Shown in pieces: positions 1-64,000 of a stretch of DNA of 64,000 nucleotides. The notes beneath the pieces were generated by a model. The model saw only the letters and a program-made list of their open reading frames with translations, made no database searches and was not told the origin of the DNA. Origin of the DNA: Halichondria panicea (lineage: Eukaryota > Porifera > Demospongiae > Suberitida > Halichondriidae). The stretch covers positions 4,842,169 through 4,906,168 of the forward strand of contig NC_087386.1 of NCBI RefSeq assembly GCF_963675165.1. The letters run 5' to 3'. The translations under genes were made by a program, and so were the position numbers. How positions within the stretch are numbered: position 1 is the stretch's first letter; each line of letters starts with the position of its first letter.

Positions 1-3000
1 GTGAATAGGGGAAAACAATCTGAGAAAACAACAACATACCACTAGCATTAGTAACATATTCAAAATAAAACGCTCATAGAGTATTCACCCTGTGTGTTGC
101 ACAACGGCAAACAGATTATAACTTTTATTATAGGGTGAATCTAGAAAGAGATTGACAGTGTTTTTGTCACCTTCGAATATCGCCTACAAGTTTCATAAGT
201 AGCATAGTATTATTCAACCACTGTCTCGTTAGCAGTTAAAACAGTCCATGAAAGTGTCTAGTTCGCTCAAACAGCTCATTCTTGTGTTCACACACACACA
301 AATCAATCTATCCCTGCTGTGCGCTGCGCACGCATAGGGTAATGAATCAATGCTTACCCTCTCTGGCCCAATGTATCTAGCAGCCCTGATCTCAGCCACT
401 GTAGAATCACCAGCCTTTGACTTCCTGGGGGGAAATGTGATATAATTATAACACTTGCCACCATTTGAATTAACAATCAAAATTCTGAACAGTTGGCTAA
501 AATTAGTGCTAAGGCATCATTATGCCTCGAGGCGTAGCCGCACGAGGGATACGGTAAAGCTGACTTAGTCTCATGAATCAGCCGCACCTTTGGTGTCAGT
601 CTGAGCACTCTTTACGTGAAGTCATTTCACAATGGAATGTATACGTCACTGTACAAGCTAACAAAACCATAAAAATGCAACCACATCCGCTATCTCTGCT
701 CAGCCACATCACTGCTTGCTGCTCAACCGCATGTAAAGTTTCACTATTTGCTGCCTCCTATTCAAGTCACCTGATGCTTGTGAGCAATCTCATTGGTCAC
801 GTTGGAAATCCGACGTGGCCCATGAGTTCATGTAAAGAGTGCTCAGACGGACACCAAAGGTGCGGCTGATTCATGAGACTAAAGCTGACTGTGTGTGTGT
901 GTGTGTGTTCCAGCTGTAACTGCTCAACGGTTGCAATGCGACGAAAGCTAACAGCTTCTATAGGCTTCTAGCCACGTTCTCTTGGATTTTGATTCGTGGA
1001 TTATCAAACTAAAGCTTCTTTCTCGAGTTATGGCTAGTTTGACTCACATTGAAGGCTGTTGCAGTCTCTTTAGAATCTTTCATAGCATCATCTGTCCTCA
1101 CAAACTTTCTATTCAACATATGAGTTAGCCTTGCACTAAAGCGCTAGCTTTTTGTTAGCTACAATACTCAGAAAATATCTGTTAAAACAGCTAGCTAGCA
1201 GTAGCCATTAATTGTGAAATTGGACACACCCTTTAATTATTCCTGCGGATGTAATGCGCATGCGCGCTCATTCCCCACGTGTGAGAGAAAATAATATCCA
1301 AGATCCAGATCCAGATCCTCCTGGCAGAATCATTTTTGTCTTGAGGGCCTGGTAAGCCACAAAACACTACCATATAACATAACAATATAGATAACAATAT
1401 GCATGTACACAGGTCTTTTCTTCTTAGATATTATATACACTGAACTACACTAACAGATCCTGGAAGAATAAATTTTCTTCTTTCTTGAGGTCCTGGTAAG
1501 CCACATAATACAATCAATAGATGCATGTAAATAAGTCTTTTCTTCTCAGTGACTTTATATAGATAAGCTAACTTTAATATGAAATTCATTATAGATATAT
1601 AACACTCTAATACTTTTGAGCGAAAGCAAAAACATGGCGAGAGGCATTAGCACAGCGCCAGCTTGAACACTAGTTTTATATGCACCTATTCTATGTGTTT
1701 CAAACTATAGATGGGTCTTGAACCCTTAGAGAATCACGTGATTTTGTTTTTACAAGGGCGTATAAAGAGAAGATGCAACTGTGTACAATATATCGTATTA
1801 TAAATGGGCGAGGGTGTATGTCTAAAAATAGTTATTGCACGTGCACTTTATACTCTAGACTAGCCTTGTGTTTTACTCCATTCCTAGTGGGAGGTTGGCT
1901 AACAATAGCATATCCTGCTGACTCATTAACAATATGACGCACAGTATAATTATATACATTGTGAGTTGCATGCCCTCTTCTCTTATTATGTATAAAGGCA
2001 CTGCACATGCAGTTATGACTGTGATGCATTATCAGTACATACTTTTGTACAGCATTGAAAGTGGCACTGGTGAGATCGAGGATCCCGGCAGTGGGACGAA
2101 GCACCACCCCTACAATACCCTTGCTGAACCCTTTGATGGCACCCCACGCTCCTTCCTTCTTGGCACCTGTAATATGAAAGAAGAAATAATTATAACCTCT
2201 CACCACGGCGACGCATGATTAGTAGGAACACACCAACATTTCCCCACAAGCATCAATGCATGACAAAAATTATGATTCAACCCTTACCTTTGTACGGTTG
2301 TGTGATCACGCCAGTCAGTCCACTAACAAATCCCTGCAGGAATGCAAATGCATAATCAGCAGATACAAACGCTGTATTAATTAGTCAACCGACCACTAGA
2401 TCTATGTATATACAGTATCACTAGGCTATATAAACTCCCAAAGATTCTTAACTGCATGTACATACATTGTACATTTAGCTTTTAGTCTAATGTATATGAC
2501 AGACAACACTCAACATTCCGAGAGGAGCCTTATAGGCGGTGTTTTGTATGGGTTGACTACCTCACCTAACTGTGTGTGAATACATGTAAATATGCACATT
2601 GTGGTTAGGAATCAACTGTACACAATAGCCCATTGTGTATACAGTTGACTCCCAACCACACTGTGGGTATAGTAAGGATGTTTTAGGGTATCACAAGACA
2701 TGCACATGACTAATGATATGATTTCAGCTCAAGAAAACCTACTTGTACTCAAGCATGGGTAAGCACTACGTATACATATAGCCAGAATCACACCTGCTGG
2801 GTGTCTCTATTCTATAGAAGTATTTTACCATGGCATTTCCATACAATTTATGCAGGTGATCTCTATACTGACGCAGTAAGTAGGACCCAGTTTAATCTGA
2901 ACTGCACAAATTTGACAATAAGTGAGATTAAGACTATCAACTTGGCTAGAAGTATCTCTGGATTTACCTGCGTGCTGATCACACTAGTAATCATATGCCT

Positions 3001-6000
3001 GCTGGTATGGTACAAGTCGTACAAGAGCACTCTAAGAAGATTGTTCCTGGTATTCACAATCGACACGTTAGCCATTGAGATATTACTGGGACTCAACATA
3101 GAGCACTACTTTGAATACAAAGGGCAAGAGCAAGTGTGTTCTGCCTTAGGGTTCTTGATACAATGGACGGGGAGCATGACGTATTGGTGCAGTCTAGGTA
3201 TTGTACTGGTACTGGCTATTACAGTCATTCAAACACTTCGCGGTAAATCAACAAAGTGGAAAAAATCAACTGAATTTCTGCTAGCCCTGTCTATAATCAT
3301 ACTGCCGTTGCTACACACATGGCCACCATTTTTAAGCCAAAATTATGGACTAGAATTTGCATATTGCTGGATAAAAGAGAAAGACAACAACTGCTCCATT
3401 GTGGGAGAATCTGACCGTTTGCAATATTTCATTATCTCACAAGTAATCGAATTGATTTGTGTGCTGATAACAGTTATCCTGGCAGTATTATATTGCTTAT
3501 TGAGGTGCAAATACAGACATATTGGTACCGCCCAAGTTATGACTCTACTGTGTCAAACGCTACTGCTAATGGCTTTCTTAGTTTGTCATTGGCTTTGGAA
3601 CGTGGTAGCTCGGGTTATATATAAGATACCAATAAAAGAATATCCACAGTGGCTGTATACAGATGCTATTCCAGTTCCATTTACATACCTAATCGTACCG
3701 TTCGGATTTCTTGTACATTTGTACGCTGTTAGACATTCTGGATGTTGTGTGAGCATTTCAAAATGTTGTCAAAAAAATCAACCTAAACATCACCTGTACA
3801 CAGTTGAGAATAATCAGACAAGTCCTACTTCCCACCCTGTTGAGGTACGAAGTGATACTTACTGGAGTGTGCCTTATACTAACGAGTTTACAAATGTGGT
3901 TTCAAACACCGAACAGGACTATCTACTCAAGATCAGCACTTCAGACATGGGATATGGATCACATGCGAACTCATAGTAATTATTAGTTCAATTGTTATAC
4001 AGCTAATAAAGGTATTGCTCCAAAACAATAAATACAATCGTTTCCAGTCTAGATAGCTATTATATATTTATTACATGACTTTCTCGATTTTTTAATGTCT
4101 ATTCTACATATGTAGGTTATACACTCAAATGTAATCAACGTTCTCAATTTTATATTTTGCTGCTAGTTGCCTTACTGCTCTTTTTGCGGATTCAAGTGCA
4201 CTCATTATCCAGGCAAGGGAGGAAGCAAGATGTGCGCCAGCAAAGTAGATATTGCCTTGAGATCTGATCATGGACGCGTGTAATGCTTGAAACTGTTCTG
4301 GTTTGTAGAATGTCAAACCCCACCAATTCGCCTCGAATGCTTCTTTGAGATACTCACTTCCATCAGCTTTGCCTCCTGCATACTCTGCCGCCACGTCTAC
4401 TTCTGGGTAAAGTACCTGTAAATTATACAAAGCTGTTCTGATTTTCTCCTTTTTGGGCAAAAGACGCCACTGCATTGAATCACCAGCCCAGTTGTACACG
4501 TGCAGTACTCCTTTTCCACCTTCTCCAACACTGTAGTCAGGGTACACCACCCAACGAATTGGCAAGTCTGTAGTTGATTGTCCTCCTATCGAAGGTGGTG
4601 TATTGAGGTCGTTGCGTTCCCAAAACCTGGTACAAAATCGCAATCCAAGCTTGCTAACGCTGTCAAAAGAGGATGTGCGTAATACTTGCTCAAATTCAGC
4701 TCCAAAGTACGGCCTTTTTGTTATCATTCGTACAAAAGGAAGAGGAATGGCTAAAATCACAGCATCGAACTCCTCGTAAGAAAGGTCTATACTGAGTACT
4801 TTGGATTTGAATAACCTATCACCACTGTGCTATCCATTTGGCTGAGAGATTCAACTCGAGCATTGAAACAAATTTCACCCTTTTTTTGCTTTACCAATTC
4901 GAAACATAGGTTAGGTAGTTTTGACATGCCACCTTTAATGGTCTTCCATGTTCGCTTGAAGTCTGATATCCAGAATACCATTTCAAGCAATCCGCGGTCG
5001 AACATATTGCTTTGGCTGCACATTGCTTCCACATAGTTGATTTTTTGGAAACTCCATCCCAATTCTTTCGATACGTAGCTCCTAAAAGACATCGTTTTAT
5101 ATTTCTCAAACGCTTCATCAAAGCTACGATCTAAATCGTCAGAAACTCTTTTCAAGGCATCAATTAATGAACAGCTCGTTAGCATCACCGTCAGCGGCTC
5201 CTTCCAGAAATCCTAGTTTAGTATAATGCTTGGCAGCATATGCAGTAGACATAATGCTCCCATCCTTTTGTTTCGTGTTGTTGACGAACACTCGATTCCC
5301 TTCTGAACACACATTTCTGAAATCGATCAATTCAATTTTATTTGCAGGAAATGATGTTTGATTAGGGAGAACACAGGCCTATGCCCCGCGATGTTGGGAA
5401 TCCTCATAGCACCTGCTTCGAAGTACTGGTTAGGCTCAGGAGAAAACTGATACGTAAATACTGCACCTCCAACTCTGTCAGACACTTCAAATATCTTCAC
5501 CTTTACTCCTGGAACACTCTGCTGCAAGAGCAAGGCAGAATAGAGCCCTGACATTCCAGCTCCTACGATGCCCACACGTAGGGACGGTGGGAGAGATTCA
5601 TGACAGAGATCTTTTGCTGGCGTATCGTAATTCCTACATAATCCAGCAGCTTTATCTAACTGATCCTGATAGCGATTGGAACAAGAAGTCATGTTGCGGA
5701 TCTGCGCTAGCAATTAAGCATTGAATTGTCTGGCAAACACACACTACTTGTCTAAGTGGGTAATAGTGGTTAGAGGAGCAAAGAACAAAGCACTTAATAT
5801 AGATTTGCCAAATCTATATTTAGTGCAGCTGTGCGTTTTCGCAGCTTCCTACACACATGGGCTTATCAGCTATTTAGAGCGCCACTATATGCGTGGTCAA
5901 CAACAACTCTGCAGAGGTCTGGCTTCTCAACTAAAGATACTATAGGCTCTAACTAGGATTGGCACGACTTTTGTAGCTTTTCAGAACTTAGGAGGAGGTG

Positions 6001-9000
6001 GCTTAGCTTCGAATATGAGAAGGCGGCCATGAATAAGATGAGGAGGTTGGAACCACTTGCAATTTAAGGCCACTACAGAACTGAGATACAAATGGTGCTC
6101 CTGCGCTAGCCTCGAGACCATGAGCAGCATGATAACAAGGTCAGCGCTAAAGCAACTGCCTGGTCTCGAGGGTATTAAACACGAGAGAACAAATTTGTAT
6201 CTCTGCTTCTTCAGTGAAATAAAATTTGACGACCCCCTTTATATACCTCTTACAGAAAATAAAAACTAGTAGCCTGCAAGATATAATATTCGCCGCAACA
6301 AACTAACACATTGCCGTCACTTTTGAGGCTAAGCCACCGCCAACAACTACACATGACTTTGGCACTACATTCACTTCTCAAAGTACACTGATATCGCAAA
6401 TTAGTGACTAAGTAAGTTTCTTGATAGGGCCGTAGCCACCAGTCCGGTTCTCAGGCTCGACTTTTGCTACCAACTTTGAGAGGCTCGGGGTTGGCCTCAA
6501 ATCATCAGCGCTCAAAGATAGGGACAGTATTCGAGAAATACATTGTGACTACATGCGCATATGCGTACAAAACAACCTCAGCTGCTCTGTCTTCTAAGTT
6601 ATTGTCTTCTTAAATTTTGTACTATAATTATAGTCATGCATGGATGGATCACGGTTTTACTGAACTGTACTGAGCCGTGTGCACTCTCTCGGTTGTCTCC
6701 ATCCTAATCTAAACACTCATCAAAAATAAAGCTTTAGTGGAACCATATAATATTATAGAAACTTTGTGCGAACAAGAGATGCTACGCACGATTCTGAAGA
6801 GACTGCATGCAACATGGATGGATCACATGCGCTCATAGAAATAGTTTATTCATTCTCATTATTATACAGCTATTAAAGGTACTGCTCCAAAACAATTAAA
6901 AAACACAATACAATCGTCCGGTCTACTGTTAGAGATAGCTATGTATATATTATGTGGATGACTGCTTCTGGATTTTTACTACATGTAGGTTATGCACTCA
7001 AATGTAATCAACGTTCTCAATTTTGTATTTTACTGCTAGTTGCCTTACTGCTCTTTTTGCGGATTCAAGTGCACTCATTATCCAGGCAAGGGAGGAAGCA
7101 AGATGTGCGCCAGCAAAGTAGATATTGCCTTGAGATCTGATCATGGCCGCGTGTAATGATTGAAATTGTTCTGGATTGTAAAATGTCAAACCCCACCAAT
7201 TCATATCGAATGCTTCTTTGAGATACTCACTTCCATCAGGTTCGCCACCTGCATACTCTGCCGCCACGTCTACTTCTGGGTAGAGTACCTGTAAATTATA
7301 CAGAGCTGTTCTGATCTTCTCCTTTTTGGGCAAAAGACGCCACTGCATTGAATCACCAGCCTATGCAGTTGTACACGTGCAGTACTCCTTTTCCACCTTC
7401 TCCAACACCGTAGTCAGGGTACACCACCCAACGAATTGGCAAGTCTGTAGTTGATTGTCCTCCTATCGAAGGTGGTGTATTGAGGTCGTTGCGTTCCCAA
7501 AACCTGGTACAAAATCGCCATCCAAGCTTGCTAATGCTGTCAAAAGAGGATGTGCGTAATGCTTGCTCAAATTCAGCTCCAAAGTACGGCCTTTTTGTTA
7601 TCATTCGTACAAAAGGAAGAGGAATGGCTAAAATCACAGCATCGAACTCCTCGTAAGAAAGGTCTACTGAGTACTTTGGATTTGAATAACCTATCACCAC
7701 TGTGCTATCCATTTGGCTGAGAGATTCAACTCGAGCATTGAAACAAATTTCACCCTTTTTTTGCTTTACCAATTCGAAACATAGGTTAGGTAGTTTTGAC
7801 ATGCCACCTTTAATGGTCTTCCATGTTCGCTTAAAGTCTGATATCCAGAATACCATTTCAAGCAATCCGCGGTCGAACATATTGCTTTGGGTGCACATTA
7901 CTTCCATATAGTTGATTTTATGGAAACTCCATCCCAACTCTTTCGATACGTAGCTCCTAAAAGACATCGTTTTGTATTTCTCAAACGCTTCATCAAAGCT
8001 ACGATCTAAATCGTCAGAAACTCTTTTCAAGGCATCAATGAACAGCTCGTTAGCATCACCGTCAGCGGCTCCTTCCAGAAATCCTAGTTCAGTGTAATGC
8101 TTGGCAGCATATGCAGTAGACATAATGCTCCCATCCTGCTCCCATCCTTTTGTTTTGTGTTGTTGACGAACACTCGATTCCCTTCTGAACACACATTTCT
8201 GAAATCGATCAATTCAATTTTATTTGCAGGAAATGTCATATTGAGATGCTTGATTAGGGAGAACACAGGCCTATGCCCCGCAATGTTGGGAATCCTCATA
8301 GCACCTGCTTCGAAGTACTGGTTAGGCTCAGGAGAAAACCGATACGTAAATACTGCACCTCCAACTCTGTCAGACACTTCAAATATCTTCACCTTTACTC
8401 CTGGAACACTTTGCTGCAAGAGCAAGGCAGAATAGAGCCCTGACATTCCAGCTCCTACGATGCCCACACGTAGGGACGGTGGGAGTGATTCATGACAGAG
8501 ATCTGTTGCTGGCGTATCGTAATTCCTACACAATCCAGCAGCTTTATCTAACTGATCCTGATAGCGATTGAGCAGTGCTGAACAAGAAGTAACTGTCGCC
8601 ATGTTATTTTGTTTAAGTATCCTGCATGCGTGTACTTCTTACACCTTGACACCTTCCGCTTCATAATGCTCATCAAATTTGAGAAAAGATCATAGAAACC
8701 ACAGTGCAAATATTCATCACCCACTAGTGTTTACGAGGAAGCCATTCAGTTATTTTAAACCAAGTATAGATTAATAACACCATTTGCAGTTGCTAAGTAC
8801 TGGTAACGATGATTTTCTCTACAAATTGGTTATTGCATACCGTAATAATTAATGGTTTTGGAGGGTAATTTCCGGGGGTAAAAACATTCGTGGTTGAACG
8901 TTAGTTTGTGGGATACATTTTCGTGGCGTGTACATGCACTGCAGGTAAAGGTGGCCAATAGTCGCTTCATTCGTGGGTAAGATTCACGAAAACCACGAAA

Positions 9001-12000
9001 TTGTTACCCCTAACATGCTTATCAAGTGTAGTATTTGAAGCAGGTGTAAATGTATGTTCTTGTTGGGTTTGGAAGGGCTAGTTTGTAACTAATGCTTCTT
9101 AGCATGTTTTTGCTCAAACAGAATTGGAGTGTTATGGAAGAGGAGCTGGGAAACAGAAGTCTGAGACAATCTTGAAGGCTTATAGATATCTATGATGATA
9201 AAAGTTTAGTGTCAATGAAAAATATAAATAAATGGATCTGTGGAGAGGTTAAAGTTCACAATAGCCTATCAAGCATTCGTTCTGCCGCAGAAAATCATTG
9301 TGCCATCTAAGTATTTCTGCAATGGATGGGGGTCAGAAATATAGATTGCAGAGTCTTTACGTAATGCGTTGCAGCACCAATCAGATCGTAAAGTACTACA
9401 TTGTTGGCTTCCTTTCTTCAAGTGGCTTCTCAGCAACAAGCTGAACTCCTCGGGGCCATTATTAACAATATTCATAGTAGTACGCAATGCAGCAGAACGA
9501 ATGCTTGATAGGCTTGAAACCCGTCCTCCGAGGGCAGGCCACACCACTTTGCAGCTTTTATTTTCCTTGTAGCTATTAAAAAGGTTGGAACCCATAACTA
9601 TATTATAAGTTTTGTACAAACAGAAATGCTACGCACGATTCTGAAGAGACAGCTTTAGACTAGTTTGCAAGTCCACGAATCAAATCCAAGAAAACGTGGC
9701 AAGAACTTATATGGAAGCTCTTATAACCTATATGGAAGCTCTTATAGTATTCGTCGCATTGCAATGCACAAATGACACATACACCCACATGTGGTCACTA
9801 CCACAAACCAACACCATGTGAGACTACACATATAAGGGGTGGCTAAGCCAAAGCCTTGATTGTAGTTAGCCACTGCAAGTACTACATGTATATAGATCTA
9901 CAGTCATGGATGGATCACAGTTTCTACTGAACTGTACTGATCTGAACGTCACTCAGCTGAAGACTATCAACACAGCTAGAAGCCTGGCTGGAGCCGTGTG
10001 CACTCTCTCAGTTTTCTCTATCCTAATCTACACACTCATCAGAAAGGCTTTCTACACAGTGCTTCAAAGACTGTTCATCTACCTTGTCCTGGCTACAATT
10101 CTACAAGAGGCATTAATTGCTGTTAGTTTCGAGCATCAATTTCAGTATCCAGGGCAAGACGAATTATGCACAGCATACGGTTTTATTATACAGTGGTCTG
10201 GTGTGGTCATGTTCAACTTTGCTTTGGGCATAATGCTATACTTACTGTATCTTGTGTACGCCCAAGTTCGAAGAGAGCTGTTTGCAAGACTAACTAAGTC
10301 ATACAAAGCAAAGAAAATTATCGAGTGCACCTACGTTTTGTTTATTCTGCTATTCCCACTTACTTATCTATGGATACCATTCCTACATGACAACTATGGA
10401 CTGTCAGGCGCATCTTGTTGGATGAGAGCACTGGACGACAATTGTACTAATGTGGGCCTGGTAGATCAGTTAGTTTTTGCTTACGGAGCGTACGAAGGAG
10501 TGGGGCTAGTTGCTATTTTTGTGACCCTTACAATTTCAATAGTCTATTGCAGAGTGGCATACGCTTACCCGGATGCTAAACGATTGATAAGACGGACCCT
10601 ATCTTTGACTGGTTTCTTAATTGCTTATGTTGTGGTGATAAGCATTCCATTGGCTATTCGTTTGAACACTGGAATAACAGGGTCAAGACAACATTTCATA
10701 TTGTGGATCACATGGGCAATCGCAATACCAATTAGTCACACAATTTTTATCTTTGGTTTTCTGTTCAGCTTTTACACCAGAGCAATTTGTGGATGCAAAA
10801 AAACAAAAATGAACACAACTCTTTGTGGATGCCTAGAAAGAGGCAGCTCATCAAAAGCAAGGACAAACATACTGACAATTGATGCCACAATAAAACCATC
10901 AGAGCGTGTTTCATTTCCTAGTGATACTTATTTCAGTGTCCCGTACACAGGTGGATTTACAGATGTTGAGAACAATCCACTCGTGCTCAAAACGGACAAG
11001 GACAAGGACACAGGATATAGTACATGTAGTAACACAGACAACAATGCTTTATTAACTTGATTAATTACCTAATTAGGCTAACTATTATGAGAGCATTATT
11101 GTAGATAATGTGAAAATTTTTAAACCTTGTTGATTTATATGCGAAAACGTTTTGCACACGTACATGTATGTGTACATATACTACACCTGACCAACCTTAG
11201 CGGCTCCTTCTAAGCTCTGTCCCCAAGTGTCCGACCGTCTCCTGTCCTCCTGGAACTCATCGTCCCCTGTCATTTTGGCCGCAATGTCTCCAATGGCTCC
11301 AGACACCTTCCCCAGGGCACCACTTAGGCCACCTAGGTATTTGAAAGTTAAAAATTGGTTGAGCGTAATTATTATGAATTGAGGTCCGCCAGTAACATGT
11401 ATAGATGTACATATATGCATCTTAGACAGCTATATACATAGCTACAAACTCTTTCCAGAATATTTGTGCTCAGCCTAAAAGGTCAATATAATCATTGGAA
11501 AAAGAAAAGGTTTTTTTTTATGTCATTGAGTGTTAGCCATCCTTACCAATAGTGCTACTAAAGAATTCACGTCCACCTAGAGCAAGACCTTCAAAGAACT
11601 CTCCTGGGCCCAGGACAGCACCCTGTGCGCATGTGTAAGCATCATACTCACAACTGAATGCAATTCGTATATATCGCATTCCAGCAATCTAGACAGGTCT
11701 AGACATGCTTACGGGAATCCTAGCTACAGGATGTACTACATTATGTATACATGGGAATCCTAGCTACAGGATATACTGTATTGTGTACACGGCCCCAAGG
11801 GAATTCTTCCACCACACTTACGTCACCACTAATTGACCATTGGTCAACAGCTGTAGAATACATAAAATAACGAGTGTTGCAAGCTGCGCTGTGCTAATGC
11901 CTCTCGCCATGTTTTGCTTTTGCTCAAAAAGTATTAGACTAACTCATAAGTTGAATAGAAAGTTTGTGCGAACAGATGATGCTATGAAAGATTTTGAAAA

Positions 12001-15000
12001 GACTGCAACAGCCTTCACTGTGGTAAAATTAGCCATTACTCGAGAAAGAAGCTTTAGTTCGCTAATCCACAAATCAAAATCCAAGAGAACGTGGCTAGAA
12101 GCCTATAGAAGCCATTAGTTTTCGTCGCATTGCAACCGTTGAGCAGTTACAGCTGTAACAGACACACATGCAGACAGTAAGCTTTACCGTATCCCTCGTG
12201 CGGCTATGCCTCGAAGCATAATAACATACAGCCCAATTAAGGCATTCACAGATTTCAAGGTGTTTTTCTATTTACCGAGAAGTAAGCAAACAGAAAGGAG
12301 CCATGCTTGGCGCTACTAAGACTCCAAAGTGACGGTAAAATCACGGAAGCTGCTCTCCAAACAAGATGGCTAAGCCTCCATGGGTTCATGGGTGTGGTTT
12401 AGATACATTTTTGCCAAGAAGAGCTTGCAATAGCAGCAAGGATATCGAATGTACAACACTTGGTACCTATAGGAAGCTCGTGAGCATCTGTAAAAGATAC
12501 CCAGCTGTTGTTGTTTATGATTATAAAACTAATGTGTGTCCGCGTCAATTCTTGTTTAGTATCTCACATAAATTGTAAATGAATACAGTAACACTATAAT
12601 TATACCGCATAAATTGCTCAAAGCGCTATTATCCGTAAGTTGCACAACTAGGTTCATATTCTGAGTACCTGGATTGGATGATAGAAGAGATTGATTGTAC
12701 CGTCCTTGAGTCCTTTAACAAAGCCGACTGGATTTCCCAGCACCTCCAGCCCCAACACCACACTGTACAGCTGTAGCACAGCCTAAGGCAAGAAACAAAC
12801 GAGACAAAAATTGAAATAACAACGTGCAGTATACGTGTTATACTGCATGCATGTAGGTACACGTGCATGTGCCTATAACAAGTATAACAAACACGTAATT
12901 TGCTAATATAATCCTGTTATTAATTTATAGAATTTGCAAATAATTAGAGTGATCGACTTACCTGCTGTGTGTAGTGTTTCTGGATCCTACTAAGAAGGCC
13001 AGTTTGAGTTAGTGCAACCTCATCTAGCTCAAAATATCCCAGTCTGCAAATGGAATTCATTTGGCTGTCAATAAGTGGTCCACACACCATGCACTAGAGA
13101 TATGTTTATGTATAGTACTTACGTATAGAGCTGGCACATTAACGGATTGAACGAAGGTATAATATTATAGAAAAAATGAGCCGAAATATAGTTTATCAAG
13201 TATACACATTCAATTTTGAATGAGCTACATGTATAAGTACAATCGAAGCAATTCACCTATCATAACACACAGACATGCACTATGTACCGTATATATAGTG
13301 GGTATATTTCGAGGGTATAAATGTTTGTGGTTTTCGCGGATTAGGCATGCATGTACTGCGAACATTTATAACCACAAACTTAATAACCGCATATATGCAT
13401 GCTGCAAAACGCGCTATTCCATGAAAATTAAATCCGCGAAAACCTTTCTAAAGGCATTTCTGCGAAAATGAAATACACCCGCTATACGGTATTTAATCTA
13501 TAGGCAAAATGTATTAATATCCTTTCTTACCGTAATTCAGCGTCCTTTGTTCGTCCCACTAGAAAAGCAAACTGAGTGAATGCATTGAGCACTGCCCCGA
13601 ATACAGAGTTGGAGGAGCTGTCTTTATGCTCATCTGGTTTGTAGGATGCATCTCGATCCAGGTAAAAGCTTAGGTGGATCTGAGTTAGGTGCATGAGAGA
13701 TAATCATGCATAAAGAATATCAGAAAAGGTCATATCTTTCTCCTACGACATGCATGCAGTGCTACATGCATTGCTACTGCCCTCAAAAGCGTACATAGAT
13801 TATAAAGGTACATGAGCTAGCAAATAGGAAGTCATACAATAGTGAAGCCACAGATTTACTAAAGTAATGAAGTTTTGCGATGCAGAGGACTATATATACC
13901 ATCTAGATAGGGGATTGCTAATTGTTTAGTGGTATGTCTGACAAACTCACGGCAAGTGGAGAAAGATGAAGAAACTTGAAGTAGTTTCTTGTGGCAGCCG
14001 CACTGACCTACATACACACACAGTCTTATACATGCGTGAAATATACCATTTCATTTACCTGTTCAACTTTCGATTTCTCTAGTGGAAACTTTGAGATTGA
14101 TAGGTCTCTTTCAATGCCTTCAATCTGTATGATGAACACATGCACACAATGAAATTCAATCCATGCATGCAGACTCAAGAGGTCGAAGTACCAATGATGC
14201 TATGCATGGTCATTGCATTGTTATCATTATAGAGGGAAATGGTATAATTATAGCACCGAATCACCTCCGTTACTCCTGATGGTAGGTTGGCTAAAAGGTC
14301 AGCAATGGCCAAGATGAAGTTCATGTCTACGTTCAGTCCAATCTCCTGAATCAGAACCTGAAACAGCCTGGGTGCATGGAATGGGGACTCACACATGTAC
14401 TATTGTGCTTATCATATAACGTCATAGAACGCATAATACAACGAACAACAGTCCAGTTTAGAAATGAGACTAGCTAGACTATAGTCAGCAGGGCTGCATC
14501 CAGGATTTTGGATCAGGGGGGTGAATTAGGCAAATAAAAAATGTAGAGGGGGCAAAGTCATCATAATTATAGCAGTACGAATGTCTGTTAAGGAATCTGC
14601 CAGATCCTAGCCTAGGGGGGTCGAAACTGTTCCCAGGGGGGGGCAAAATACCCCCCTCCCCCCTCAATGCAGCCCTGGTCAGTATAGTTAGAACTGCCAT
14701 CACTTGTAATGTACCAATAATCCTAGCTAGCATGCAATGGTACAATCCTATCTACAGAAAGCTGTTAATTAAGTTTGTTCACACATACCTGTATTATAAA
14801 CTGACTGGAATGAAAATTCAATAACTTACTGCACTTGCTTGACGTTTGACTGTGCACTGTTTCTGAGTATCATGCTGCTCTCAATGAAAGGCTTGGGCTC
14901 TTGAAATGTATATAGACAATATGAAAGATAGATCAATGTGGTAATGCGCCGCTATAACATATACTCACCGTATTTAGAGGCAATAGTGGGAGGAGTGGGG

Positions 15001-18000
15001 TACGCAAAGAGAATTATCGGATTGCTTGTGAAAAGGAGGTGATTATCAATCTGAAAAATTAACGGTTTAGTCGTCTACACGAAACTTGTTTATAGTGGTA
15101 GACCAAAATTGGCTGTAATAAGTTGAGGTGGCTTGTCAACACAGGTGTTAGAGCACATGCTTTGGGACAGCAACCTGGCTGTATTATTATGTTGTAAACT
15201 AGGCAAATTTCACGCTATATAAATGACTATATCAAGTGGTTAAGACAACCAGAAACGCTAACACAGCTGTACCTGAATTTCATTAATCTTGGTTTCAATG
15301 GACGTCAAATGCTCAGAGAGAGTTACTTGCACAAAAACTCCTTCAAAGTGGCTCCTCCTCACATGAATTCTTGTGCCGTTTTTCTCAACAAGCATCCACG
15401 ACGACTCAGCAGAAAAGTCAATCTACATAAATTATTGGGTAAAATATAGGGGCTATAAATAAACGAAATAATAATGGAGTCAAAATACCTCTCGTTGACT
15501 GAAAATAAACACAGATTCTGAATCATGCACTATATAGAAATGGTTCAGAGCTTTTACGAGGGTTGCATTACAGCAAACTTTGAAATGTAACCATCACTAA
15601 TAATTTATGTGATTATCACTAATATCACGAGGTTAACCTTATAGTTGCTCTCAGGAACTGGAATGACCTTCCCCTCTATTTCTTCCTTTGGTTTTTCAAT
15701 GATTTTCTCCAGATGTTTTCTGAGATGATTGGACACTGGTTTCCAGCGGTTCCACCTCTTCAATATCTCCCAGATTGGTTTGGACCTAAATCAATAGTGA
15801 CGTAACATTTCACATAATTATGTGTATTCTTTCGACTATAAATTATCAGCTCCAAACACTCATTCATATACAGATGTACATAATTGCCACGAAATCTCAT
15901 ACAATTAGCAAACACAGCAAGATACGAAGGACTCACGGACGTATTCCAATGTAAGCAACCTCCAATCCTCTCTCATCATTCACTAGAGAGAGACCGACCT
16001 CTCTAAGAGATAGACTGAACAGCTCAGTACTGGCTCGTTCCGTCTTTTGCCCACCCATCACATGACTCCAAACCTCGTGCGATGTCGTGAACAGAATTAC
16101 TCTTTGTAGGCCGTCAAGGAAAGAGACCCAGTAACCGACAGTTTTACCCCTACTGCAAAGGAGCGCAACATTAGAGTGCCTGATTGTGATGCAGTATAAT
16201 TACAGGCGATTCAGTGGATATACAAGAAACCAATTAAACTATGCATGTACGTATGTATATAATAATTATGACTATCCTCAGAGTCTAACCACCAAAAGGA
16301 GGCGGGCTTACCTAGCTGTGAGTTGAGTCTCACCTTTTGGATCGTCTTTGGAATAGTTTTTTTTTGGTGCTTGTAAATCCACGTCCAATCACCCCGAGAC
16401 CATGTTTCACAGAGAAGTCAGTGAGATCCTTACCCTCCTCATCCTCTCCTTCGTCATCCTCCTCTATGCCTGCAAGCAGTAAGGAAGACTCCCATTTAAT
16501 TGGTGCTTTTGGCGAGGCTCAATAAAATGGGCGGGGTATATATACACCTATACAGGTAATACTTTTTTTTTCTTCTAGCACATGTATATATAGGGGCAAG
16601 AAATTTTTTCAGTACCAGTTGTTCAGGTTTGCTAAAGCAGTATAGTTACCAATATAACCTGTAACCAGTCAATGAAGACACTCAAATAACGAAGCACATG
16701 TACTATTTGTACGCCCACCAGAAAGATTGCCATCTTCGTCATCGGCACTGAGCTCCTCCCACTCCGGAAAGTCAACGCTATCTTCCCAGTCACTTACAGA
16801 GCCTTGGGTGTCACCAGACAACGAGTACAAGCTTGTCGTCGACTCAGAGTGGGGAAGGAGCTTACTGGGAATCTTGAATTTCCCACCATCGTCCTGTGTA
16901 AATAGTATGTAATTAGCACAGACCCATACCAGGAGTAAATGAGGGAATGCATGGAGCGTATAAATCAATTCGTCCTGCTTTGTACAAACATTGCCATAGA
17001 AATTATGTCAAACCGCTAAGTACAATGATATTCACTAGATCAAACGCGTTAATTATAAGCCGCTATAGCACTTAATGTTACTATTATAGACTGTACTGCC
17101 CCCACGATGACCAGCTCCAGGGTCTCCACTAGCTTGAGGAGAACAGTTTTAGCGTTTTCAGATTTTCTCTGTTTTTAGGGTACTAATTTCGGCGGATTTT
17201 TGTAGAAAATTCATTGACACAATATTTGTTAAAAGATGTACAAGTATATGAGTTTAAAGGTTGAATGGAATTAAAGTTTGGATTCAGATACAGATGAAAA
17301 CAGGGCTAGCTTGCACAAAAGTACATTTTCATTAAGAGTTAAAACTAAAATGAGATTCATATGCGTTTTATTATTAGCGCATACTTAATTTAGCGTTAAT
17401 TACAAAATCCGCTAAAATTAGTACCCGTTTATAATAGTAACAATAATAGTAACTTGGTCCATAATTATAACCTCACATTTGGCTCCTGCCCATACAAGAA
17501 GCCCATACAAGAATAAGTGTTCCACAGTTCCCGGCCAGGCTTTTATCATGCAAGACTTGACCTCTAGCTTCTACATGCATGGGTAGCATATGCTATTCGT
17601 TACATAATGGCGCATGCTTTCTCATATCAGTAAACAAAAAGGATAGTATGCTTAACAAAACTTACCTTGGTAAGGATGCTCTTCATTTTGAGCCTCTGGG
17701 CAGGGTACACGATGCGCCAGCTGATCGCCTTCTTCTGAACCAAAGGGGCCCTCCAGGAGTAGAATACACTCTGACCAGCTGGTATCGTTTGGGTACCTTT
17801 GATGTGCCTGCATGCAAATTGTTTTAGTGTAGATCAGAGGGTTGCTTAAATTGTAAGAGGAATTCTAAAAGATAGCGCAATTTAGCATACAAAACTACAT
17901 GCACAAAATCGTCAAATTTGCATGTATTTGAAGCCCTCGATCTGTATGCCATTTAATTTCTCAAATAAGAGAAATTAATCTTCTATATAGAGAAAATAGA

Positions 18001-21000
18001 GCAACACCGGTAATCTAATGGCTAAACATACATGTACCAAAAGAAATACATTTTTAACACTAAAATAACTTACTCCGCTGTTTGCTTGAACTCCATATCA
18101 TACGCCATACTGTTAACAATCTTAACGGGGACCACCCCCTCATAATACGGACTGAATGTCACGACATTGGCCGACCCAGTCACTTGTATCTCGGTAACCA
18201 CAGCTGGTATCAGATCATTTGTCTGAATCAGCCTTGAGGAATTCTCAGTGAATTTGAACGCCTTGCTAGGATTGCTCATTTTCTGATCATTCACAGAGAG
18301 AGACATTTGCTCTGAATTGCTTTTTGGCCAGAATACAAGCAGCTGCAAGGAAATCAAAAAAATGATTGTGCATGGATGCTGCGTAGGTTTTGTAGTCAAC
18401 TTTCATCTTTAACTTCATGCTATAAAACGAGATACTTACGTATATATCGTATACACTATAGGACTCCACTTGCTGAATATTATATATAGGTGTTTAATTT
18501 GAGAGGGCTACAATTCAAGCATGTACCTTATTTGTCGATTGTATATTATAACGAACCTGTTTAGACTTGACTGTGTAGATCTGTAGGTCTTCACCAACTT
18601 TGAAACTAATTTCATCCTACGAAAAATAATTTGAAGACATGGCTAGTAGATGCATGGATAATTATGTGCTGTAAATATAAATGAGCTACATATTATTATA
18701 ACATACAATGTATACGTACAACAAAGTTATGGTTTGCTCTCACCCTCGTTTGGTTGAAGGTCATGAAGAGAGGAGAAATGGTGATCACTTTAGAGAGACC
18801 CACACTCGAGGTAGTCACGGTTGTCCCCATCTATACGACATTAATTTATTCTTCACATACACCAGTCGGTCAAATCACATAATTATATAATGACACTTTT
18901 AATCGGGATTTAACACTGGTCCATGTGTAAATGCAAGCTGAATCAATCTCATCATTTGCATAATTATACAGCAGGAAACCTTTTAGTCCGAAAATTTGAG
19001 TATTCTGGCCCAAATCAAAACGATAAGTTGTGTGTACATGATAAAGATTGTGTACTAATAAAGAGACAATCATACATTCCTCGAGTGAATAGCAAACCAA
19101 ATATTTGATATTCCACTGCATGCATACATTGTCAGTAATATACACACCTGGACACATTCACAATAATAGTTAAGATACCTGATATTCCTGTTTGCTCTTT
19201 TTATCTAAACACCGGAAGACGCCCTCACTACCGGCAGCGTCTAGGGAGAAGGCTTTCGACCAATCAGAATTCTGTAGAGATGACCCTCTCACTCTCACTT
19301 TCACCTGGGAAAATACATATAGCAACACATATTAGAGTGAAGGGCATAAATTAGGTGTTTATAGGTGCACGGTAATTATGCTGATGAACTGTAAATTGTA
19401 TTTATGTGTATAAGCATGTATTTCTCAAGAAGTTATCGTGGTGTATAGTGTTGACCTTGTTGATGTGTGTACAGATATTACAACAAAATTTGCATGATGT
19501 AAGGAAACAGTACCTCCTTATATGGGAAGAGTGCCATGGGCAGTTGAGGATGGTGTACAGTCACAACATCAGTGCTCTTCCCCTGCATGTATTATATACA
19601 CTCACTAACATGCAGTAAGCCGATACTTCATAACATGTCTGACACGTACACCCCCACATTATTCAAATTCCCTCTCTTATCGTACATACAATACAACATG
19701 AAAAAGTAAGCATAAAACAAAATGCTTTTACTTGCATGGGCATTTGCCAATACACGCACACAGCAGTCTTTCCCTCCCTCACCGCATACTCCAGCATTAA
19801 ACCAGTCTTGTTCACTATCCAGTAGGGACAGTAAAGTGTTAGTTGCCATGAGCCCATCTCCTGGACGTGGATCATCAGCTTAAGACAACTGGTTTCTTCT
19901 TCATTTTTGTCCTTTTCGCCCCCCTTGTCTACGCTGTACTCTGGTTTGAGGGTGAGTTGTGTGTACTCGTCGCTCTCCTCGTCTAGGCAAACCTCTCCGC
20001 TCCAAATTCGGCCATTGTAGTCAATCTGAGAGTGTAGAGATACATCAGTCACATGTTTACAATCGTTACGCATAATGTTATACGTACTAATGGCTCCATG
20101 GAAACAATATATACATTGGTCTAGTACACAGGTGGTCAGAATTACAGTCAATCAATCGAGCACAGGAAATGCAGAAATTGGAATGAAAGATCCCAAACAC
20201 GTGGGGTGGAGTATATACATGTACGGAGCGGATCTGCAAAGCGATTCGCAAAATACCTGCATGTAGGTTTGCTGGTCAAACCACATGAATGCATCCAAAG
20301 CAATCAATGTAGGCTATATATCATTATCAGAACAGGCAGCAGAATGTATTGAGCTATAGTTAGGAAACCAAATGCACTGAGCTGGGGAACCAATTTCGTA
20401 TATGAACTGTGCAATATGATAAAATTTCTGCCTATTTTAAAATCTGACTTTACTGTACCTTAGTATGGAATCTAGGTTCTTCTGACAGAGCTACGTGACT
20501 GTAGTTAGTTTTGCTCCCAGGAGGCAACTCCTTGCTAACGGTAGAGTCAGTCTTCTCAGTCACTGTGACTGAGAGGGGGAGAAGGTTTTGAAGAACAAGA
20601 GGGTAGTTTAGGACAAAGGCATGGTGAGCCCTCGATGCAATGTTAATGGATGGCTGCCTCGAGTAGCGTTCTTCATCGATGACCACCTGGAAGAAAAATA
20701 AGCGTATATTTTAATACCTAATAAACACATCTAATTTTAGCATTATGATAGTTGAAAAAATGCCTATAGAGCTAAATAAAAATTGGCTATTATAAATTTG
20801 GTGACCATCACATGATTCGCCAAATTTATTCTTTGCCAGATTTACCTGCTAGTAATATAGTATAATGGAATCCCAATATACATGTGGACACCTTGAGTAA
20901 CACTACACTAAACCAAGACCTGTTTCAATAGAAGCACAAAGAAATTAACGACTGAAAACTGGCTTTAATTACATATAGGGCCCAAAAGTGTTTGAGGCTC

Positions 21001-21520
21001 CACTGTATATATGATTATAGTGACGCTCATACGAATTACATATCAATAAATTACTCACATGCATGAAGAAAGGGTAGCCCCTACTGCTTGAGTAGCACCC
21101 TAGGTCAAAAGACTTCTCTTTGTTGACCCACGATATTGAATGCTTGCTAGGCACAGTACTGCGTGGGAAAAGCAGAAAATACATGCATGTGAATCACGTT
21201 TAAATTTCACAAAATGTTGCACTCAGGAAACAATCATTGTAATACAAAAGACAACATATCGACAAAAGATACATCGTATATAGCATTATTAGCAACAAAA
21301 CATGAAGTTGTGAAGTTGGCAGTACAATACAAACATTGTCAGTGACTTACCCTGAAGATACTGGATTCAGATGGAATCCTCCATCTGGTGATCCAGTGGT
21401 CTCCAGCGGAAGTGAGTGGGTGGAGCCTCCAGGTAGGGTTGTGAGGGGAGTTGGGGGGAGCGGCTCAGATGAGTCCTTTCGCCAAAACACTTGCACTTCT
21501 TCAGACAAGTTGTTAACAAC
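1..21520 (-). CDS. VPS13: VPS13-type bridge-like lipid transfer protein, C-terminal half (29 exons, partial at both ends)
   Basis: VPS13 proteins are rod-shaped lipid-transfer bridges at organelle contact sites; the C-terminal half binds adaptors (VAB domain) and membranes. Exons in transcription order: 21520-21351, 21158-21059, 20686-20459, 20025-19732 (or to 19783), 19582-19514, 19304-19179, 18830-18744, 18616-18557, 18342-18074, 17807-17666, 16893-16719, 16469-16334, 16152-15937, 15785-15638, 15422-15273, 15050-14969, 14899-14830, 14367-14265, 14124-14059, 14007-13951, 13679-13531, 13043-12962, 12782-12669, 11622-11547, 11332-11187, 2333-2288, 2166-2043, 424-358, 19-1. GT/AG sites and phases agree throughout. 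Diagnostic motifs include [11 protein letters not shown] (VAB), [21 protein letters not shown]-like [13 protein letters not shown] with [60 protein letters not shown] and IGPERIVFPYS. An acidic Ser-rich linker lies at 16893-16334. The motifs fit the VPS13A/C type best. The PH-like end is beyond the left edge; the chorein N-terminus is not seen. Confidence 0.93.
500..1672 (-). repeat. Dispersed repeat, minus-oriented copy with insertions
   Basis: Segments 500-565, 893-1140 and about 1605-1672 match the plus-oriented repeat at 11868-12240 in inverse order (for example GCCGCACGAGGGATACGG, GCAATGCGACGAAA, AACATGGCGAGAGGCATTAG). The MITE at 566-881 and a stretch at about 1150-1600 interrupt it. 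That stretch holds an imperfect tandem duplication (1310-1440 and 1457-1565, sharing the CCTGGTAAGCCACA and TCTTTTCTTCT motifs). Confidence 0.75.
566..881. mobile_element. MULE-like MITE with 9-bp target duplication
   Basis: The 316-bp element has terminal inverted repeats of about 53 bp starting TAGTCTCATGAATCAGCC. It is flanked by the exact 9-bp direct repeat AAGCTGACT at 557-565 and 882-890. It contains no transposase. It is inserted in a VPS13 intron, within an older dispersed repeat (about 500-1672). The small ORF inside it is an accident of the inverted repeat. Confidence 0.88.
2601..2659. repeat. 59-bp hairpin in VPS13 intron
   Basis: The inverted repeat has about 27-bp arms (GTGGTTAGGAATCAACTGTA against TACAGTTGACTCCCAACCAC) with a three-base loop and few mismatches. 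It could be a small foldback element or a small-RNA precursor; the sequence alone does not decide. Confidence 0.7.
2755..3976 (+). CDS. Seven-transmembrane receptor-like protein (GPCR), copy 1
   Basis: The large open exon (2856-3976) encodes a short N-terminus with N-glycosylation sites (NCTNLT), seven hydrophobic segments, a Cys after TM2 (QVCSALGF) paired with a Cys in the second extracellular loop ([13 protein letters not shown]), and a Cys/Ser-rich cytoplasmic tail. The pattern YG-LEFAYCW resembles class B/E-type receptors, but I cannot assign a ligand. The reading frame contains no good ATG upstream of TM1 (a GTG at 2801 opens it). A plausible start is a mini-exon ATGG at 2755-2758 followed by GTAAGC. 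Splicing to the acceptor at 2854-2855 gives [18 protein letters not shown], in frame. The receptor at 9906 starts with a similar sequence ([10 protein letters not shown]). It is nested antisense in a VPS13 intron and converges on the oxidase copy at 4125, with 148 bp between stops. Confidence 0.78.
4125..5713 (-). pseudogene. L-amino-acid-oxidase-like flavin oxidase, frameshifted copy 1
   Basis: The family is FAD-dependent amine/L-amino acid oxidases, which deaminate amino acids with release of peroxide. Visible motifs are the Rossmann dinucleotide-binding [17 protein letters not shown], then [14 protein letters not shown], the AGAMRIPN motif typical of L-amino acid oxidases, and the C-terminal FAD-contact segment [26 protein letters not shown]. 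No signal peptide is evident. Compared with the copy at 6998-8602 it has three frame-breaking changes: a 10-bp deletion near 5350, a 4-bp insertion near 5165 and a 2-bp insertion near 4788. Coding potential between the breaks is preserved, so inactivation looks recent. Introns do not explain the breaks, because no GT-AG pairs bracket them. Confidence 0.85.
5714..6636. other. Intergenic: hairpin and small inverted repeat, no gene
   Basis: Upstream of oxidase copy 1 I see only short spurious ORFs. Two structured pieces are present: a loop-less 37-bp palindrome at 5790-5826 (arms GCACTTAATATAGATTTG and its complement) and a MITE-like inverted repeat at about 6075-6212. The latter has inner arms CTCGAGACCA / TGGTCTCGAG at 6111-6120 / 6161-6170 and outer arms around AGATACAAAT. 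Confidence 0.5.
6637..6842 (+). pseudogene. Seven-transmembrane receptor remnant
   Basis: 6637-6745 matches the first exon of the receptor at 9906 (ATGGATGGATCAC..., NCT, AVCTLSV region) with an internal deletion of about 45 bp, then breaks off inside TM1. The piece at 6812-6842 and its downstream UTR (to about 6925) match the 3' end of the receptor at 2755 (GGATCACATGCG...TCATAG and the shared AAAGGTACTGCTCCAAAACAA). The region is therefore the collapsed receptor half of a receptor+oxidase duplication unit. Confidence 0.8.
6998..8602 (-). pseudogene. L-amino-acid-oxidase-like flavin oxidase, frameshifted copy 2
   Basis: This is a tandem duplicate of the oxidase at 4125-5713, nearly identical over its length, with the same [32 protein letters not shown] and [11 protein letters not shown] motifs. 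It starts at the ATG at 8602 ([17 protein letters not shown]). Two lesions break the frame: an exact 11-bp tandem duplication TGCTCCCATCC (8126-8136 repeated at 8137-8147) and a 4-bp insertion TATG at 7362-7365. Net length change is +15, so the C-terminal third returns to the original frame, but the central third is read in the wrong frame. Each copy is intact where the other is broken, except in shared downstream stretches. At least one functional copy must have existed recently. Confidence 0.85.
8603..9905. repeat. Intergenic with three repeat remnants
   Basis: 8865-9011 is a MITE-like inverted repeat with arms GGGGTAAAAACATTCGTGGT and CCACGAAATTGTTACCCC. 9264-9513 is bounded by near-perfect 24-bp inverted ends GCCTATCAAGCATTCGTTCT. 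9605-9765 is a partial copy of the dispersed repeat seen in full at 11868-12240 (AATGCTACGCACGATTCTGA ... TTCGTCGCATTGCAA). A TATA-like CATATAAGG lies at about 9830, some 70 bp before the receptor ATG at 9906. Confidence 0.65.
9906..11060 (+). CDS. Seven-transmembrane receptor-like protein (GPCR), copy 2
   Basis: An intronless 384-codon ORF with a good ATG. The short N-terminus has two N-glycosylation sequons (NCTDLNVT). Seven hydrophobic helices follow, with Cys in DELCTAYGF before TM3 and in [13 protein letters not shown] in the second extracellular loop, then a Cys-rich, Ser/Thr-rich cytoplasmic tail with [18 protein letters not shown]. That tail motif is shared with copy 1 ([16 protein letters not shown]), so the tail is probably functional and conserved. 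TM regions are only moderately similar to copy 1. The fold and Cys pattern suggest a class B/E-like receptor; ligand and coupling are unknown. It is nested antisense inside a VPS13 intron, 126 bp from a VPS13 exon. Confidence 0.85.
   Translation: MDGSQFLLNCTDLNVTQLKTINTARSLAGAVCTLSVFSILIYTLIRKAFYTVLQRLFIYLVLATILQEALIAVSFEHQFQYPGQDELCTAYGFIIQWSGVVMFNFALGIMLYLLYLVYAQVRRELFARLTKSYKAKKIIECTYVLFILLFPLTYLWIPFLHDNYGLSGASCWMRALDDNCTNVGLVDQLVFAYGAYEGVGLVAIFVTLTISIVYCRVAYAYPDAKRLIRRTLSLTGFLIAYVVVISIPLAIRLNTGITGSRQHFILWITWAIAIPISHTIFIFGFLFSFYTRAICGCKKTKMNTTLCGCLERGSSSKARTNILTIDATIKPSERVSFPSDTYFSVPYTGGFTDVENNPLVLKTDKDKDTGYSTCSNTDNNALLT
11547..11622 (-). CDS. VPS13: VPS13 exon example: start of the ATG2-C-like segment
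   Basis: Encodes [26 protein letters not shown] split in two here for reading: [16 protein letters not shown] and [10 protein letters not shown]. This matches the VPS13 segment immediately after [16 protein letters not shown]. It is listed separately because it is the last exon but one before the gene-hosting intron. Acceptor at 11623-11624, donor GTAAGG at 11541-11546. Confidence 0.88.
11700..11795. repeat. Two-copy tandem repeat (about 40 bp unit)
   Basis: The phrase GGGAATCCTAGCTACAGGAT occurs at about 11712 and again at about 11752, each followed by a related TACTACATTATGTATACA-type tail. It lies in a VPS13 intron. Confidence 0.75.
11868..12240 (+). repeat. Dispersed repeat, most complete copy
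   Basis: This copy runs from about ACGAGTGTTGCAAGCTG through CTCTCGCCATGTTTTGC, GTGCGAACAGATGATGC and TTCGTCGCATTGCAACCG to CCCTCGTGCGGCTATGCC. Related pieces occur at 500-1672 (inverted), about 6745-6830, 9605-9765 and 50790-50900. A short ORF runs through it but is not preserved in the other copies, so I treat it as a non-coding transposon remnant. It lies in the VPS13 intron between exons 11622 and 12669. Confidence 0.75.
13285..13491. mobile_element. MITE with TACCGTATA ends
   Basis: The 207-bp inverted-repeat element starts TACCGTATATATAGTGGGTA and ends GCTATACGGTA, with internal palindromic GGTTTTCGCGGAT / ATCCGCGAAAACC. Related sequence occurs at about 55510-55722 (GCTATATGGTAT end). 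It is in a VPS13 intron and contains no transposase. Confidence 0.75.
14489..14677. mobile_element. MITE with CAGGGCTGCAT ends and 5-bp target duplication
   Basis: The 189-bp element has termini CAGGGCTGCAT and ATGCAGCCCTG, flanked by GTCAG at 14484-14488 and 14678-14682. The interior has G/C homopolymer runs that pair with each other. It is in a VPS13 intron. Confidence 0.75.
17178..17426. mobile_element. MITE with GGGTACTAATTT ends
   Basis: The 249-bp element has ends GGGTACTAATTTCGGCGGAT and ATCCGCTAAAATTAGTACCC, an imperfect inverted repeat of about 26 bp. It is in the VPS13 intron between exons 17666 and 16893 and has no coding potential. Confidence 0.75.
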
Positions 21521-22000
21521 CTATATAGAGTGAATTCATATCTTGTTAGTAATGAGATTGGTCTAAAGATGTACATGATGATTCCACGTACAGTGCATAT
21601 ACATGTACGCACTAGTGACAACAATGACCACAATAGCATTTCTAGTTCTAATTAGCAAAAATGAAGTACATGCTTCAAAGGGTGTTTGTGCAAGGTTAAT
21701 GTTACATCAGTTGTCTAAAGATGTACATGATGATTCCACAGTGCATATACATGTACATACTAGTGACAGCAATGATCACAATAGTATTTCTAGCAAAAAT
21801 GAAGTACATGCTTCAAAGGGTGCTTGTGCAAGGTTAATGTTATCAGTATAGACACAGGTATGTGGGCGGTGATTATTACATTAGAGCAATTACTGCATTT
21901 CCCACTAATGTGTTCAGATATGCACGAGCATACTGTCAACTGTAATAAAACACAATAATAATTATATGCATAGTGTAGAATATAGAGACTGATCGAAATC
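21521..22000. repeat. Boundary between VPS13 and the CRMT array; 5' flank with direct repeat
   Basis: A direct repeat of about 125 bp occurs at about 21568-21702 and 21716-21842 (GATGTACATGATGATTCCAC ... GTGCAAGGTTAATGTTA). A weaker third relative lies at about 25040-25095 upstream of the second CRMT gene, so the repeat belongs to the duplicated 5' flank of that family. No further VPS13 exon is visible here. Confidence 0.7.
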
Positions 22001-23794
22001 ATGAGTTCAAAGACGTTCCAAAGCAAAGTTATTATTGTAATAGCAGTCCTACTGTTGTATGCCAGTTCCATACATTGTCAATGTCCTGAAACACAAGCTA
22101 GCACTCAACTACATAGTTGTAAAGCAGACACTGATTGTCTGCCATGGACCGAATGCAATAATACGAAGTGCATTTGCAAGGACTTCGAGCTAATGAATAA
22201 CATTAGATGTGACAAAGATACACTGCAGCTGTCTGTTATCCGTTGTCACTGTGTGACGTTGGACAATGTGACCAATCAATTGATTCAAGGGAATTGCATT
22301 GAAAACTGTGAGAATAATTATTACAAAAGTGACTACCTTTCATTGCCAAAAAATGTTTCCCAACTGAACCAGTTCATGTGTGAGAAGAGATGGAACAGAA
22401 CAGGAAGACTGTGTGGGAAGTGTCTACCTGGACACTCTCCATTGGCTTACTCTTTCGACGTGAGATGTGTGAAGTGCCCAGAAGAGAACAGAAATATCTG
22501 GAAGTACATTCTTGTGGCTTTTGGTCCACTTACAATATTTTATTTTGCGATTGTATTCTTCAAGATTAATGTAACTTCTTCTCATCTCCATGGCTACGTT
22601 ATTTTCAGCCAGATAATATCCACACCTGCATTTACACGAGTTGTTAAAATCTACAGTCAAAATCACTCTGAATCGAAGGTTCCAATTCAAATAGTTGGAC
22701 TGATGTACGGAATTTGGAATTTGGATTTTTTCCGAATTCTTGATTTAGACATTTGTCTTGATGTTTCCATACTCACAGTCTTAGCTCTGGACTATGCAGT
22801 GGCTATCTACCCACTACTGTTGACTGTTATCTCGTACATATTGATCGAGCTACACGCTAGAAACTTTAGACTAGTAGTTATCTTGTGGAGACCATTTCGC
22901 TACCTGATTTCACTTGTTCGAAAAAACTGGGACAGTAAGACTACAGTAATTGATGCTTATGCAACTTTTTTTGTGCTCTCCTATACCAAGTTCTTTTGTG
23001 TATCAGCTGACCTACTAATTCCAGTAAGAGCTTACAGCATCACAAACAACAACAGTACTTGGGTGCTGTACAATGATGCTACCATCGAGTACTTCGGGAG
23101 TGAACATATTCCATATGCTGTCCTAGCAATTACCTGCTCTGGGTTACTGATCATAGCAACAACTTTTCTTCTTTTCTATCAACTGAAGTGTTACAAAAAT
23201 GCTTTGAACTGCTGCAAAATCGAGGGTAGAATAATCCATGTACTGATGGACTCTTTTCAGGGTTGCTATAAAAACGGAACAGATGGAACACGAGACTACC
23301 GCTGGTTTGCAGCGATGCCTTTGGTTGGTATCATTTCACTGACTCTAATCTATGCTATGACACTGGACGGGAATGCTAATTCATATGCAGTACTCATAAC
23401 TGTAATCCTCATTGTACTTACAGCAACTATTCAACCATACAAGACTCACTTATCAAAGTACGCTAAAATTGACATTATTTTTTGGGCTTTTTTGGCAGCT
23501 GTTTATAGTATGGGAAATGCCACAGACTTTCCAAGTTTAAAATCAACCGTTTTCCTTAGAGTAAGCAATGTACTCCGAGTTGTTGCGGCAATCATTCCAC
23601 TAATATACATGACCTGCCTAACTGTCTACTGGATGCTGTCAAGAATGAGAAAAATGAACACACTCATCAGTCGTATCAGAGCGTGGAGGCAAGGCTACAT
23701 GAACACTGACAATGGCTTAGAGGAAGATCTACCAGACAGAATAGAAAATCCAGACAGATACATACTTCATAATACTGCAAGCTTAGAGTATTAA
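22001..23794 (+). CDS. CRMT-1: Cys-rich ectodomain multi-transmembrane protein
   Basis: Intact single-exon ORF, 597 codons; ATG after AATC. Signal peptide about 1-27 (hydrophobic VIIVIAVLLLYASSIHC). An EB/EGF-like Cys cluster follows (CKADTDCLPWTECNNTKCIC), then HCVTLDNVTNQLIQGNC and the signature CEKRWNRTGRLCGKCLPGH. The first membrane helix starts at NIWKYILVAFGP, followed by seven or eight more hydrophobic stretches including LDYAVAIYPLLLTV. Conserved loop motifs are DSFQGCYKNGT and RDYRWFA. The basic tail has RIRAWRQGYMNT and ends with SLP-like DLPDRIENPDRY (NPxxY). A close paralogue lies at 25322. I recognise the architecture but no named function; a surface receptor or channel is inference. 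An AATAAA signal lies near 23838. Confidence 0.9.
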   Translation: MSSKTFQSKVIIVIAVLLLYASSIHCQCPETQASTQLHSCKADTDCLPWTECNNTKCICKDFELMNNIRCDKDTLQLSVIRCHCVTLDNVTNQLIQGNCIENCENNYYKSDYLSLPKNVSQLNQFMCEKRWNRTGRLCGKCLPGHSPLAYSFDVRCVKCPEENRNIWKYILVAFGPLTIFYFAIVFFKINVTSSHLHGYVIFSQIISTPAFTRVVKIYSQNHSESKVPIQIVGLMYGIWNLDFFRILDLDICLDVSILTVLALDYAVAIYPLLLTVISYILIELHARNFRLVVILWRPFRYLISLVRKNWDSKTTVIDAYATFFVLSYTKFFCVSADLLIPVRAYSITNNNSTWVLYNDATIEYFGSEHIPYAVLAITCSGLLIIATTFLLFYQLKCYKNALNCCKIEGRIIHVLMDSFQGCYKNGTDGTRDYRWFAAMPLVGIISLTLIYAMTLDGNANSYAVLITVILIVLTATIQPYKTHLSKYAKIDIIFWAFLAAVYSMGNATDFPSLKSTVFLRVSNVLRVVAAIIPLIYMTCLTVYWMLSRMRKMNTLISRIRAWRQGYMNTDNGLEEDLPDRIENPDRYILHNTASLEY

Positions 23795-25321
23795 CAGAGA
23801 AAGTATACACTTTGATAAAAACAAACTAGTATGCAAGAATAAAGACTTGCCAATGGGCTGATTGTAGAACAATGACATACAGTAGTTAAGGCAAAAAGCT
23901 GTAGTGAGTATTATAATTTATGTATACAGTATGATTTAGCAAAAATATTTGTGCCTAGTAAGAATACCATGCACGGTGAAAACAGAAGTCATTTGTTGTA
24001 TTGAACAGCTTGCTAGTATAGTGGGCGAAGATTGGCACTGCCTCACAGCTACAAAATAACTGTGTGCCTGAAAGAACATTCATAGAAAAACTTTACTATA
24101 AACACTGGAAAAACATTTGCAGTGCTTTAGTGTTCATCAGAATTTGCTGGGGTAAGGACCAAAATACCAAAGCGGGAAAGAGCCATAATTATGTCAATCC
24201 AACACAACGTCAGATTATGATAATGCCATAACACGGTCTACTTAGTATACGTTTCATCAACCCCTATACACCACCCACACACACACACCACACCCCCTCC
24301 CTAGTTCTGTGTGGGAGACTTGGTCTATTCCTCCATTGCCTCGAGGTGTACATTGTCAGATAAATTCAAACAAAATTCATACTCATTGTTGACTCTAACT
24401 GTGTAGTGTGCAATAGGCATGGGATTAATAGCACGAGTAACAAGCAATAGCTAATTTGCCGAGTGCTATTTACCTTGCCATTGCTTGTGTTATATGAGTG
24501 CTATTAATCTCTTATTGTATTGATTTCTCGTTTAAAATGCAGTTTTCGGTAGTTTTAATAACATTTTCAGCTGCAGCCATTTTCGAAAACAAGCCCCTGT
24601 GTAATTACTCGCTTGACGACGTGCAATTACTGATACGGGATTAATAATTGCTCTACAAGTTCCAGTGCATGCACTAATCATTTATATAGCACATCATACG
24701 ATTATATATACAATGAGTGCATGTCATGCATGTGTGTTATGAGTATCATTTGCTTTGGACTGTGTACACAATGTGACATTGTGAGGGATTGACATGTGGC
24801 TCCTCTCCCGCTTCAATTTTTAGTGCGTCTCAATCAATCCTATATAGCAACTTGCACATATACCAATTTTTATATACCAATTTTTTCTAGGCTATGCAAG
24901 CAATAACTGCACTGAATTCATACATGCTCATGATGGTTTCACAGTGTACATATCTATATGTACATTGTATGAACTATAGTGCATGACAGCAATTAATGAC
25001 CACATGAGCAACAGTTGTTCATTTTCTACTTACAATTATTGAAAAAATGTTACTTAATGTATCAAAGGTGTTTGTGTAAGGTTCATGTTACACCATGCAG
25101 TGGGACGGACACAAGTGGGAGCTAGGTAAGTATACTTAAAATTAATGTGTTGAATTTCACCACACATGCAAGTGGGCATGCAGTGATTATACTTTTGATG
25201 TGTTGTTTTTCCGTTGATGTGAATTTATCCAAATATGCCTAAACACGCCGCTGTACTGTCATAACACACAGTAAACATCATTCTAGATATGTAGTGTGTA
25301 CGCACTAGAATTATTGAAATC
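23795..25321. other. Intergenic between CRMT-1 and CRMT-2: hairpin and duplicated flank
   Basis: 24422-24509 is a strong inverted repeat (GGATTAATAGCAC... arms of about 32 bp with AAGCAATAGC / GCCATTGCTT). The phrase AAAGCGGGAAAGAGCC at about 24170 recurs downstream of CRMT-2 at about 27625, showing that the 3' flank was duplicated with the gene. No gene is seen. Confidence 0.6.
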
Positions 25322-27115
25322 ATGAGTTCAAAGACAATCAAAAGCAAAGTTAGTATTGTATTAGCAATCCTATTCTTGTATGCCAGTTCCATACATTGTC
25401 AATGTCCTGAAGCACAAGGTAGCACATGTAGTTGTAAAGCAGACGCTGATTGCCTGCCATGGACCGAATGCAATAATACGAAGTGCATATGCAAGGACTT
25501 CGAGTTAATGAATCATGATAAAACCCTTAGATGTGACAAAGATACACTGCAGCTGTCTGTTACCCGTTGCCACTGTGTGACGTTGGACAATGTTACCAAT
25601 CAGTTGGTTCAAGGGAATTGCATTGAAAACTGTGAGAATAATCATCACAAAAGTGACTACCTTTCATTGCCAAAAGATGTATCCCAACTAAACCAGTTCA
25701 TGTGTGAGGAGAGGTGGAACAGAACAGGAAGACTGTGTGGGAGGTGTCTACCTGGACACTCTCCACTGGCTTACTCTTTTGACGTGAGATGTGTGAAATG
25801 CCCTGAGGGGAACAGAAATATCTGGAAATATATTCTTGTGGCTTTTGGTCCACTTACAGTGTTTTACTTTGTGATCGTATTTTTCAAGATCAATGCAACT
25901 TCTTCTCAACTACATGGCTACGTTATTTTCAGCCAGATAATATCCACACCTACATTTTCTCGAAATGTTACAATTTACAGTCAAAATCACTCTGAGTCAA
26001 AGGTCCCAATTCAAATAATTGGACTGATGTACGGAATATGGAACTTGGACTTTTTTCGATTTCTTGATCTACATATTTGTCTTGATGTGTCCACACTCAC
26101 AGTCTTAGCTCTGGACTATGCAGTGGCTATCTACCCACTACTGTTAACAGTTGTGTCTTACATCTTGATCAAGCTACATGATAGAAACTTCAGACTAGTA
26201 GTCATCTTGTGGATACCATTTCGCTACCTCTTTTTACTTGTTCGAAAAAACTGGGACAGTAAGACTACAGTAATTGATGCATTTGCAACCTTCTTTGTGC
26301 TCTCTTATACCAAGTTCTTTTGTGTATCAGCTGACCTACTAATTCCAGTAAGAGCTTACAGCATCACAAACGACAACATTACTTGGGTGCTGTACAATGA
26401 TGCTACCATCGAGTACTTCGGGAGTGAACATATTCCATATGCTGTCCTAGCAATGACCTGCTCTGGGTTACTGATCATAGCAACAGGTTTTCTTGTTTTC
26501 TATCAACTAAAGTGTTGCCAACATGTTTTGAATTGCTGCAAAATCAAGAATCGAATAATCCATGTACTGATGGACTCTTTCCAAGGTTGCTATAAGAACG
26601 GAACAAATGGAACACGAGACTACCGCTGGTTTGTAGCGGTGCCTTTGATAGGTCGCATTTCACTGACTCTAACTTATGCTATGTTACTGGACAGCAATGC
26701 TAATTCATTTTTAGGACTACTAATTGTAATCCTCATTGTACTTACAGCAACTATTCAACCATACAAGAAACATTTATCACTATACGCTAAAATTGATATC
26801 ATTTTTTGGGCTTTCTTGGCAGCTGTCTATACTATTGGAGACGCCGCCAACTTCCCAAGTTTAAAATCAAACCTTTTTCTTAAAATAAGCAATGTACTTC
26901 GAGTTGTCGTGGCAATCATCCCACTCATCTACATGACCGGCCTTACTGTCTACTGGATGCTGTCAAGAATGAGAAAAATGACCACGCTCATCAGTCGAAT
27001 CAGAGCGTGGAGGCAAGGCTACATGAACACTGTCAACGGCTTAGAGGAAGATCTACCAGACAGAGTAGATAATCCAGACAGATACAGCCTTCACAATCCT
27101 AGCATTAACACATGA
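25322..27115 (+). CDS. CRMT-2: Cys-rich ectodomain multi-transmembrane protein
   Basis: Intact 597-codon single exon, the closest relative of CRMT-1 (same signal peptide type, YASSIHCQCPE). Ectodomain CKADADCLPWTECNNTKC and signature CEERWNRTGRLCGRCLPGH. The membrane region and the tail RIRAWRQGYMNTVNG with DLPDRVDNPDRY are nearly the same as CRMT-1. The main differences sit in the stretch after the first helix (for example TFSRNVTIYSQNHSESK against AFTRVVKIYSQNHSESK) and in the last membrane segments. The start is chosen by alignment with CRMT-1 (AATC before ATG in both). An AATAAA signal lies near 27151. Function unknown. Confidence 0.9.
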   Translation: MSSKTIKSKVSIVLAILFLYASSIHCQCPEAQGSTCSCKADADCLPWTECNNTKCICKDFELMNHDKTLRCDKDTLQLSVTRCHCVTLDNVTNQLVQGNCIENCENNHHKSDYLSLPKDVSQLNQFMCEERWNRTGRLCGRCLPGHSPLAYSFDVRCVKCPEGNRNIWKYILVAFGPLTVFYFVIVFFKINATSSQLHGYVIFSQIISTPTFSRNVTIYSQNHSESKVPIQIIGLMYGIWNLDFFRFLDLHICLDVSTLTVLALDYAVAIYPLLLTVVSYILIKLHDRNFRLVVILWIPFRYLFLLVRKNWDSKTTVIDAFATFFVLSYTKFFCVSADLLIPVRAYSITNDNITWVLYNDATIEYFGSEHIPYAVLAMTCSGLLIIATGFLVFYQLKCCQHVLNCCKIKNRIIHVLMDSFQGCYKNGTNGTRDYRWFVAVPLIGRISLTLTYAMLLDSNANSFLGLLIVILIVLTATIQPYKKHLSLYAKIDIIFWAFLAAVYTIGDAANFPSLKSNLFLKISNVLRVVVAIIPLIYMTGLTVYWMLSRMRKMTTLISRIRAWRQGYMNTVNGLEEDLPDRVDNPDRYSLHNPSINT

Positions 27116-28056
27116 TGTAAAGGATAAGAACAGAATTATACTTGTATGCAAGAATAAAAACTTGGGCTGATTGTAGAACAACAACATCATATGGATGGTA
27201 TATATAGTTAATTGTAATGAGTATGCATGCACGCATGTACGGTCAGATTTAGCGAGGCTATATATACAGTCATGTGTTTGTGCTTCATGTTTTGCTGAAA
27301 TCATACATGTAGCTAAAAATTAGGCCAAAGTTGACTTGACACTGTTTCGAAACAAAGCACATGGTAAAGATAAATGGGAATCCTTACACAGTTCTGCATA
27401 TGCATGTCTAAGATCAATCGTTGTCAATGAATACAAGTAAGCAATGGTTTTATATATAGATCTAGCAAATGTCTTACCAATTACTGTTAAAACCTATTTT
27501 CAATGACAAAACTCTGTATTTTGTTCTATATTTTGTAGCAATATGGATGAGAGCATACTATTTACACTGTAATGGTAAAACACTACATCAGGTCTGATTG
27601 GCCGGGGGGCACCGAAAACAAGAAAGCGGGAAAGAGCCGTATGCCAAATACTGTCACAACGTCACTAGATTACAGTGGACTCTCGTTAATCACAGGTCGC
27701 ATTAGCGAAGTGGCTGCAATTTAGAAAGTAGCAGCGGCTAATTCATGACCCCTGCCTCGAATCCAATGGCTTGTTAATTTAGTGGTTCTGTGTCCAGGAA
27801 AATGATTTGCCAAACCACCGTAATATGCATTAAAAAATCTGGTTTGGTGCTGTCGAGTAACTATATATTAGTATATATATAGCGAGGTGGAACTAATATA
27901 TTTCAGGGAGAGTTTTGCATGTACAGTATAATCTTGCAAATCTGTGTTAAATTAAAAAGGCTGTTGTTGAGGTGCATGACCTTAAATCACCCGATTATCA
28001 AAAATCCACTGCATATAGCTATATACTTTTGCCAGATATAAATTTTATCAGTTCCA

Positions 28057-28195
28057 TTATGCAGTGCATGGCTATTTACCCACTATACTGTTGACTGTTG
28101 TCTCATACATCTTGATCAAGCTATACATGCTAGAAACTTCAGGCTATAGTAGTCGTCCTGTGGAGACCATTTTGCTACCTCCTTTTACTTGTTTG
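28057..28195 (+). pseudogene. CRMT fragment (central membrane segment)
   Basis: Nucleotides match the CRMT block encoding AVAIYPLLLTVVSYILIKLH...NFRLVV (GCAGTGCATGGCTATTTACC, TTGACTGTTGTCTCATACAT, TTGTGGAGACCATTT-like CCTGTGGAGACCATTTTGCT). It has small insertions and a frame break, and no flanking gene parts. It is a relic of another array member. Confidence 0.85.
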
Positions 28196-28639
28196 TAATA
28201 ATTATGACATCACACAGTATGGTTGCACTATATGTGAGAGTACTTGCGTACAAGCTGCAACTGGCTGCAACTGGTTGTATAAATGACACTCCACATGCAT
28301 AGATAAATGCAAACAGACTTTATAGATACGGGATAGTAGAATCTGAATAATTATAATTATGTATGCAAGTAGAGTCTATACAGCTAGGTTCCACGTATTT
28401 GTGTGTCAGAACAGGAGCACACGAGGAGATGTATAGTATTGCGGACTCACTATCGTCTAACCACATATTTCCTTGTTGGTAATGTGCTAAGTGCTCTGTA
28501 CATGTTTGATCTAATGTTAGCAGCACTTATAGCGATTTGACATTATAATTATGGCAATGTTTAATTGTACATAGCAGGACGATACATGCAGAATTCGCGT
28601 AGTAGGACGCTCCATCTCCACATGTGCTCCTCATGTGAA

Positions 28640-28832
28640 TAACTAGAGCACTAAAGTGCAAACCCTCGCCTGGTGACGTGACATGATTATAAAGAAACCA
28701 GAAGAGTGATATAATGCAGTGCATGTAGTGATGAATATCATGTATGACTTAACTGTCTAGCACAGCAACTCAGGAGCTAAACCAGACTGGAGGCATGCTG
28801 AAACATTTAAGAACAGGGTTTTAGCGGTACAT
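28640..28832. repeat. Dispersed repeat, copy a (at CRMT-3 5' end)
   Basis: Shared phrases ACTAGAGCACTAAAGTGCAA, GATTATAAAGAAACCAGAA, AATGCAGTGCAT, GTCTAGCACAGCAACTCAGG and AACCAGACTGGAGGCATG also occur in copies at about 53310-53470 and 55743-55905. This copy ends where the CRMT-3 coding sequence begins, replacing the expected signal-peptide exon region. Confidence 0.85.
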
Positions 28833-28834
28833 AG

Positions 28835-30595
28835 ATAGATATATCTGGAAGGTGGATCCAGAATAGTCGCTGCTCAGAACAAGCTGACTGTCCACCATGG
28901 GCAGAGTGCAACAACAGCTACTGTGTTTGTCTGAAAAAGTTAAAGAACTTTAATACTGTCCAATGTGATAAGGATACACTGGAACTGTCAGTTATTAAAT
29001 GCCACTGTGTGACATTTGATAGTGAAAATGGAGAATTATTCGAAGGAAATTGTATTGAAAACTGTCAAAATCAGCGCCAATATATGCCACTACCACTAAA
29101 TGTTTCCGAACTGAACCAGTTAATGTGTGAGGAGAGGTGGAACAGAACAGGAAGACTGTGTGGGAGGTGTCTACCTGGACACTCTCCACTGGCTTACTCT
29201 TACGACATAAGGTGTGTGAAATGCCCTGAGGGGAACAGAAACATCTGGAAGTACATTCTCGTGGCTTTTGGTCCACTTACAGTATTTTACTTTTTAATAG
29301 TTTTTCTAAAAATTAATGTAACTTCATCATATCTCCATGGATACCTGATATACAGTCAAATCGTGTCAGCACGAACTACCCAACGCAAAACTGTTCTGTT
29401 TGAACAAAATCACCCAGAGTGGAAAATTCCTATTCAAATGATCGCAGTAGTATATTCAATATGGAACCTAGACTTCTTCAGAGGTCTCTACCCTGACATT
29501 TGTCTTGATGTGTCCACACTCACAGTTTTAGCTCTGGACTATGCAGTGGCTATCTACCCGCTACTGTTGACCGTTATCTTCTACATCTTGATCGAGTTAC
29601 ATGCTAGAAACTTCAGACTAGTAGTCATCTTGTGGAGACCATTTCGGCGCGTCTTCACTCTTGTTCGTAGAAACTGGGACAGTAGAACCACAGTCATTGA
29701 CGCTTACGCTACTTTCTTTATACTTTCCTACAACAAGTTTCTTTGGGTGTCTGGTGACCTACTTACTCCAATTAGAGCCCACAGTATCAACAATGAAAGT
29801 GACAAGTGGGTGTTGTATACTGATGCTTCGGTTGAATATTTTGGATATGAACATATTCCCTATGCTATTCTAGCAATGGTCGTCTGTCTGTTAGTAACAA
29901 TCATACCAACCTTGTTTCTGATCTTTTACCAGATAAAGTGGTTTCAAAAATTACTCCATTGTTTGAAAATTCGAAGCCAGTTGCTTCGGGCATTGATGGA
30001 TTCGTTTCAAAGTTGTTATAAAGATGGGAGAGAAATTGGAACAAGAGACTACCGCTGGTTTGCAGCTCTGCCTTTGATTGGACGAATTGGCTTGCTCGCA
30101 ACGTATGCCACCAACTTAGATGATATTGCATTGCCATACCTAGTGATGGGTATTGTCTTCATCATAGTTCTTACAGTGATTATTCAACCATACAAAAGTG
30201 AATTATCGAAGTACACAAAAATTGACATTATCTTTTGGGCATTCCTAGCATCTTTTTTAGGATTAGATGAAGCAGTGAGTGACCCAAACCTAAAACCGGT
30301 TACACTAGTAAGAGTAACGACTGTTATTCGAGTTGTTGTGGCAGTCATTCCGTTTTTATGCATGTGTTACGTTGCTGGGTACTGGATTTTCACAAGAATG
30401 CGAAAAATGAAGACATTTATCACTCGAGTGAAAGCCTGGAGAAGGGGCTACATGAACATGGAAAATGACTTTGAGGCATCTCTGCCAGACAGAATCGTTA
30501 ATCCTGAGAATTACGAAGGGGAAAAACTTCATGATCCAATTAGTTCTTTAACCGAAAACGGTTCCTACCAAGATGATACGAACAATACATACTAG
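28835..30595 (+). pseudogene. CRMT-3: 5'-truncated Cys-rich multi-transmembrane gene
   Basis: The frame is open from 28835 (after an in-frame TAG at 28832) to the stop at 30595. The reading begins in the ectodomain (RCSEQADCPPWAECNNSYCVC) and continues through KCHCVTFDSENGELFEGNC, the signature CEERWNRTGRLCGRCLPGH, all membrane segments, DSFQSCYKDG and RDYRWFA. The tail is VKAWRRGYMNMEND with SLPDRIVNPENY. No ATG or signal peptide precedes the ectodomain; the dispersed repeat abuts it instead. Either the gene is a 5'-truncated pseudogene, or an upstream exon is spliced in through the AG near 28832-28834. Everything downstream is intact, so the truncation may be recent. In-frame GTG/ATG codons inside the ectodomain would give a protein without a signal peptide. 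Confidence 0.8.
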
Positions 30596-31563
30596 ATTTT
30601 ATTTGTGTTAATTGAGAATAGCCAAGAAAGTTATGTGGTCAATTATGGCACATACTTGCTAATTACAACCATTTGCATGCGAGAGATATTCTCGAAACCG
30701 TACTGTCGTGTGATGACATACGTGATGTCACAGGAATGTGTAATATGTATGTTTAGACCATGTTTGCCATAAATACTGCAATTTGATTGGCTAAAGGAAG
30801 TGTTCTAAGAAAATCATGTACTTACTTAGAAAATCATGTAGCAAAGATTATAGATAAGAACATTCAAATCTGATTGGCTAAATACTCATGGTTGCTATGA
30901 TCTAGACACTGTTTACATGATTTAGAAGTCCTCAGGGCTAGTAGAACCCTCACTGCGTTCGGGATACTACAACCAGCCCTTTGGGCTTCTAAATCATGTA
31001 GAAACTTCCTAAACAGTGTCTAACTATTATCTAGAGCTACACTTTTACACAGAAATACTATAACTTTTAGCTGGTAGGAGATAATCAGTTCTAAAGCAAA
31101 ATAATAAATCCTAACGATCAATGAAATTGAGTAACTGTGACAAAGTTATAGTAATTTTAAAAGGGCCACTCTGTGCAAATATACACTCATTGACAATGCA
31201 AATACACCCTTTTTAAATGTCCACTCACTTTGCACACGAAAGTAATACCCTATTTCCGAATGCATGTGTATTTGAGCAAAGGTTAATGAAAGTATATAGT
31301 TGGCACTTTGGGAATTCCTAGTAACTGTACACTTAGAGTGAAGAATGACGTGTAATTAGTCAACTCTTTGATGTCATGTACTGTCAGATATGATCCAAGT
31401 ATAGGTGAGACATTAAAAGCAACAACTGTAAAGGACACACAAAAGGAAATTGAAGAACATAATGAAAACAACGCCTACAAAAAAATCACTCAGATAGACT
31501 CAGTAAACACAACAGACTCGTTTTTCTCTTAGTTAGTAGAATATAATACTATAGGCAAAAGAA
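30596..31563. other. Intergenic with foldback element
   Basis: 30900-31025 is an inverted-repeat element. Its arms are AGACACTGTTTACATGATTT and the complement near AAATCATGTAGAAACTTCCT...AACAGTGTCT, and its centre is CCCTCACTGCGTTCGGG. A direct phrase AAAATCATGTA occurs twice at about 30810-30840. No gene is seen. Confidence 0.65.
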
Positions 31564-33396
31564 ATGGCTAAAAGCAAAATTGTGATCTATTTGATTATAG
31601 TTACCATACATCTCTTGTCTACAACACTTTCACAAGCTAACCAACAGTTTTCTGATGGAAGTAGAACAAACACGAGTTGTCTGGTGGACACTGACTGCCC
31701 TATTTGGGCTGAATGCAATAACACGAAATGTGTCTGCAAAGAAATGCTACAGAATCACAGAACTGTCCACTGCAGTGAAGAATTACAACTGTCTGTCATT
31801 AGATGCCACTGTGTGACGTATGACAATAGGACTGATGAATTGACAGAAGGAAGTTGTTTTCAGAATTGCGAGAATAATAACAACAAAAATGAGTACCTTC
31901 CATTGCCAAAAGATGTTTCTCAACTAAACCAGTTCATGTGTGAGGAGAGGTGGAACAGAACAGGAAGACTGTGTGGGAGGTGTCTACCTGGACACTCTCC
32001 ACTGGCTTACTCTTACGACATGCGATGTGTGAAATGCCCTGAGGGGAACAAAAATATCTGGAAATACGTTCTAGTGGCTTTTGGCCCTTTAACAGTATTT
32101 TACATGATCGTTTTATTTTGCAGAATTAAGGTCAAATCTAAACATTTCCATGGGTACCTTATTGCAAGTCAAATACTATCAGCACCGGTATTTGTTCGCA
32201 CAGTTTATCTATATTTAGAGCATCATTCAAAGTTGCAGGTCTATATAGTTGTTGGGACCATGTATTCAATGTGGAACCTGGATTTCTTCAGAGGCCTCTA
32301 CCCTGATATATGTCTTAATGTGTCCACATTCACAGTCTTAGCTCTGGACTATGCAGTGGCTATCTACCCACTACTACTGACTGTTGTCTCCTACATCTTG
32401 ATCGAGTTGCATGCTAGAAACTTCAAACTAGCCATTATCTTGTGGAAACCATTCAGGTACCTACTGCAACCAATTTTGAGAGATAGGAATAGCAGAAGAA
32501 CAGTTATTGATGCATTTGCAACATTTTTCCAACTGTCTTTTGTTAAAATGGCTTCCGTCTCAGTAGATCTTCTTACTCCTGTTAGAGCCTATAAACTCAA
32601 CACCAACAGTAGTGCAGCAACCTGGGTGCTATATTATGACACTACTATCGAATACTTTGGGGAAGAACACCTCCCGTCTGCTATGCTTGCACTTCTATTT
32701 CTTTCTCTATTTGTACTTTTACCAATACTGCTACTGATAGTCTACCAGTTTCGCTGGTTTCAGAGACTGCTGAGCTGTCTGAAGCTTCGTCATCAATTGC
32801 TACAGGAGATCATGGAATCATTCCAGAGCTGCTACAAGAATGGAATCGAGCCAGGAACGAAAGACCATAGATGGTTTGCAGCTGTACCAATGGTGGGTCG
32901 GTATACTCTACTTGTAGTATTTGCTTTGATCCTTGAGCCAACATATTTCCTATTTGCAATAGCGATCATCATTTTGGTCATGATACTAATAACAATCGTT
33001 GAACCATACAAGAAACAATTTTCAAATCATGCTCGAACAGATATCGTATTTTGGGGCATCCTGGCTATCTTCTTTGGATTCAATGAGAGTACAATGTACA
33101 ACTCTCTAAGACCTGCTGAATTATTAAGATCATCGCAGGTAATACGAGTAATTGTTGCAGCTTTTCCACTTCTATATATGGTCTGCGTAATATGCTTCCT
33201 CATACTTTCCAAAATCAGAAAAAAAAGAATACTTATTGGACGAATCAGAGCCTGGAGGAGAGGATACGTGAACATTGAGCGTGACTCTGAGGCATCTTTG
33301 CCAGATAGAATGGTAAATCCAGAAAACTATATTAAAGAAGTGAGCCTAGTCGATCCAGATACATACTACACTAATCCATGCAATGCCATTAACTAA
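31564..33396 (+). CDS. CRMT-4: Cys-rich ectodomain multi-transmembrane protein
   Basis: Intact 610-codon single exon, used here as the reference copy. Residues 1-24 signal peptide (IVIYLIIVTIHLLSTTLSQA). Ectodomain 25-163 with 15 Cys (39, 45, 51, 56, 58, 70, 81, 83, 98, 102, 126, 137, 140, 155, 158). The first five Cys form an EB/EGF-like C-x5-C-x5-C-x4-C-x-C cluster, and 137-158 form CGRC...YDMRCVKC. Hydrophobic segments lie at about 165-189, 197-217, 255-282, 312-340, 371-394, 437-457, 460-480, 493-506 and 526-549. The loop MESFQSCYKNG (417-427) is conserved. The tail 557-610 has RIRAWRRGYVNIE and SLPDRMVNPENY. Function unknown; the orientation (ectodomain outside, NPxxY tail inside) is inferred. 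Confidence 0.9.
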   Translation: MAKSKIVIYLIIVTIHLLSTTLSQANQQFSDGSRTNTSCLVDTDCPIWAECNNTKCVCKEMLQNHRTVHCSEELQLSVIRCHCVTYDNRTDELTEGSCFQNCENNNNKNEYLPLPKDVSQLNQFMCEERWNRTGRLCGRCLPGHSPLAYSYDMRCVKCPEGNKNIWKYVLVAFGPLTVFYMIVLFCRIKVKSKHFHGYLIASQILSAPVFVRTVYLYLEHHSKLQVYIVVGTMYSMWNLDFFRGLYPDICLNVSTFTVLALDYAVAIYPLLLTVVSYILIELHARNFKLAIILWKPFRYLLQPILRDRNSRRTVIDAFATFFQLSFVKMASVSVDLLTPVRAYKLNTNSSAATWVLYYDTTIEYFGEEHLPSAMLALLFLSLFVLLPILLLIVYQFRWFQRLLSCLKLRHQLLQEIMESFQSCYKNGIEPGTKDHRWFAAVPMVGRYTLLVVFALILEPTYFLFAIAIIILVMILITIVEPYKKQFSNHARTDIVFWGILAIFFGFNESTMYNSLRPAELLRSSQVIRVIVAAFPLLYMVCVICFLILSKIRKKRILIGRIRAWRRGYVNIERDSEASLPDRMVNPENYIKEVSLVDPDTYYTNPCNAIN

Positions 33397-33569
33397 ATAG
33401 TCAGTATAGAATCAGTTAAGCCAACGATTACATCATTGTCAATTATACACATGCTTCAAACTTTGTAGTGACCATGCACTACAATTATAGGTAACTTTCA
33501 TAACACACACGGTGTGTTATGAAAAAGCACTATATATTGGTTAGACTTCTGCAGTATGTTTAACTAAAA

Positions 33570-34045
33570 GGTGGGACTGGTAAAAATTATGGCCACATTT
33601 ATACACACATGCAAATTTACAAAGGTCAGACTCGGTAAGAACAACTGTTTTTACATAATTATAGGCAGTTCTTGATAGCAAAACTGTTTTTAGCTTATTA
33701 TTACTTCTCTATTCTAAAAGGCCGTCTAACTGATTGCCTAGTTTTGGGACAAAAAGTAACACGTGTCTGCAATGAAATCTCAGAACCGCACACTGTGAAG
33801 AAAACTATACCGGTTCTATATCTGCCACTGAATGCGTAACATAATAAAGGAGTGATGACCATTTGCATTGAGAATTGTGACAGCGGCTACAGCAAAAGTG
33901 AGTACATTAAGGGTTAGGGTTAGGGTTAGAGTTAGGGTTAGGGTTACCAAATTCCCTATCTAAACCAGTTCATGTGTGAGGAGGTGAAACAGAACAGGAA
34001 GACTGTGTGGGAGGTGTCTACTTGGACACTTACTTAAGACATGCA
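33570..34045 (+). pseudogene. CRMT relic (promoter flank, signal peptide and ectodomain)
   Basis: The upstream stretch CCACATTTATACACACATGCAAA resembles, in part, the 5' flank of CRMT-8 (CCACATTTGCACACACC). CTTGATAGCAAAACTG...CTTATTATTACTTCTCT corresponds to the signal-peptide region, AACACGTGTCTGCAATGAAA to the CVCKE region, and TGCATTGAGAATTGTGACAG to CIENCDS. GTTCATGTGTGAGGAG...AACAGAACAGGAAGACTGTG is the conserved signature with a deletion (GAGGTGAAAC for GAGAGGTGGAAC). Many indels; it ends after CTTGGACACTTAC. It is the N-terminal end of a lost array member. Confidence 0.85.
33908..33946. repeat. Interstitial telomere-type (TTAGGG)n tract
   Basis: Five to six consecutive TTAGGG units (one variant TTAGAG) sit exactly where the CRMT relic should read LPLPxDVS, between GAGTACATT and CCAAATTCCC. 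The flanking coding sequence resumes on both sides. This fits insertion of a telomeric repeat at a repaired break rather than a chromosome end. Confidence 0.9.
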
Positions 34046-34385
34046 TGTATGCATGACAGCACAATGGCAAGGTATACCTTTTCAATACTGAAAATACGTC
34101 CAAACAACTGTGAAATCCTAAACAGATTATAATGAAATCTGTGTGTGTGTGTGTGTGTGTGAAGGAAAAAATTTTAGTAATGAATATAGCTTGTCACCTA
34201 TATAACACTAACTGTGACTTAGGGAATGATAGCACTCGACTTCCTTCATACACTTTCGATAATCATTATAAGCAAGTAGGGAATAAAGATAAAATTAAAG
34301 AATATCAGCTTAGGAGTCTCCTTCCGAGAACCGTTATAAAGTATCAGGAATCTATAGTCCAGCAAAGCCAATTAACATATCAGTC

Positions 34386-36169
34386 ATGTGGCTAGTCAAA
34401 CGGTACCTTATCATTCCAATCCTATTGCTCCCAATGGCGTTGGCTAGTTTTAGTGTGAACGACAGTAGAAGTGAGAGCAACATAAATAAGAGCTGCGATG
34501 AATGTCCACCTTGGACACAATGTAATGGCACCAAATGTGAGTGCAAAAAGAGGCTAGAAGATTATCGAGAAGTTAAATGTAATGACCATCTACAGCTGTC
34601 TATCATCCGGTGCAACTGCGTCACATTTGACAATAACTCCAACGACTTAGTAGTAGGTCATTGCATTGAGAATTGTGACAACGGTTACATCAAAAGTGAA
34701 TATCTCCCATTGCCAAATAATGTTTTTCAACTAAACCAGTTCATGTGTGAGGAGAAGTGGAACAGAACAGGACGACTGTGTGGGAGGTGTCTACCTGGAC
34801 ACTCTCCACTGGCTTACTCTTACGACATAAGGTGTGTGAAATGCCCTGAGGGGAACAGAAATATCTGGAAGTACATTCTAGTGGCTTTTGGCCCTTCAAC
34901 AATATTTTATCTCATTATTTTGATTTGTAGAATAAAGGCCACCTCGCTATATCTCCAAGGATACCTTATCTTTTGCCAAATTATAACAGCTCCTCTCTTA
35001 GCTCGAGTTGCAACCAAGTATTTACAGTATCATCAACATTTACGAGTGCCATTGGAAACGATCGGAGCACTGTACACTATCTGGAATCTAGATTTCTTCA
35101 GAGGTCTCTACCCTGACATTTGTCTTGATGTGTCCACACTCACAGTCTTAGCTCTGGACTACGCAGTGGCTATCTACCCACTACTGTTGACTGTTGTCTC
35201 ATACATACTGATTGAGCTACACGCTAGGAATTTCAAACTTCTTGTTCTCCTCTGGAAACCTTTCAGGTACGTACTGAAATAATTTCTGAGAGATTGGAAT
35301 AGCCGAACAACAGTTATAGATGCATTTGCAACATTTTTTCAGCTCTTGTTTGTTAAAATGGCTTCAGTCTCAGTAGACCTTCTACTCCCAGTCAAAGCCC
35401 GCAGTCTCAATAATGGGAATATGACCTGGGTGGTGTACTTTGATGCAAGTATTGAATACTTTAGTGCTGAACACTGTCCCTATGCCATCTTGGCCATACT
35501 ATGCTTTGTGATATTCGTATTTTCACCAATCCTACTATTGTTGATATATCAGTTTCGCTGGTTTCAGAGATTGCTCAGCTGTCTACACTTACGTCATCCA
35601 TTGCTACAAGAGGTCATGGAATCCTTTCAAAGTTGTTACACAAACGGCACTCAACCAGGAACCAAAGATCATAGATGGTTTTCAGCTGTGCCTTTTATTG
35701 GACGCTATCTTTTACTCTTAACATACACATTCATACTTGAGTCAACATTCCTACCGCTAGCGATATCAATTATTATCTTCATCATGATGACAACCATCCT
35801 TGTTCTACCATACAAGAAACAACATGCTACTCATACAAAAATGGATATTGTATTTTGGGGACTTCTTGCAATTTTTTTCTGTTTTGACGAAACCTCAATG
35901 TTTAAATCTCTAAACCACCAGATTTACTCGTAGCATCACAAATACTGATAACTGTTGTGTTATTTACCCCAATGCTCTATTTTGTCTCCATTACTGTCTA
36001 CTTAATACTATCTAGAATCAGTAAAGTGAGGATGGTTGTCAACCGAATACGAGCTTGTAGATGAGGCTATACGAGCATAGAAGAATACGACACCTTTGAA
36101 CCGCACAGACTGATCAACCCAGCGCTGTACAATGAAGAGAGCCTTCAGAACCCTATTATGATACTTTAA
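34386..36169 (+). pseudogene. CRMT-5: Cys-rich multi-transmembrane gene with three disabling lesions
   Basis: A good ATG and signal peptide (LIIPILLLPMALA), a slightly shorter ectodomain start (SCDECPPWTQCNGTKCEC) and the full signature CEEKWNRTGRLCGRCLPGH. Lesions against its paralogues: TAA at 35280-35282, where the fragment at 37948 has CAA (Gln); a one-base deletion near 35910 (AAACCACC for AAAACCACC); and TGA at 36062-36064 in the tail, where others have CGA/GGA-type sense codons (WRRGY). The tail otherwise reads EPHRLINPALYNEE, so the gene decayed after the family tail had evolved. Truncated translation would give 298 residues (ectodomain plus a few helices). Confidence 0.88.
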
Positions 36170-37615
36170 GGTACACAGACACATACAACAGATGAACTCA
36201 TGGAATTTGCGCTCAGAATTGTAGCCATAATAATTTTATTATAATAGCACGATATACATAAATTATGCTAACTTTTGTCAAAAAGATTGTGCACAAATTT
36301 GTCGAAAATTATACAAAACAGTGTATTTCCATGCACATTAATTCTAGGCATTCAAATTATACTAGGATACAATTTCATACAAACTGCTAATTCATGGCAG
36401 TATTGACACAGGTGACAGTAACACTTGTAAAGGTCCTTAAAGAATGGAAGGAGGGAGTCAGGCTGACCACAGCCAATATTAGTACTCTAGGGTACATGAA
36501 TGTGCACCCTATAGGGTACATGGGATTTGTACCTTGGAGTATCCTGAGAGTTTCAATGGATATTCCTTAGTCAGTGCACATCATGCATGGTACAAATTAT
36601 ATATATAGCAGCAGGAAGGATGTATAGGTTTTATGGAATATTCCTAGGAGCTATCGAGGTACATTCTGGTACTTTCTCTGCAGAAGGAACAGCAAACGTA
36701 ACCTGCAAAATTGGGTTATCGACTTTGTCTGAGATATGTGGTAGTTGTTCTCTTTTCATACACACAATAGTTGTACCATGGATATCAAGGGTGTATTGGA
36801 TTTGTACCACTGAGGGCAGTTGTATGTATTCCCCTAGGGCACAGCCCGATGGAATACATACAACTGCACGAGGTAGTACAATAATAATACACCTGCAGAT
36901 ATCCACGGTACAGGTAGCTCAGTTGTACTATGAACACGTATTGATTAGAAGCAATTAGAAGCTGTTATCCAACCCATTTACAACTGAGTAGTAGTAAACA
37001 CTCTTTTATCCCTGCCGTGCACGCACTGTGCACATTTTGTGTGCTTGACAAACCACATTTACAACTTCAGACAACCCACTTCCAATAGGGTCGGGAGTTT
37101 TAGTGAATCTGATTGGATACTGAGGAATTGATCTTCACAATGTGATCCAAGTGTGTACAGTCGTGTTATAAAAGAGAGTCTCCTTTATGGGTGGAGGGTG
37201 GGCTTAAAATGGTTAAATAGGGTGACCACAAGCCAATGTACCCTAGGGTACATGAATGTACATCCTAGCAGGGTACATGGGATTTGTACCCTGGAGTATC
37301 CTGAGATTTCAATGGATATTCCTTAGTGTCAGAGTACATCATGGTACAAATATACATGTAAGACTATAGTTATTTATTGCATATATACGTCTTCGAGGGC
37401 AAACAGAACCACACAGACAAACTTATCTTGGCACCAGTACTAACTCGCTAGTATGCACTAAACTGCTTTTTTCACTAAAATTCATCGTGAATATTTGATA
37501 TTTTACTCAAACTCTTCATTCTGGGTGGGTGTATTATCGAGTCAAAGTCAAAATCCAAATCCCCGTGCAAATAGTTTGTAGCAAAAGAGGGGATAAGCGT
37601 ATTTTCCCGAGGGTA
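36170..37615. repeat. Intergenic: direct repeats flanking a long hairpin
   Basis: About 36455-36600 and 37215-37365 are direct repeats (GTGACCACA..., CTAGGGTACATGAATGT, GGGTACATGGGATTTGTACC, AGTATCCTGAGA, TCAATGGATATTCCTTAG). Between them lies a near-perfect long inverted repeat, 36773-36911. I see no gene. The short ORFs on both strands there are products of the palindrome. Confidence 0.7.
36773..36911. repeat. 139-bp long hairpin
   Basis: Arms of about 60 bp begin GTACCATGGATATC and end GATATCCACGGTAC, with an especially well paired inner part GGCAGTTGTATGTATTCC / GGAATACATACAACTGC. The central loop is CCTAGGGCACAGCCCGAT. It could be a MITE or a small-RNA hairpin precursor. Confidence 0.85.
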
Positions 37616-38078
37616 CAGTAAAGGCCACCTCGCTATATCTCCAAGGATACATTATCTTTTGCCAAATCATAACAGCTCCTTTCTTAGCTGGAGCTACAAC
37701 CAAGTATTTACAGTCTCACGTGTGCTATTGGAAACAATCGGAGAACTGGACACTATGTGGAACCTGGATTTTTTCAGAGGCCTCTACCCTGACATTTGTC
37801 TTGATGTATCCCCACACTCACAGCCTTAGCTCTGGACTATGCAGTGGCTATCTACCCACTACTGTTGACTGTTGTCTCCTACATCTTGATCGAGCTACAT
37901 GCTAAAAATTTCAGACTACTTGTTCTCGTCTAGAAACCATTTAGGTACGTACTGAAACAATTTCTGAGAGATTGGAATAGCAGAACAACAGTCATACATG
38001 CATTTGCAACATTCTTTCAGCTCTCTTTTTTCAAAATGGCTTCGGTTTCAGTATACCTCCTAATCCCAGTCAAAGCGA
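37616..38078 (+). pseudogene. CRMT-6: central fragment of a CRMT gene
   Basis: Starts abruptly at IKATSLYLQGYIIFCQIITAP and runs through the central helices to LIPVKA, matching CRMT-5 and CRMT-8. It has indels (for example TCCCCACACTCACAG) and a stop (CGTCTAGAAACC, where functional copies read TCTGGAAACC). Both gene ends are missing; the 3' break is an inverted repeat arm. It preserves CAA at the position of the CRMT-5 premature TAA. Confidence 0.88.
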
Positions 38079-38080
38079 TT

Positions 38081-38814
38081 GATTATGTACGTCACAAAAC
38101 ACTTGACATTGTAGTAATATAAACTGTCAAATTAAACTGTTGTTGACAGCCACATTGTTTTTATAGATTGTAAAATAATTACACATGCAGAGCCACTTGA
38201 GATGTAGGTGCATGCATCATGTGTTAAAGTTACTCATGTAATGATGTATATACTCAATGTAACGCTGTACAACGAAGAGAGCCTACAGAACACTATTGGC
38301 ATGCACTGATTCAAAGAAGGATGATACAAAGGTAGGTATAGACACACACGCATATACTATAGTGATGAAGTCACAAGCATGGAATTCGCGTACTGAATTG
38401 TAGTCATAATTATATATAATCATACTTATGCTTCAAAGACTGTTTATAAACCTATTACCTGTCAAAAATTATATACAAAACGGTACATTTCCAGGGTACT
38501 ATACAAGATATACAAACTGCTAATCGATACTATACAAAATATACAAACTGCTAATCGACGGCATCGCATGACACAGGTTACAGTAACTGTGCATGCATGA
38601 AGGGGGATAGCAACTATGCTGTCTGTGCGCATGCACCATATACATTGAGTATATACATCGAGTAACTTTAACACATGATGCATGCACCTACATCTCAAGT
38701 GGCTCTGCATGTGTAATTATTTTACAATCCATAAAAACAATGTGGCTGTCAACAACAGTTTAATTTGACAGTTTATATTACTACAATGTCAAGTGTTTTG
38801 TGACGTACATAATC
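38081..38814. repeat. Large inverted repeat (arms about 175-180 bp)
   Basis: 38081-38261 (GATTATGTACGTCACAAAAC ... ATATACTCAATGTA) is the reverse complement of 38641-38814 (TACATTGAGTATATACATCG ... GTGACGTACATAATC). The spacer contains a CRMT C-terminal fragment (about 38262-38315: LYNEESLQNT then stop) and its 3' flank. The left arm replaces the CRMT-6 sequence after PVKA. Confidence 0.88.
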
Positions 38815-38966
38815 ACAACTTCTGTATATGGTGTGTAGTATATAGTTGCTCATCACTCCTCTTCATACTCCACCATGTATGCTAGAATATTAGAATATAG
38901 ACATTCAACAGTATTATTGAATACTCCTAATGTCTTGTTCAGTGGTAATGTTTGTATATAAACACT

Positions 38967-39693
38967 TAGCCTCCTTTGCAGCCTCTCCTTTTTCTGTTCT
39001 TTGTCCCTGTAGTTCAATAAGATAAAATACGGGACGAATTGGAGGAACAAAGAAAGAAAGAAGGAAGAGACTAAGAAAAAGGAGAGCCTGCCTTGCTAAG
39101 TCGCGTGACGGTAGACGAGTGGTAGACGAGTGAAAATGAACGTGGGCAATCACTAGCTGGGCGGAGCCTGACAGAGCAAAAAGCTACAGCATGCCTACGC
39201 ATTGCAAAGTCTAACATAAAATTAAAAGCTGTTAGCATCGTAGATAGTAAGCCAGAATCAAGCGTGGAGACATCATAGACGAGGGCTTACCTAGTAAAGA
39301 CTAAAGATCTAGATCTAGATCTAAATTTAGCTCAGTTTTTTCCTGAGTTCAGAACAGACCCACTTGACTAGTAGATATAATTATTACAGCAGTATAGTCT
39401 ACTCTACTCTAGTCTTTCATACTTCCTCTACTGACTAAAGGTTTCACGAAGGCTGACTCTACTGTACTGATTATGTTCCTGGTAAATGCGCTCCAAGTAC
39501 TGTGTGGGAGGACAGTTATTGAGGTTTTCTCTCGCCCACGCTCGTTAAAATGTGTCTACGTCAGTAGGGGATCACGCGACTTAGCAAGGCAGGCTCTCCT
39601 TTTTCTTAGTCGCTTCCTTCTTTCTTTCTTTGTTCCTCCAATTTTCTCTTCTGTGACAAAGAACAGAAAAAGGAGAGGCTGCGAAGGAGGCTA
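38967..39693. mobile_element. MULE-like foldback element, 9-bp target duplication
   Basis: The 727-bp element begins TAGCCTCCTTTGCAGCC and ends GGCTGCGAAGGAGGCTA. The inverted arms are about 130-140 bp (38967-39110 against 39562-39693) and include GAGAGCCTGCCTTGCTAAGT. The 9-bp target duplication ATAAACACT is at 38958-38966 and 39694-39702. No transposase. Part of the arm (CCTCTCCTTTTTC, GATAAAATACGG) recurs at about 43127-43200 inside another element. Confidence 0.9.
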
Positions 39694-39814
39694 ATAAACA
39701 CTCTGGAAACACCACAAACTCATTTTAAAGATAGCTGATATAGAGCACGTGAAGTATTTGGTGTAAGAATCTCGCAAACAATGTTTGTCTAAGACGTGGG
39801 GGATTTGTATAAAC

Positions 39815-39822
39815 TATAAAAG
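39815..39822 (+). promoter_or_regulatory. TATA-like box of CRMT-7
   Basis: TATAAAAG lies 90 bp upstream of the ATG at 39912, in a clean intergenic context. CRMT-8 and CRMT-9 carry a comparable TATAAAAT. Confidence 0.4.
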
Positions 39823-39911
39823 GCCACAATTGCAAACATACGCAAATTTAAAGCATTAGTTATAGACTCAGTGTAACTACTTCCAGTTTAGTGAAGGCAA
39901 TTCATACAAAA

Positions 39912-41725
39912 ATGGTGATCAGTTTGATTATAGCTTCCTTACTTCTCTGTTCTACAAGGGCTTCAGCAGCCAACCAACAGTTTTCTGAAATAACAAACAC
40001 GAGTTGTCTAGTGGACACTGACTGTCCCATTTGGGCTGAATGCAACAACGCAAAATGTGTCTGCAAGAAAATATTACAGAATTTCAGAACTGTACAGTGT
40101 GGAGAAAATCTACAACTATCTGTTATCAGATGTCACTGTCTGACGTATGACAATAAGACTGATGAACTATTTGAAGGAAATTGTATCGAGAATTGCGACA
40201 ACGGTTACAGCAAAAGTGAGTACCTTCCATTGCCAATAGATGTTTCCCAATTGAACCAGTACATGTGTGAGAAGAAATGGAACAGAACAGGAAGACTGTG
40301 TGGTAAGTGTCTATCTGGACACTCTCCACTGGCTTATTCTTATGACATAAGGTGTGTGAAATGTCCTGAGGGGAACAGAAATATCTGGAAGTACATTCTC
40401 GTGGCTTATGGCCCTTCAACCATCTTTTATTTCGTTATTCTGATTTGCAGAATAAAGGCCACTGGGGTATATCTCCACGGATACCTTATCTTCAGTCAGA
40501 TTATAACAGCCCCTCTTTTAGCTCATGCTGCTGCACAATTTTTAAAATCTCACCAAAATATACGGGTGCTATTTGGAACAGTCGAAACACTGTACTCAAT
40601 GTGGAACCTAGATTTCTTCAGAGGTCTATACCCTGACATTTGTCTTGATTTGTCCCCACTCACAGTTTTAGCTCTGGACTATGCAGTGGCTATCTACCCA
40701 CTACTGTTGACTGTTATCTTTTACACATTAATCAAGCTACATGGTAGAAACTTCAGGCCAGTAGTCATCTTGTGGAGACCATTTCATTACCTCTTTTCTC
40801 GTTTTCGCAGAAACTGGGAAAGCAGAAGTACTGTAATAGATGGGTTCGCAACATTCTTTCAGCTCTCTTCTTTCAAAATGGCTTCAGTCTCAGTATACCT
40901 CTTGATCCCAGTCAAAGCCCACAGTCTCAATAATGGGAATACGACCTGGGTGGTATATTATGATACAAGTATTGAATACCTTGGTGCTGAACATCTTCCC
41001 TACGCTATCTTAGCCATAATATGCTTTTCGATAACGCACATACTGATTGTGCTATTGTTGGTTTATCAATTTAACTAGTTTAAAAAATTGCTCAGCTGTC
41101 TACACATCCGTCATCCATTGCTGCAAGAGGTCATGGAATCTTTTCAAAGTTGTTACACAATGGCACTCAACCAGGAACCAAAGATCGTCGATGGTTTTCA
41201 GCTGTGTCATTTATTGCCCGCTATCTTGTACTGTTAACATACGCTTTCATAACGGAGTCATCATTTCTACTGTCAGCAATAGCAATTATTATCTTCATCA
41301 TGATGATAACTGTTTTTGTCCTACCGTATAATAAAGACCATGCTAGTCATATCAAAATGGATATTGCATTTTGGGGACTTCTTGCAATTTTTTTCTGTTT
41401 CGACGAAAGCTCGATGTACGATTCTCTGAAACCACCAGATTTATTTCAAGCCTCACAAATAATAAGATCTATTGTGTTGCTAATGCCAATGTTCTATTTT
41501 GTCTGCATTCCCGCCTACTTGATACTTCCTAGAATAAAGAAGAAGGTGAGAATTGTTGTCAATCGAATGAGAGCTTGGAGACGACAAGGCTATACGGGCA
41601 TCGAAGGATCCGATGACCCTGAGCCACATAGACTGAGCAACCCAGAGCAGTACAACAACGATAGCCTTTTGCCACTCATCAATCCAGGCGAGATGGCGCT
41701 AAGTCTAGAGGTAGACACACACTAA
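39912..41725 (+). pseudogene. CRMT-7: Cys-rich multi-transmembrane gene with nonsense and frameshift
   Basis: The start is ATG at 39912 (MVISLIIASLLLCSTRASA, signal peptide); the upstream in-frame GTG at 39891 is unlikely. Ectodomain, signature (CEKKWNRTGRLCGKCLSGH) and central helices are intact. TAG at 41076-41078 replaces the TGG of YQFxWF. A one-base deletion near 41148 (TACACAATGG for TACACAAATGG) shifts the frame in the CYTNGTQPG motif. The rest then reads through normally to the tail MRAWRRQGYTGIEG with RLSNPEQY and the stop at 41725. The central variable block is nearly identical to CRMT-8 (ITAPLLAHAAAQFLKSHQN), indicating recent duplication or conversion. Confidence 0.9.
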
Positions 41726-42206
41726 AACTGAAACCATGGAGTACAATAAAGAAAGACAGATTGTAATAGCAGTAGCACTCTATAATTATTATGTATGCTG
41801 TAATTATGCTATACACTGTATATATACATTATAATAATACTCGCAATCATATACACATTTGTCAAATAACTTTGAAATTATAAATTTTATTAGCAGAAGA
41901 AACTGATACAAAATGGCTTTTGTGCTCTTGTCTCTCTGCATGCTCACTGACAATTGAAAACAGAATAGTGCATGACCCATGGCGAAATTTAACCTCTTCT
42001 CAAATGAACCTAACACACGACACAGGTGACATGCAGCAACACAGCCGAGTTATTCCGCTGGACACATCTACTTACTATATGTACTATCTGCTGCACGATA
42101 TATTTAAGTTGAAATCCCTGGCACCTCTCCGAAGTACTAGACCTATAACCCAAGTGCATGCATGCATGCATGTATATACTAAAGGGGGATGCCAATGACT
42201 GTAACC
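41726..42206. other. 3' flank of CRMT-7
   Basis: An AATAAA signal near 41746 is followed by A+T-rich sequence and a stretch also found downstream of CRMT-8 (TAACCTCTTCTCAA...AACACACGACACAGGTGACA, GTTATTCC...CTGGACACATCTACTTACT). This confirms that the genes were duplicated with their 3' flanks. It ends at the 9-bp target duplication ACTGTAACC (42198-42206). Confidence 0.65.
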
Positions 42207-43277
42207 TAGCCTCGATTCCAGGCCGCTGAGAAAGACGGCCTGGTATACACTGTTTACGCATGCGCCAGAATTACCCAGAATCTGGGTAATCGTAAATTGC
42301 AGTATATTTATCAGTATTCTTATTCCGCATTAGTTTGTAAAACATTGATATCCGTTTCATTTATAATGATGTCATTGAAAAAAGAAATCTAGTCCCAAGT
42401 TGTGTAATGGCTGCTACCTTCTCTTCTGCTCTTGCGTACGCGTTATCCTGTGTTGGAAAACCAGGTCTAGTCTTGAAAGACAAGCAGCTGGAGGCGTTGA
42501 AGTGTATGTACGCTGGTGTTTATGTGGGTACCGTACCGACCGGCTATGGCAAGTCCCAGAGCAAGTCCATCTGCTTTCCAGACACTCCCTTTCTTGATTG
42601 ATGTGAAGCTTGACAGGACCAGTGCACCTCTCTCTGAAAGAAGTGTTGTGATGGTGATTTCTCCTCTTGTTTCTCTGAGTGAAGCCATCTTCAAAGTGTT
42701 GGTGTGTCTGTTCGACGTTCAGTGCCATTCTCTCTGGAAGGAAGTATTGTTGTGACATTTGCCGAAAATTGGTCACAGAGTAAGTATGTGGTATCTGATC
42801 CGAGAACTGTGTGGCCTGAATGTGTTTACAATCCGAGGGACTTGTTGCTTGAGTGTGTATCCGGACTTGTTGCTTGAGTGTGTATTAATGGATAGTGCTT
42901 TCAATGGTAAATCTATTGTGTAAATCAATAAGTAGTCCTCACATTATGTTACGTCACAGCCACTGTACTTATCCACATTTATTTTTTACTCACAGGTTTA
43001 ACTAATTTCTTATGAGATTAACTTGTCGCCTGAGTGTGTATCCGATCCGAGCCTCAAGTTAATGAATAAATCTACAGAGCTGATGTTTTACTTAGCTGTC
43101 TCTATCTACAGTATATACAGAGAGGTAGCCTCTCCTTTTTCTTTTTTCTGTTCTTTATCACAATTACTTGTTTTAACGTTCAATGAGATAAAATACGGTA
43201 AATAATAAATTAATTGTCCACCCACGCGCCAACAGTAAATACCAGGCCCACTATTCAAGGGGCTGGAGTCGAGGCTA
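42207..43277. mobile_element. MULE-like element carrying a helicase fragment
   Basis: The 1,071-bp element has ends TAGCCTCGATTCCAGGCC and a matching GGAGTCGAGGCTA. The inverted repeats extend about 55 bp with mismatches (GGCCTGGTATACACTGTTTACGC / its counterpart GGGCCTGGTATTTACTGTTGGCGC, reversed). The exact 9-bp target duplication ACTGTAACC is at 42198-42206 and 43278-43286. No transposase. The interior includes a RecQ-type helicase piece (42407-42735), a pattern of host-gene capture. Confidence 0.88.
42407..42735 (+). pseudogene. Captured RecQ/DEAD-type helicase N-terminal fragment
   Basis: Reads LKDKQLEALKCMYAGVYVG then TVPTGYGKS (Q-motif region and Walker A/motif I). After a frame change it continues FQTLPFLIDVKLDR...SVVMVISPLVSL (motif Ia). 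Extra bases after the Walker Ser (QSKS) and a one-base insertion at TTTCCAG break the frame; later helicase motifs are absent. It sits wholly inside the MULE-like element at 42207-43277. It is inactive and probably captured from a host RecQ-like gene. Confidence 0.8.
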
Positions 43278-44894
43278 ACTGTAACCTAACATAACAGTTG
43301 ACATTGTATCCATTACAGAGACTTAACACAACCTACAACCTGTAATGTAATTTTGTAGTTAGACTAAAGTATGGAATTTCAGACTTTACATGCATGATTC
43401 CCATGCCACAAAAATGCTTTATTGCAAAGTTCCAGAGCTATATAGCTGCATGTGCTAGCAACTTTAGTTATCAACACAGGTATAGTGGTAGTACAAAAAG
43501 TTAACACAGTCACTGGCTACAGCACAAAACTAAGCACATGCAGAGGAGTTTATGGCTGTAAAAACCTCCTTACCCGAGGGCGTATCCCCAAAGGAGATAA
43601 GGTTACGGTATAGTGTTTCCACCCATGCATGCAAACGCTCTATGAATATCATTATTTTGTGCATTTTGTACAGCTAAGACTCACAAAGCAAAAACAATTT
43701 GATTTTAGCTTATATAGGGAGGCCAGGTAATATTGAACTGAAGCTTCTATCTATTTATAAGGCATGGCGACATGAAAAGAAATGTTGAGTTGTACGTCGA
43801 TTTTTAGAGAAATCTATATAGCGAGTTTGTAGGTACTTATACCATCTAATTCTAGCTTTAGCTCTTTCGTATGAAGTTTTACAAGCTGTATCTCTTCGTG
43901 TAGCCCTCTGGAAGGTATTTATCCACATCTACAAGCCTTGAAGTAGAGCTGCAAGTACTTTGCTCACATAATGACGACTAAAATAGAGTTACACTGGCGG
44001 TTTTGATGTCATCTTGTCTCTCTCCATAATCATGTTATTCTTAAACAAAACAATAGCAAAGCATTGATATTTAACACTGTAGACTTCTTTCATCCTGCAA
44101 GAAGAGAAAAAAGCAAGCTAAAAACAGTCATGAATATTCATGACAAATCACTACCGTAAGACCTTGATTTAAGGTGACCCTCCAAATATGTGACACCCAG
44201 GAGCTTCAGCAATTTTCTGACCTCTAAAAGTAACGACAGCTGCGTTGACAATAATTTTTTAATGTCGCGTTCTAATAGAGGTAAATGTAGCCACTCCCTA
44301 GCCTCGATTGTAGCCCACTGGAAAATCAGTGTTTTTAAGCGGCCTGAAATCGAGGCAAGTAGGTTACCTCCAATTAGATGCGACCCTCTAAATATGCGAC
44401 ACCAGGACTTCAATATAATTGTTCAACCTCCAAAAGAAGCGACCTCTGGCTTCGTAATTATTAAAAAGTGTGGCTTTAAATCGAGGTCTTATGGTATACC
44501 GTAACCTTAAATCAAATACATGTCCAGCCTATATAAGCTTGCATGACCAGTCTACCAACTACACACTGTATACTATTCAAACAAGAAGGCAACTATAGGC
44601 TTGTCCACACTCAATTAAGGCTTTGTCAGTAATGGATAGAATATATGAGCAGTCAGCCTCTCCCTCCAAACGAACGGTGCAGAGCCACTCCCCCAATTTT
44701 CTCTTAAATCAGCCTCTCCCTCCAGTCATGCATCACTGCAGCAAAGGCCGAAAGAATATCGAAAAGAACGACGTACAGCTCTAGACCAGCTCCTCTCGTT
44801 TATATGCTGGCTATCGGAGGAATAGCGACAGAAAATTAATACACTGGCTTGATTACAGAATCTAAACAGCCTCTCCATCTTAAAAACACCATCA

Positions 44895-45186
44895 GTGCCA
44901 AGCATTATTTTCCCTTGTATAGCCCTGTGATACTATACATGGGAAATATCTGTCTGTTATCAGACAAGTGCCAAGTATTATTTTCCCTTGTATAGCCCTG
45001 TGATAATATACATGGGAAATATCTGTCTGTTATCAGACAAGTGCCAAGCATTATTTTCCCTATATAGCCCTGTGATAATATACATGGGAAATATCTGTCT
45101 GTTATCAGACAAGTGCCAAGCATTATTTTCCCTTGTATAGCCCTGTGATACTATACATGGGAAATATCTGTCTGTTATCAGACAAG
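44895..45186. repeat. Four-copy tandem repeat, unit 72-73 bp, with internal hairpin
   Basis: Units start GTGCCAAG at 44895, 44968, 45041 and 45113. Each contains TTTTCCC...TATAGCCCTGTGAT, ACATGGGAAATATC and the hairpin TGTCTGTTATCAGACA. A single degenerate unit lies at 47650-47722 upstream of CRMT-9, in the same position relative to the next gene. There are no spacers, so it is not CRISPR-like. Confidence 0.92.
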
Positions 45187-45317
45187 TGTATGCAACAACA
45201 CCTAGCTGTAGATCTACATGGTTTTGTTCTAGTATTGTCTACTTTAAGCAGTGGAGGACTTACAATTACAGCCACATTTGCACACACCACACACAAATAA
45301 AAAACAATGCAAATAGC

Positions 45318-45325
45318 TATAAAAT
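45318..45325 (+). promoter_or_regulatory. TATA-like box of CRMT-8
   Basis: TATAAAAT within ATAGCTATAAAATTGG, 49 bp upstream of the ATG at 45374. The same phrase occurs 72 bp upstream of CRMT-9 (47886-47893). Confidence 0.45.
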
Positions 45326-45373
45326 TGGCCAGACTTGGTAGAACATTTTTATTATAGACACATTCAGTAAAAA

Positions 45374-47221
45374 ATGGTTGATAGCAAAGCTGTGATAAAC
45401 TTGACTATAATAGCTGCCCTACTTCTCTTTTCCACAACACCTTCCGGAGCTAACCAACAGTTTTCTGAAAGTAGTACACGAACAAACACGAGTTGTCTGG
45501 TGGACACTGATTGTCCCATTTGGGCTGAATGCAACAAAACCAAATGTGTCTGCAAAGAAATGTTACGGAATCTCAGAACTGTACATTGCAAAGAAAATAA
45601 TCTACAGCTATCCGTTATCTCATGTCACTGTGTGACGTATGACAATAGGACTGATGAACTTTTTGAAGGAAAATGCAAAGAAAATTGTGGAAACGGTTAC
45701 AGCAAAAGTCAGTACCTTCCATTGCCAACAGATGTTTCCCAATTGAACCAGTTCATGTGTGAGGAGAAATGGAACAAAACAGGGAGACTGTGTGGGAGGT
45801 GTCTACCTGGACACTCTCCACTGGCTTATTCTTATGACATAAGGTGTGTGAAATGTCCTGAGGGGAACATAAATATCTGGAAGTATATTCTTGTGGCTTT
45901 TGGCCCTTCAACTATCTTTTATTTCGTTATTCTGATTTGCAGAATAAAGGCCACCTCGCTATATCTCCACGGATACCTTATCTTCAGTCAGATTATAACA
46001 GCCCCTCTTTTAGCTCATGCTGCTGCACAATTTTTAAAATCTCACCAAAATATACGGGTGCTATTTGGAACGGTCGAAACACTGTACTCAATGTGGAACC
46101 TAGATTTTTTCAGAGGCCTTTACCCCGACATTTGTCTTGATGTGTCCCCACTCACAGTTTTAGCTCTGGACTATGCAGTGGCTATCTACCCACTAGTGTT
46201 GACTGTTGTCTTTTACACATTGATCAAGCTACATGGTAGAAACTTTAGGACAGTAGTCATCTTGTGGATACCATTTCGTTACCTCTTTACTCGTTTTCGT
46301 AGAAACTGGGAAAGCAGAAGTACTGTAATAGATGCGTTCGCAACATTCTTTCAGCTCTCTTTTTTCAAAATGGCTTCGGTTTCAGTATACCTCCTAATCC
46401 CAGTCAAAGCTCACAGTCTCAACAATGGGAATACGACCTGGGTGGTGTACTTTGATGCAAGTATTGAATACTTTGGTACCGAACATTGTCCCTATGCTAT
46501 CTTAGCCATAATATGCTTTTCGATAACGCACATACCGATTTTGCTATTGCTGATTTATCAATTTAGCTGGTTTCAGAGATTGCTCAGCTGTCTACACATC
46601 CGTCATCCATTGCTACAAGAGGTCATGGAATCTTTTCAAAGTTGTTACACAAATGGCACTCAACCAGGAACCAAAGATCGTCGATGGTTTTCAGCTGTGT
46701 CATTTATTGCCCGCTATCTTGTACTGTTAACATACGCTTTGATAATGGAGTCATCATTTCTACCATCAGCAATAGCAATTATTATTTTCATCATGATGAT
46801 AACTGTTTTTGTCTTACCGTATAATAAGGACCATGCTAGTCATACTAAAATGGATATTGCATTTTGGGGACTTCTTGCAATTTTCTTCTGTTTCGACGAA
46901 AGCTCGATGTTCCATTCTCTGAAGTCACCACATTTAATTCAAGCCTCAGAAACAATAAGATCTCTTGTGTTGCTAATGCCAATGCTCTATTTTGTCTGCA
47001 TCCCCGCCTACTTGATACTACCTAGAATAAAGAAGAAAGTGAGAATGGTTGTCAATCGAATGAGAGCTTGGAGACGACAAGGCTATATGGGCATCGAAGG
47101 ATCCGATGACCCTGAGCCACATAGACTGAGCAACCCAGAGCAGTACAACAACGATAGTCTTTTGCCGCCGCTGATCAATCCAGGCAAGATGGCACTGAGT
47201 CTAGAGGTAGACACATACTAA
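45374..47221 (+). CDS. CRMT-8: Cys-rich ectodomain multi-transmembrane protein
   Basis: Intact 615-codon single exon. Signal peptide about 1-27 (VINLTIIAALLLFSTTPSGA). Ectodomain NTSCLVDTDCPIWAECN, CKENNLQLSVISCHC and the signature CEEKWNKTGRLCGRCLPGH. The membrane domain has YLHGYLIFSQIITAPLLAH, LDYAVAIYPLVLTV and a conserved loop MESFQSCYTNGTQPGTKDR. The tail has MRAWRRQGYMGIEG and PEPHRLSNPEQYNND. Its variable block is almost identical to the broken CRMT-7. The 3' flank contains several ATAATTAT runs. Function unknown. Confidence 0.9.
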   Translation: MVDSKAVINLTIIAALLLFSTTPSGANQQFSESSTRTNTSCLVDTDCPIWAECNKTKCVCKEMLRNLRTVHCKENNLQLSVISCHCVTYDNRTDELFEGKCKENCGNGYSKSQYLPLPTDVSQLNQFMCEEKWNKTGRLCGRCLPGHSPLAYSYDIRCVKCPEGNINIWKYILVAFGPSTIFYFVILICRIKATSLYLHGYLIFSQIITAPLLAHAAAQFLKSHQNIRVLFGTVETLYSMWNLDFFRGLYPDICLDVSPLTVLALDYAVAIYPLVLTVVFYTLIKLHGRNFRTVVILWIPFRYLFTRFRRNWESRSTVIDAFATFFQLSFFKMASVSVYLLIPVKAHSLNNGNTTWVVYFDASIEYFGTEHCPYAILAIICFSITHIPILLLLIYQFSWFQRLLSCLHIRHPLLQEVMESFQSCYTNGTQPGTKDRRWFSAVSFIARYLVLLTYALIMESSFLPSAIAIIIFIMMITVFVLPYNKDHASHTKMDIAFWGLLAIFFCFDESSMFHSLKSPHLIQASETIRSLVLLMPMLYFVCIPAYLILPRIKKKVRMVVNRMRAWRRQGYMGIEGSDDPEPHRLSNPEQYNNDSLLPPLINPGKMALSLEVDTY

Positions 47222-47964
47222 AAAACTGTAAAGATTGCCTAATGGAATACAGTAGCACTATATAATAATTATTATGTATGCTGTAATTATGCTATAATAA
47301 TATAATTATTATATATACACACTGTATACATAATAATTATACTCGCATATTATTACTTTTTGCTAAAATAACTTTACAAACTTTACTATTAGCAAACGAA
47401 ACTGATACAAAATGGCCGAAATGGTTTTTGTGCTCTTGTCTCTGCTCACTGACAGTTGAATATAGAATAGTGACCCATAACAAAATTTAACCTCTTCTCA
47501 AGTGAATCTAACACACGACACAGGTGACATGCAGCAACCTATGCAACATTACATAAACAGCCGAGTTATTCCTCTGGATACATCTACTTACTGTATGTAC
47601 TATCTGCTACACGAGTTGAAATCCCTGGCAAAACACCATTTGTTTACTACAGTGCCAAGCATTATTTTCTCTTATATAGCCCTGTGATACGGAAATATCC
47701 GTCTGTTATCAGACAAGTGTATGCAACAACACCTATAATTATAGCTGTAGATCTACCCAGTGTTGTTGTACAATACCCGTATATGTTTTAGCATGCTTAA
47801 ATAATATAAGCAGTGGGGGACTTTCAATTACCGGTACAGCCACATTTGTATACACACAATACTAAAAAAACAATACTGAAATAGCTATAAAATTGGTCAG
47901 ATTCAATAGAAAATTCAAAAAAAAAGAAAATTTTTGTTCACTATAGACACATTCATTTATAAAA
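47222..47964. other. Intergenic: CRMT-8 3' flank and CRMT-9 5' flank
   Basis: The 3' flank repeats phrases found after CRMT-7 (AACACACGACACAGGTGACA, CATCTACTTACTGTATGTAC). 47650-47722 is one degenerate copy of the 73-bp tandem unit, including GTCTGTTATCAGACAAGTG. TATAAAAT at 47886-47893 lies within the conserved ATAGCTATAAAATTGG. Confidence 0.7.
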
Positions 47965-49797
47965 ATGGTTGATAGCAAAACTGTGATAAATTTGACTATA
48001 GCTGCCCTACTTCTCTCTTCTACAAGGCCTTCTGCAGCTAACCAACAGTTTTCTGAAGGTAGTACACAAACAAACACGAGTTGTCTGGTGGACACTGATT
48101 GTCCCATTTGGGCTGAATGCAACAACACGAAATGTGTCTGCAAAATAAATCTGCAAAGTCTCAGAACTGTACTATGTGGAGAAAATCTACAACTATCTGT
48201 TATCAGATGCCACTGTCTGACATATGACAATAGGACTGATGAACTATTTGAAGGAAAATGCATTGAGAATTGTGAGAACGGTCGCAAAAGTGAGTACCTT
48301 CCGTTGCCAAAAGATGTTTCCCAATTGAACCAGTTTATGTGTGAGAAGAGATGGAACAGAACAGGACGACTGTGTGGGAGGTGTCTACCTGGACACTCTC
48401 CACTGGCTTACTCTTATGACATAAGGTGTGTGAAATGTCCTGAGGGGAACAAAAATATCTGGAAGTACATTCTAGTAGCTTTTGGCCCTACAACCATATT
48501 TTACTTTATTATTCTGATTGGCAGAATAAAGGCCAACTCACTATATCTCCATGGATATATTGTCTTCAGTCAGATCATAACAGCCCCCCCTTTTGCACAC
48601 GCTCTTTCCCAGTTTTTACAGTTTCATCAAAACTTACGGGTGCCATGGAAAACAATCGAGATACTGTACACAATGTGGAACCTAGATTTCTTTAGAGGCC
48701 TCTACCCTGACATTTGTCTTGATGTGTCCCCACTCACAGTCTTAGCTCTGGACTATGCAGTGGCGATCTACCCACTACTGTTGACTGTTATCTCCTACAT
48801 CTTGATCGAGCTACATGCTAGAAACTTCAGACTAGTGGTTAACTTGTGGAGACCATTTCACTACCTTTTTTCACGCTTCCGTAGAAGTTGGGAAAGCAAA
48901 ACTACTGTAATAGATGCGTTTGCAACATTCTTTCAGCTTTCATTTTTTAAATTGGCTTTGGTCTCAATAAACCTGTTAATCCCAGTCAAGGCCCACAGTC
49001 TCAATAATGGGAATACGACCTGGGTGGTGTATTACGATGCAAGTATTGAATACTTTGGCACCGAACATTGTCCCTACATTATCTTGGCCGTAATATGCTT
49101 TGTGATATTTGTGCTTTCACCAATTCTTCTATGTTTGATCTATCAGTTTTTTTGGTTTCAGAAATTGCTCAGCTGTCTACACATCCGTCATCCATTGCTA
49201 CGGGAGGTCATGGAATCCTTTCAAAGTTGTTACACAAATGGTACTCAAGGAACCAAAGATCGTCGATGGTTTTCAGCTGTGCCATATATTTCCTGCTATC
49301 TTTTATTATTAACATACGCATTCACACTTGAGTCAACATTCCTACCGCTAGCGATATCAATTATTATCTTCATCATGATGGCGACCATCCTTGTTCTACC
49401 ATACAAGAAACAACATGCTACTCATACAAAAATGGATATTATATTTTGGGGAATTCTCGCTATTTTTTTTTGCACTGACGAAAGCACAATGTTCGATTCT
49501 CTAAAACCACCACATTTACTCTTAGCATCACAAATACTGAGAATCGTAGTGTTATTAACTCCAATGATCTATATTATCTGCATTACGGTCTACTTAATAC
49601 TATCTAGAATCAGTAAAGTGAGAATGGTTGTCAACCGAGTAAGAACTTGGAGACGAGGCTATGAGAGCATTGAAGAATTCGATAACATTGAACCGCACAG
49701 ACTGATCAACCCAGAGCTGTACAATGAAGAGAGCCTATATACAGAACCATTGACATGCAGTAATTCAAGGCAAGATGGTGCTATAAGGTGTCTATAA
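47965..49797 (+). CDS. CRMT-9: Cys-rich ectodomain multi-transmembrane protein
   Basis: Intact 610-codon single exon; signal peptide VINLTIAALLLSSTRPSAA. Ectodomain CLVDTDCPIWAECNNTKC and IRCHCLTYDNRTDELFEGKC, with the signature CEKRWNRTGRLCGRCLPGH. The variable block FAHALSQFLQFHQNLRVPW differs from its neighbours. One loop is two residues shorter (NGTQGTKDR for NGTQPGTKDR). The tail is VRTWRRGYESIEEF with EPHRLINPELYNEE, matching the broken CRMT-5, so CRMT-5 and CRMT-9 share an origin at the 3' end. Function unknown. Confidence 0.9.
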   Translation: MVDSKTVINLTIAALLLSSTRPSAANQQFSEGSTQTNTSCLVDTDCPIWAECNNTKCVCKINLQSLRTVLCGENLQLSVIRCHCLTYDNRTDELFEGKCIENCENGRKSEYLPLPKDVSQLNQFMCEKRWNRTGRLCGRCLPGHSPLAYSYDIRCVKCPEGNKNIWKYILVAFGPTTIFYFIILIGRIKANSLYLHGYIVFSQIITAPPFAHALSQFLQFHQNLRVPWKTIEILYTMWNLDFFRGLYPDICLDVSPLTVLALDYAVAIYPLLLTVISYILIELHARNFRLVVNLWRPFHYLFSRFRRSWESKTTVIDAFATFFQLSFFKLALVSINLLIPVKAHSLNNGNTTWVVYYDASIEYFGTEHCPYIILAVICFVIFVLSPILLCLIYQFFWFQKLLSCLHIRHPLLREVMESFQSCYTNGTQGTKDRRWFSAVPYISCYLLLLTYAFTLESTFLPLAISIIIFIMMATILVLPYKKQHATHTKMDIIFWGILAIFFCTDESTMFDSLKPPHLLLASQILRIVVLLTPMIYIICITVYLILSRISKVRMVVNRVRTWRRGYESIEEFDNIEPHRLINPELYNEESLYTEPLTCSNSRQDGAIRCL

Positions 49798-51345
49798 ACT
49801 AGAATTAACTAATGCTATATACACATGCATATAGTATTACAGATAATGCTATATACACATGGCATAGTATTACAGAAAGGTCTAATCGTATTATAATTAT
49901 GGTTGAAAATCAAAATTTCCTCATAAAAGAATTGTTTATACTGACAACCCAAATTGAAAATAGAAATGGTGATAGCAACGTGATAGTAACACGATAGCAA
50001 CACTGTGACCTGTTTCGGCAAGGTACACAAAACAGTTTTCTGCAACTAAACACCAACACAAAAAAAACTGTGAAAACCAACACAGCAAGCGTTTATCATG
50101 TAATTATAGGCATATTTACTTTCAACTGTAACTAAACTGTGTAAAGAGAATGATGTCACTTCTGCTATTGCTCACAACACGACACGCTTGTGAATTTTAC
50201 ATTTGATATCTGGATTAAATTCCAAATAACGTAGCTTTATAGAGTTCTGCAGTTAGAGAAGTACATCTGTTTAGTCGCACATTGTACTATTAACTGCATG
50301 CAGCTGCATGTCCGGACATCTCACGTGTGCTATAATGATAGGATCTGTTTTATACCAGACAAGTTCTATTTTTGCTGTCAAAAATTCGATAATATCTAAC
50401 TTTTATCAAACTGAAAACTGCACAACACACTTTATTAGCAGCCTAAACTGTACAAAACAATCTAATTCCACAGTAATATCCACGGCTTGTGTATCATGTT
50501 ATTTAGTTCATTTGGTCAGGGGTATACTATTGATCAACAACGATGCGAAAGCGAGGTAGCTGGCAATACATGGCGAATATGTGGCACCTGCTCATGCTTC
50601 AATGTCCTTGCGTCTGGCCCCCACTAACGACCATAAATAATTTTGGAATGGTGCACTGGAGTGGGAAATATTATTGTTGCTAAAAATGATACCACAATGC
50701 TGTTCTCATGTAACAGTGCAGCTTTGCAGCTCTTTCCACACTCTTTCAGCCAAAAACAGCTAGTGCCCTAGGATTATACCAAACACGTTATTCTACGCAC
50801 GAGTTTAAAGAAACTTGTCGTAACTCGAGAACAAAGGTTGCATCGAAATCCAAGAAAAATGGTTATATATAAATTGCAACGATAACAGCATTATAACACA
50901 CACACACACAAACAGAATACCGCTGCTTCGTGTTTACACACCAACGCATGAGAAACCGAATGCAACATATAATAGAAAGTAATTATTGTTTGTGCATGAT
51001 GTTTTCACAGTAATGCAATTTCTCCCCGGGGCCAGTATAAAGCTCTCAAGGCTGCATGCATGTGTAATGTTTATCATAGTCATTATTATGTTTGGCATTC
51101 AACACATCTTACAGCGAAGTAAATTCCTAGATATAATCATGGTGCATGGGATTATTAACAAGTGGTATACTAGAGGAGGTGACATTTGTATTACAACTCT
51201 AAAAAAACAACTTGCACATTTTAAAAAGGACGTAGTACTTGGGTGTAAGAATAACAGAATGCTTAATATCTGACGTGGGGGCACGTACACGTACATATTC
51301 ACAAAACAACAGCTACTAATTTTTGTTCATGCAGTTTAGTTAAAA
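49798..51345. other. Intergenic between CRMT-9 and CRMT-10
   Basis: A two-copy tandem repeat (ATGCTATATACACATG...TAGTATTACAGA) lies at about 49811-49876. A partial dispersed repeat lies at about 50790-50900 (GTTATTCTACGCACGAG, AACTCGAGAACAAAG), followed by a short (AC)n. I see no supported gene. GACGTGGGGG at about 51271 resembles a phrase 5' of CRMT-7 (AAGACGTGGGGGATT), so it is part of the shared 5' flank. Confidence 0.55.
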
Positions 51346-53160
51346 ATGGTCAATACAAAAATAGTGATCAGTTTGATTATAGCTGCCTTATTTCTCTGTT
51401 CTACAAGGGCTTCAGCAGCTAACCAACAGTTTTCTGAAATAACAAACACGAGTTGTCTAGTGGACACTGATTGTCCCATTTGGGCTGAATGCAATAACAC
51501 GAAATGTGTCTGTAAAGAAATGTTACGGAATCTTAGAACTGTGCGTTGCAAAGAAAATAATCTACAACTATCCGTTATCTCATGTCACTGTGTGACGTAT
51601 GACAATAGGACTGATGAACTGTTTGAAGGAAAATGCATCGAGAATTGCGACAACGGAGTAGGCAAAAGTTACTTTCCATTGCCAACAGATATTACCCAAT
51701 TGAACCAGAACATGTGTGAGAAGAGATGGAACAGAACAGGAAGACTGTGTGGGAGGTGTCTACCTGGACACTCTCCACTGGCTTACTCTTACGACATGAG
51801 GTGTGTGAAATGCCCTGAGGGGAACACAAATATCTGGAAGTACATTCTTGTAGCTTTTGGCCCTTCAACCATCTTTTATTTCGTTATTCTGACTGGCAGA
51901 ATAAAGTCCACCTCGCTATATCTCCATGGATACCTTATCTTTAGCCAGATCATAACAGCCCCTATTTTAGCTCACGAGGTTATTCAGTTTTTGAAGACTC
52001 ACCAAAATATACAGGTTTTATTTGGAACGGTCGCAACACTGTACTCAATGTGGAACCTTGATTTCTTCAGAGACCTCTACCCTGATATTTGTCTTGATGT
52101 GTCCACACTCACAGTCATAGCTCTGGACTATGCAGTGGCGATCTATCCACTACTGTTGACTGTTGTCTCCTACATATTGATTGAGCTACATGATAGAAAC
52201 TTAAGACTAGTAGTTAACTTGTGGAAACCATTTCATTACCTCTTTTCACATTTTCGGAGAAACTGGGAAAGCAGAACTACTGTAATAGATGGGTTCGCAA
52301 CATTCTTTCAGCTTTCGTTTGTTAAAATACTTTCAGTATCAGTGTATCTCCTAATCCCAGTCAAAGTCTACAATCTCAATAATGGAAATGAGACCTGGGC
52401 AGTGTACTTTGATGCAAGCATTGAATACTTTGGTACCGAACATCGTCCCTATTCTATCTTGGCTATAACATGCTTAGTGGTAATCCATACACCAATTCTG
52501 CTATTGTTGATTTACCAGTTTCGTTGGTTTCAGAAATTACTCAGCTGTCTACACACAAATCATCAGTCGCTACGGGAGGTCATGGAATCCTTCCAAAGCT
52601 GTTACAAGAATGGCACTCAACCAGGAACCAAAGATCTTCGATGGTTTTCAGCTGTGCCTTTTATCGCCCGCTATATTGTACTCTTAACATACGCATTCAT
52701 ACTTGAGTCAACATTCCTACCGCTAGCGATATCAATTATCATCTTCATCATGATCATAACAGTTTGTATCCTACCATACAAGAAAGAACATCGTACTTAT
52801 ATCAAAATGGATATTGTATTTTGGGGAATTCTTGCACTTTTCTTCTGTTTTGACGAAACCATGACGTTCTCTTCTCTAAAATCAAGAGTTTTAATTCAAG
52901 TTTCACAATTCATGAGGTGTTTTATGTTAGCAATGCCAATGCTTTATTTGTTTTGCCTTCCCGGCTACTTGATACTACCTAAAAAAGTGAGAATGGTTGT
53001 CAATCGAATGAGAGCTTGGAGACGACAAGGCTATACGGGCATCGAAGGATCTGATGACCCTGAGCCACATAGACTGAGCAACCCAGAGCAGTACAACAAC
53101 GATACCCCTTTGCCACTGATCAATCCACTGATAAACCCAGGCAAGACAGCACTAAGGTAG
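51346..53160 (+). CDS. CRMT-10: Cys-rich ectodomain multi-transmembrane protein (mosaic copy)
   Basis: Intact 604-codon single exon. The signal peptide matches CRMT-7 (CSTRASAANQQFSEITNTSC). The ectodomain matches CRMT-8 (CKENNLQLSVISCHC). The late helix FILESTFLPLAISIIIFIM matches CRMT-5/9, and the tail (MRAWRRQGYTGIEG, RLSNPEQYNND) matches CRMT-7/8. The signature CEKRWNRTGRLCGRCLPGH is present. Three residues of the usual RIKKK linker are missing (LPKKVRMVV). This block-wise mixture suggests recombination or gene conversion among neighbours. The last intact plus-strand copy before the array inverts. Function unknown. Confidence 0.9.
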   Translation: MVNTKIVISLIIAALFLCSTRASAANQQFSEITNTSCLVDTDCPIWAECNNTKCVCKEMLRNLRTVRCKENNLQLSVISCHCVTYDNRTDELFEGKCIENCDNGVGKSYFPLPTDITQLNQNMCEKRWNRTGRLCGRCLPGHSPLAYSYDMRCVKCPEGNTNIWKYILVAFGPSTIFYFVILTGRIKSTSLYLHGYLIFSQIITAPILAHEVIQFLKTHQNIQVLFGTVATLYSMWNLDFFRDLYPDICLDVSTLTVIALDYAVAIYPLLLTVVSYILIELHDRNLRLVVNLWKPFHYLFSHFRRNWESRTTVIDGFATFFQLSFVKILSVSVYLLIPVKVYNLNNGNETWAVYFDASIEYFGTEHRPYSILAITCLVVIHTPILLLLIYQFRWFQKLLSCLHTNHQSLREVMESFQSCYKNGTQPGTKDLRWFSAVPFIARYIVLLTYAFILESTFLPLAISIIIFIMIITVCILPYKKEHRTYIKMDIVFWGILALFFCFDETMTFSSLKSRVLIQVSQFMRCFMLAMPMLYLFCLPGYLILPKKVRMVVNRMRAWRRQGYTGIEGSDDPEPHRLSNPEQYNNDTPLPLINPLINPGKTALR

Positions 53161-53562
53161 ACACAAACAAATACTAAATTCACCATTTACCCAATAATAA
53201 TTATAGTAAGACAGGATTGTATGGTATTAGCACTCCTGGTATTAGCACTCCATTGCTTATACTTATATATGCTATATTATCGCACACCCTTTTGTCAAAA
53301 AGACTATGGAACTAGAGCACTGAAGTGCAAACCCTCAGCTGGTGACATGATTATAAAGAAACCAGAATGCAGTGCATGTAGTGATGTATGACTGAGCTGT
53401 CTAGCACAGCAACTCAGGAGCAATAAAACTAAACCAGACTGGAGGCATGGAGAACAGAGTTTTAGTGGTACATGCATGAGGTGAACTAGGTCCTAGTCTA
53501 GGATCACAGCAGAGAAGTATGACTCTTGGATGGAGTAGGATCCCAGAGTCAGCTAACAGACA
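53161..53562. repeat. Dispersed repeat, copy b
   Basis: 53310-53470 matches 28640-28832 (ACTAGAGCACTGAAGTGCAA, ATGATTATAAAGAAACCAGA, GTCTAGCACAGCAACTCAGG). No gene; the short 3' UTR-like stretch of CRMT-10 precedes it. Confidence 0.8.
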
Positions 53563-55032
53563 ACAAACAAGTCACAATTCTAGCTTTCTATTGTAGTGAC
53601 CCTTTTCCACTGTTTTTGGTACGGGATCACTTCAGCTGTAAATACGGAGGATGAAGGCTATCCATTACAGCATGGATAGCCTTCATACAACAAGTTATTA
53701 GTTTTAATAGTGGCAAATTTTGATGTTGAAGCCTCGTTGTGTCGAATAAAAGCGAGCAAAAACTAAGAAGCTTGAACTTGCACGTTGGTAGCCTAGCCTC
53801 GATCCCAGGCCGAGTTTTCGCTTTTATAACGGTTAGGCTAACAACTGGGCCTGGTACTAGTTGTCTGCGCATGCGTCAAATTTTCATTGTATATTTGTGG
53901 TCGGCAAAAATATTTAATAAATCAATAATGGAAATTTGTACACAGAAAATGCAAAGAGTGAGTACACAAAAGATGCACATAGGGAGCTGCTTCACAAAGG
54001 CCTGGGGAGTTGCCAGTTGTGCTGCAGCACAATTACAGTGACCCAGGGCAACTTCAGGATGATTGAATGCCTTCAAATTACGTTTCAAAAAGATTTAGCA
54101 GGCTGCTGGACTTCTCTGATTCTAGGCCCCAACTCGTAACTCATTGCTTGAGAAAACGTAGATTCTCTTGATGTCTCTGAGCTACCCAGCAACGCTCGAA
54201 TGAGCAGGTCATACTCCAGTCCTGTGTCTGTGAGTATAGGACAATATTAAAAGAAACCAAAGACGGTTAAACCCTTACCTCAAACTGTCCAGTCTCGTCC
54301 GTTAGTATAGCCAAGAGGAGCACTGTTGGGATAGCTGGATATTAGCCATTGCTCCTGTACAGAGAAGTAGACATTTTAAATACATGTAGATCTATACATA
54401 TTAAATTTCTCGGTTATAGTGTCATTGTCGACGAGCTGATGATGGCAGCACCAAGTTCTCTAGCTCACACTCTTCACTTGATCCACCATATTAATAATGA
54501 AACTATAGTCTACCTACATTCTTGCCAAACATGAACAAGACTTGATAGCATAGCCGGCCATAGGGCCCACACAAAAATATCTGACCTTAACAAGCTTGAC
54601 AAAGCTTTATACCTCTTCCCTTGTTGACAATGTTGTTTAGTCTTCAGAATAAGCTTCAGAGAAGAGAGAAGCTTCAGCTAAGAGCCATTCCAATCGATTC
54701 CAATAATGATAAAACGGGAACTGACTTCTAGTACACGATAGTACACGAATATAAATGTCACGAAAGTGAACGAGAATATCCATTCGTCAGAATCTGACGA
54801 ACGATTGACGCATGCGCAGACAACTAGTACCAGGCCCAGTTGTTCGCCTAACCGTTATAAAAGCGAAAACTCGGCCTGGGATCGAGGCTAGCACGTTGGC
54901 AGCTAGCTAGCTAACTACACGCGGCCTTTATTCGAGGCACCCTCCGTATTTACAGCTGAAGTGATCCCGTACCAAAAACAGTGGAAAAGGGTCACTACAA
55001 TAGAAAGCTAGAATTGTGACTTGTTTGTTGGA
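53563..55032. repeat. Outer inverted repeat containing a nested MULE-like element
   Basis: Arms 53563-53650 and 54940-55032 are near-perfect reverse complements over about 88 bp (CAAACAAGTCACAATTCTAG ... CAGCTGTAAATACGGAGG). Near-identity implies that the structure is young. The left part also contains a hairpin GAAGGCTATCCA / TGGATAGCCTTC at 53655-53688. Confidence 0.85.
53789..54890. mobile_element. MULE-like element, long inverted repeats, 9-bp target duplication
   Basis: The 1,102-bp element begins TAGCCTAGCCTCGATCCC and ends GGGATCGAGGCTA. Arms of about 95 bp include GAGTTTTCGCTTTTATAACG and AACTGGGCCTGGTACTAGTT. The exact 9-bp target duplication GCACGTTGG is at 53780-53788 and 54891-54899. 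No transposase. On the minus strand there are two exon-like pieces separated by GTAAGG...CACAG (around 54345-54285 and 54225-54060), a possible captured host fragment that I cannot identify. Confidence 0.88.
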
Positions 55033-56580
55033 TTTACTCATTACAAACAGACAAACAAACTAACAGACTACTATACCCGTGGCCGCCCACGCGCGCCTCG
55101 GGTAACTACACATACACACAATTAATTTTATTGGCAGACGAAAATGATACAAAACAGTCTAATCCTACCTCACATAATTATTAGTATGGCATTGCACTAG
55201 ACCTAGACACAGATGACGTACAGTACTTGTAGTAGAAACTTTTGCTATAATTATTCTTGTACCGTTTGTCAAAATACTGTTGACAAACTGATGGTTGTGA
55301 TTCCGCCTAATAATTATAGTAGTTAGGCGTTCGAAATTGGCCAAAATGAGCTTAAGACACAGCCGGATCCTAATCCATGGCAAAGTATATACCTTTTCTC
55401 AAGCAATATGGACCTACCACATGATACAGGTAACAAGTAACATTACAGTTAACATGGTTTCATTACAGACTATATATACACAACCAATCGAGTTGTACCT
55501 CCACGGACACTAGCGCGAAATGTTCTAGGGGCTTAATTTTTGCTGTTTTTTTCGTGCATGGGCTAGCAATCCGCTACACAAAAATAAAATCCACAAAACT
55601 ATAACGTGCATATTAAACGTGTAGCTTCCAGTATAAGCACCCAATCTATTCAACAAAATGCTTTTAGAGGCCATTCCATGAAATTTAAGTGACTCGAAAT
55701 ATCGCGCTATATGGTATCTATATACTGACTTCTTCTTACAAGACTAGAGCACTAAAGTGCAAACCCTCGGCTGGTGACATGATTATAAAGAAACCAGAAG
55801 AGTGATATAATGCAGTGCATATCATGCATGACTTGCACAGCAACTCAGGAGTAATAAAACTAAACCAGACACTGGAGGCATGCTGAAACATTTGAGAACA
55901 GGTAGTGTTGGTACTATAGGTATATTCACACTGGATTAGGATCACAGCAAAGAAGCCTGGAGTCTCAGAGAAGTAGGGCTCCAGGTCCTGCATGGAGTAG
56001 GGCTCCAGGTCCTGCATGGAGTAGGATCCCAGTCAGCTAAAGCAAGCTTTCTACTTTAGTGACCCTGTTCCATTGTTCCTGGTATATACAGCTTTCTACT
56101 TTAGTGACCCTGTTCCATTGTTCCTGGACCTGGTACAGGATCACTTCAGTTATAAGTAACGCATGTGCAAGTTCTGTTCAAGCTACATTTTGCTCGCTTC
56201 TATTTGACAACGAAGCTTTAACACCGAAAGCTGCCACAATTAGAAGTACTAACTTGTTGTGTGGAGGCTACCCATGCTGTAAACGCAGTGTTAGAGCATC
56301 CAGGTAAGCAGACCCAGTCACAAGCTTCTTAGCTTTTGCTTGACAAAGAAGCTTTAACACCACAATCTGTCACTATTTAAACCAAGATATTGTTGTGTGA
56401 AGGCTATCCATGCTGTAAACGCAGTGCTGTGGCATCCAGGTGAGTAGATATACTCGTGACAAACAGACAAACAAACAAACAAACCAACAGACTACTATAC
56501 CCGTGGCCGCCCACGCGCCTCGGGTAACAAACAGACTACTATACCCGTGGCCGCCCACGCGCGCCTCGGGTAATGAGGTG
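55033..56580. repeat. Repeat-rich intergenic region
   Basis: 55070-55105 and 56494-56577 (twice) carry the GC-rich palindrome CCCGTGGCCGCCCACGCG...CCTCGGG. 55510-55722 is a MITE relative of 13285-13491. 55743-55905 is copy c of the dispersed repeat. GACCCTGTTCCATTGTTCCT occurs at about 56062 and 56108. Two related exon-like units at about 56210-56305 and 56340-56440 (CTATCCATGCTGTAAACGCA) each end in CCAGGTAAGC or CCAGGTGAGT. No gene can be supported. Confidence 0.7.
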
Positions 56581-57953
56581 TGTGAAAGTCTATAGATTGA
56601 CTATCAGCTGCACAAGACATGCTAACAACGAATTCCTTAGCAAAACTGTACCTCGCTCAAATATTATACCTAACCTAAATATAAGTGCATGTGGGGGATG
56701 CTGGTGACTGTAACTTAACAAAAGTTGTGGTATATATCCGTTACAGACTATATGAGTAGTAGTTAGATCCAACTTGAGCAGGAATTCATTATTAAAAATC
56801 CTATTGAAAGTGATTGCTTGAGGATATAAAATATGTAATGCTAGTTAGCCAATGAAATATGAAATCTGGGACTACACTACGCCCTCAAGCTTTGGGACAT
56901 TTGTAACAGATATAACGAGTATGCAGTCCCGAGGGCGGCTATTACAACACGAGGATTCTCATGCTATAATAAATATATCACGTGTTTTAGAGGTAACAAA
57001 TATATCACGTGTTTTAGAGGTAACAAGCTGGTATTAAAAGTCGTACATGCAGTCCATACCGTTTATACACTCTTATTACATATTATAGCCTTGAGGCATG
57101 ATTTGGTAAGGGTCGTCATGGTATAAACAACATAATTATAGATATCTCATGCCCATAATGCAACAATCCAAATTAAGTGTAAGAAGGATACAAACGATGT
57201 AATGTTTTGCAAGCTTCCAAAAGTTAGCCAATGAAAATGGCCCTTTCCCTGTTGAAGCCGTCATAATTATGATTATTATAATATAAGGCACTCACCAACA
57301 ACTTGTACATTCTATAAACATTAATTATTCTTCAAAATGTTGGTAAAGTTATTGTCAGAGCAAATCTGGTCAATGTAAAGTCACTTCTTCACAGTATCTA
57401 CTCATAAGGGATCACAACGCACAAAAGAGCAAATATAGAGCAACCATAACAACCTATACAAGTCACTTTCATATCGCCTTATTGTCTTTGATGTGTTGGG
57501 CAAACAATTGTGAATGTGTGCAATCCGTATACAGGTAGCTAAGAGTCTATCATGTTCCAAACAGTTTTCATTGTTTAAGAAATATTGGGAATAGACGTTT
57601 GTACCGTTACAGATATAATGTACATGTGCAATCAACTGAGCACTCAAAGCTATAATACGCATGGCCACCTTATCTTAATGACCTATGCATGCATGGACAC
57701 ACTAAGATTCGGTGCAACGATAATAGATACTGTTGTGAAGAAGGGTAAAAAAAGTACGGGGGGGTGGGCTAGTAGAATGCTCATTGAACAAATAATCATA
57801 GTTTGTGTACTATATAGTACAAAAAGGTATAACATTTACAATCAAGTATACACAATATTAATAAATGCTAGAGGCTACACCACAATCTAAATGTTAACTG
57901 AGCACTATAATATAAAGCATTCAACAACAATTAAGGTTGTATAGCCAAGTAAA
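56581..57953. repeat. Intergenic left of the inverted CRMT genes; segmental duplication
   Basis: From about 56940 the sequence (ACAACACGAGGATTCTCATG onward) is repeated almost without change from about 62660 to the right edge, and it continues through the 3' end of CRMT-11. At 56974-57024 AAATATATCACGTGTTTTAG is duplicated in tandem; the other copy has it once. A stretch at 57490-57640 recurs upstream of CRMT-11 at 59895-60070. Confidence 0.8.
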
Positions 57954-59812
57954 TTAAATATTCCTAACATTATTGTATGTTTCTTCTGAGCAAATCGGTT
58001 CTAAAGGTCGATTCCTTTCTTCGTATCGCTGTGGATTCACCAGTCTATCAGGTAAAGAGGTCTCAAAGCCTCGTTCTATGCTCGCATAGCCCTGCCTCCA
58101 GGCTCTGATTCGAGTGATACACATTGTTCCTTTTCTAAGTCGAGACAGTATCCAGTGTATACTGAAGCAGCTAATAATAAGAAGAGGAATAACTAATACA
58201 ATAGCACGCAGAATTAATGAAGCACGGTAAACTGTTTTTGGCCGCAAAGAGTAGAAACTTGTTCCTAGGTTTAGGCTCAGAAACATGCCAAGCAAACCTA
58301 TGAATAATACATCAATTTTTATGTGGTTCATATCCTTGTATGGCTGTACAAGCAGTAGTAGAATTATAATGAAGAAAATGATTACCAAACCAAATATATA
58401 GTAACTTGAGTCGATGGTGGAGGAATAGACTAAAACATTTATGTAGCGTAAAATGTAAAACACAGCTGAAAACCATCTATGATCTTTGGTTCCTGGTTGA
58501 GTGCCATTTGTATAACAACTTTGAAAGGATTCCATGACCTCTCGTAGCAATGGATGACAGATGTGTAGACAGCTGAGTAACCTCTGAAACCAACGAAACT
58601 GATAAATCAACAAAAACAAGATTGGAAGAATCGCAAACATTGTAGAGCACACTAAAGCAAGAATAGCAAATGGCAGATGCTCTTTTCCAAAGTATTCCAT
58701 TGTTGCATCATAATACAATACCCATGTAGTTAAATTACCACCACTAATATCCACTGCTTTCACTGGTGTAAGAAGGTCAACTGAAACGGAAACCATTTTT
58801 GTGAATGATAGTAAGAAAAATGTTGCAAATCCATCTATAACACTAGTTCTGCTTTCCCAGTTTCTACGAATACGTGAAAAGAGGTAACGAAATGGTCTCC
58901 ACAAGATGACTACTAGTCTAAAGTTTCTAGCATGTAGCTCGATCAAGATATACGAGACAACAGTCAACAGTAGTGGGTAGATAGCCACTGCATAGTCCAG
59001 AGCTAAGACTGTGAGTGGGGACACATCAAGACAAATATCCAGGTAGAGGCCTCTGAAGAAATCTAGGTTCCATATTGAATGCAGGTTAAGTATCAAATTA
59101 AGGCTGTATTTAACACTGTGTTCATATCTATTTATGTATTCTGTGATAAGTCTAGCCATAGCAGGTGTTGCAAGTAACTGGCAATAATTAACAAAACCAT
59201 GAAGATGAGAAGAAGTCGCACTGATCTTGAAAAATACCACCACGAAGTAAAATACTGTAAGTGGGCCAAAAGCCACGAGAATGTACTTCCAGATATTTCT
59301 GTTCCCCTCAGGGCATTTCACACACCTCATGTCGTAAGAGTAAGCCAGTGGAGAGTGTCCAGGTAGACACCTCCCACACAGTCTTCCTGTTCTGTTCCTT
59401 TCTTCTCACACATGAACTGGTTTAGTTGGGAAACATTTTTTGGCAACGGAAGGTACTCACTTGTTTTGTAGTCATTTTCACAATTCTCAATGCAGTATCC
59501 TTCAACTAACACATTAGTCATATTGTCATACGTCACACAGTGGCATCTAATAACAGATAGTTGTAGATTTTCTTCGCAGTGTACTGTTTGGAGCTTCTGC
59601 AGAACATTTTTGCAGACACATTTCGTGTTATTACATTCGGCCCAAGGTGAACAATCGCTACTATCTTTACAAGTATTCTTGACAGCTGTTATTATCCCTT
59701 TGTAGTGATGAAGTGCTTTACGATCCTGAATCCTGTCATGTTGTTGATAAGCCATAGCTACGCAACTAGTAGCTGTGAGTATCAATAACACACTAACTAT
59801 CCTGAAATTCAT
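57954..59812 (-). pseudogene. CRMT-11: Cys-rich multi-transmembrane gene with a single 1-bp deletion
   Basis: ATG at 59812 with signal peptide (VSVLLILTATSCVAMA). Ectodomain CKDSSDCSPWAECNNTKC and HCVTYDNMTNVLVEGYC. Within the signature, GAGAAGAAAGGAACAG lacks one base (others GAAATGGAACAG). The frame breaks at about 59402, just before RTGRLCGRC. After the break all helices and the tail are open to 57954 (RIRAWRQGYASIERG, SLPDRLVNPQRY). This is the only lesion seen, so it is either a very young pseudogene, a segregating allele or an assembly error. It is inverted relative to the main array. Confidence 0.85.
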
Positions 59813-60506
59813 GCTTGTCAGTGAGTAAATTACTATCTATGCTCTATATATACGTATATATAGTTATGTACAGTAACTTCTACAATAAATATTTGATGTG
59901 TTGGGCAAACCATTCTGAAATGTGTGCAATTCGTAGGTAGCTAACAGTCTATCATGTTCCAAACAGTTTTCATTGTTTAAGGAATCTTGGGAATAGAATT
60001 TGTACGTTTGTACCATTATACAGATGTAATGTTGTCACTGTTAAAATATATACAGTACATGTGTAATCAAGAGACTGAGCATAATTATACGCATGGCCAA
60101 TCCTATGTAAAACCTACTGGTTTTACTAATACACCCCCACAATTCTACAGCCTACATATATATATATATATAGAGTATGGAAGGAAGATCCAATGACATG
60201 TTTTGTAAAGGAAATGTACAAGTTTGCAGCTACATGTGTGATAAAATTGTACCCACTTAATGAAAATTATACCCCGTTAAAATAATTTTTACAACCATAC
60301 AAGAATGAATTATATGTTAGCTATATCAGTCTAGATATAAAAAAAAGTCGTATTACAATAATGTGGACTGCCCCTCGTGGACACAATAAAACAATATCAA
60401 ATGTAAGTGCAAAGCAAATCTAAAAGTCAATCACAGTGTTACCACAATGTCATCTAAGTGAGCACTATATAATGTAAACATCCAACAACAAGCTTGTAGC
60501 AGTAAA
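59813..60506. other. Intergenic between CRMT-11 and CRMT-12
   Basis: 59895-60070 matches 57490-57640 (GATGTGTTGGGCAAAC, TCTATCATGTTCCAAACAGT), a duplicated 5' flank. A short (TA)n lies near 60155. A plus-strand CRMT ectodomain relic is at 60366-60440. Confidence 0.7.
60366..60440 (+). pseudogene. CRMT ectodomain relic on the plus strand
   Basis: Encodes DCPSWTQ then a stop, followed by NNIKCKCKANL, corresponding to the DCPxWxECNNTKCxCKxxL cluster. It lies between two minus-strand genes but points the other way, a trace of the original plus-strand order before or after the inversion. Confidence 0.7.
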
Positions 60507-62346
60507 TTAAATATTCCCAACATTGCAAATTGGGTCTAAAGGTGGATTCCTTTCTTCGTATCGCTGTGGATTCACCAGTCTATCAGGTAAAGAAGCCTCA
60601 AAGTCTTGTTCTATTCTCGCATAGCCCTGCCTCCAGGCTCTGATTCGAGTGATACACATTTTTGCTTTTCTAAGTCGAGACAGTATCAAGTACGTGATGA
60701 GGCATGTCATACCCACCAGAGGAAGAAGTGCTACAATAACACGAAGTATTCGCGAGGCATGAAAAATTGTCTTTGGTCGTAAAGACTCGAAATTGGTTCC
60801 TTGGTTTATGCTTACAAACACGCCGAGTACTCCCAAAAATAAAATGTCTATTTTGGTACGGTTAGCATCCTTGTACGGTTGAATAAGCGCCATAATTACC
60901 ATAAAAAAGAAAATGAGAACAATTGCAAATGTGAAATAGCTAGAGTCGAGCATCGATGAGTACAAGATAATATTTATGTAGCGCGCAATATAAAACACAG
61001 CTGAACACCATCGAAGATCTTTTGTTCCTGGTTCAATTCCATTCTTGAAGCAGCTCTGGAATGATTCCATGACCTCCTGTAGCAATTGATGACGAAGCTT
61101 CAGACAGCTCAGCAATCTCTGAAACCAGCGAAATTGATAAATCAATAACAACAACATCGGGAGAATCGCAAACAGTGTGGAACATGACAACGCCAAGATG
61201 GCATATGGTAGATGCTCTTTTCCAAAATATTCGATCGTTGCATCATAATATAACATCCATGTCACGTTTACTTTCTCGTTTAGAAGGTTAGCTACTTTCA
61301 CTGGTGTAAGGAGGTCCACTGAGGTGGTGGACATTTTGACAAAAGAAAGAAGAAAGAAAGTTGCAAATGCATCTATTACAGTAGTTCTGCTTTCCCAGTT
61401 TGTGCGGAAACGTGAAAAGAAATAATGAAATGGTCTCCACAAGATGACTACTAGTCGAAAGTTTCTAGCGTATAGCTCAATCAAGATGTAGGAGATAACA
61501 GTCAATAGTAGTGGATAGATAGCCACTGCATAGTCCAGAGCTAAGACTGTGAGTGTGGACACATCAAGACAAATGTCAGGGTAGAGACCTCTGAAGAAAT
61601 CAAGGTTCCAAATGGCATATAATTATGTTTAGAATCAATACAACACTTACTCTTATATCTGCAGTAAGAGTATGGCTGTATGTGGTGACAATTCGAACAA
61701 AAGCAGGTGCTGTAATTAGCTGACTGTAAAATAAAAATCCATGGATATAAGAAGAGGTTGCATTGATCTTTAGCAATAACACGAAAACGTAAAATATTGT
61801 TAGTGGACCAAATGCCATGAGAACGTATTTCCAGATATTTCTGTTCCCCTCAGGGCATTTCACACACCTCATGTCATAAGAGTAAGCCAGTGGAGAGTGT
61901 CCAGGTAGACACCTACCACACAGTCTTCCTGTTCTGTTCCACTTCTCCTCACACATGAACTGGTTCAATTGGGAAACATCTGTTGGCAATGGAAGGTAGT
62001 CACTTTTGTCGTAGCCACTGTCACAATTCTCCACGCATTTCCCTTCAACTAATTTATTAGTTATATTGTCAAACGTCACGCAGTGGCATCTAATAACAGA
62101 CAGCTGTAGTTCTTCACTGCAGTGGACAGATACGAGATTCTGTAGATTTTCTTTGCAGACACATTTCGTGTTGTTACATTTGGTCCAGAATGGACAATCA
62201 ATATCCACTTGACAGTTCTTACCTTCTGTTGTTGCTATTGAAGTATTCTGATTACTGTATTCTTGCATTGCCTCGGCTGAAAGGCTAGCAACCACAGCCA
62301 ATAGGAAAGAAACACCTATTAACATTCGAACTCTGAAACCAAACAT
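60507..62346 (-). pseudogene. CRMT-12: Cys-rich multi-transmembrane gene with a frameshift
   Basis: ATG at 62346, signal peptide (MLIGVSFLLAVVASLSAEA). Ectodomain CQVDIDCPFWTKCNNTKC and HCVTFDNITNKLVEGKC, signature CEEKWNRTGRLCGRCLPGH, then the first helices. Before the conserved IWNLDFFRGLYPDIC motif, AACATAATTATATGCC carries about four extra bases compared with CRMT-11 (near 61610-61625), so the frame breaks. Downstream everything is open to 60507, with tail RIRAWRQGYARIEQD and SLPDRLVNPQRY. The inserted bases create the ATAATTAT motif that is frequent in the window's non-coding DNA. Confidence 0.85.
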
Positions 62347-63614
62347 TCTGAAACTTACAAGTACACATGCAGCTATGGTTCAAGTATACAGTTCTTTGGC
62401 AGATCAAATGTCAGCATGTAGAGAGAAGGGCTCTATATATAGCTATATAGCCAACGCTATAATTCAATTTGCTATGTGTCTTTTTGTACACTGAAATATA
62501 CACTCCTTCTGCATAACTATGAGTACATCTATGGTTTTAGGGATTTATGACAGTACTTCCACCAAACACGAGGGCGGAGCCCATATCAAAACATTGCAAT
62601 GTGAAATGTGAAATTAAAATTTTTACCACCCACTCAAATATTTGTGACGTTTTCGCGTGTTTACAACACGAGGATTCTCATGCTTTAATAAATATATCAC
62701 GTGTTTTAGAGGTAACAAGCTGGTATTAAAAGTTGTACATGCAGTCCATACCGTTTATACACTCTTATTACATATTATAGCCTTGAGGCATGATTTGGTA
62801 AGGGTCGTCATGGTATAAACAACATAATTATAGATATCTCATGCCCATAATGCAACAATCCAAATTGAGTGTAAGAAGGATACAAACGATGTAATGTTGC
62901 AAGCTTCCAACAGTTAGCCAATGAAAATTGGCCCTTTCCCCGTTGAAGCCGTCATAATTATGATTATTATAATATAAGGCACTCAACCAACAACTCGTAC
63001 ATTCTACAAACATTAATTATTCTTCAAAATGTTGGTAAAGTTATTGTCAGAGCAAATCTGGTCAATGTAAAGTCACTTCTTCATAGTATCTACTCATAAG
63101 GGATCACAACGCACAAAAGAGCAAATAATTAATAGAGCAACCATAACAACCTATATACAAGTCACTTTCATATCGCCTTATTGTCTTTGATGTGTTGGGC
63201 AAACAGTGCAATCCGTATACAGGTAGCTAAGAGTCTATCATGTTCCAAACAGTTTTCATTGTTTAAGGAATATTGGGAATAGACGTTAGTACCGTTACAG
63301 ATATAATGTACATGTGCAATCAACTGAGCACTCAAAGCTATAATACGCATGGCCACCTTATCTTAATGACCTATGCATGCATGCAGACACTAAGATTCAG
63401 CGCAACGATAATAGATACTGTTGTGAAGAAGGGTAAAAAAAGTACGGGGGGTGGGCTAGTAGAATGCTCATTGAACAAATAATCATAGTTTGTGTACTAT
63501 AGTGCAAAAAGGTATAACATTTACAATCAAGTATACACAATATTAATAACGCTAGAGGCTACACCACAATTTAAATGTTAACTGAGCACTATAATATAAA
63601 GCATTCAACAACAA
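62347..63614. repeat. Second copy of the segmental duplication
   Basis: 62660-63614 repeats 56940-57953 nearly identically (CATACCGTTTATACACTCTT, GGTAAGGGTCGTCATGGTAT, GAAGAAGGGTAAAAAAAGTA). Small indels distinguish the copies. 62347-62660 is the 5' flank of CRMT-12; I see no gene. Confidence 0.85.
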
Positions 63615-64000
63615 TTAAGGTTGTATAGCCAAGTTCCCAACATTATTGTATGTTTCTTCTGAGCAAATTGGTTCTAAAGGTCGATTCCTTTCTTCGTATC
63701 GCTGTGGATTCACCAGTCTATCAGGTAAAGAGGTCTCAAAGCCTCGTTCTATACTCGCATAGCCCTGCCTCCAGGCTCTGATTCGGGTCATAAACATTGT
63801 TCCTTTTCTAAGTCAAGACAGTATCCAGTGTATACTGAAGCAGCTAATAATAAGAAGTGGAATAGCTACTACAATAGCACGCAGAATTACTGAAGCACGG
63901 TAAACTGTTTTTGGCCGCAAAGAGTAGAAACTTGTTCCTAGGTTTAGGCTGAGAAATATGCCGAGCAAACCTATGAATAATACATCAATTTTTATACGGT
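63615..64000 (-). pseudogene. CRMT-13: 3' end of a Cys-rich multi-transmembrane gene, cut by the window edge
   Basis: Near-identical to the 3' part of CRMT-11. The last coding bases match (RIRAWRQGYASIERG, SLPDRLVNPQRYEERN), but CGA of LSRLRK is TGA (TCTTGACTTAG, about 63815), a nonsense change. A deletion at the end changes the C-terminus to GNLAIQP. The N-terminal part lies beyond the window. Probably a pseudogene; the rest cannot be judged. Confidence 0.8.

What the first reader, a model, noticed from the sequence alone, without database searches (positions are those of the whole stretch)
22001..64000. Tandem, single-exon family of Cys-rich ectodomain multi-TM proteins under rapid birth and death
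Seen: at least 13 recognisable CRMT copies plus small relics in 42 kb, six intact, all intronless, next to an intron-rich housekeeping gene. They share a signal peptide, a 15-Cys ectodomain with the signature WNRTGRLCGRCLPGHSPL, 8-9 hydrophobic segments and a basic tail. Established: single-exon tandem arrays with many pseudogenes are typical of chemosensory and immune-recognition families. Inference: this is an environment-sensing or recognition receptor/channel family. I could not match it to a named family. It is the best candidate here for an undescribed system.
Basis: partly seen in the sequence, partly recalled or inferred. Interest (0 to 1): 0.78.

Follow-up and report, generated by a model that had tools for sequence, protein, structure and literature searches.

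The report
Exploded family of nine-pass surface proteins
An animal genome carries more than a hundred copies, intact and broken, of an uncharacterised membrane protein that appears to have lost a bacterial-adhesin-like outer domain, kept a small cysteine-rich knob and about nine membrane passes, and multiplied into tandem arrays that swap sequence among themselves; its job is unknown but looks like recognition at the cell surface.

Summary
In detail: 13 copies plus relics, six intact, single open frames. The array overruns both window ends and is one of several; I count 121 related loci, 68 full-length open, on 13 contigs (corrected). New: 26 sampled short members form one clade (99/98) beside intronless genes of mostly 1,200-1,700 residues that carry a right-handed beta-helix with Chlamydia-Pmp-type repeats, then the same Cys module and membrane domain (hhalign E 1.6e-40, reversed control 1.4% probability; BLASTP E 2e-55). 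One short subclade keeps what looks like the long proteins' N-terminal cap, so the helix was probably lost. A tail motif [RQ]xx[NDYH]PxxY is in 27 of 27 short and 0 of 12 long proteins. The signature is partly homogenised by gene conversion. Mean dN/dS is 0.30; no region exceeds 1 on the mean, though the first extracellular loop does in 7 of 25 pairs. Pfam and PDB give no membrane-domain match; AlphaFold failed (pLDDT 40-42). Best reading: a helix-less surface recognition receptor family with a tyrosine-motif tail. Function is inferred.

The parts
22001..23794 (+). intact copy, 597 aa
   Evidence: ORF; tblastn
25322..27115 (+). intact copy, 597 aa
   Evidence: ORF; tblastn
28065..28171 (-). 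small relic
   Evidence: 84% DNA match to L001, (orientation as read from that alignment)
28835..30595 (+). long open frame (586 codons) without signal peptide or a start codon ahead of the Cys region; probably decayed
31564..33396 (+). intact copy, 610 aa, reference numbering of this report
   Evidence: ORF; tblastn
33776..34029 (+). relic pieces
34386..36145 (+). broken copy (a stop and a frame change)
37614..38077 (+). fragment (residues about 197-342)
39900..41722 (+). broken copy (a stop and a frame change)
45374..47221 (+). intact copy, 615 aa
   Evidence: ORF
47965..49797 (+). intact copy, 610 aa
   Evidence: ORF
51346..53160 (+). intact copy, 604 aa
   Evidence: ORF
57954..59812 (-). 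broken copy (frame change after the ectodomain)
60507..62346 (-). broken copy
63633..63992 (-). 3' part of a broken copy that continues past the window end
31921..32058 (+). signature tract in the reference copy (residues 120-165), read as a gene-conversion tract
   Evidence: tested as 119-165
32200..32259 (+). variable first extracellular loop in the reference copy (residues 213-232)
   Evidence: mean dN/dS 0.74 over residues 213-234; identity 0.18 in the main clade
33301..33330 (+). cytoplasmic tail motif PDRMVNPENY in the reference copy (residues 580-589)
   Evidence: form [RQ][LIVMF]x[NDYH]PxxY in 27 of 27 short members, 0 of 12 long

Best explanation
The array encodes the beta-helix-less branch of a superfamily of intronless, about nine-pass cell-surface proteins. 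Ancestral members probably display a Pmp-like right-handed beta-helix on a Cys-rich stalk and a membrane domain. One lineage lost the helix, kept the Cys knob, carries a tyrosine-containing cytoplasmic motif, and expanded by tandem duplication, gene conversion and loss. Most likely mechanism (inferred): a surface recognition receptor, in which the Cys knob and variable extracellular loops contact microbial, food or self/non-self ligands, and the tail motif couples the receptor to endocytosis or tyrosine-based signalling. Shown: homology, clade in the sample, copy number, tract-wise homogenisation, purifying selection on average, tail motif. Inferred: nine-pass topology, direction of helix loss, gene conversion as the cause, surface location. 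Not shown: ligand, signalling, expression.
For: Signal peptide-like start, 13 conserved ectodomain Cys, basic loops and tail on one side. Homology to the beta-helix set: hhalign E 1.6e-40 over 468 columns against 1.4% probability for the reversed control; BLASTP E 2e-44 and 2e-55, each for a single comparison. 26 sampled short members are one clade at 99/98. The cap of L009 matches 4 places outside the short arrays; 3 of these 4 were fetched and all 3 are long genes of this type. Beta_helix or Chlam_PMP over cut-off in 7 of 13 long proteins scanned; GGA-type motifs beat all 500 shuffles in 8 of 11 long proteins tested. Tail motif 27 of 27 against 0 of 12. First extracellular loop least conserved in two of three clades, dN above dS in 7 of 25 pairs. 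Mean dN/dS 0.30.
Against: No region has a mean dN/dS above 1, and in the closest pairs the loop is below 1 too, so diversifying selection is not shown. In the third clade another loop (511-526) is the least conserved. The tail motif is NPxxY, not the classical NPxY (recalled), and the strict form PxRxxNPxxY is in 20 of 27. The root of the tree is a midpoint and the tool warns of long branches; the cap matches to long genes have E 0.13 to 0.47 one by one, and shuffle tests of whole N-termini were inconclusive. 6 of 13 long proteins have no beta-helix or Pmp hit over cut-off. No expression data. The membrane fold is unknown, so a channel or transporter is not excluded.
Confidence: 0.45

Rival explanations
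1. Ion channel: the membrane domain forms a cation channel (layout like the fungal Flc/TRP-like proteins: signal peptide, luminal domain, about nine helices, cytoplasmic tail) gated by the ectodomain.
For: Topology N-out/C-in with a weakly hydrophobic, Cys250-bearing segment between TM2 and TM3. The comparison with Flc is recalled, not computed.
Against: No Pfam TRP, PKD or ion-transport match listed at E up to 10 for 10 diverse members (HMMER filters drop most weak matches), none in the PDB.
Confidence: 0.2
2. Adhesion or aggregation protein: long members bind cells or matrix through the beta-helix; short members modulate or compete. No signalling through the membrane domain.
For: Pmp-type repeats in long members; chlamydial Pmps are called mediators of host-microbe interactions (PMC10715098, start of abstract in the search listing).
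Against: About nine conserved helices and a conserved tail motif are more than an anchor needs; the short clade has no helix.
Confidence: 0.17
3. Mostly neutral copy-number drift: one ancestral membrane protein duplicated in unstable regions, without functional diversification.
For: 53 of 121 loci did not meet my full-length-open criterion; no mean dN/dS above 1; parts are homogenised.
Against: 68 full-length open copies, mean dN/dS 0.30 in eight copies tested, and separate arrays on different contigs.
Confidence: 0.13
4. Lipid or small-molecule transporter/scramblase.
For: Multi-pass protein with invariant Pro, Tyr, Asp and Thr in or near the hydrophobic segments.
Against: No family match; large tandem surface families are rarely transporters (general knowledge).
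Confidence: 0.05

Closest known systems
Long beta-helix / Cys / multi-pass genes of the same genome (L030-L041)
   Same: Cys module and membrane domain, single open frame
   Different: All but one examined (L039) carry several hundred further N-terminal residues, beta-helix by Pfam in 7 of 13; they lack the tail motif
Pfam PF24633 (DUF7630)
   Same: Short Cys stretch before TM1; 9 of 147 genome places reach its cut-off in the genome search, though the same kind of protein falls below it in hmmscan (best 23.5 of 27 bits)
   Different: The window proteins score far below (14.6 of 27 bits in one of six); no function recorded
Chlamydial Pmp passenger domains (PF02415)
   Same: GGA(I/V/L) and FxxN-type repeats in long members
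   Different: None of three short ectodomains tested has the GGA motif; Pmps are autotransporters (PMC10715098, abstract start), not helical membrane proteins
Fungal Flc / TRP-like family (recalled)
   Same: General layout: signal peptide, ectodomain, about nine helices, tail
   Different: No sequence match found
Eph receptor Cys-rich region
   Same: Profile match over the signature and Cys spacing, E 1.6-1.9
   Different: Not significant; Eph receptors are one-pass kinases (general knowledge)

Membership tests
Superfamily of the long beta-helix/Cys/multi-pass genes | Homologous Cys module and membrane domain, end to end | tested here: met
   hhalign 100%, E 1.6e-40, 468 columns; reversed control 1.4%; BLASTP E 2e-55
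Superfamily of the long beta-helix/Cys/multi-pass genes | Beta-helix ectodomain | tested here: not met
   No Beta_helix or Pmp hit in the six window proteins or the 25 members of A1; ectodomain about 135 aa, no GGA motif. Read as a derived branch that lost it
DUF7630 (PF24633) | Score over the curated cut-off | tested here: not met
   3 of 25 members show it, best E 0.037
EB module (PF01683) | Score over the curated cut-off | tested here: not met
   10 of 25 members, best E 0.0028; 16.1 bits against 24.3 in a window protein
GPCR | Match to a 7TM family | tested here: not met
   No Pfam 7tm hit; hhalign to two GPCR-like window ORFs 0.1%, to one 0.2%
TRP/Flc channels | Sequence match | tested here: not met
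   None listed at E up to 10
TRP/Flc channels | Channel fold | tested here: inconclusive
   AlphaFold pLDDT 40.1 and 41.9; no fold search run on such models
Chemosensory or immune receptor (functional class) | Expression in sensory or immune cells, ligand | not testable with these tools
   No expression data
Chemosensory or immune receptor (functional class) | Diversifying selection | tested here: inconclusive
   Highest mean region ratio 0.74; dN above dS in 7 of 25 pairs for the loop 213-234, pairs not independent and partly saturated; site models not run

The most novel reading that the evidence does not exclude
A previously unnamed class of nine-pass receptor in an early-branching animal. 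It began as a Pmp-like beta-helix sensor, shed the helix once, fixed a new tyrosine tail motif, and became one of the largest surface-recognition repertoires of the genome, diversified in one loop while conversion keeps the Cys knob uniform.
Probability: 0.3. Interest if true: 0.8.

Novelty: new variant of a known kind. Interest (0 to 1): 0.58.

Why it matters
What cells of simple animals use to tell food, symbiont and self apart is an open question (general knowledge). Here 121 short loci stand beside up to 147 places of the long type (10 fetched, all 10 of the type) in one 131-Mb genome, with a bacterial-adhesin-like ectodomain in long members on a membrane domain that matches nothing over threshold in Pfam or the PDB. 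That is a concrete candidate repertoire. The loss of the helix, the clade-wide tail motif and the homogenised tracts give direct hypotheses to test.

Tried and rejected
Pfam, NCBIfam and PDB sequence searches of single proteins and of three profiles: nothing over threshold for the membrane domain. Relatives in viral contigs and in one genome per bacterial or archaeal species: pattern matches but no confirmed relative; these are viral and prokaryote collections, so this says nothing about other animals. AlphaFold on 12 and 14 window rows: pLDDT 40.1 and 41.9; I ran no fold search on these. Retroposition as the cause of the missing introns: not tested; the long relatives examined have single open frames too (11 of 12 at 1,183-1,682 codons, one at 717; L042, in three frames, apart). 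Constraint on synonymous sites as the sole cause of the uniform tracts: disfavoured, because TM3 is uniform within C10 (0.80) but at background between C10 and C7 (0.41 against 0.41). Against a clean story: the signature is raised between C10 and C7 as well (0.62 against 0.41), and both tracts between C10 and C4 (0.65 and 0.66 against 0.43), so some constraint or older conversion is possible. Shuffle tests of short against long N-termini were mostly inconclusive and partly driven by signal peptides; the cap claim rests and the fetched genes. Papers: ten searches listed no paper on the family; only listings with titles and abstract starts were seen, no paper was opened. That related uncharacterised proteins exist in other animals is my recall, from no call. 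That the genome is a sponge's is a guess from recall.

Rows dropped and counting rules: the tree left out the 45374 copy and L031 because my motif pattern missed them; one search failed for the same kind of reason and was rerun. unites the lists, from which I removed repeats by eye, and 10 of the 88 pattern places that I judged new by eye; it merged two tandem genes at C10:3946818-3950698 by my 300-base rule, so I report 121 loci and 68 full-length instead of the printed 120 and 66. 'Full-length' there means at least 1,550 matched bases in one piece with no stop and does not test the start codon (the frame at 28835 is counted). C12 is counted as two loci though it may be one broken gene. In one search region means leave out pairs whose dS could not be computed (9 to 28 pairs remain per region). 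The 27 short and 12 long proteins are samples. The motif counted (GG[AG][ILVFM]) is a little wider than the Pmp motif.
Full report
Observation. The window lies at G000:C10:4,842,169-4,906,168 of an unnamed 131-Mb genome of 39 contigs. ORF listing and tblastn confirm six intact copies, one long frame without signal peptide, six broken or partial copies, and relics.

Genome-wide size. A protein search with the 31564 protein scored 72 of 440 candidates and listed 72 matches, the weakest at E 1.2e-66. Searches with a distant member (L014) and with L009 scored 75 of 368 and 62 of 329 candidates and added others. A pattern for the conserved GTRD[YC]R..F stretch matched 88 places with 0 in the reversed control. 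Merged, these give 121 loci, 68 of them full-length open, on 13 contigs, with arrays at C5:1.44-1.57 Mb (30 loci), C5:2.16-2.20 Mb (10), C8:4.46-4.72 Mb (29 in two blocks), C10:4.84-4.94 Mb (20) and C7:4.40-4.42 Mb (7). These are lower bounds, since only the best candidates are scored.

Where it comes from. Pfam found only a sub-threshold EB module and DUF7630 in the Cys region. Searching the genome for DUF7630 gave 147 places at E up to 1 from 150 scored of 349 candidates, 9 over the cut-off. I fetched 10 of the 147; each of the 10 has a single long frame (717-1,682 codons) that ends in a Cys module and a hydrophobic multi-pass region, as read by eye. Profile comparison of 11 short against 9 long proteins aligns 468 columns, E 1.6e-40; the reversed control scores 1.4% and a GPCR-like pair 0.1%. 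Three further long genes were found through the N-terminal cap of L009. Two of them, L040 and L041, match the 31564 protein directly (28% and 27% identity, E 2e-44 and 2e-55); the third, L042, lies in three frames. In 7 of 13 long proteins scanned Beta_helix or Chlam_PMP exceeds the Pfam cut-off. GGA-type tetrapeptides beat all 500 shuffles in 8 of 11 long proteins; L037 and L038 are weaker (6 and 38 of 500) and L039 has none; none of three short ectodomains has one.

Polarity. A tree of 37 membrane domains (26 short, 11 long) puts the short proteins in one clade at 99/98, with L040 and L041 as nearest long genes (92/94). The root is a midpoint, and the tool warns of long branches, L035 above all. 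The C5:2.16-Mb subclade has a VYVDxxxGxDxxCW...PCKSL stretch resembling the N-terminus of long proteins, with no helix between it and the Cys module. Of the 7 matches of this stretch outside the subclade, 3 are in the C5 short array and 4 elsewhere (E 0.13-0.47); the 3 of these 4 that I fetched are long genes. Loss of the helix is therefore the likelier direction, not proven.

Anatomy. Averaged hydropathy over 27 short proteins gives a signal peptide, eight strong and two weak peaks. Basic loops (residues 282-313, 392-437, 479-491 and the tail) alternate with acidic ones (245-263, 332-373), and the short loops 216-226 and 510-525 are near neutral, so that nine crossings with N outside and C inside fit. 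Cys250, before TM3, is present in 27 of 27. The tail motif [RQ][LIVMF]x[NDYH]PxxY is present in 27 of 27 short proteins and in 0 of 12 long ones; 20 of the 27 have the strict form PxRxxNPxxY. Identity over residues 580-589 is 0.63-0.71 per clade against 0.31-0.56 before and 0.23-0.54 after it.

Evolution. Over 28 pairs of eight copies the mean dN is 0.30, dS 0.98, ratio 0.30. The first extracellular loop (213-234) has the highest mean ratio, 0.74; dN exceeds dS there in 7 of 25 pairs, all between distant copies, while the closest pairs have about 0.26-0.5. The loop is the least conserved region in two of three clades (0.18 and 0.40), not in the third. In 14 sequences, synonymous identity in the signature (119-165) is 0.88 within C10 against 0.57 elsewhere in the gene, with 36 of 45 pairs at Fisher p<0.001; in TM3 (241-285) it is 0.80, 18 of 45 pairs. 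Between C10 and C7, TM3 is at background (0.41 against 0.41; 0 of 20 pairs) and the signature is raised (0.62; 1 of 20). Between C10 and C4 both are raised (0.65 and 0.66 against 0.43; 0 and 1 of 10 pairs). The C3 copy behaves like C10 (0.86 and 0.80; 8 and 4 of 10); it is an offshoot of the C10 array (86% DNA identity to 22001). A run test with 1,000 permutations found 13 of 91 pairs at p<=0.001; of the 20 pairs at p<=0.01, 9 runs lie in the signature, 6 in TM3-TM4 and 5 elsewhere. Pairs are not independent. I read this as gene conversion within the C10 lineage. Flanking DNA of the six intact copies is hardly alike: upstream only 45374 and 47965 match, downstream two short matches.

Function. 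Nothing found names a function. A signal peptide, Cys-rich ectodomain, variable extracellular loop, Pmp-like relatives, large tandem arrays and a fixed Tyr in an otherwise divergent tail point to a surface recognition receptor with endocytic or tyrosine-based coupling. The channel reading is the main rival and cannot be excluded without a structure. Chlamydial Pmps are described as cell-surface proteins with FxxN and GGA(I,V,L) repeats and as mediators of host-microbe interactions (PMC10715098; start of abstract seen in the listing); that the animal helices do likewise is inference.

Novelty. Ten literature searches listed no description (calls given under tried and rejected). The kind, an expanded tandem surface family, is known; the architecture, the loss of the helix, the tail motif and the membrane domain are, as far as these tools show, undescribed. 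I cannot say how widespread it is in other animals.

Noticed in passing
L019 (C1:8215500-8221500), L020 and L021 (C2): Three dispersed loci share a 2.1-2.5 kb stretch at 98.7-99.2% identity that contains the same 0.8-kb 3' piece of a family gene (80.6-82.4% to L009): a recently mobile element seems to have captured a gene fragment. Ends of the element not determined.
   Followed up: partly
window 2717-3976 and 9870-11060, +: Two GPCR-like 7TM open frames; no Pfam family reached its cut-off. The GPCR label is by eye.
   Followed up: no
window 4125-4727 and 7353-8602, -: Pieces of flavin amine oxidase genes (Pfam hits in 4125-4724 and 8084-8602), by eye two very similar tandem copies, the second split between two frames.
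   Followed up: no
window 19663-20707, -: Pieces of VPS13 (adaptor-binding domain) next to the array; one over, one below the Pfam cut-off.
   Followed up: partly
G000, mostly C6, also C11, C14, C17: The DUF7630 places, presumably the long beta-helix genes, are themselves clustered, above all on C6 (10 of 147 fetched). L040-L042 were not among them, so there are more.
   Followed up: partly
L034:511-5556: A beta-helix gene with 20 GGA-type motifs, many in near-identical repeats (read), suggesting recent repeat expansion within the gene.
   Followed up: no
window 28835-30595, +: 586-codon open frame with TM domain and tail motif but no signal peptide or start codon ahead of the Cys region: recent decay, or a start in an unseen upstream exon.
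   Followed up: partly
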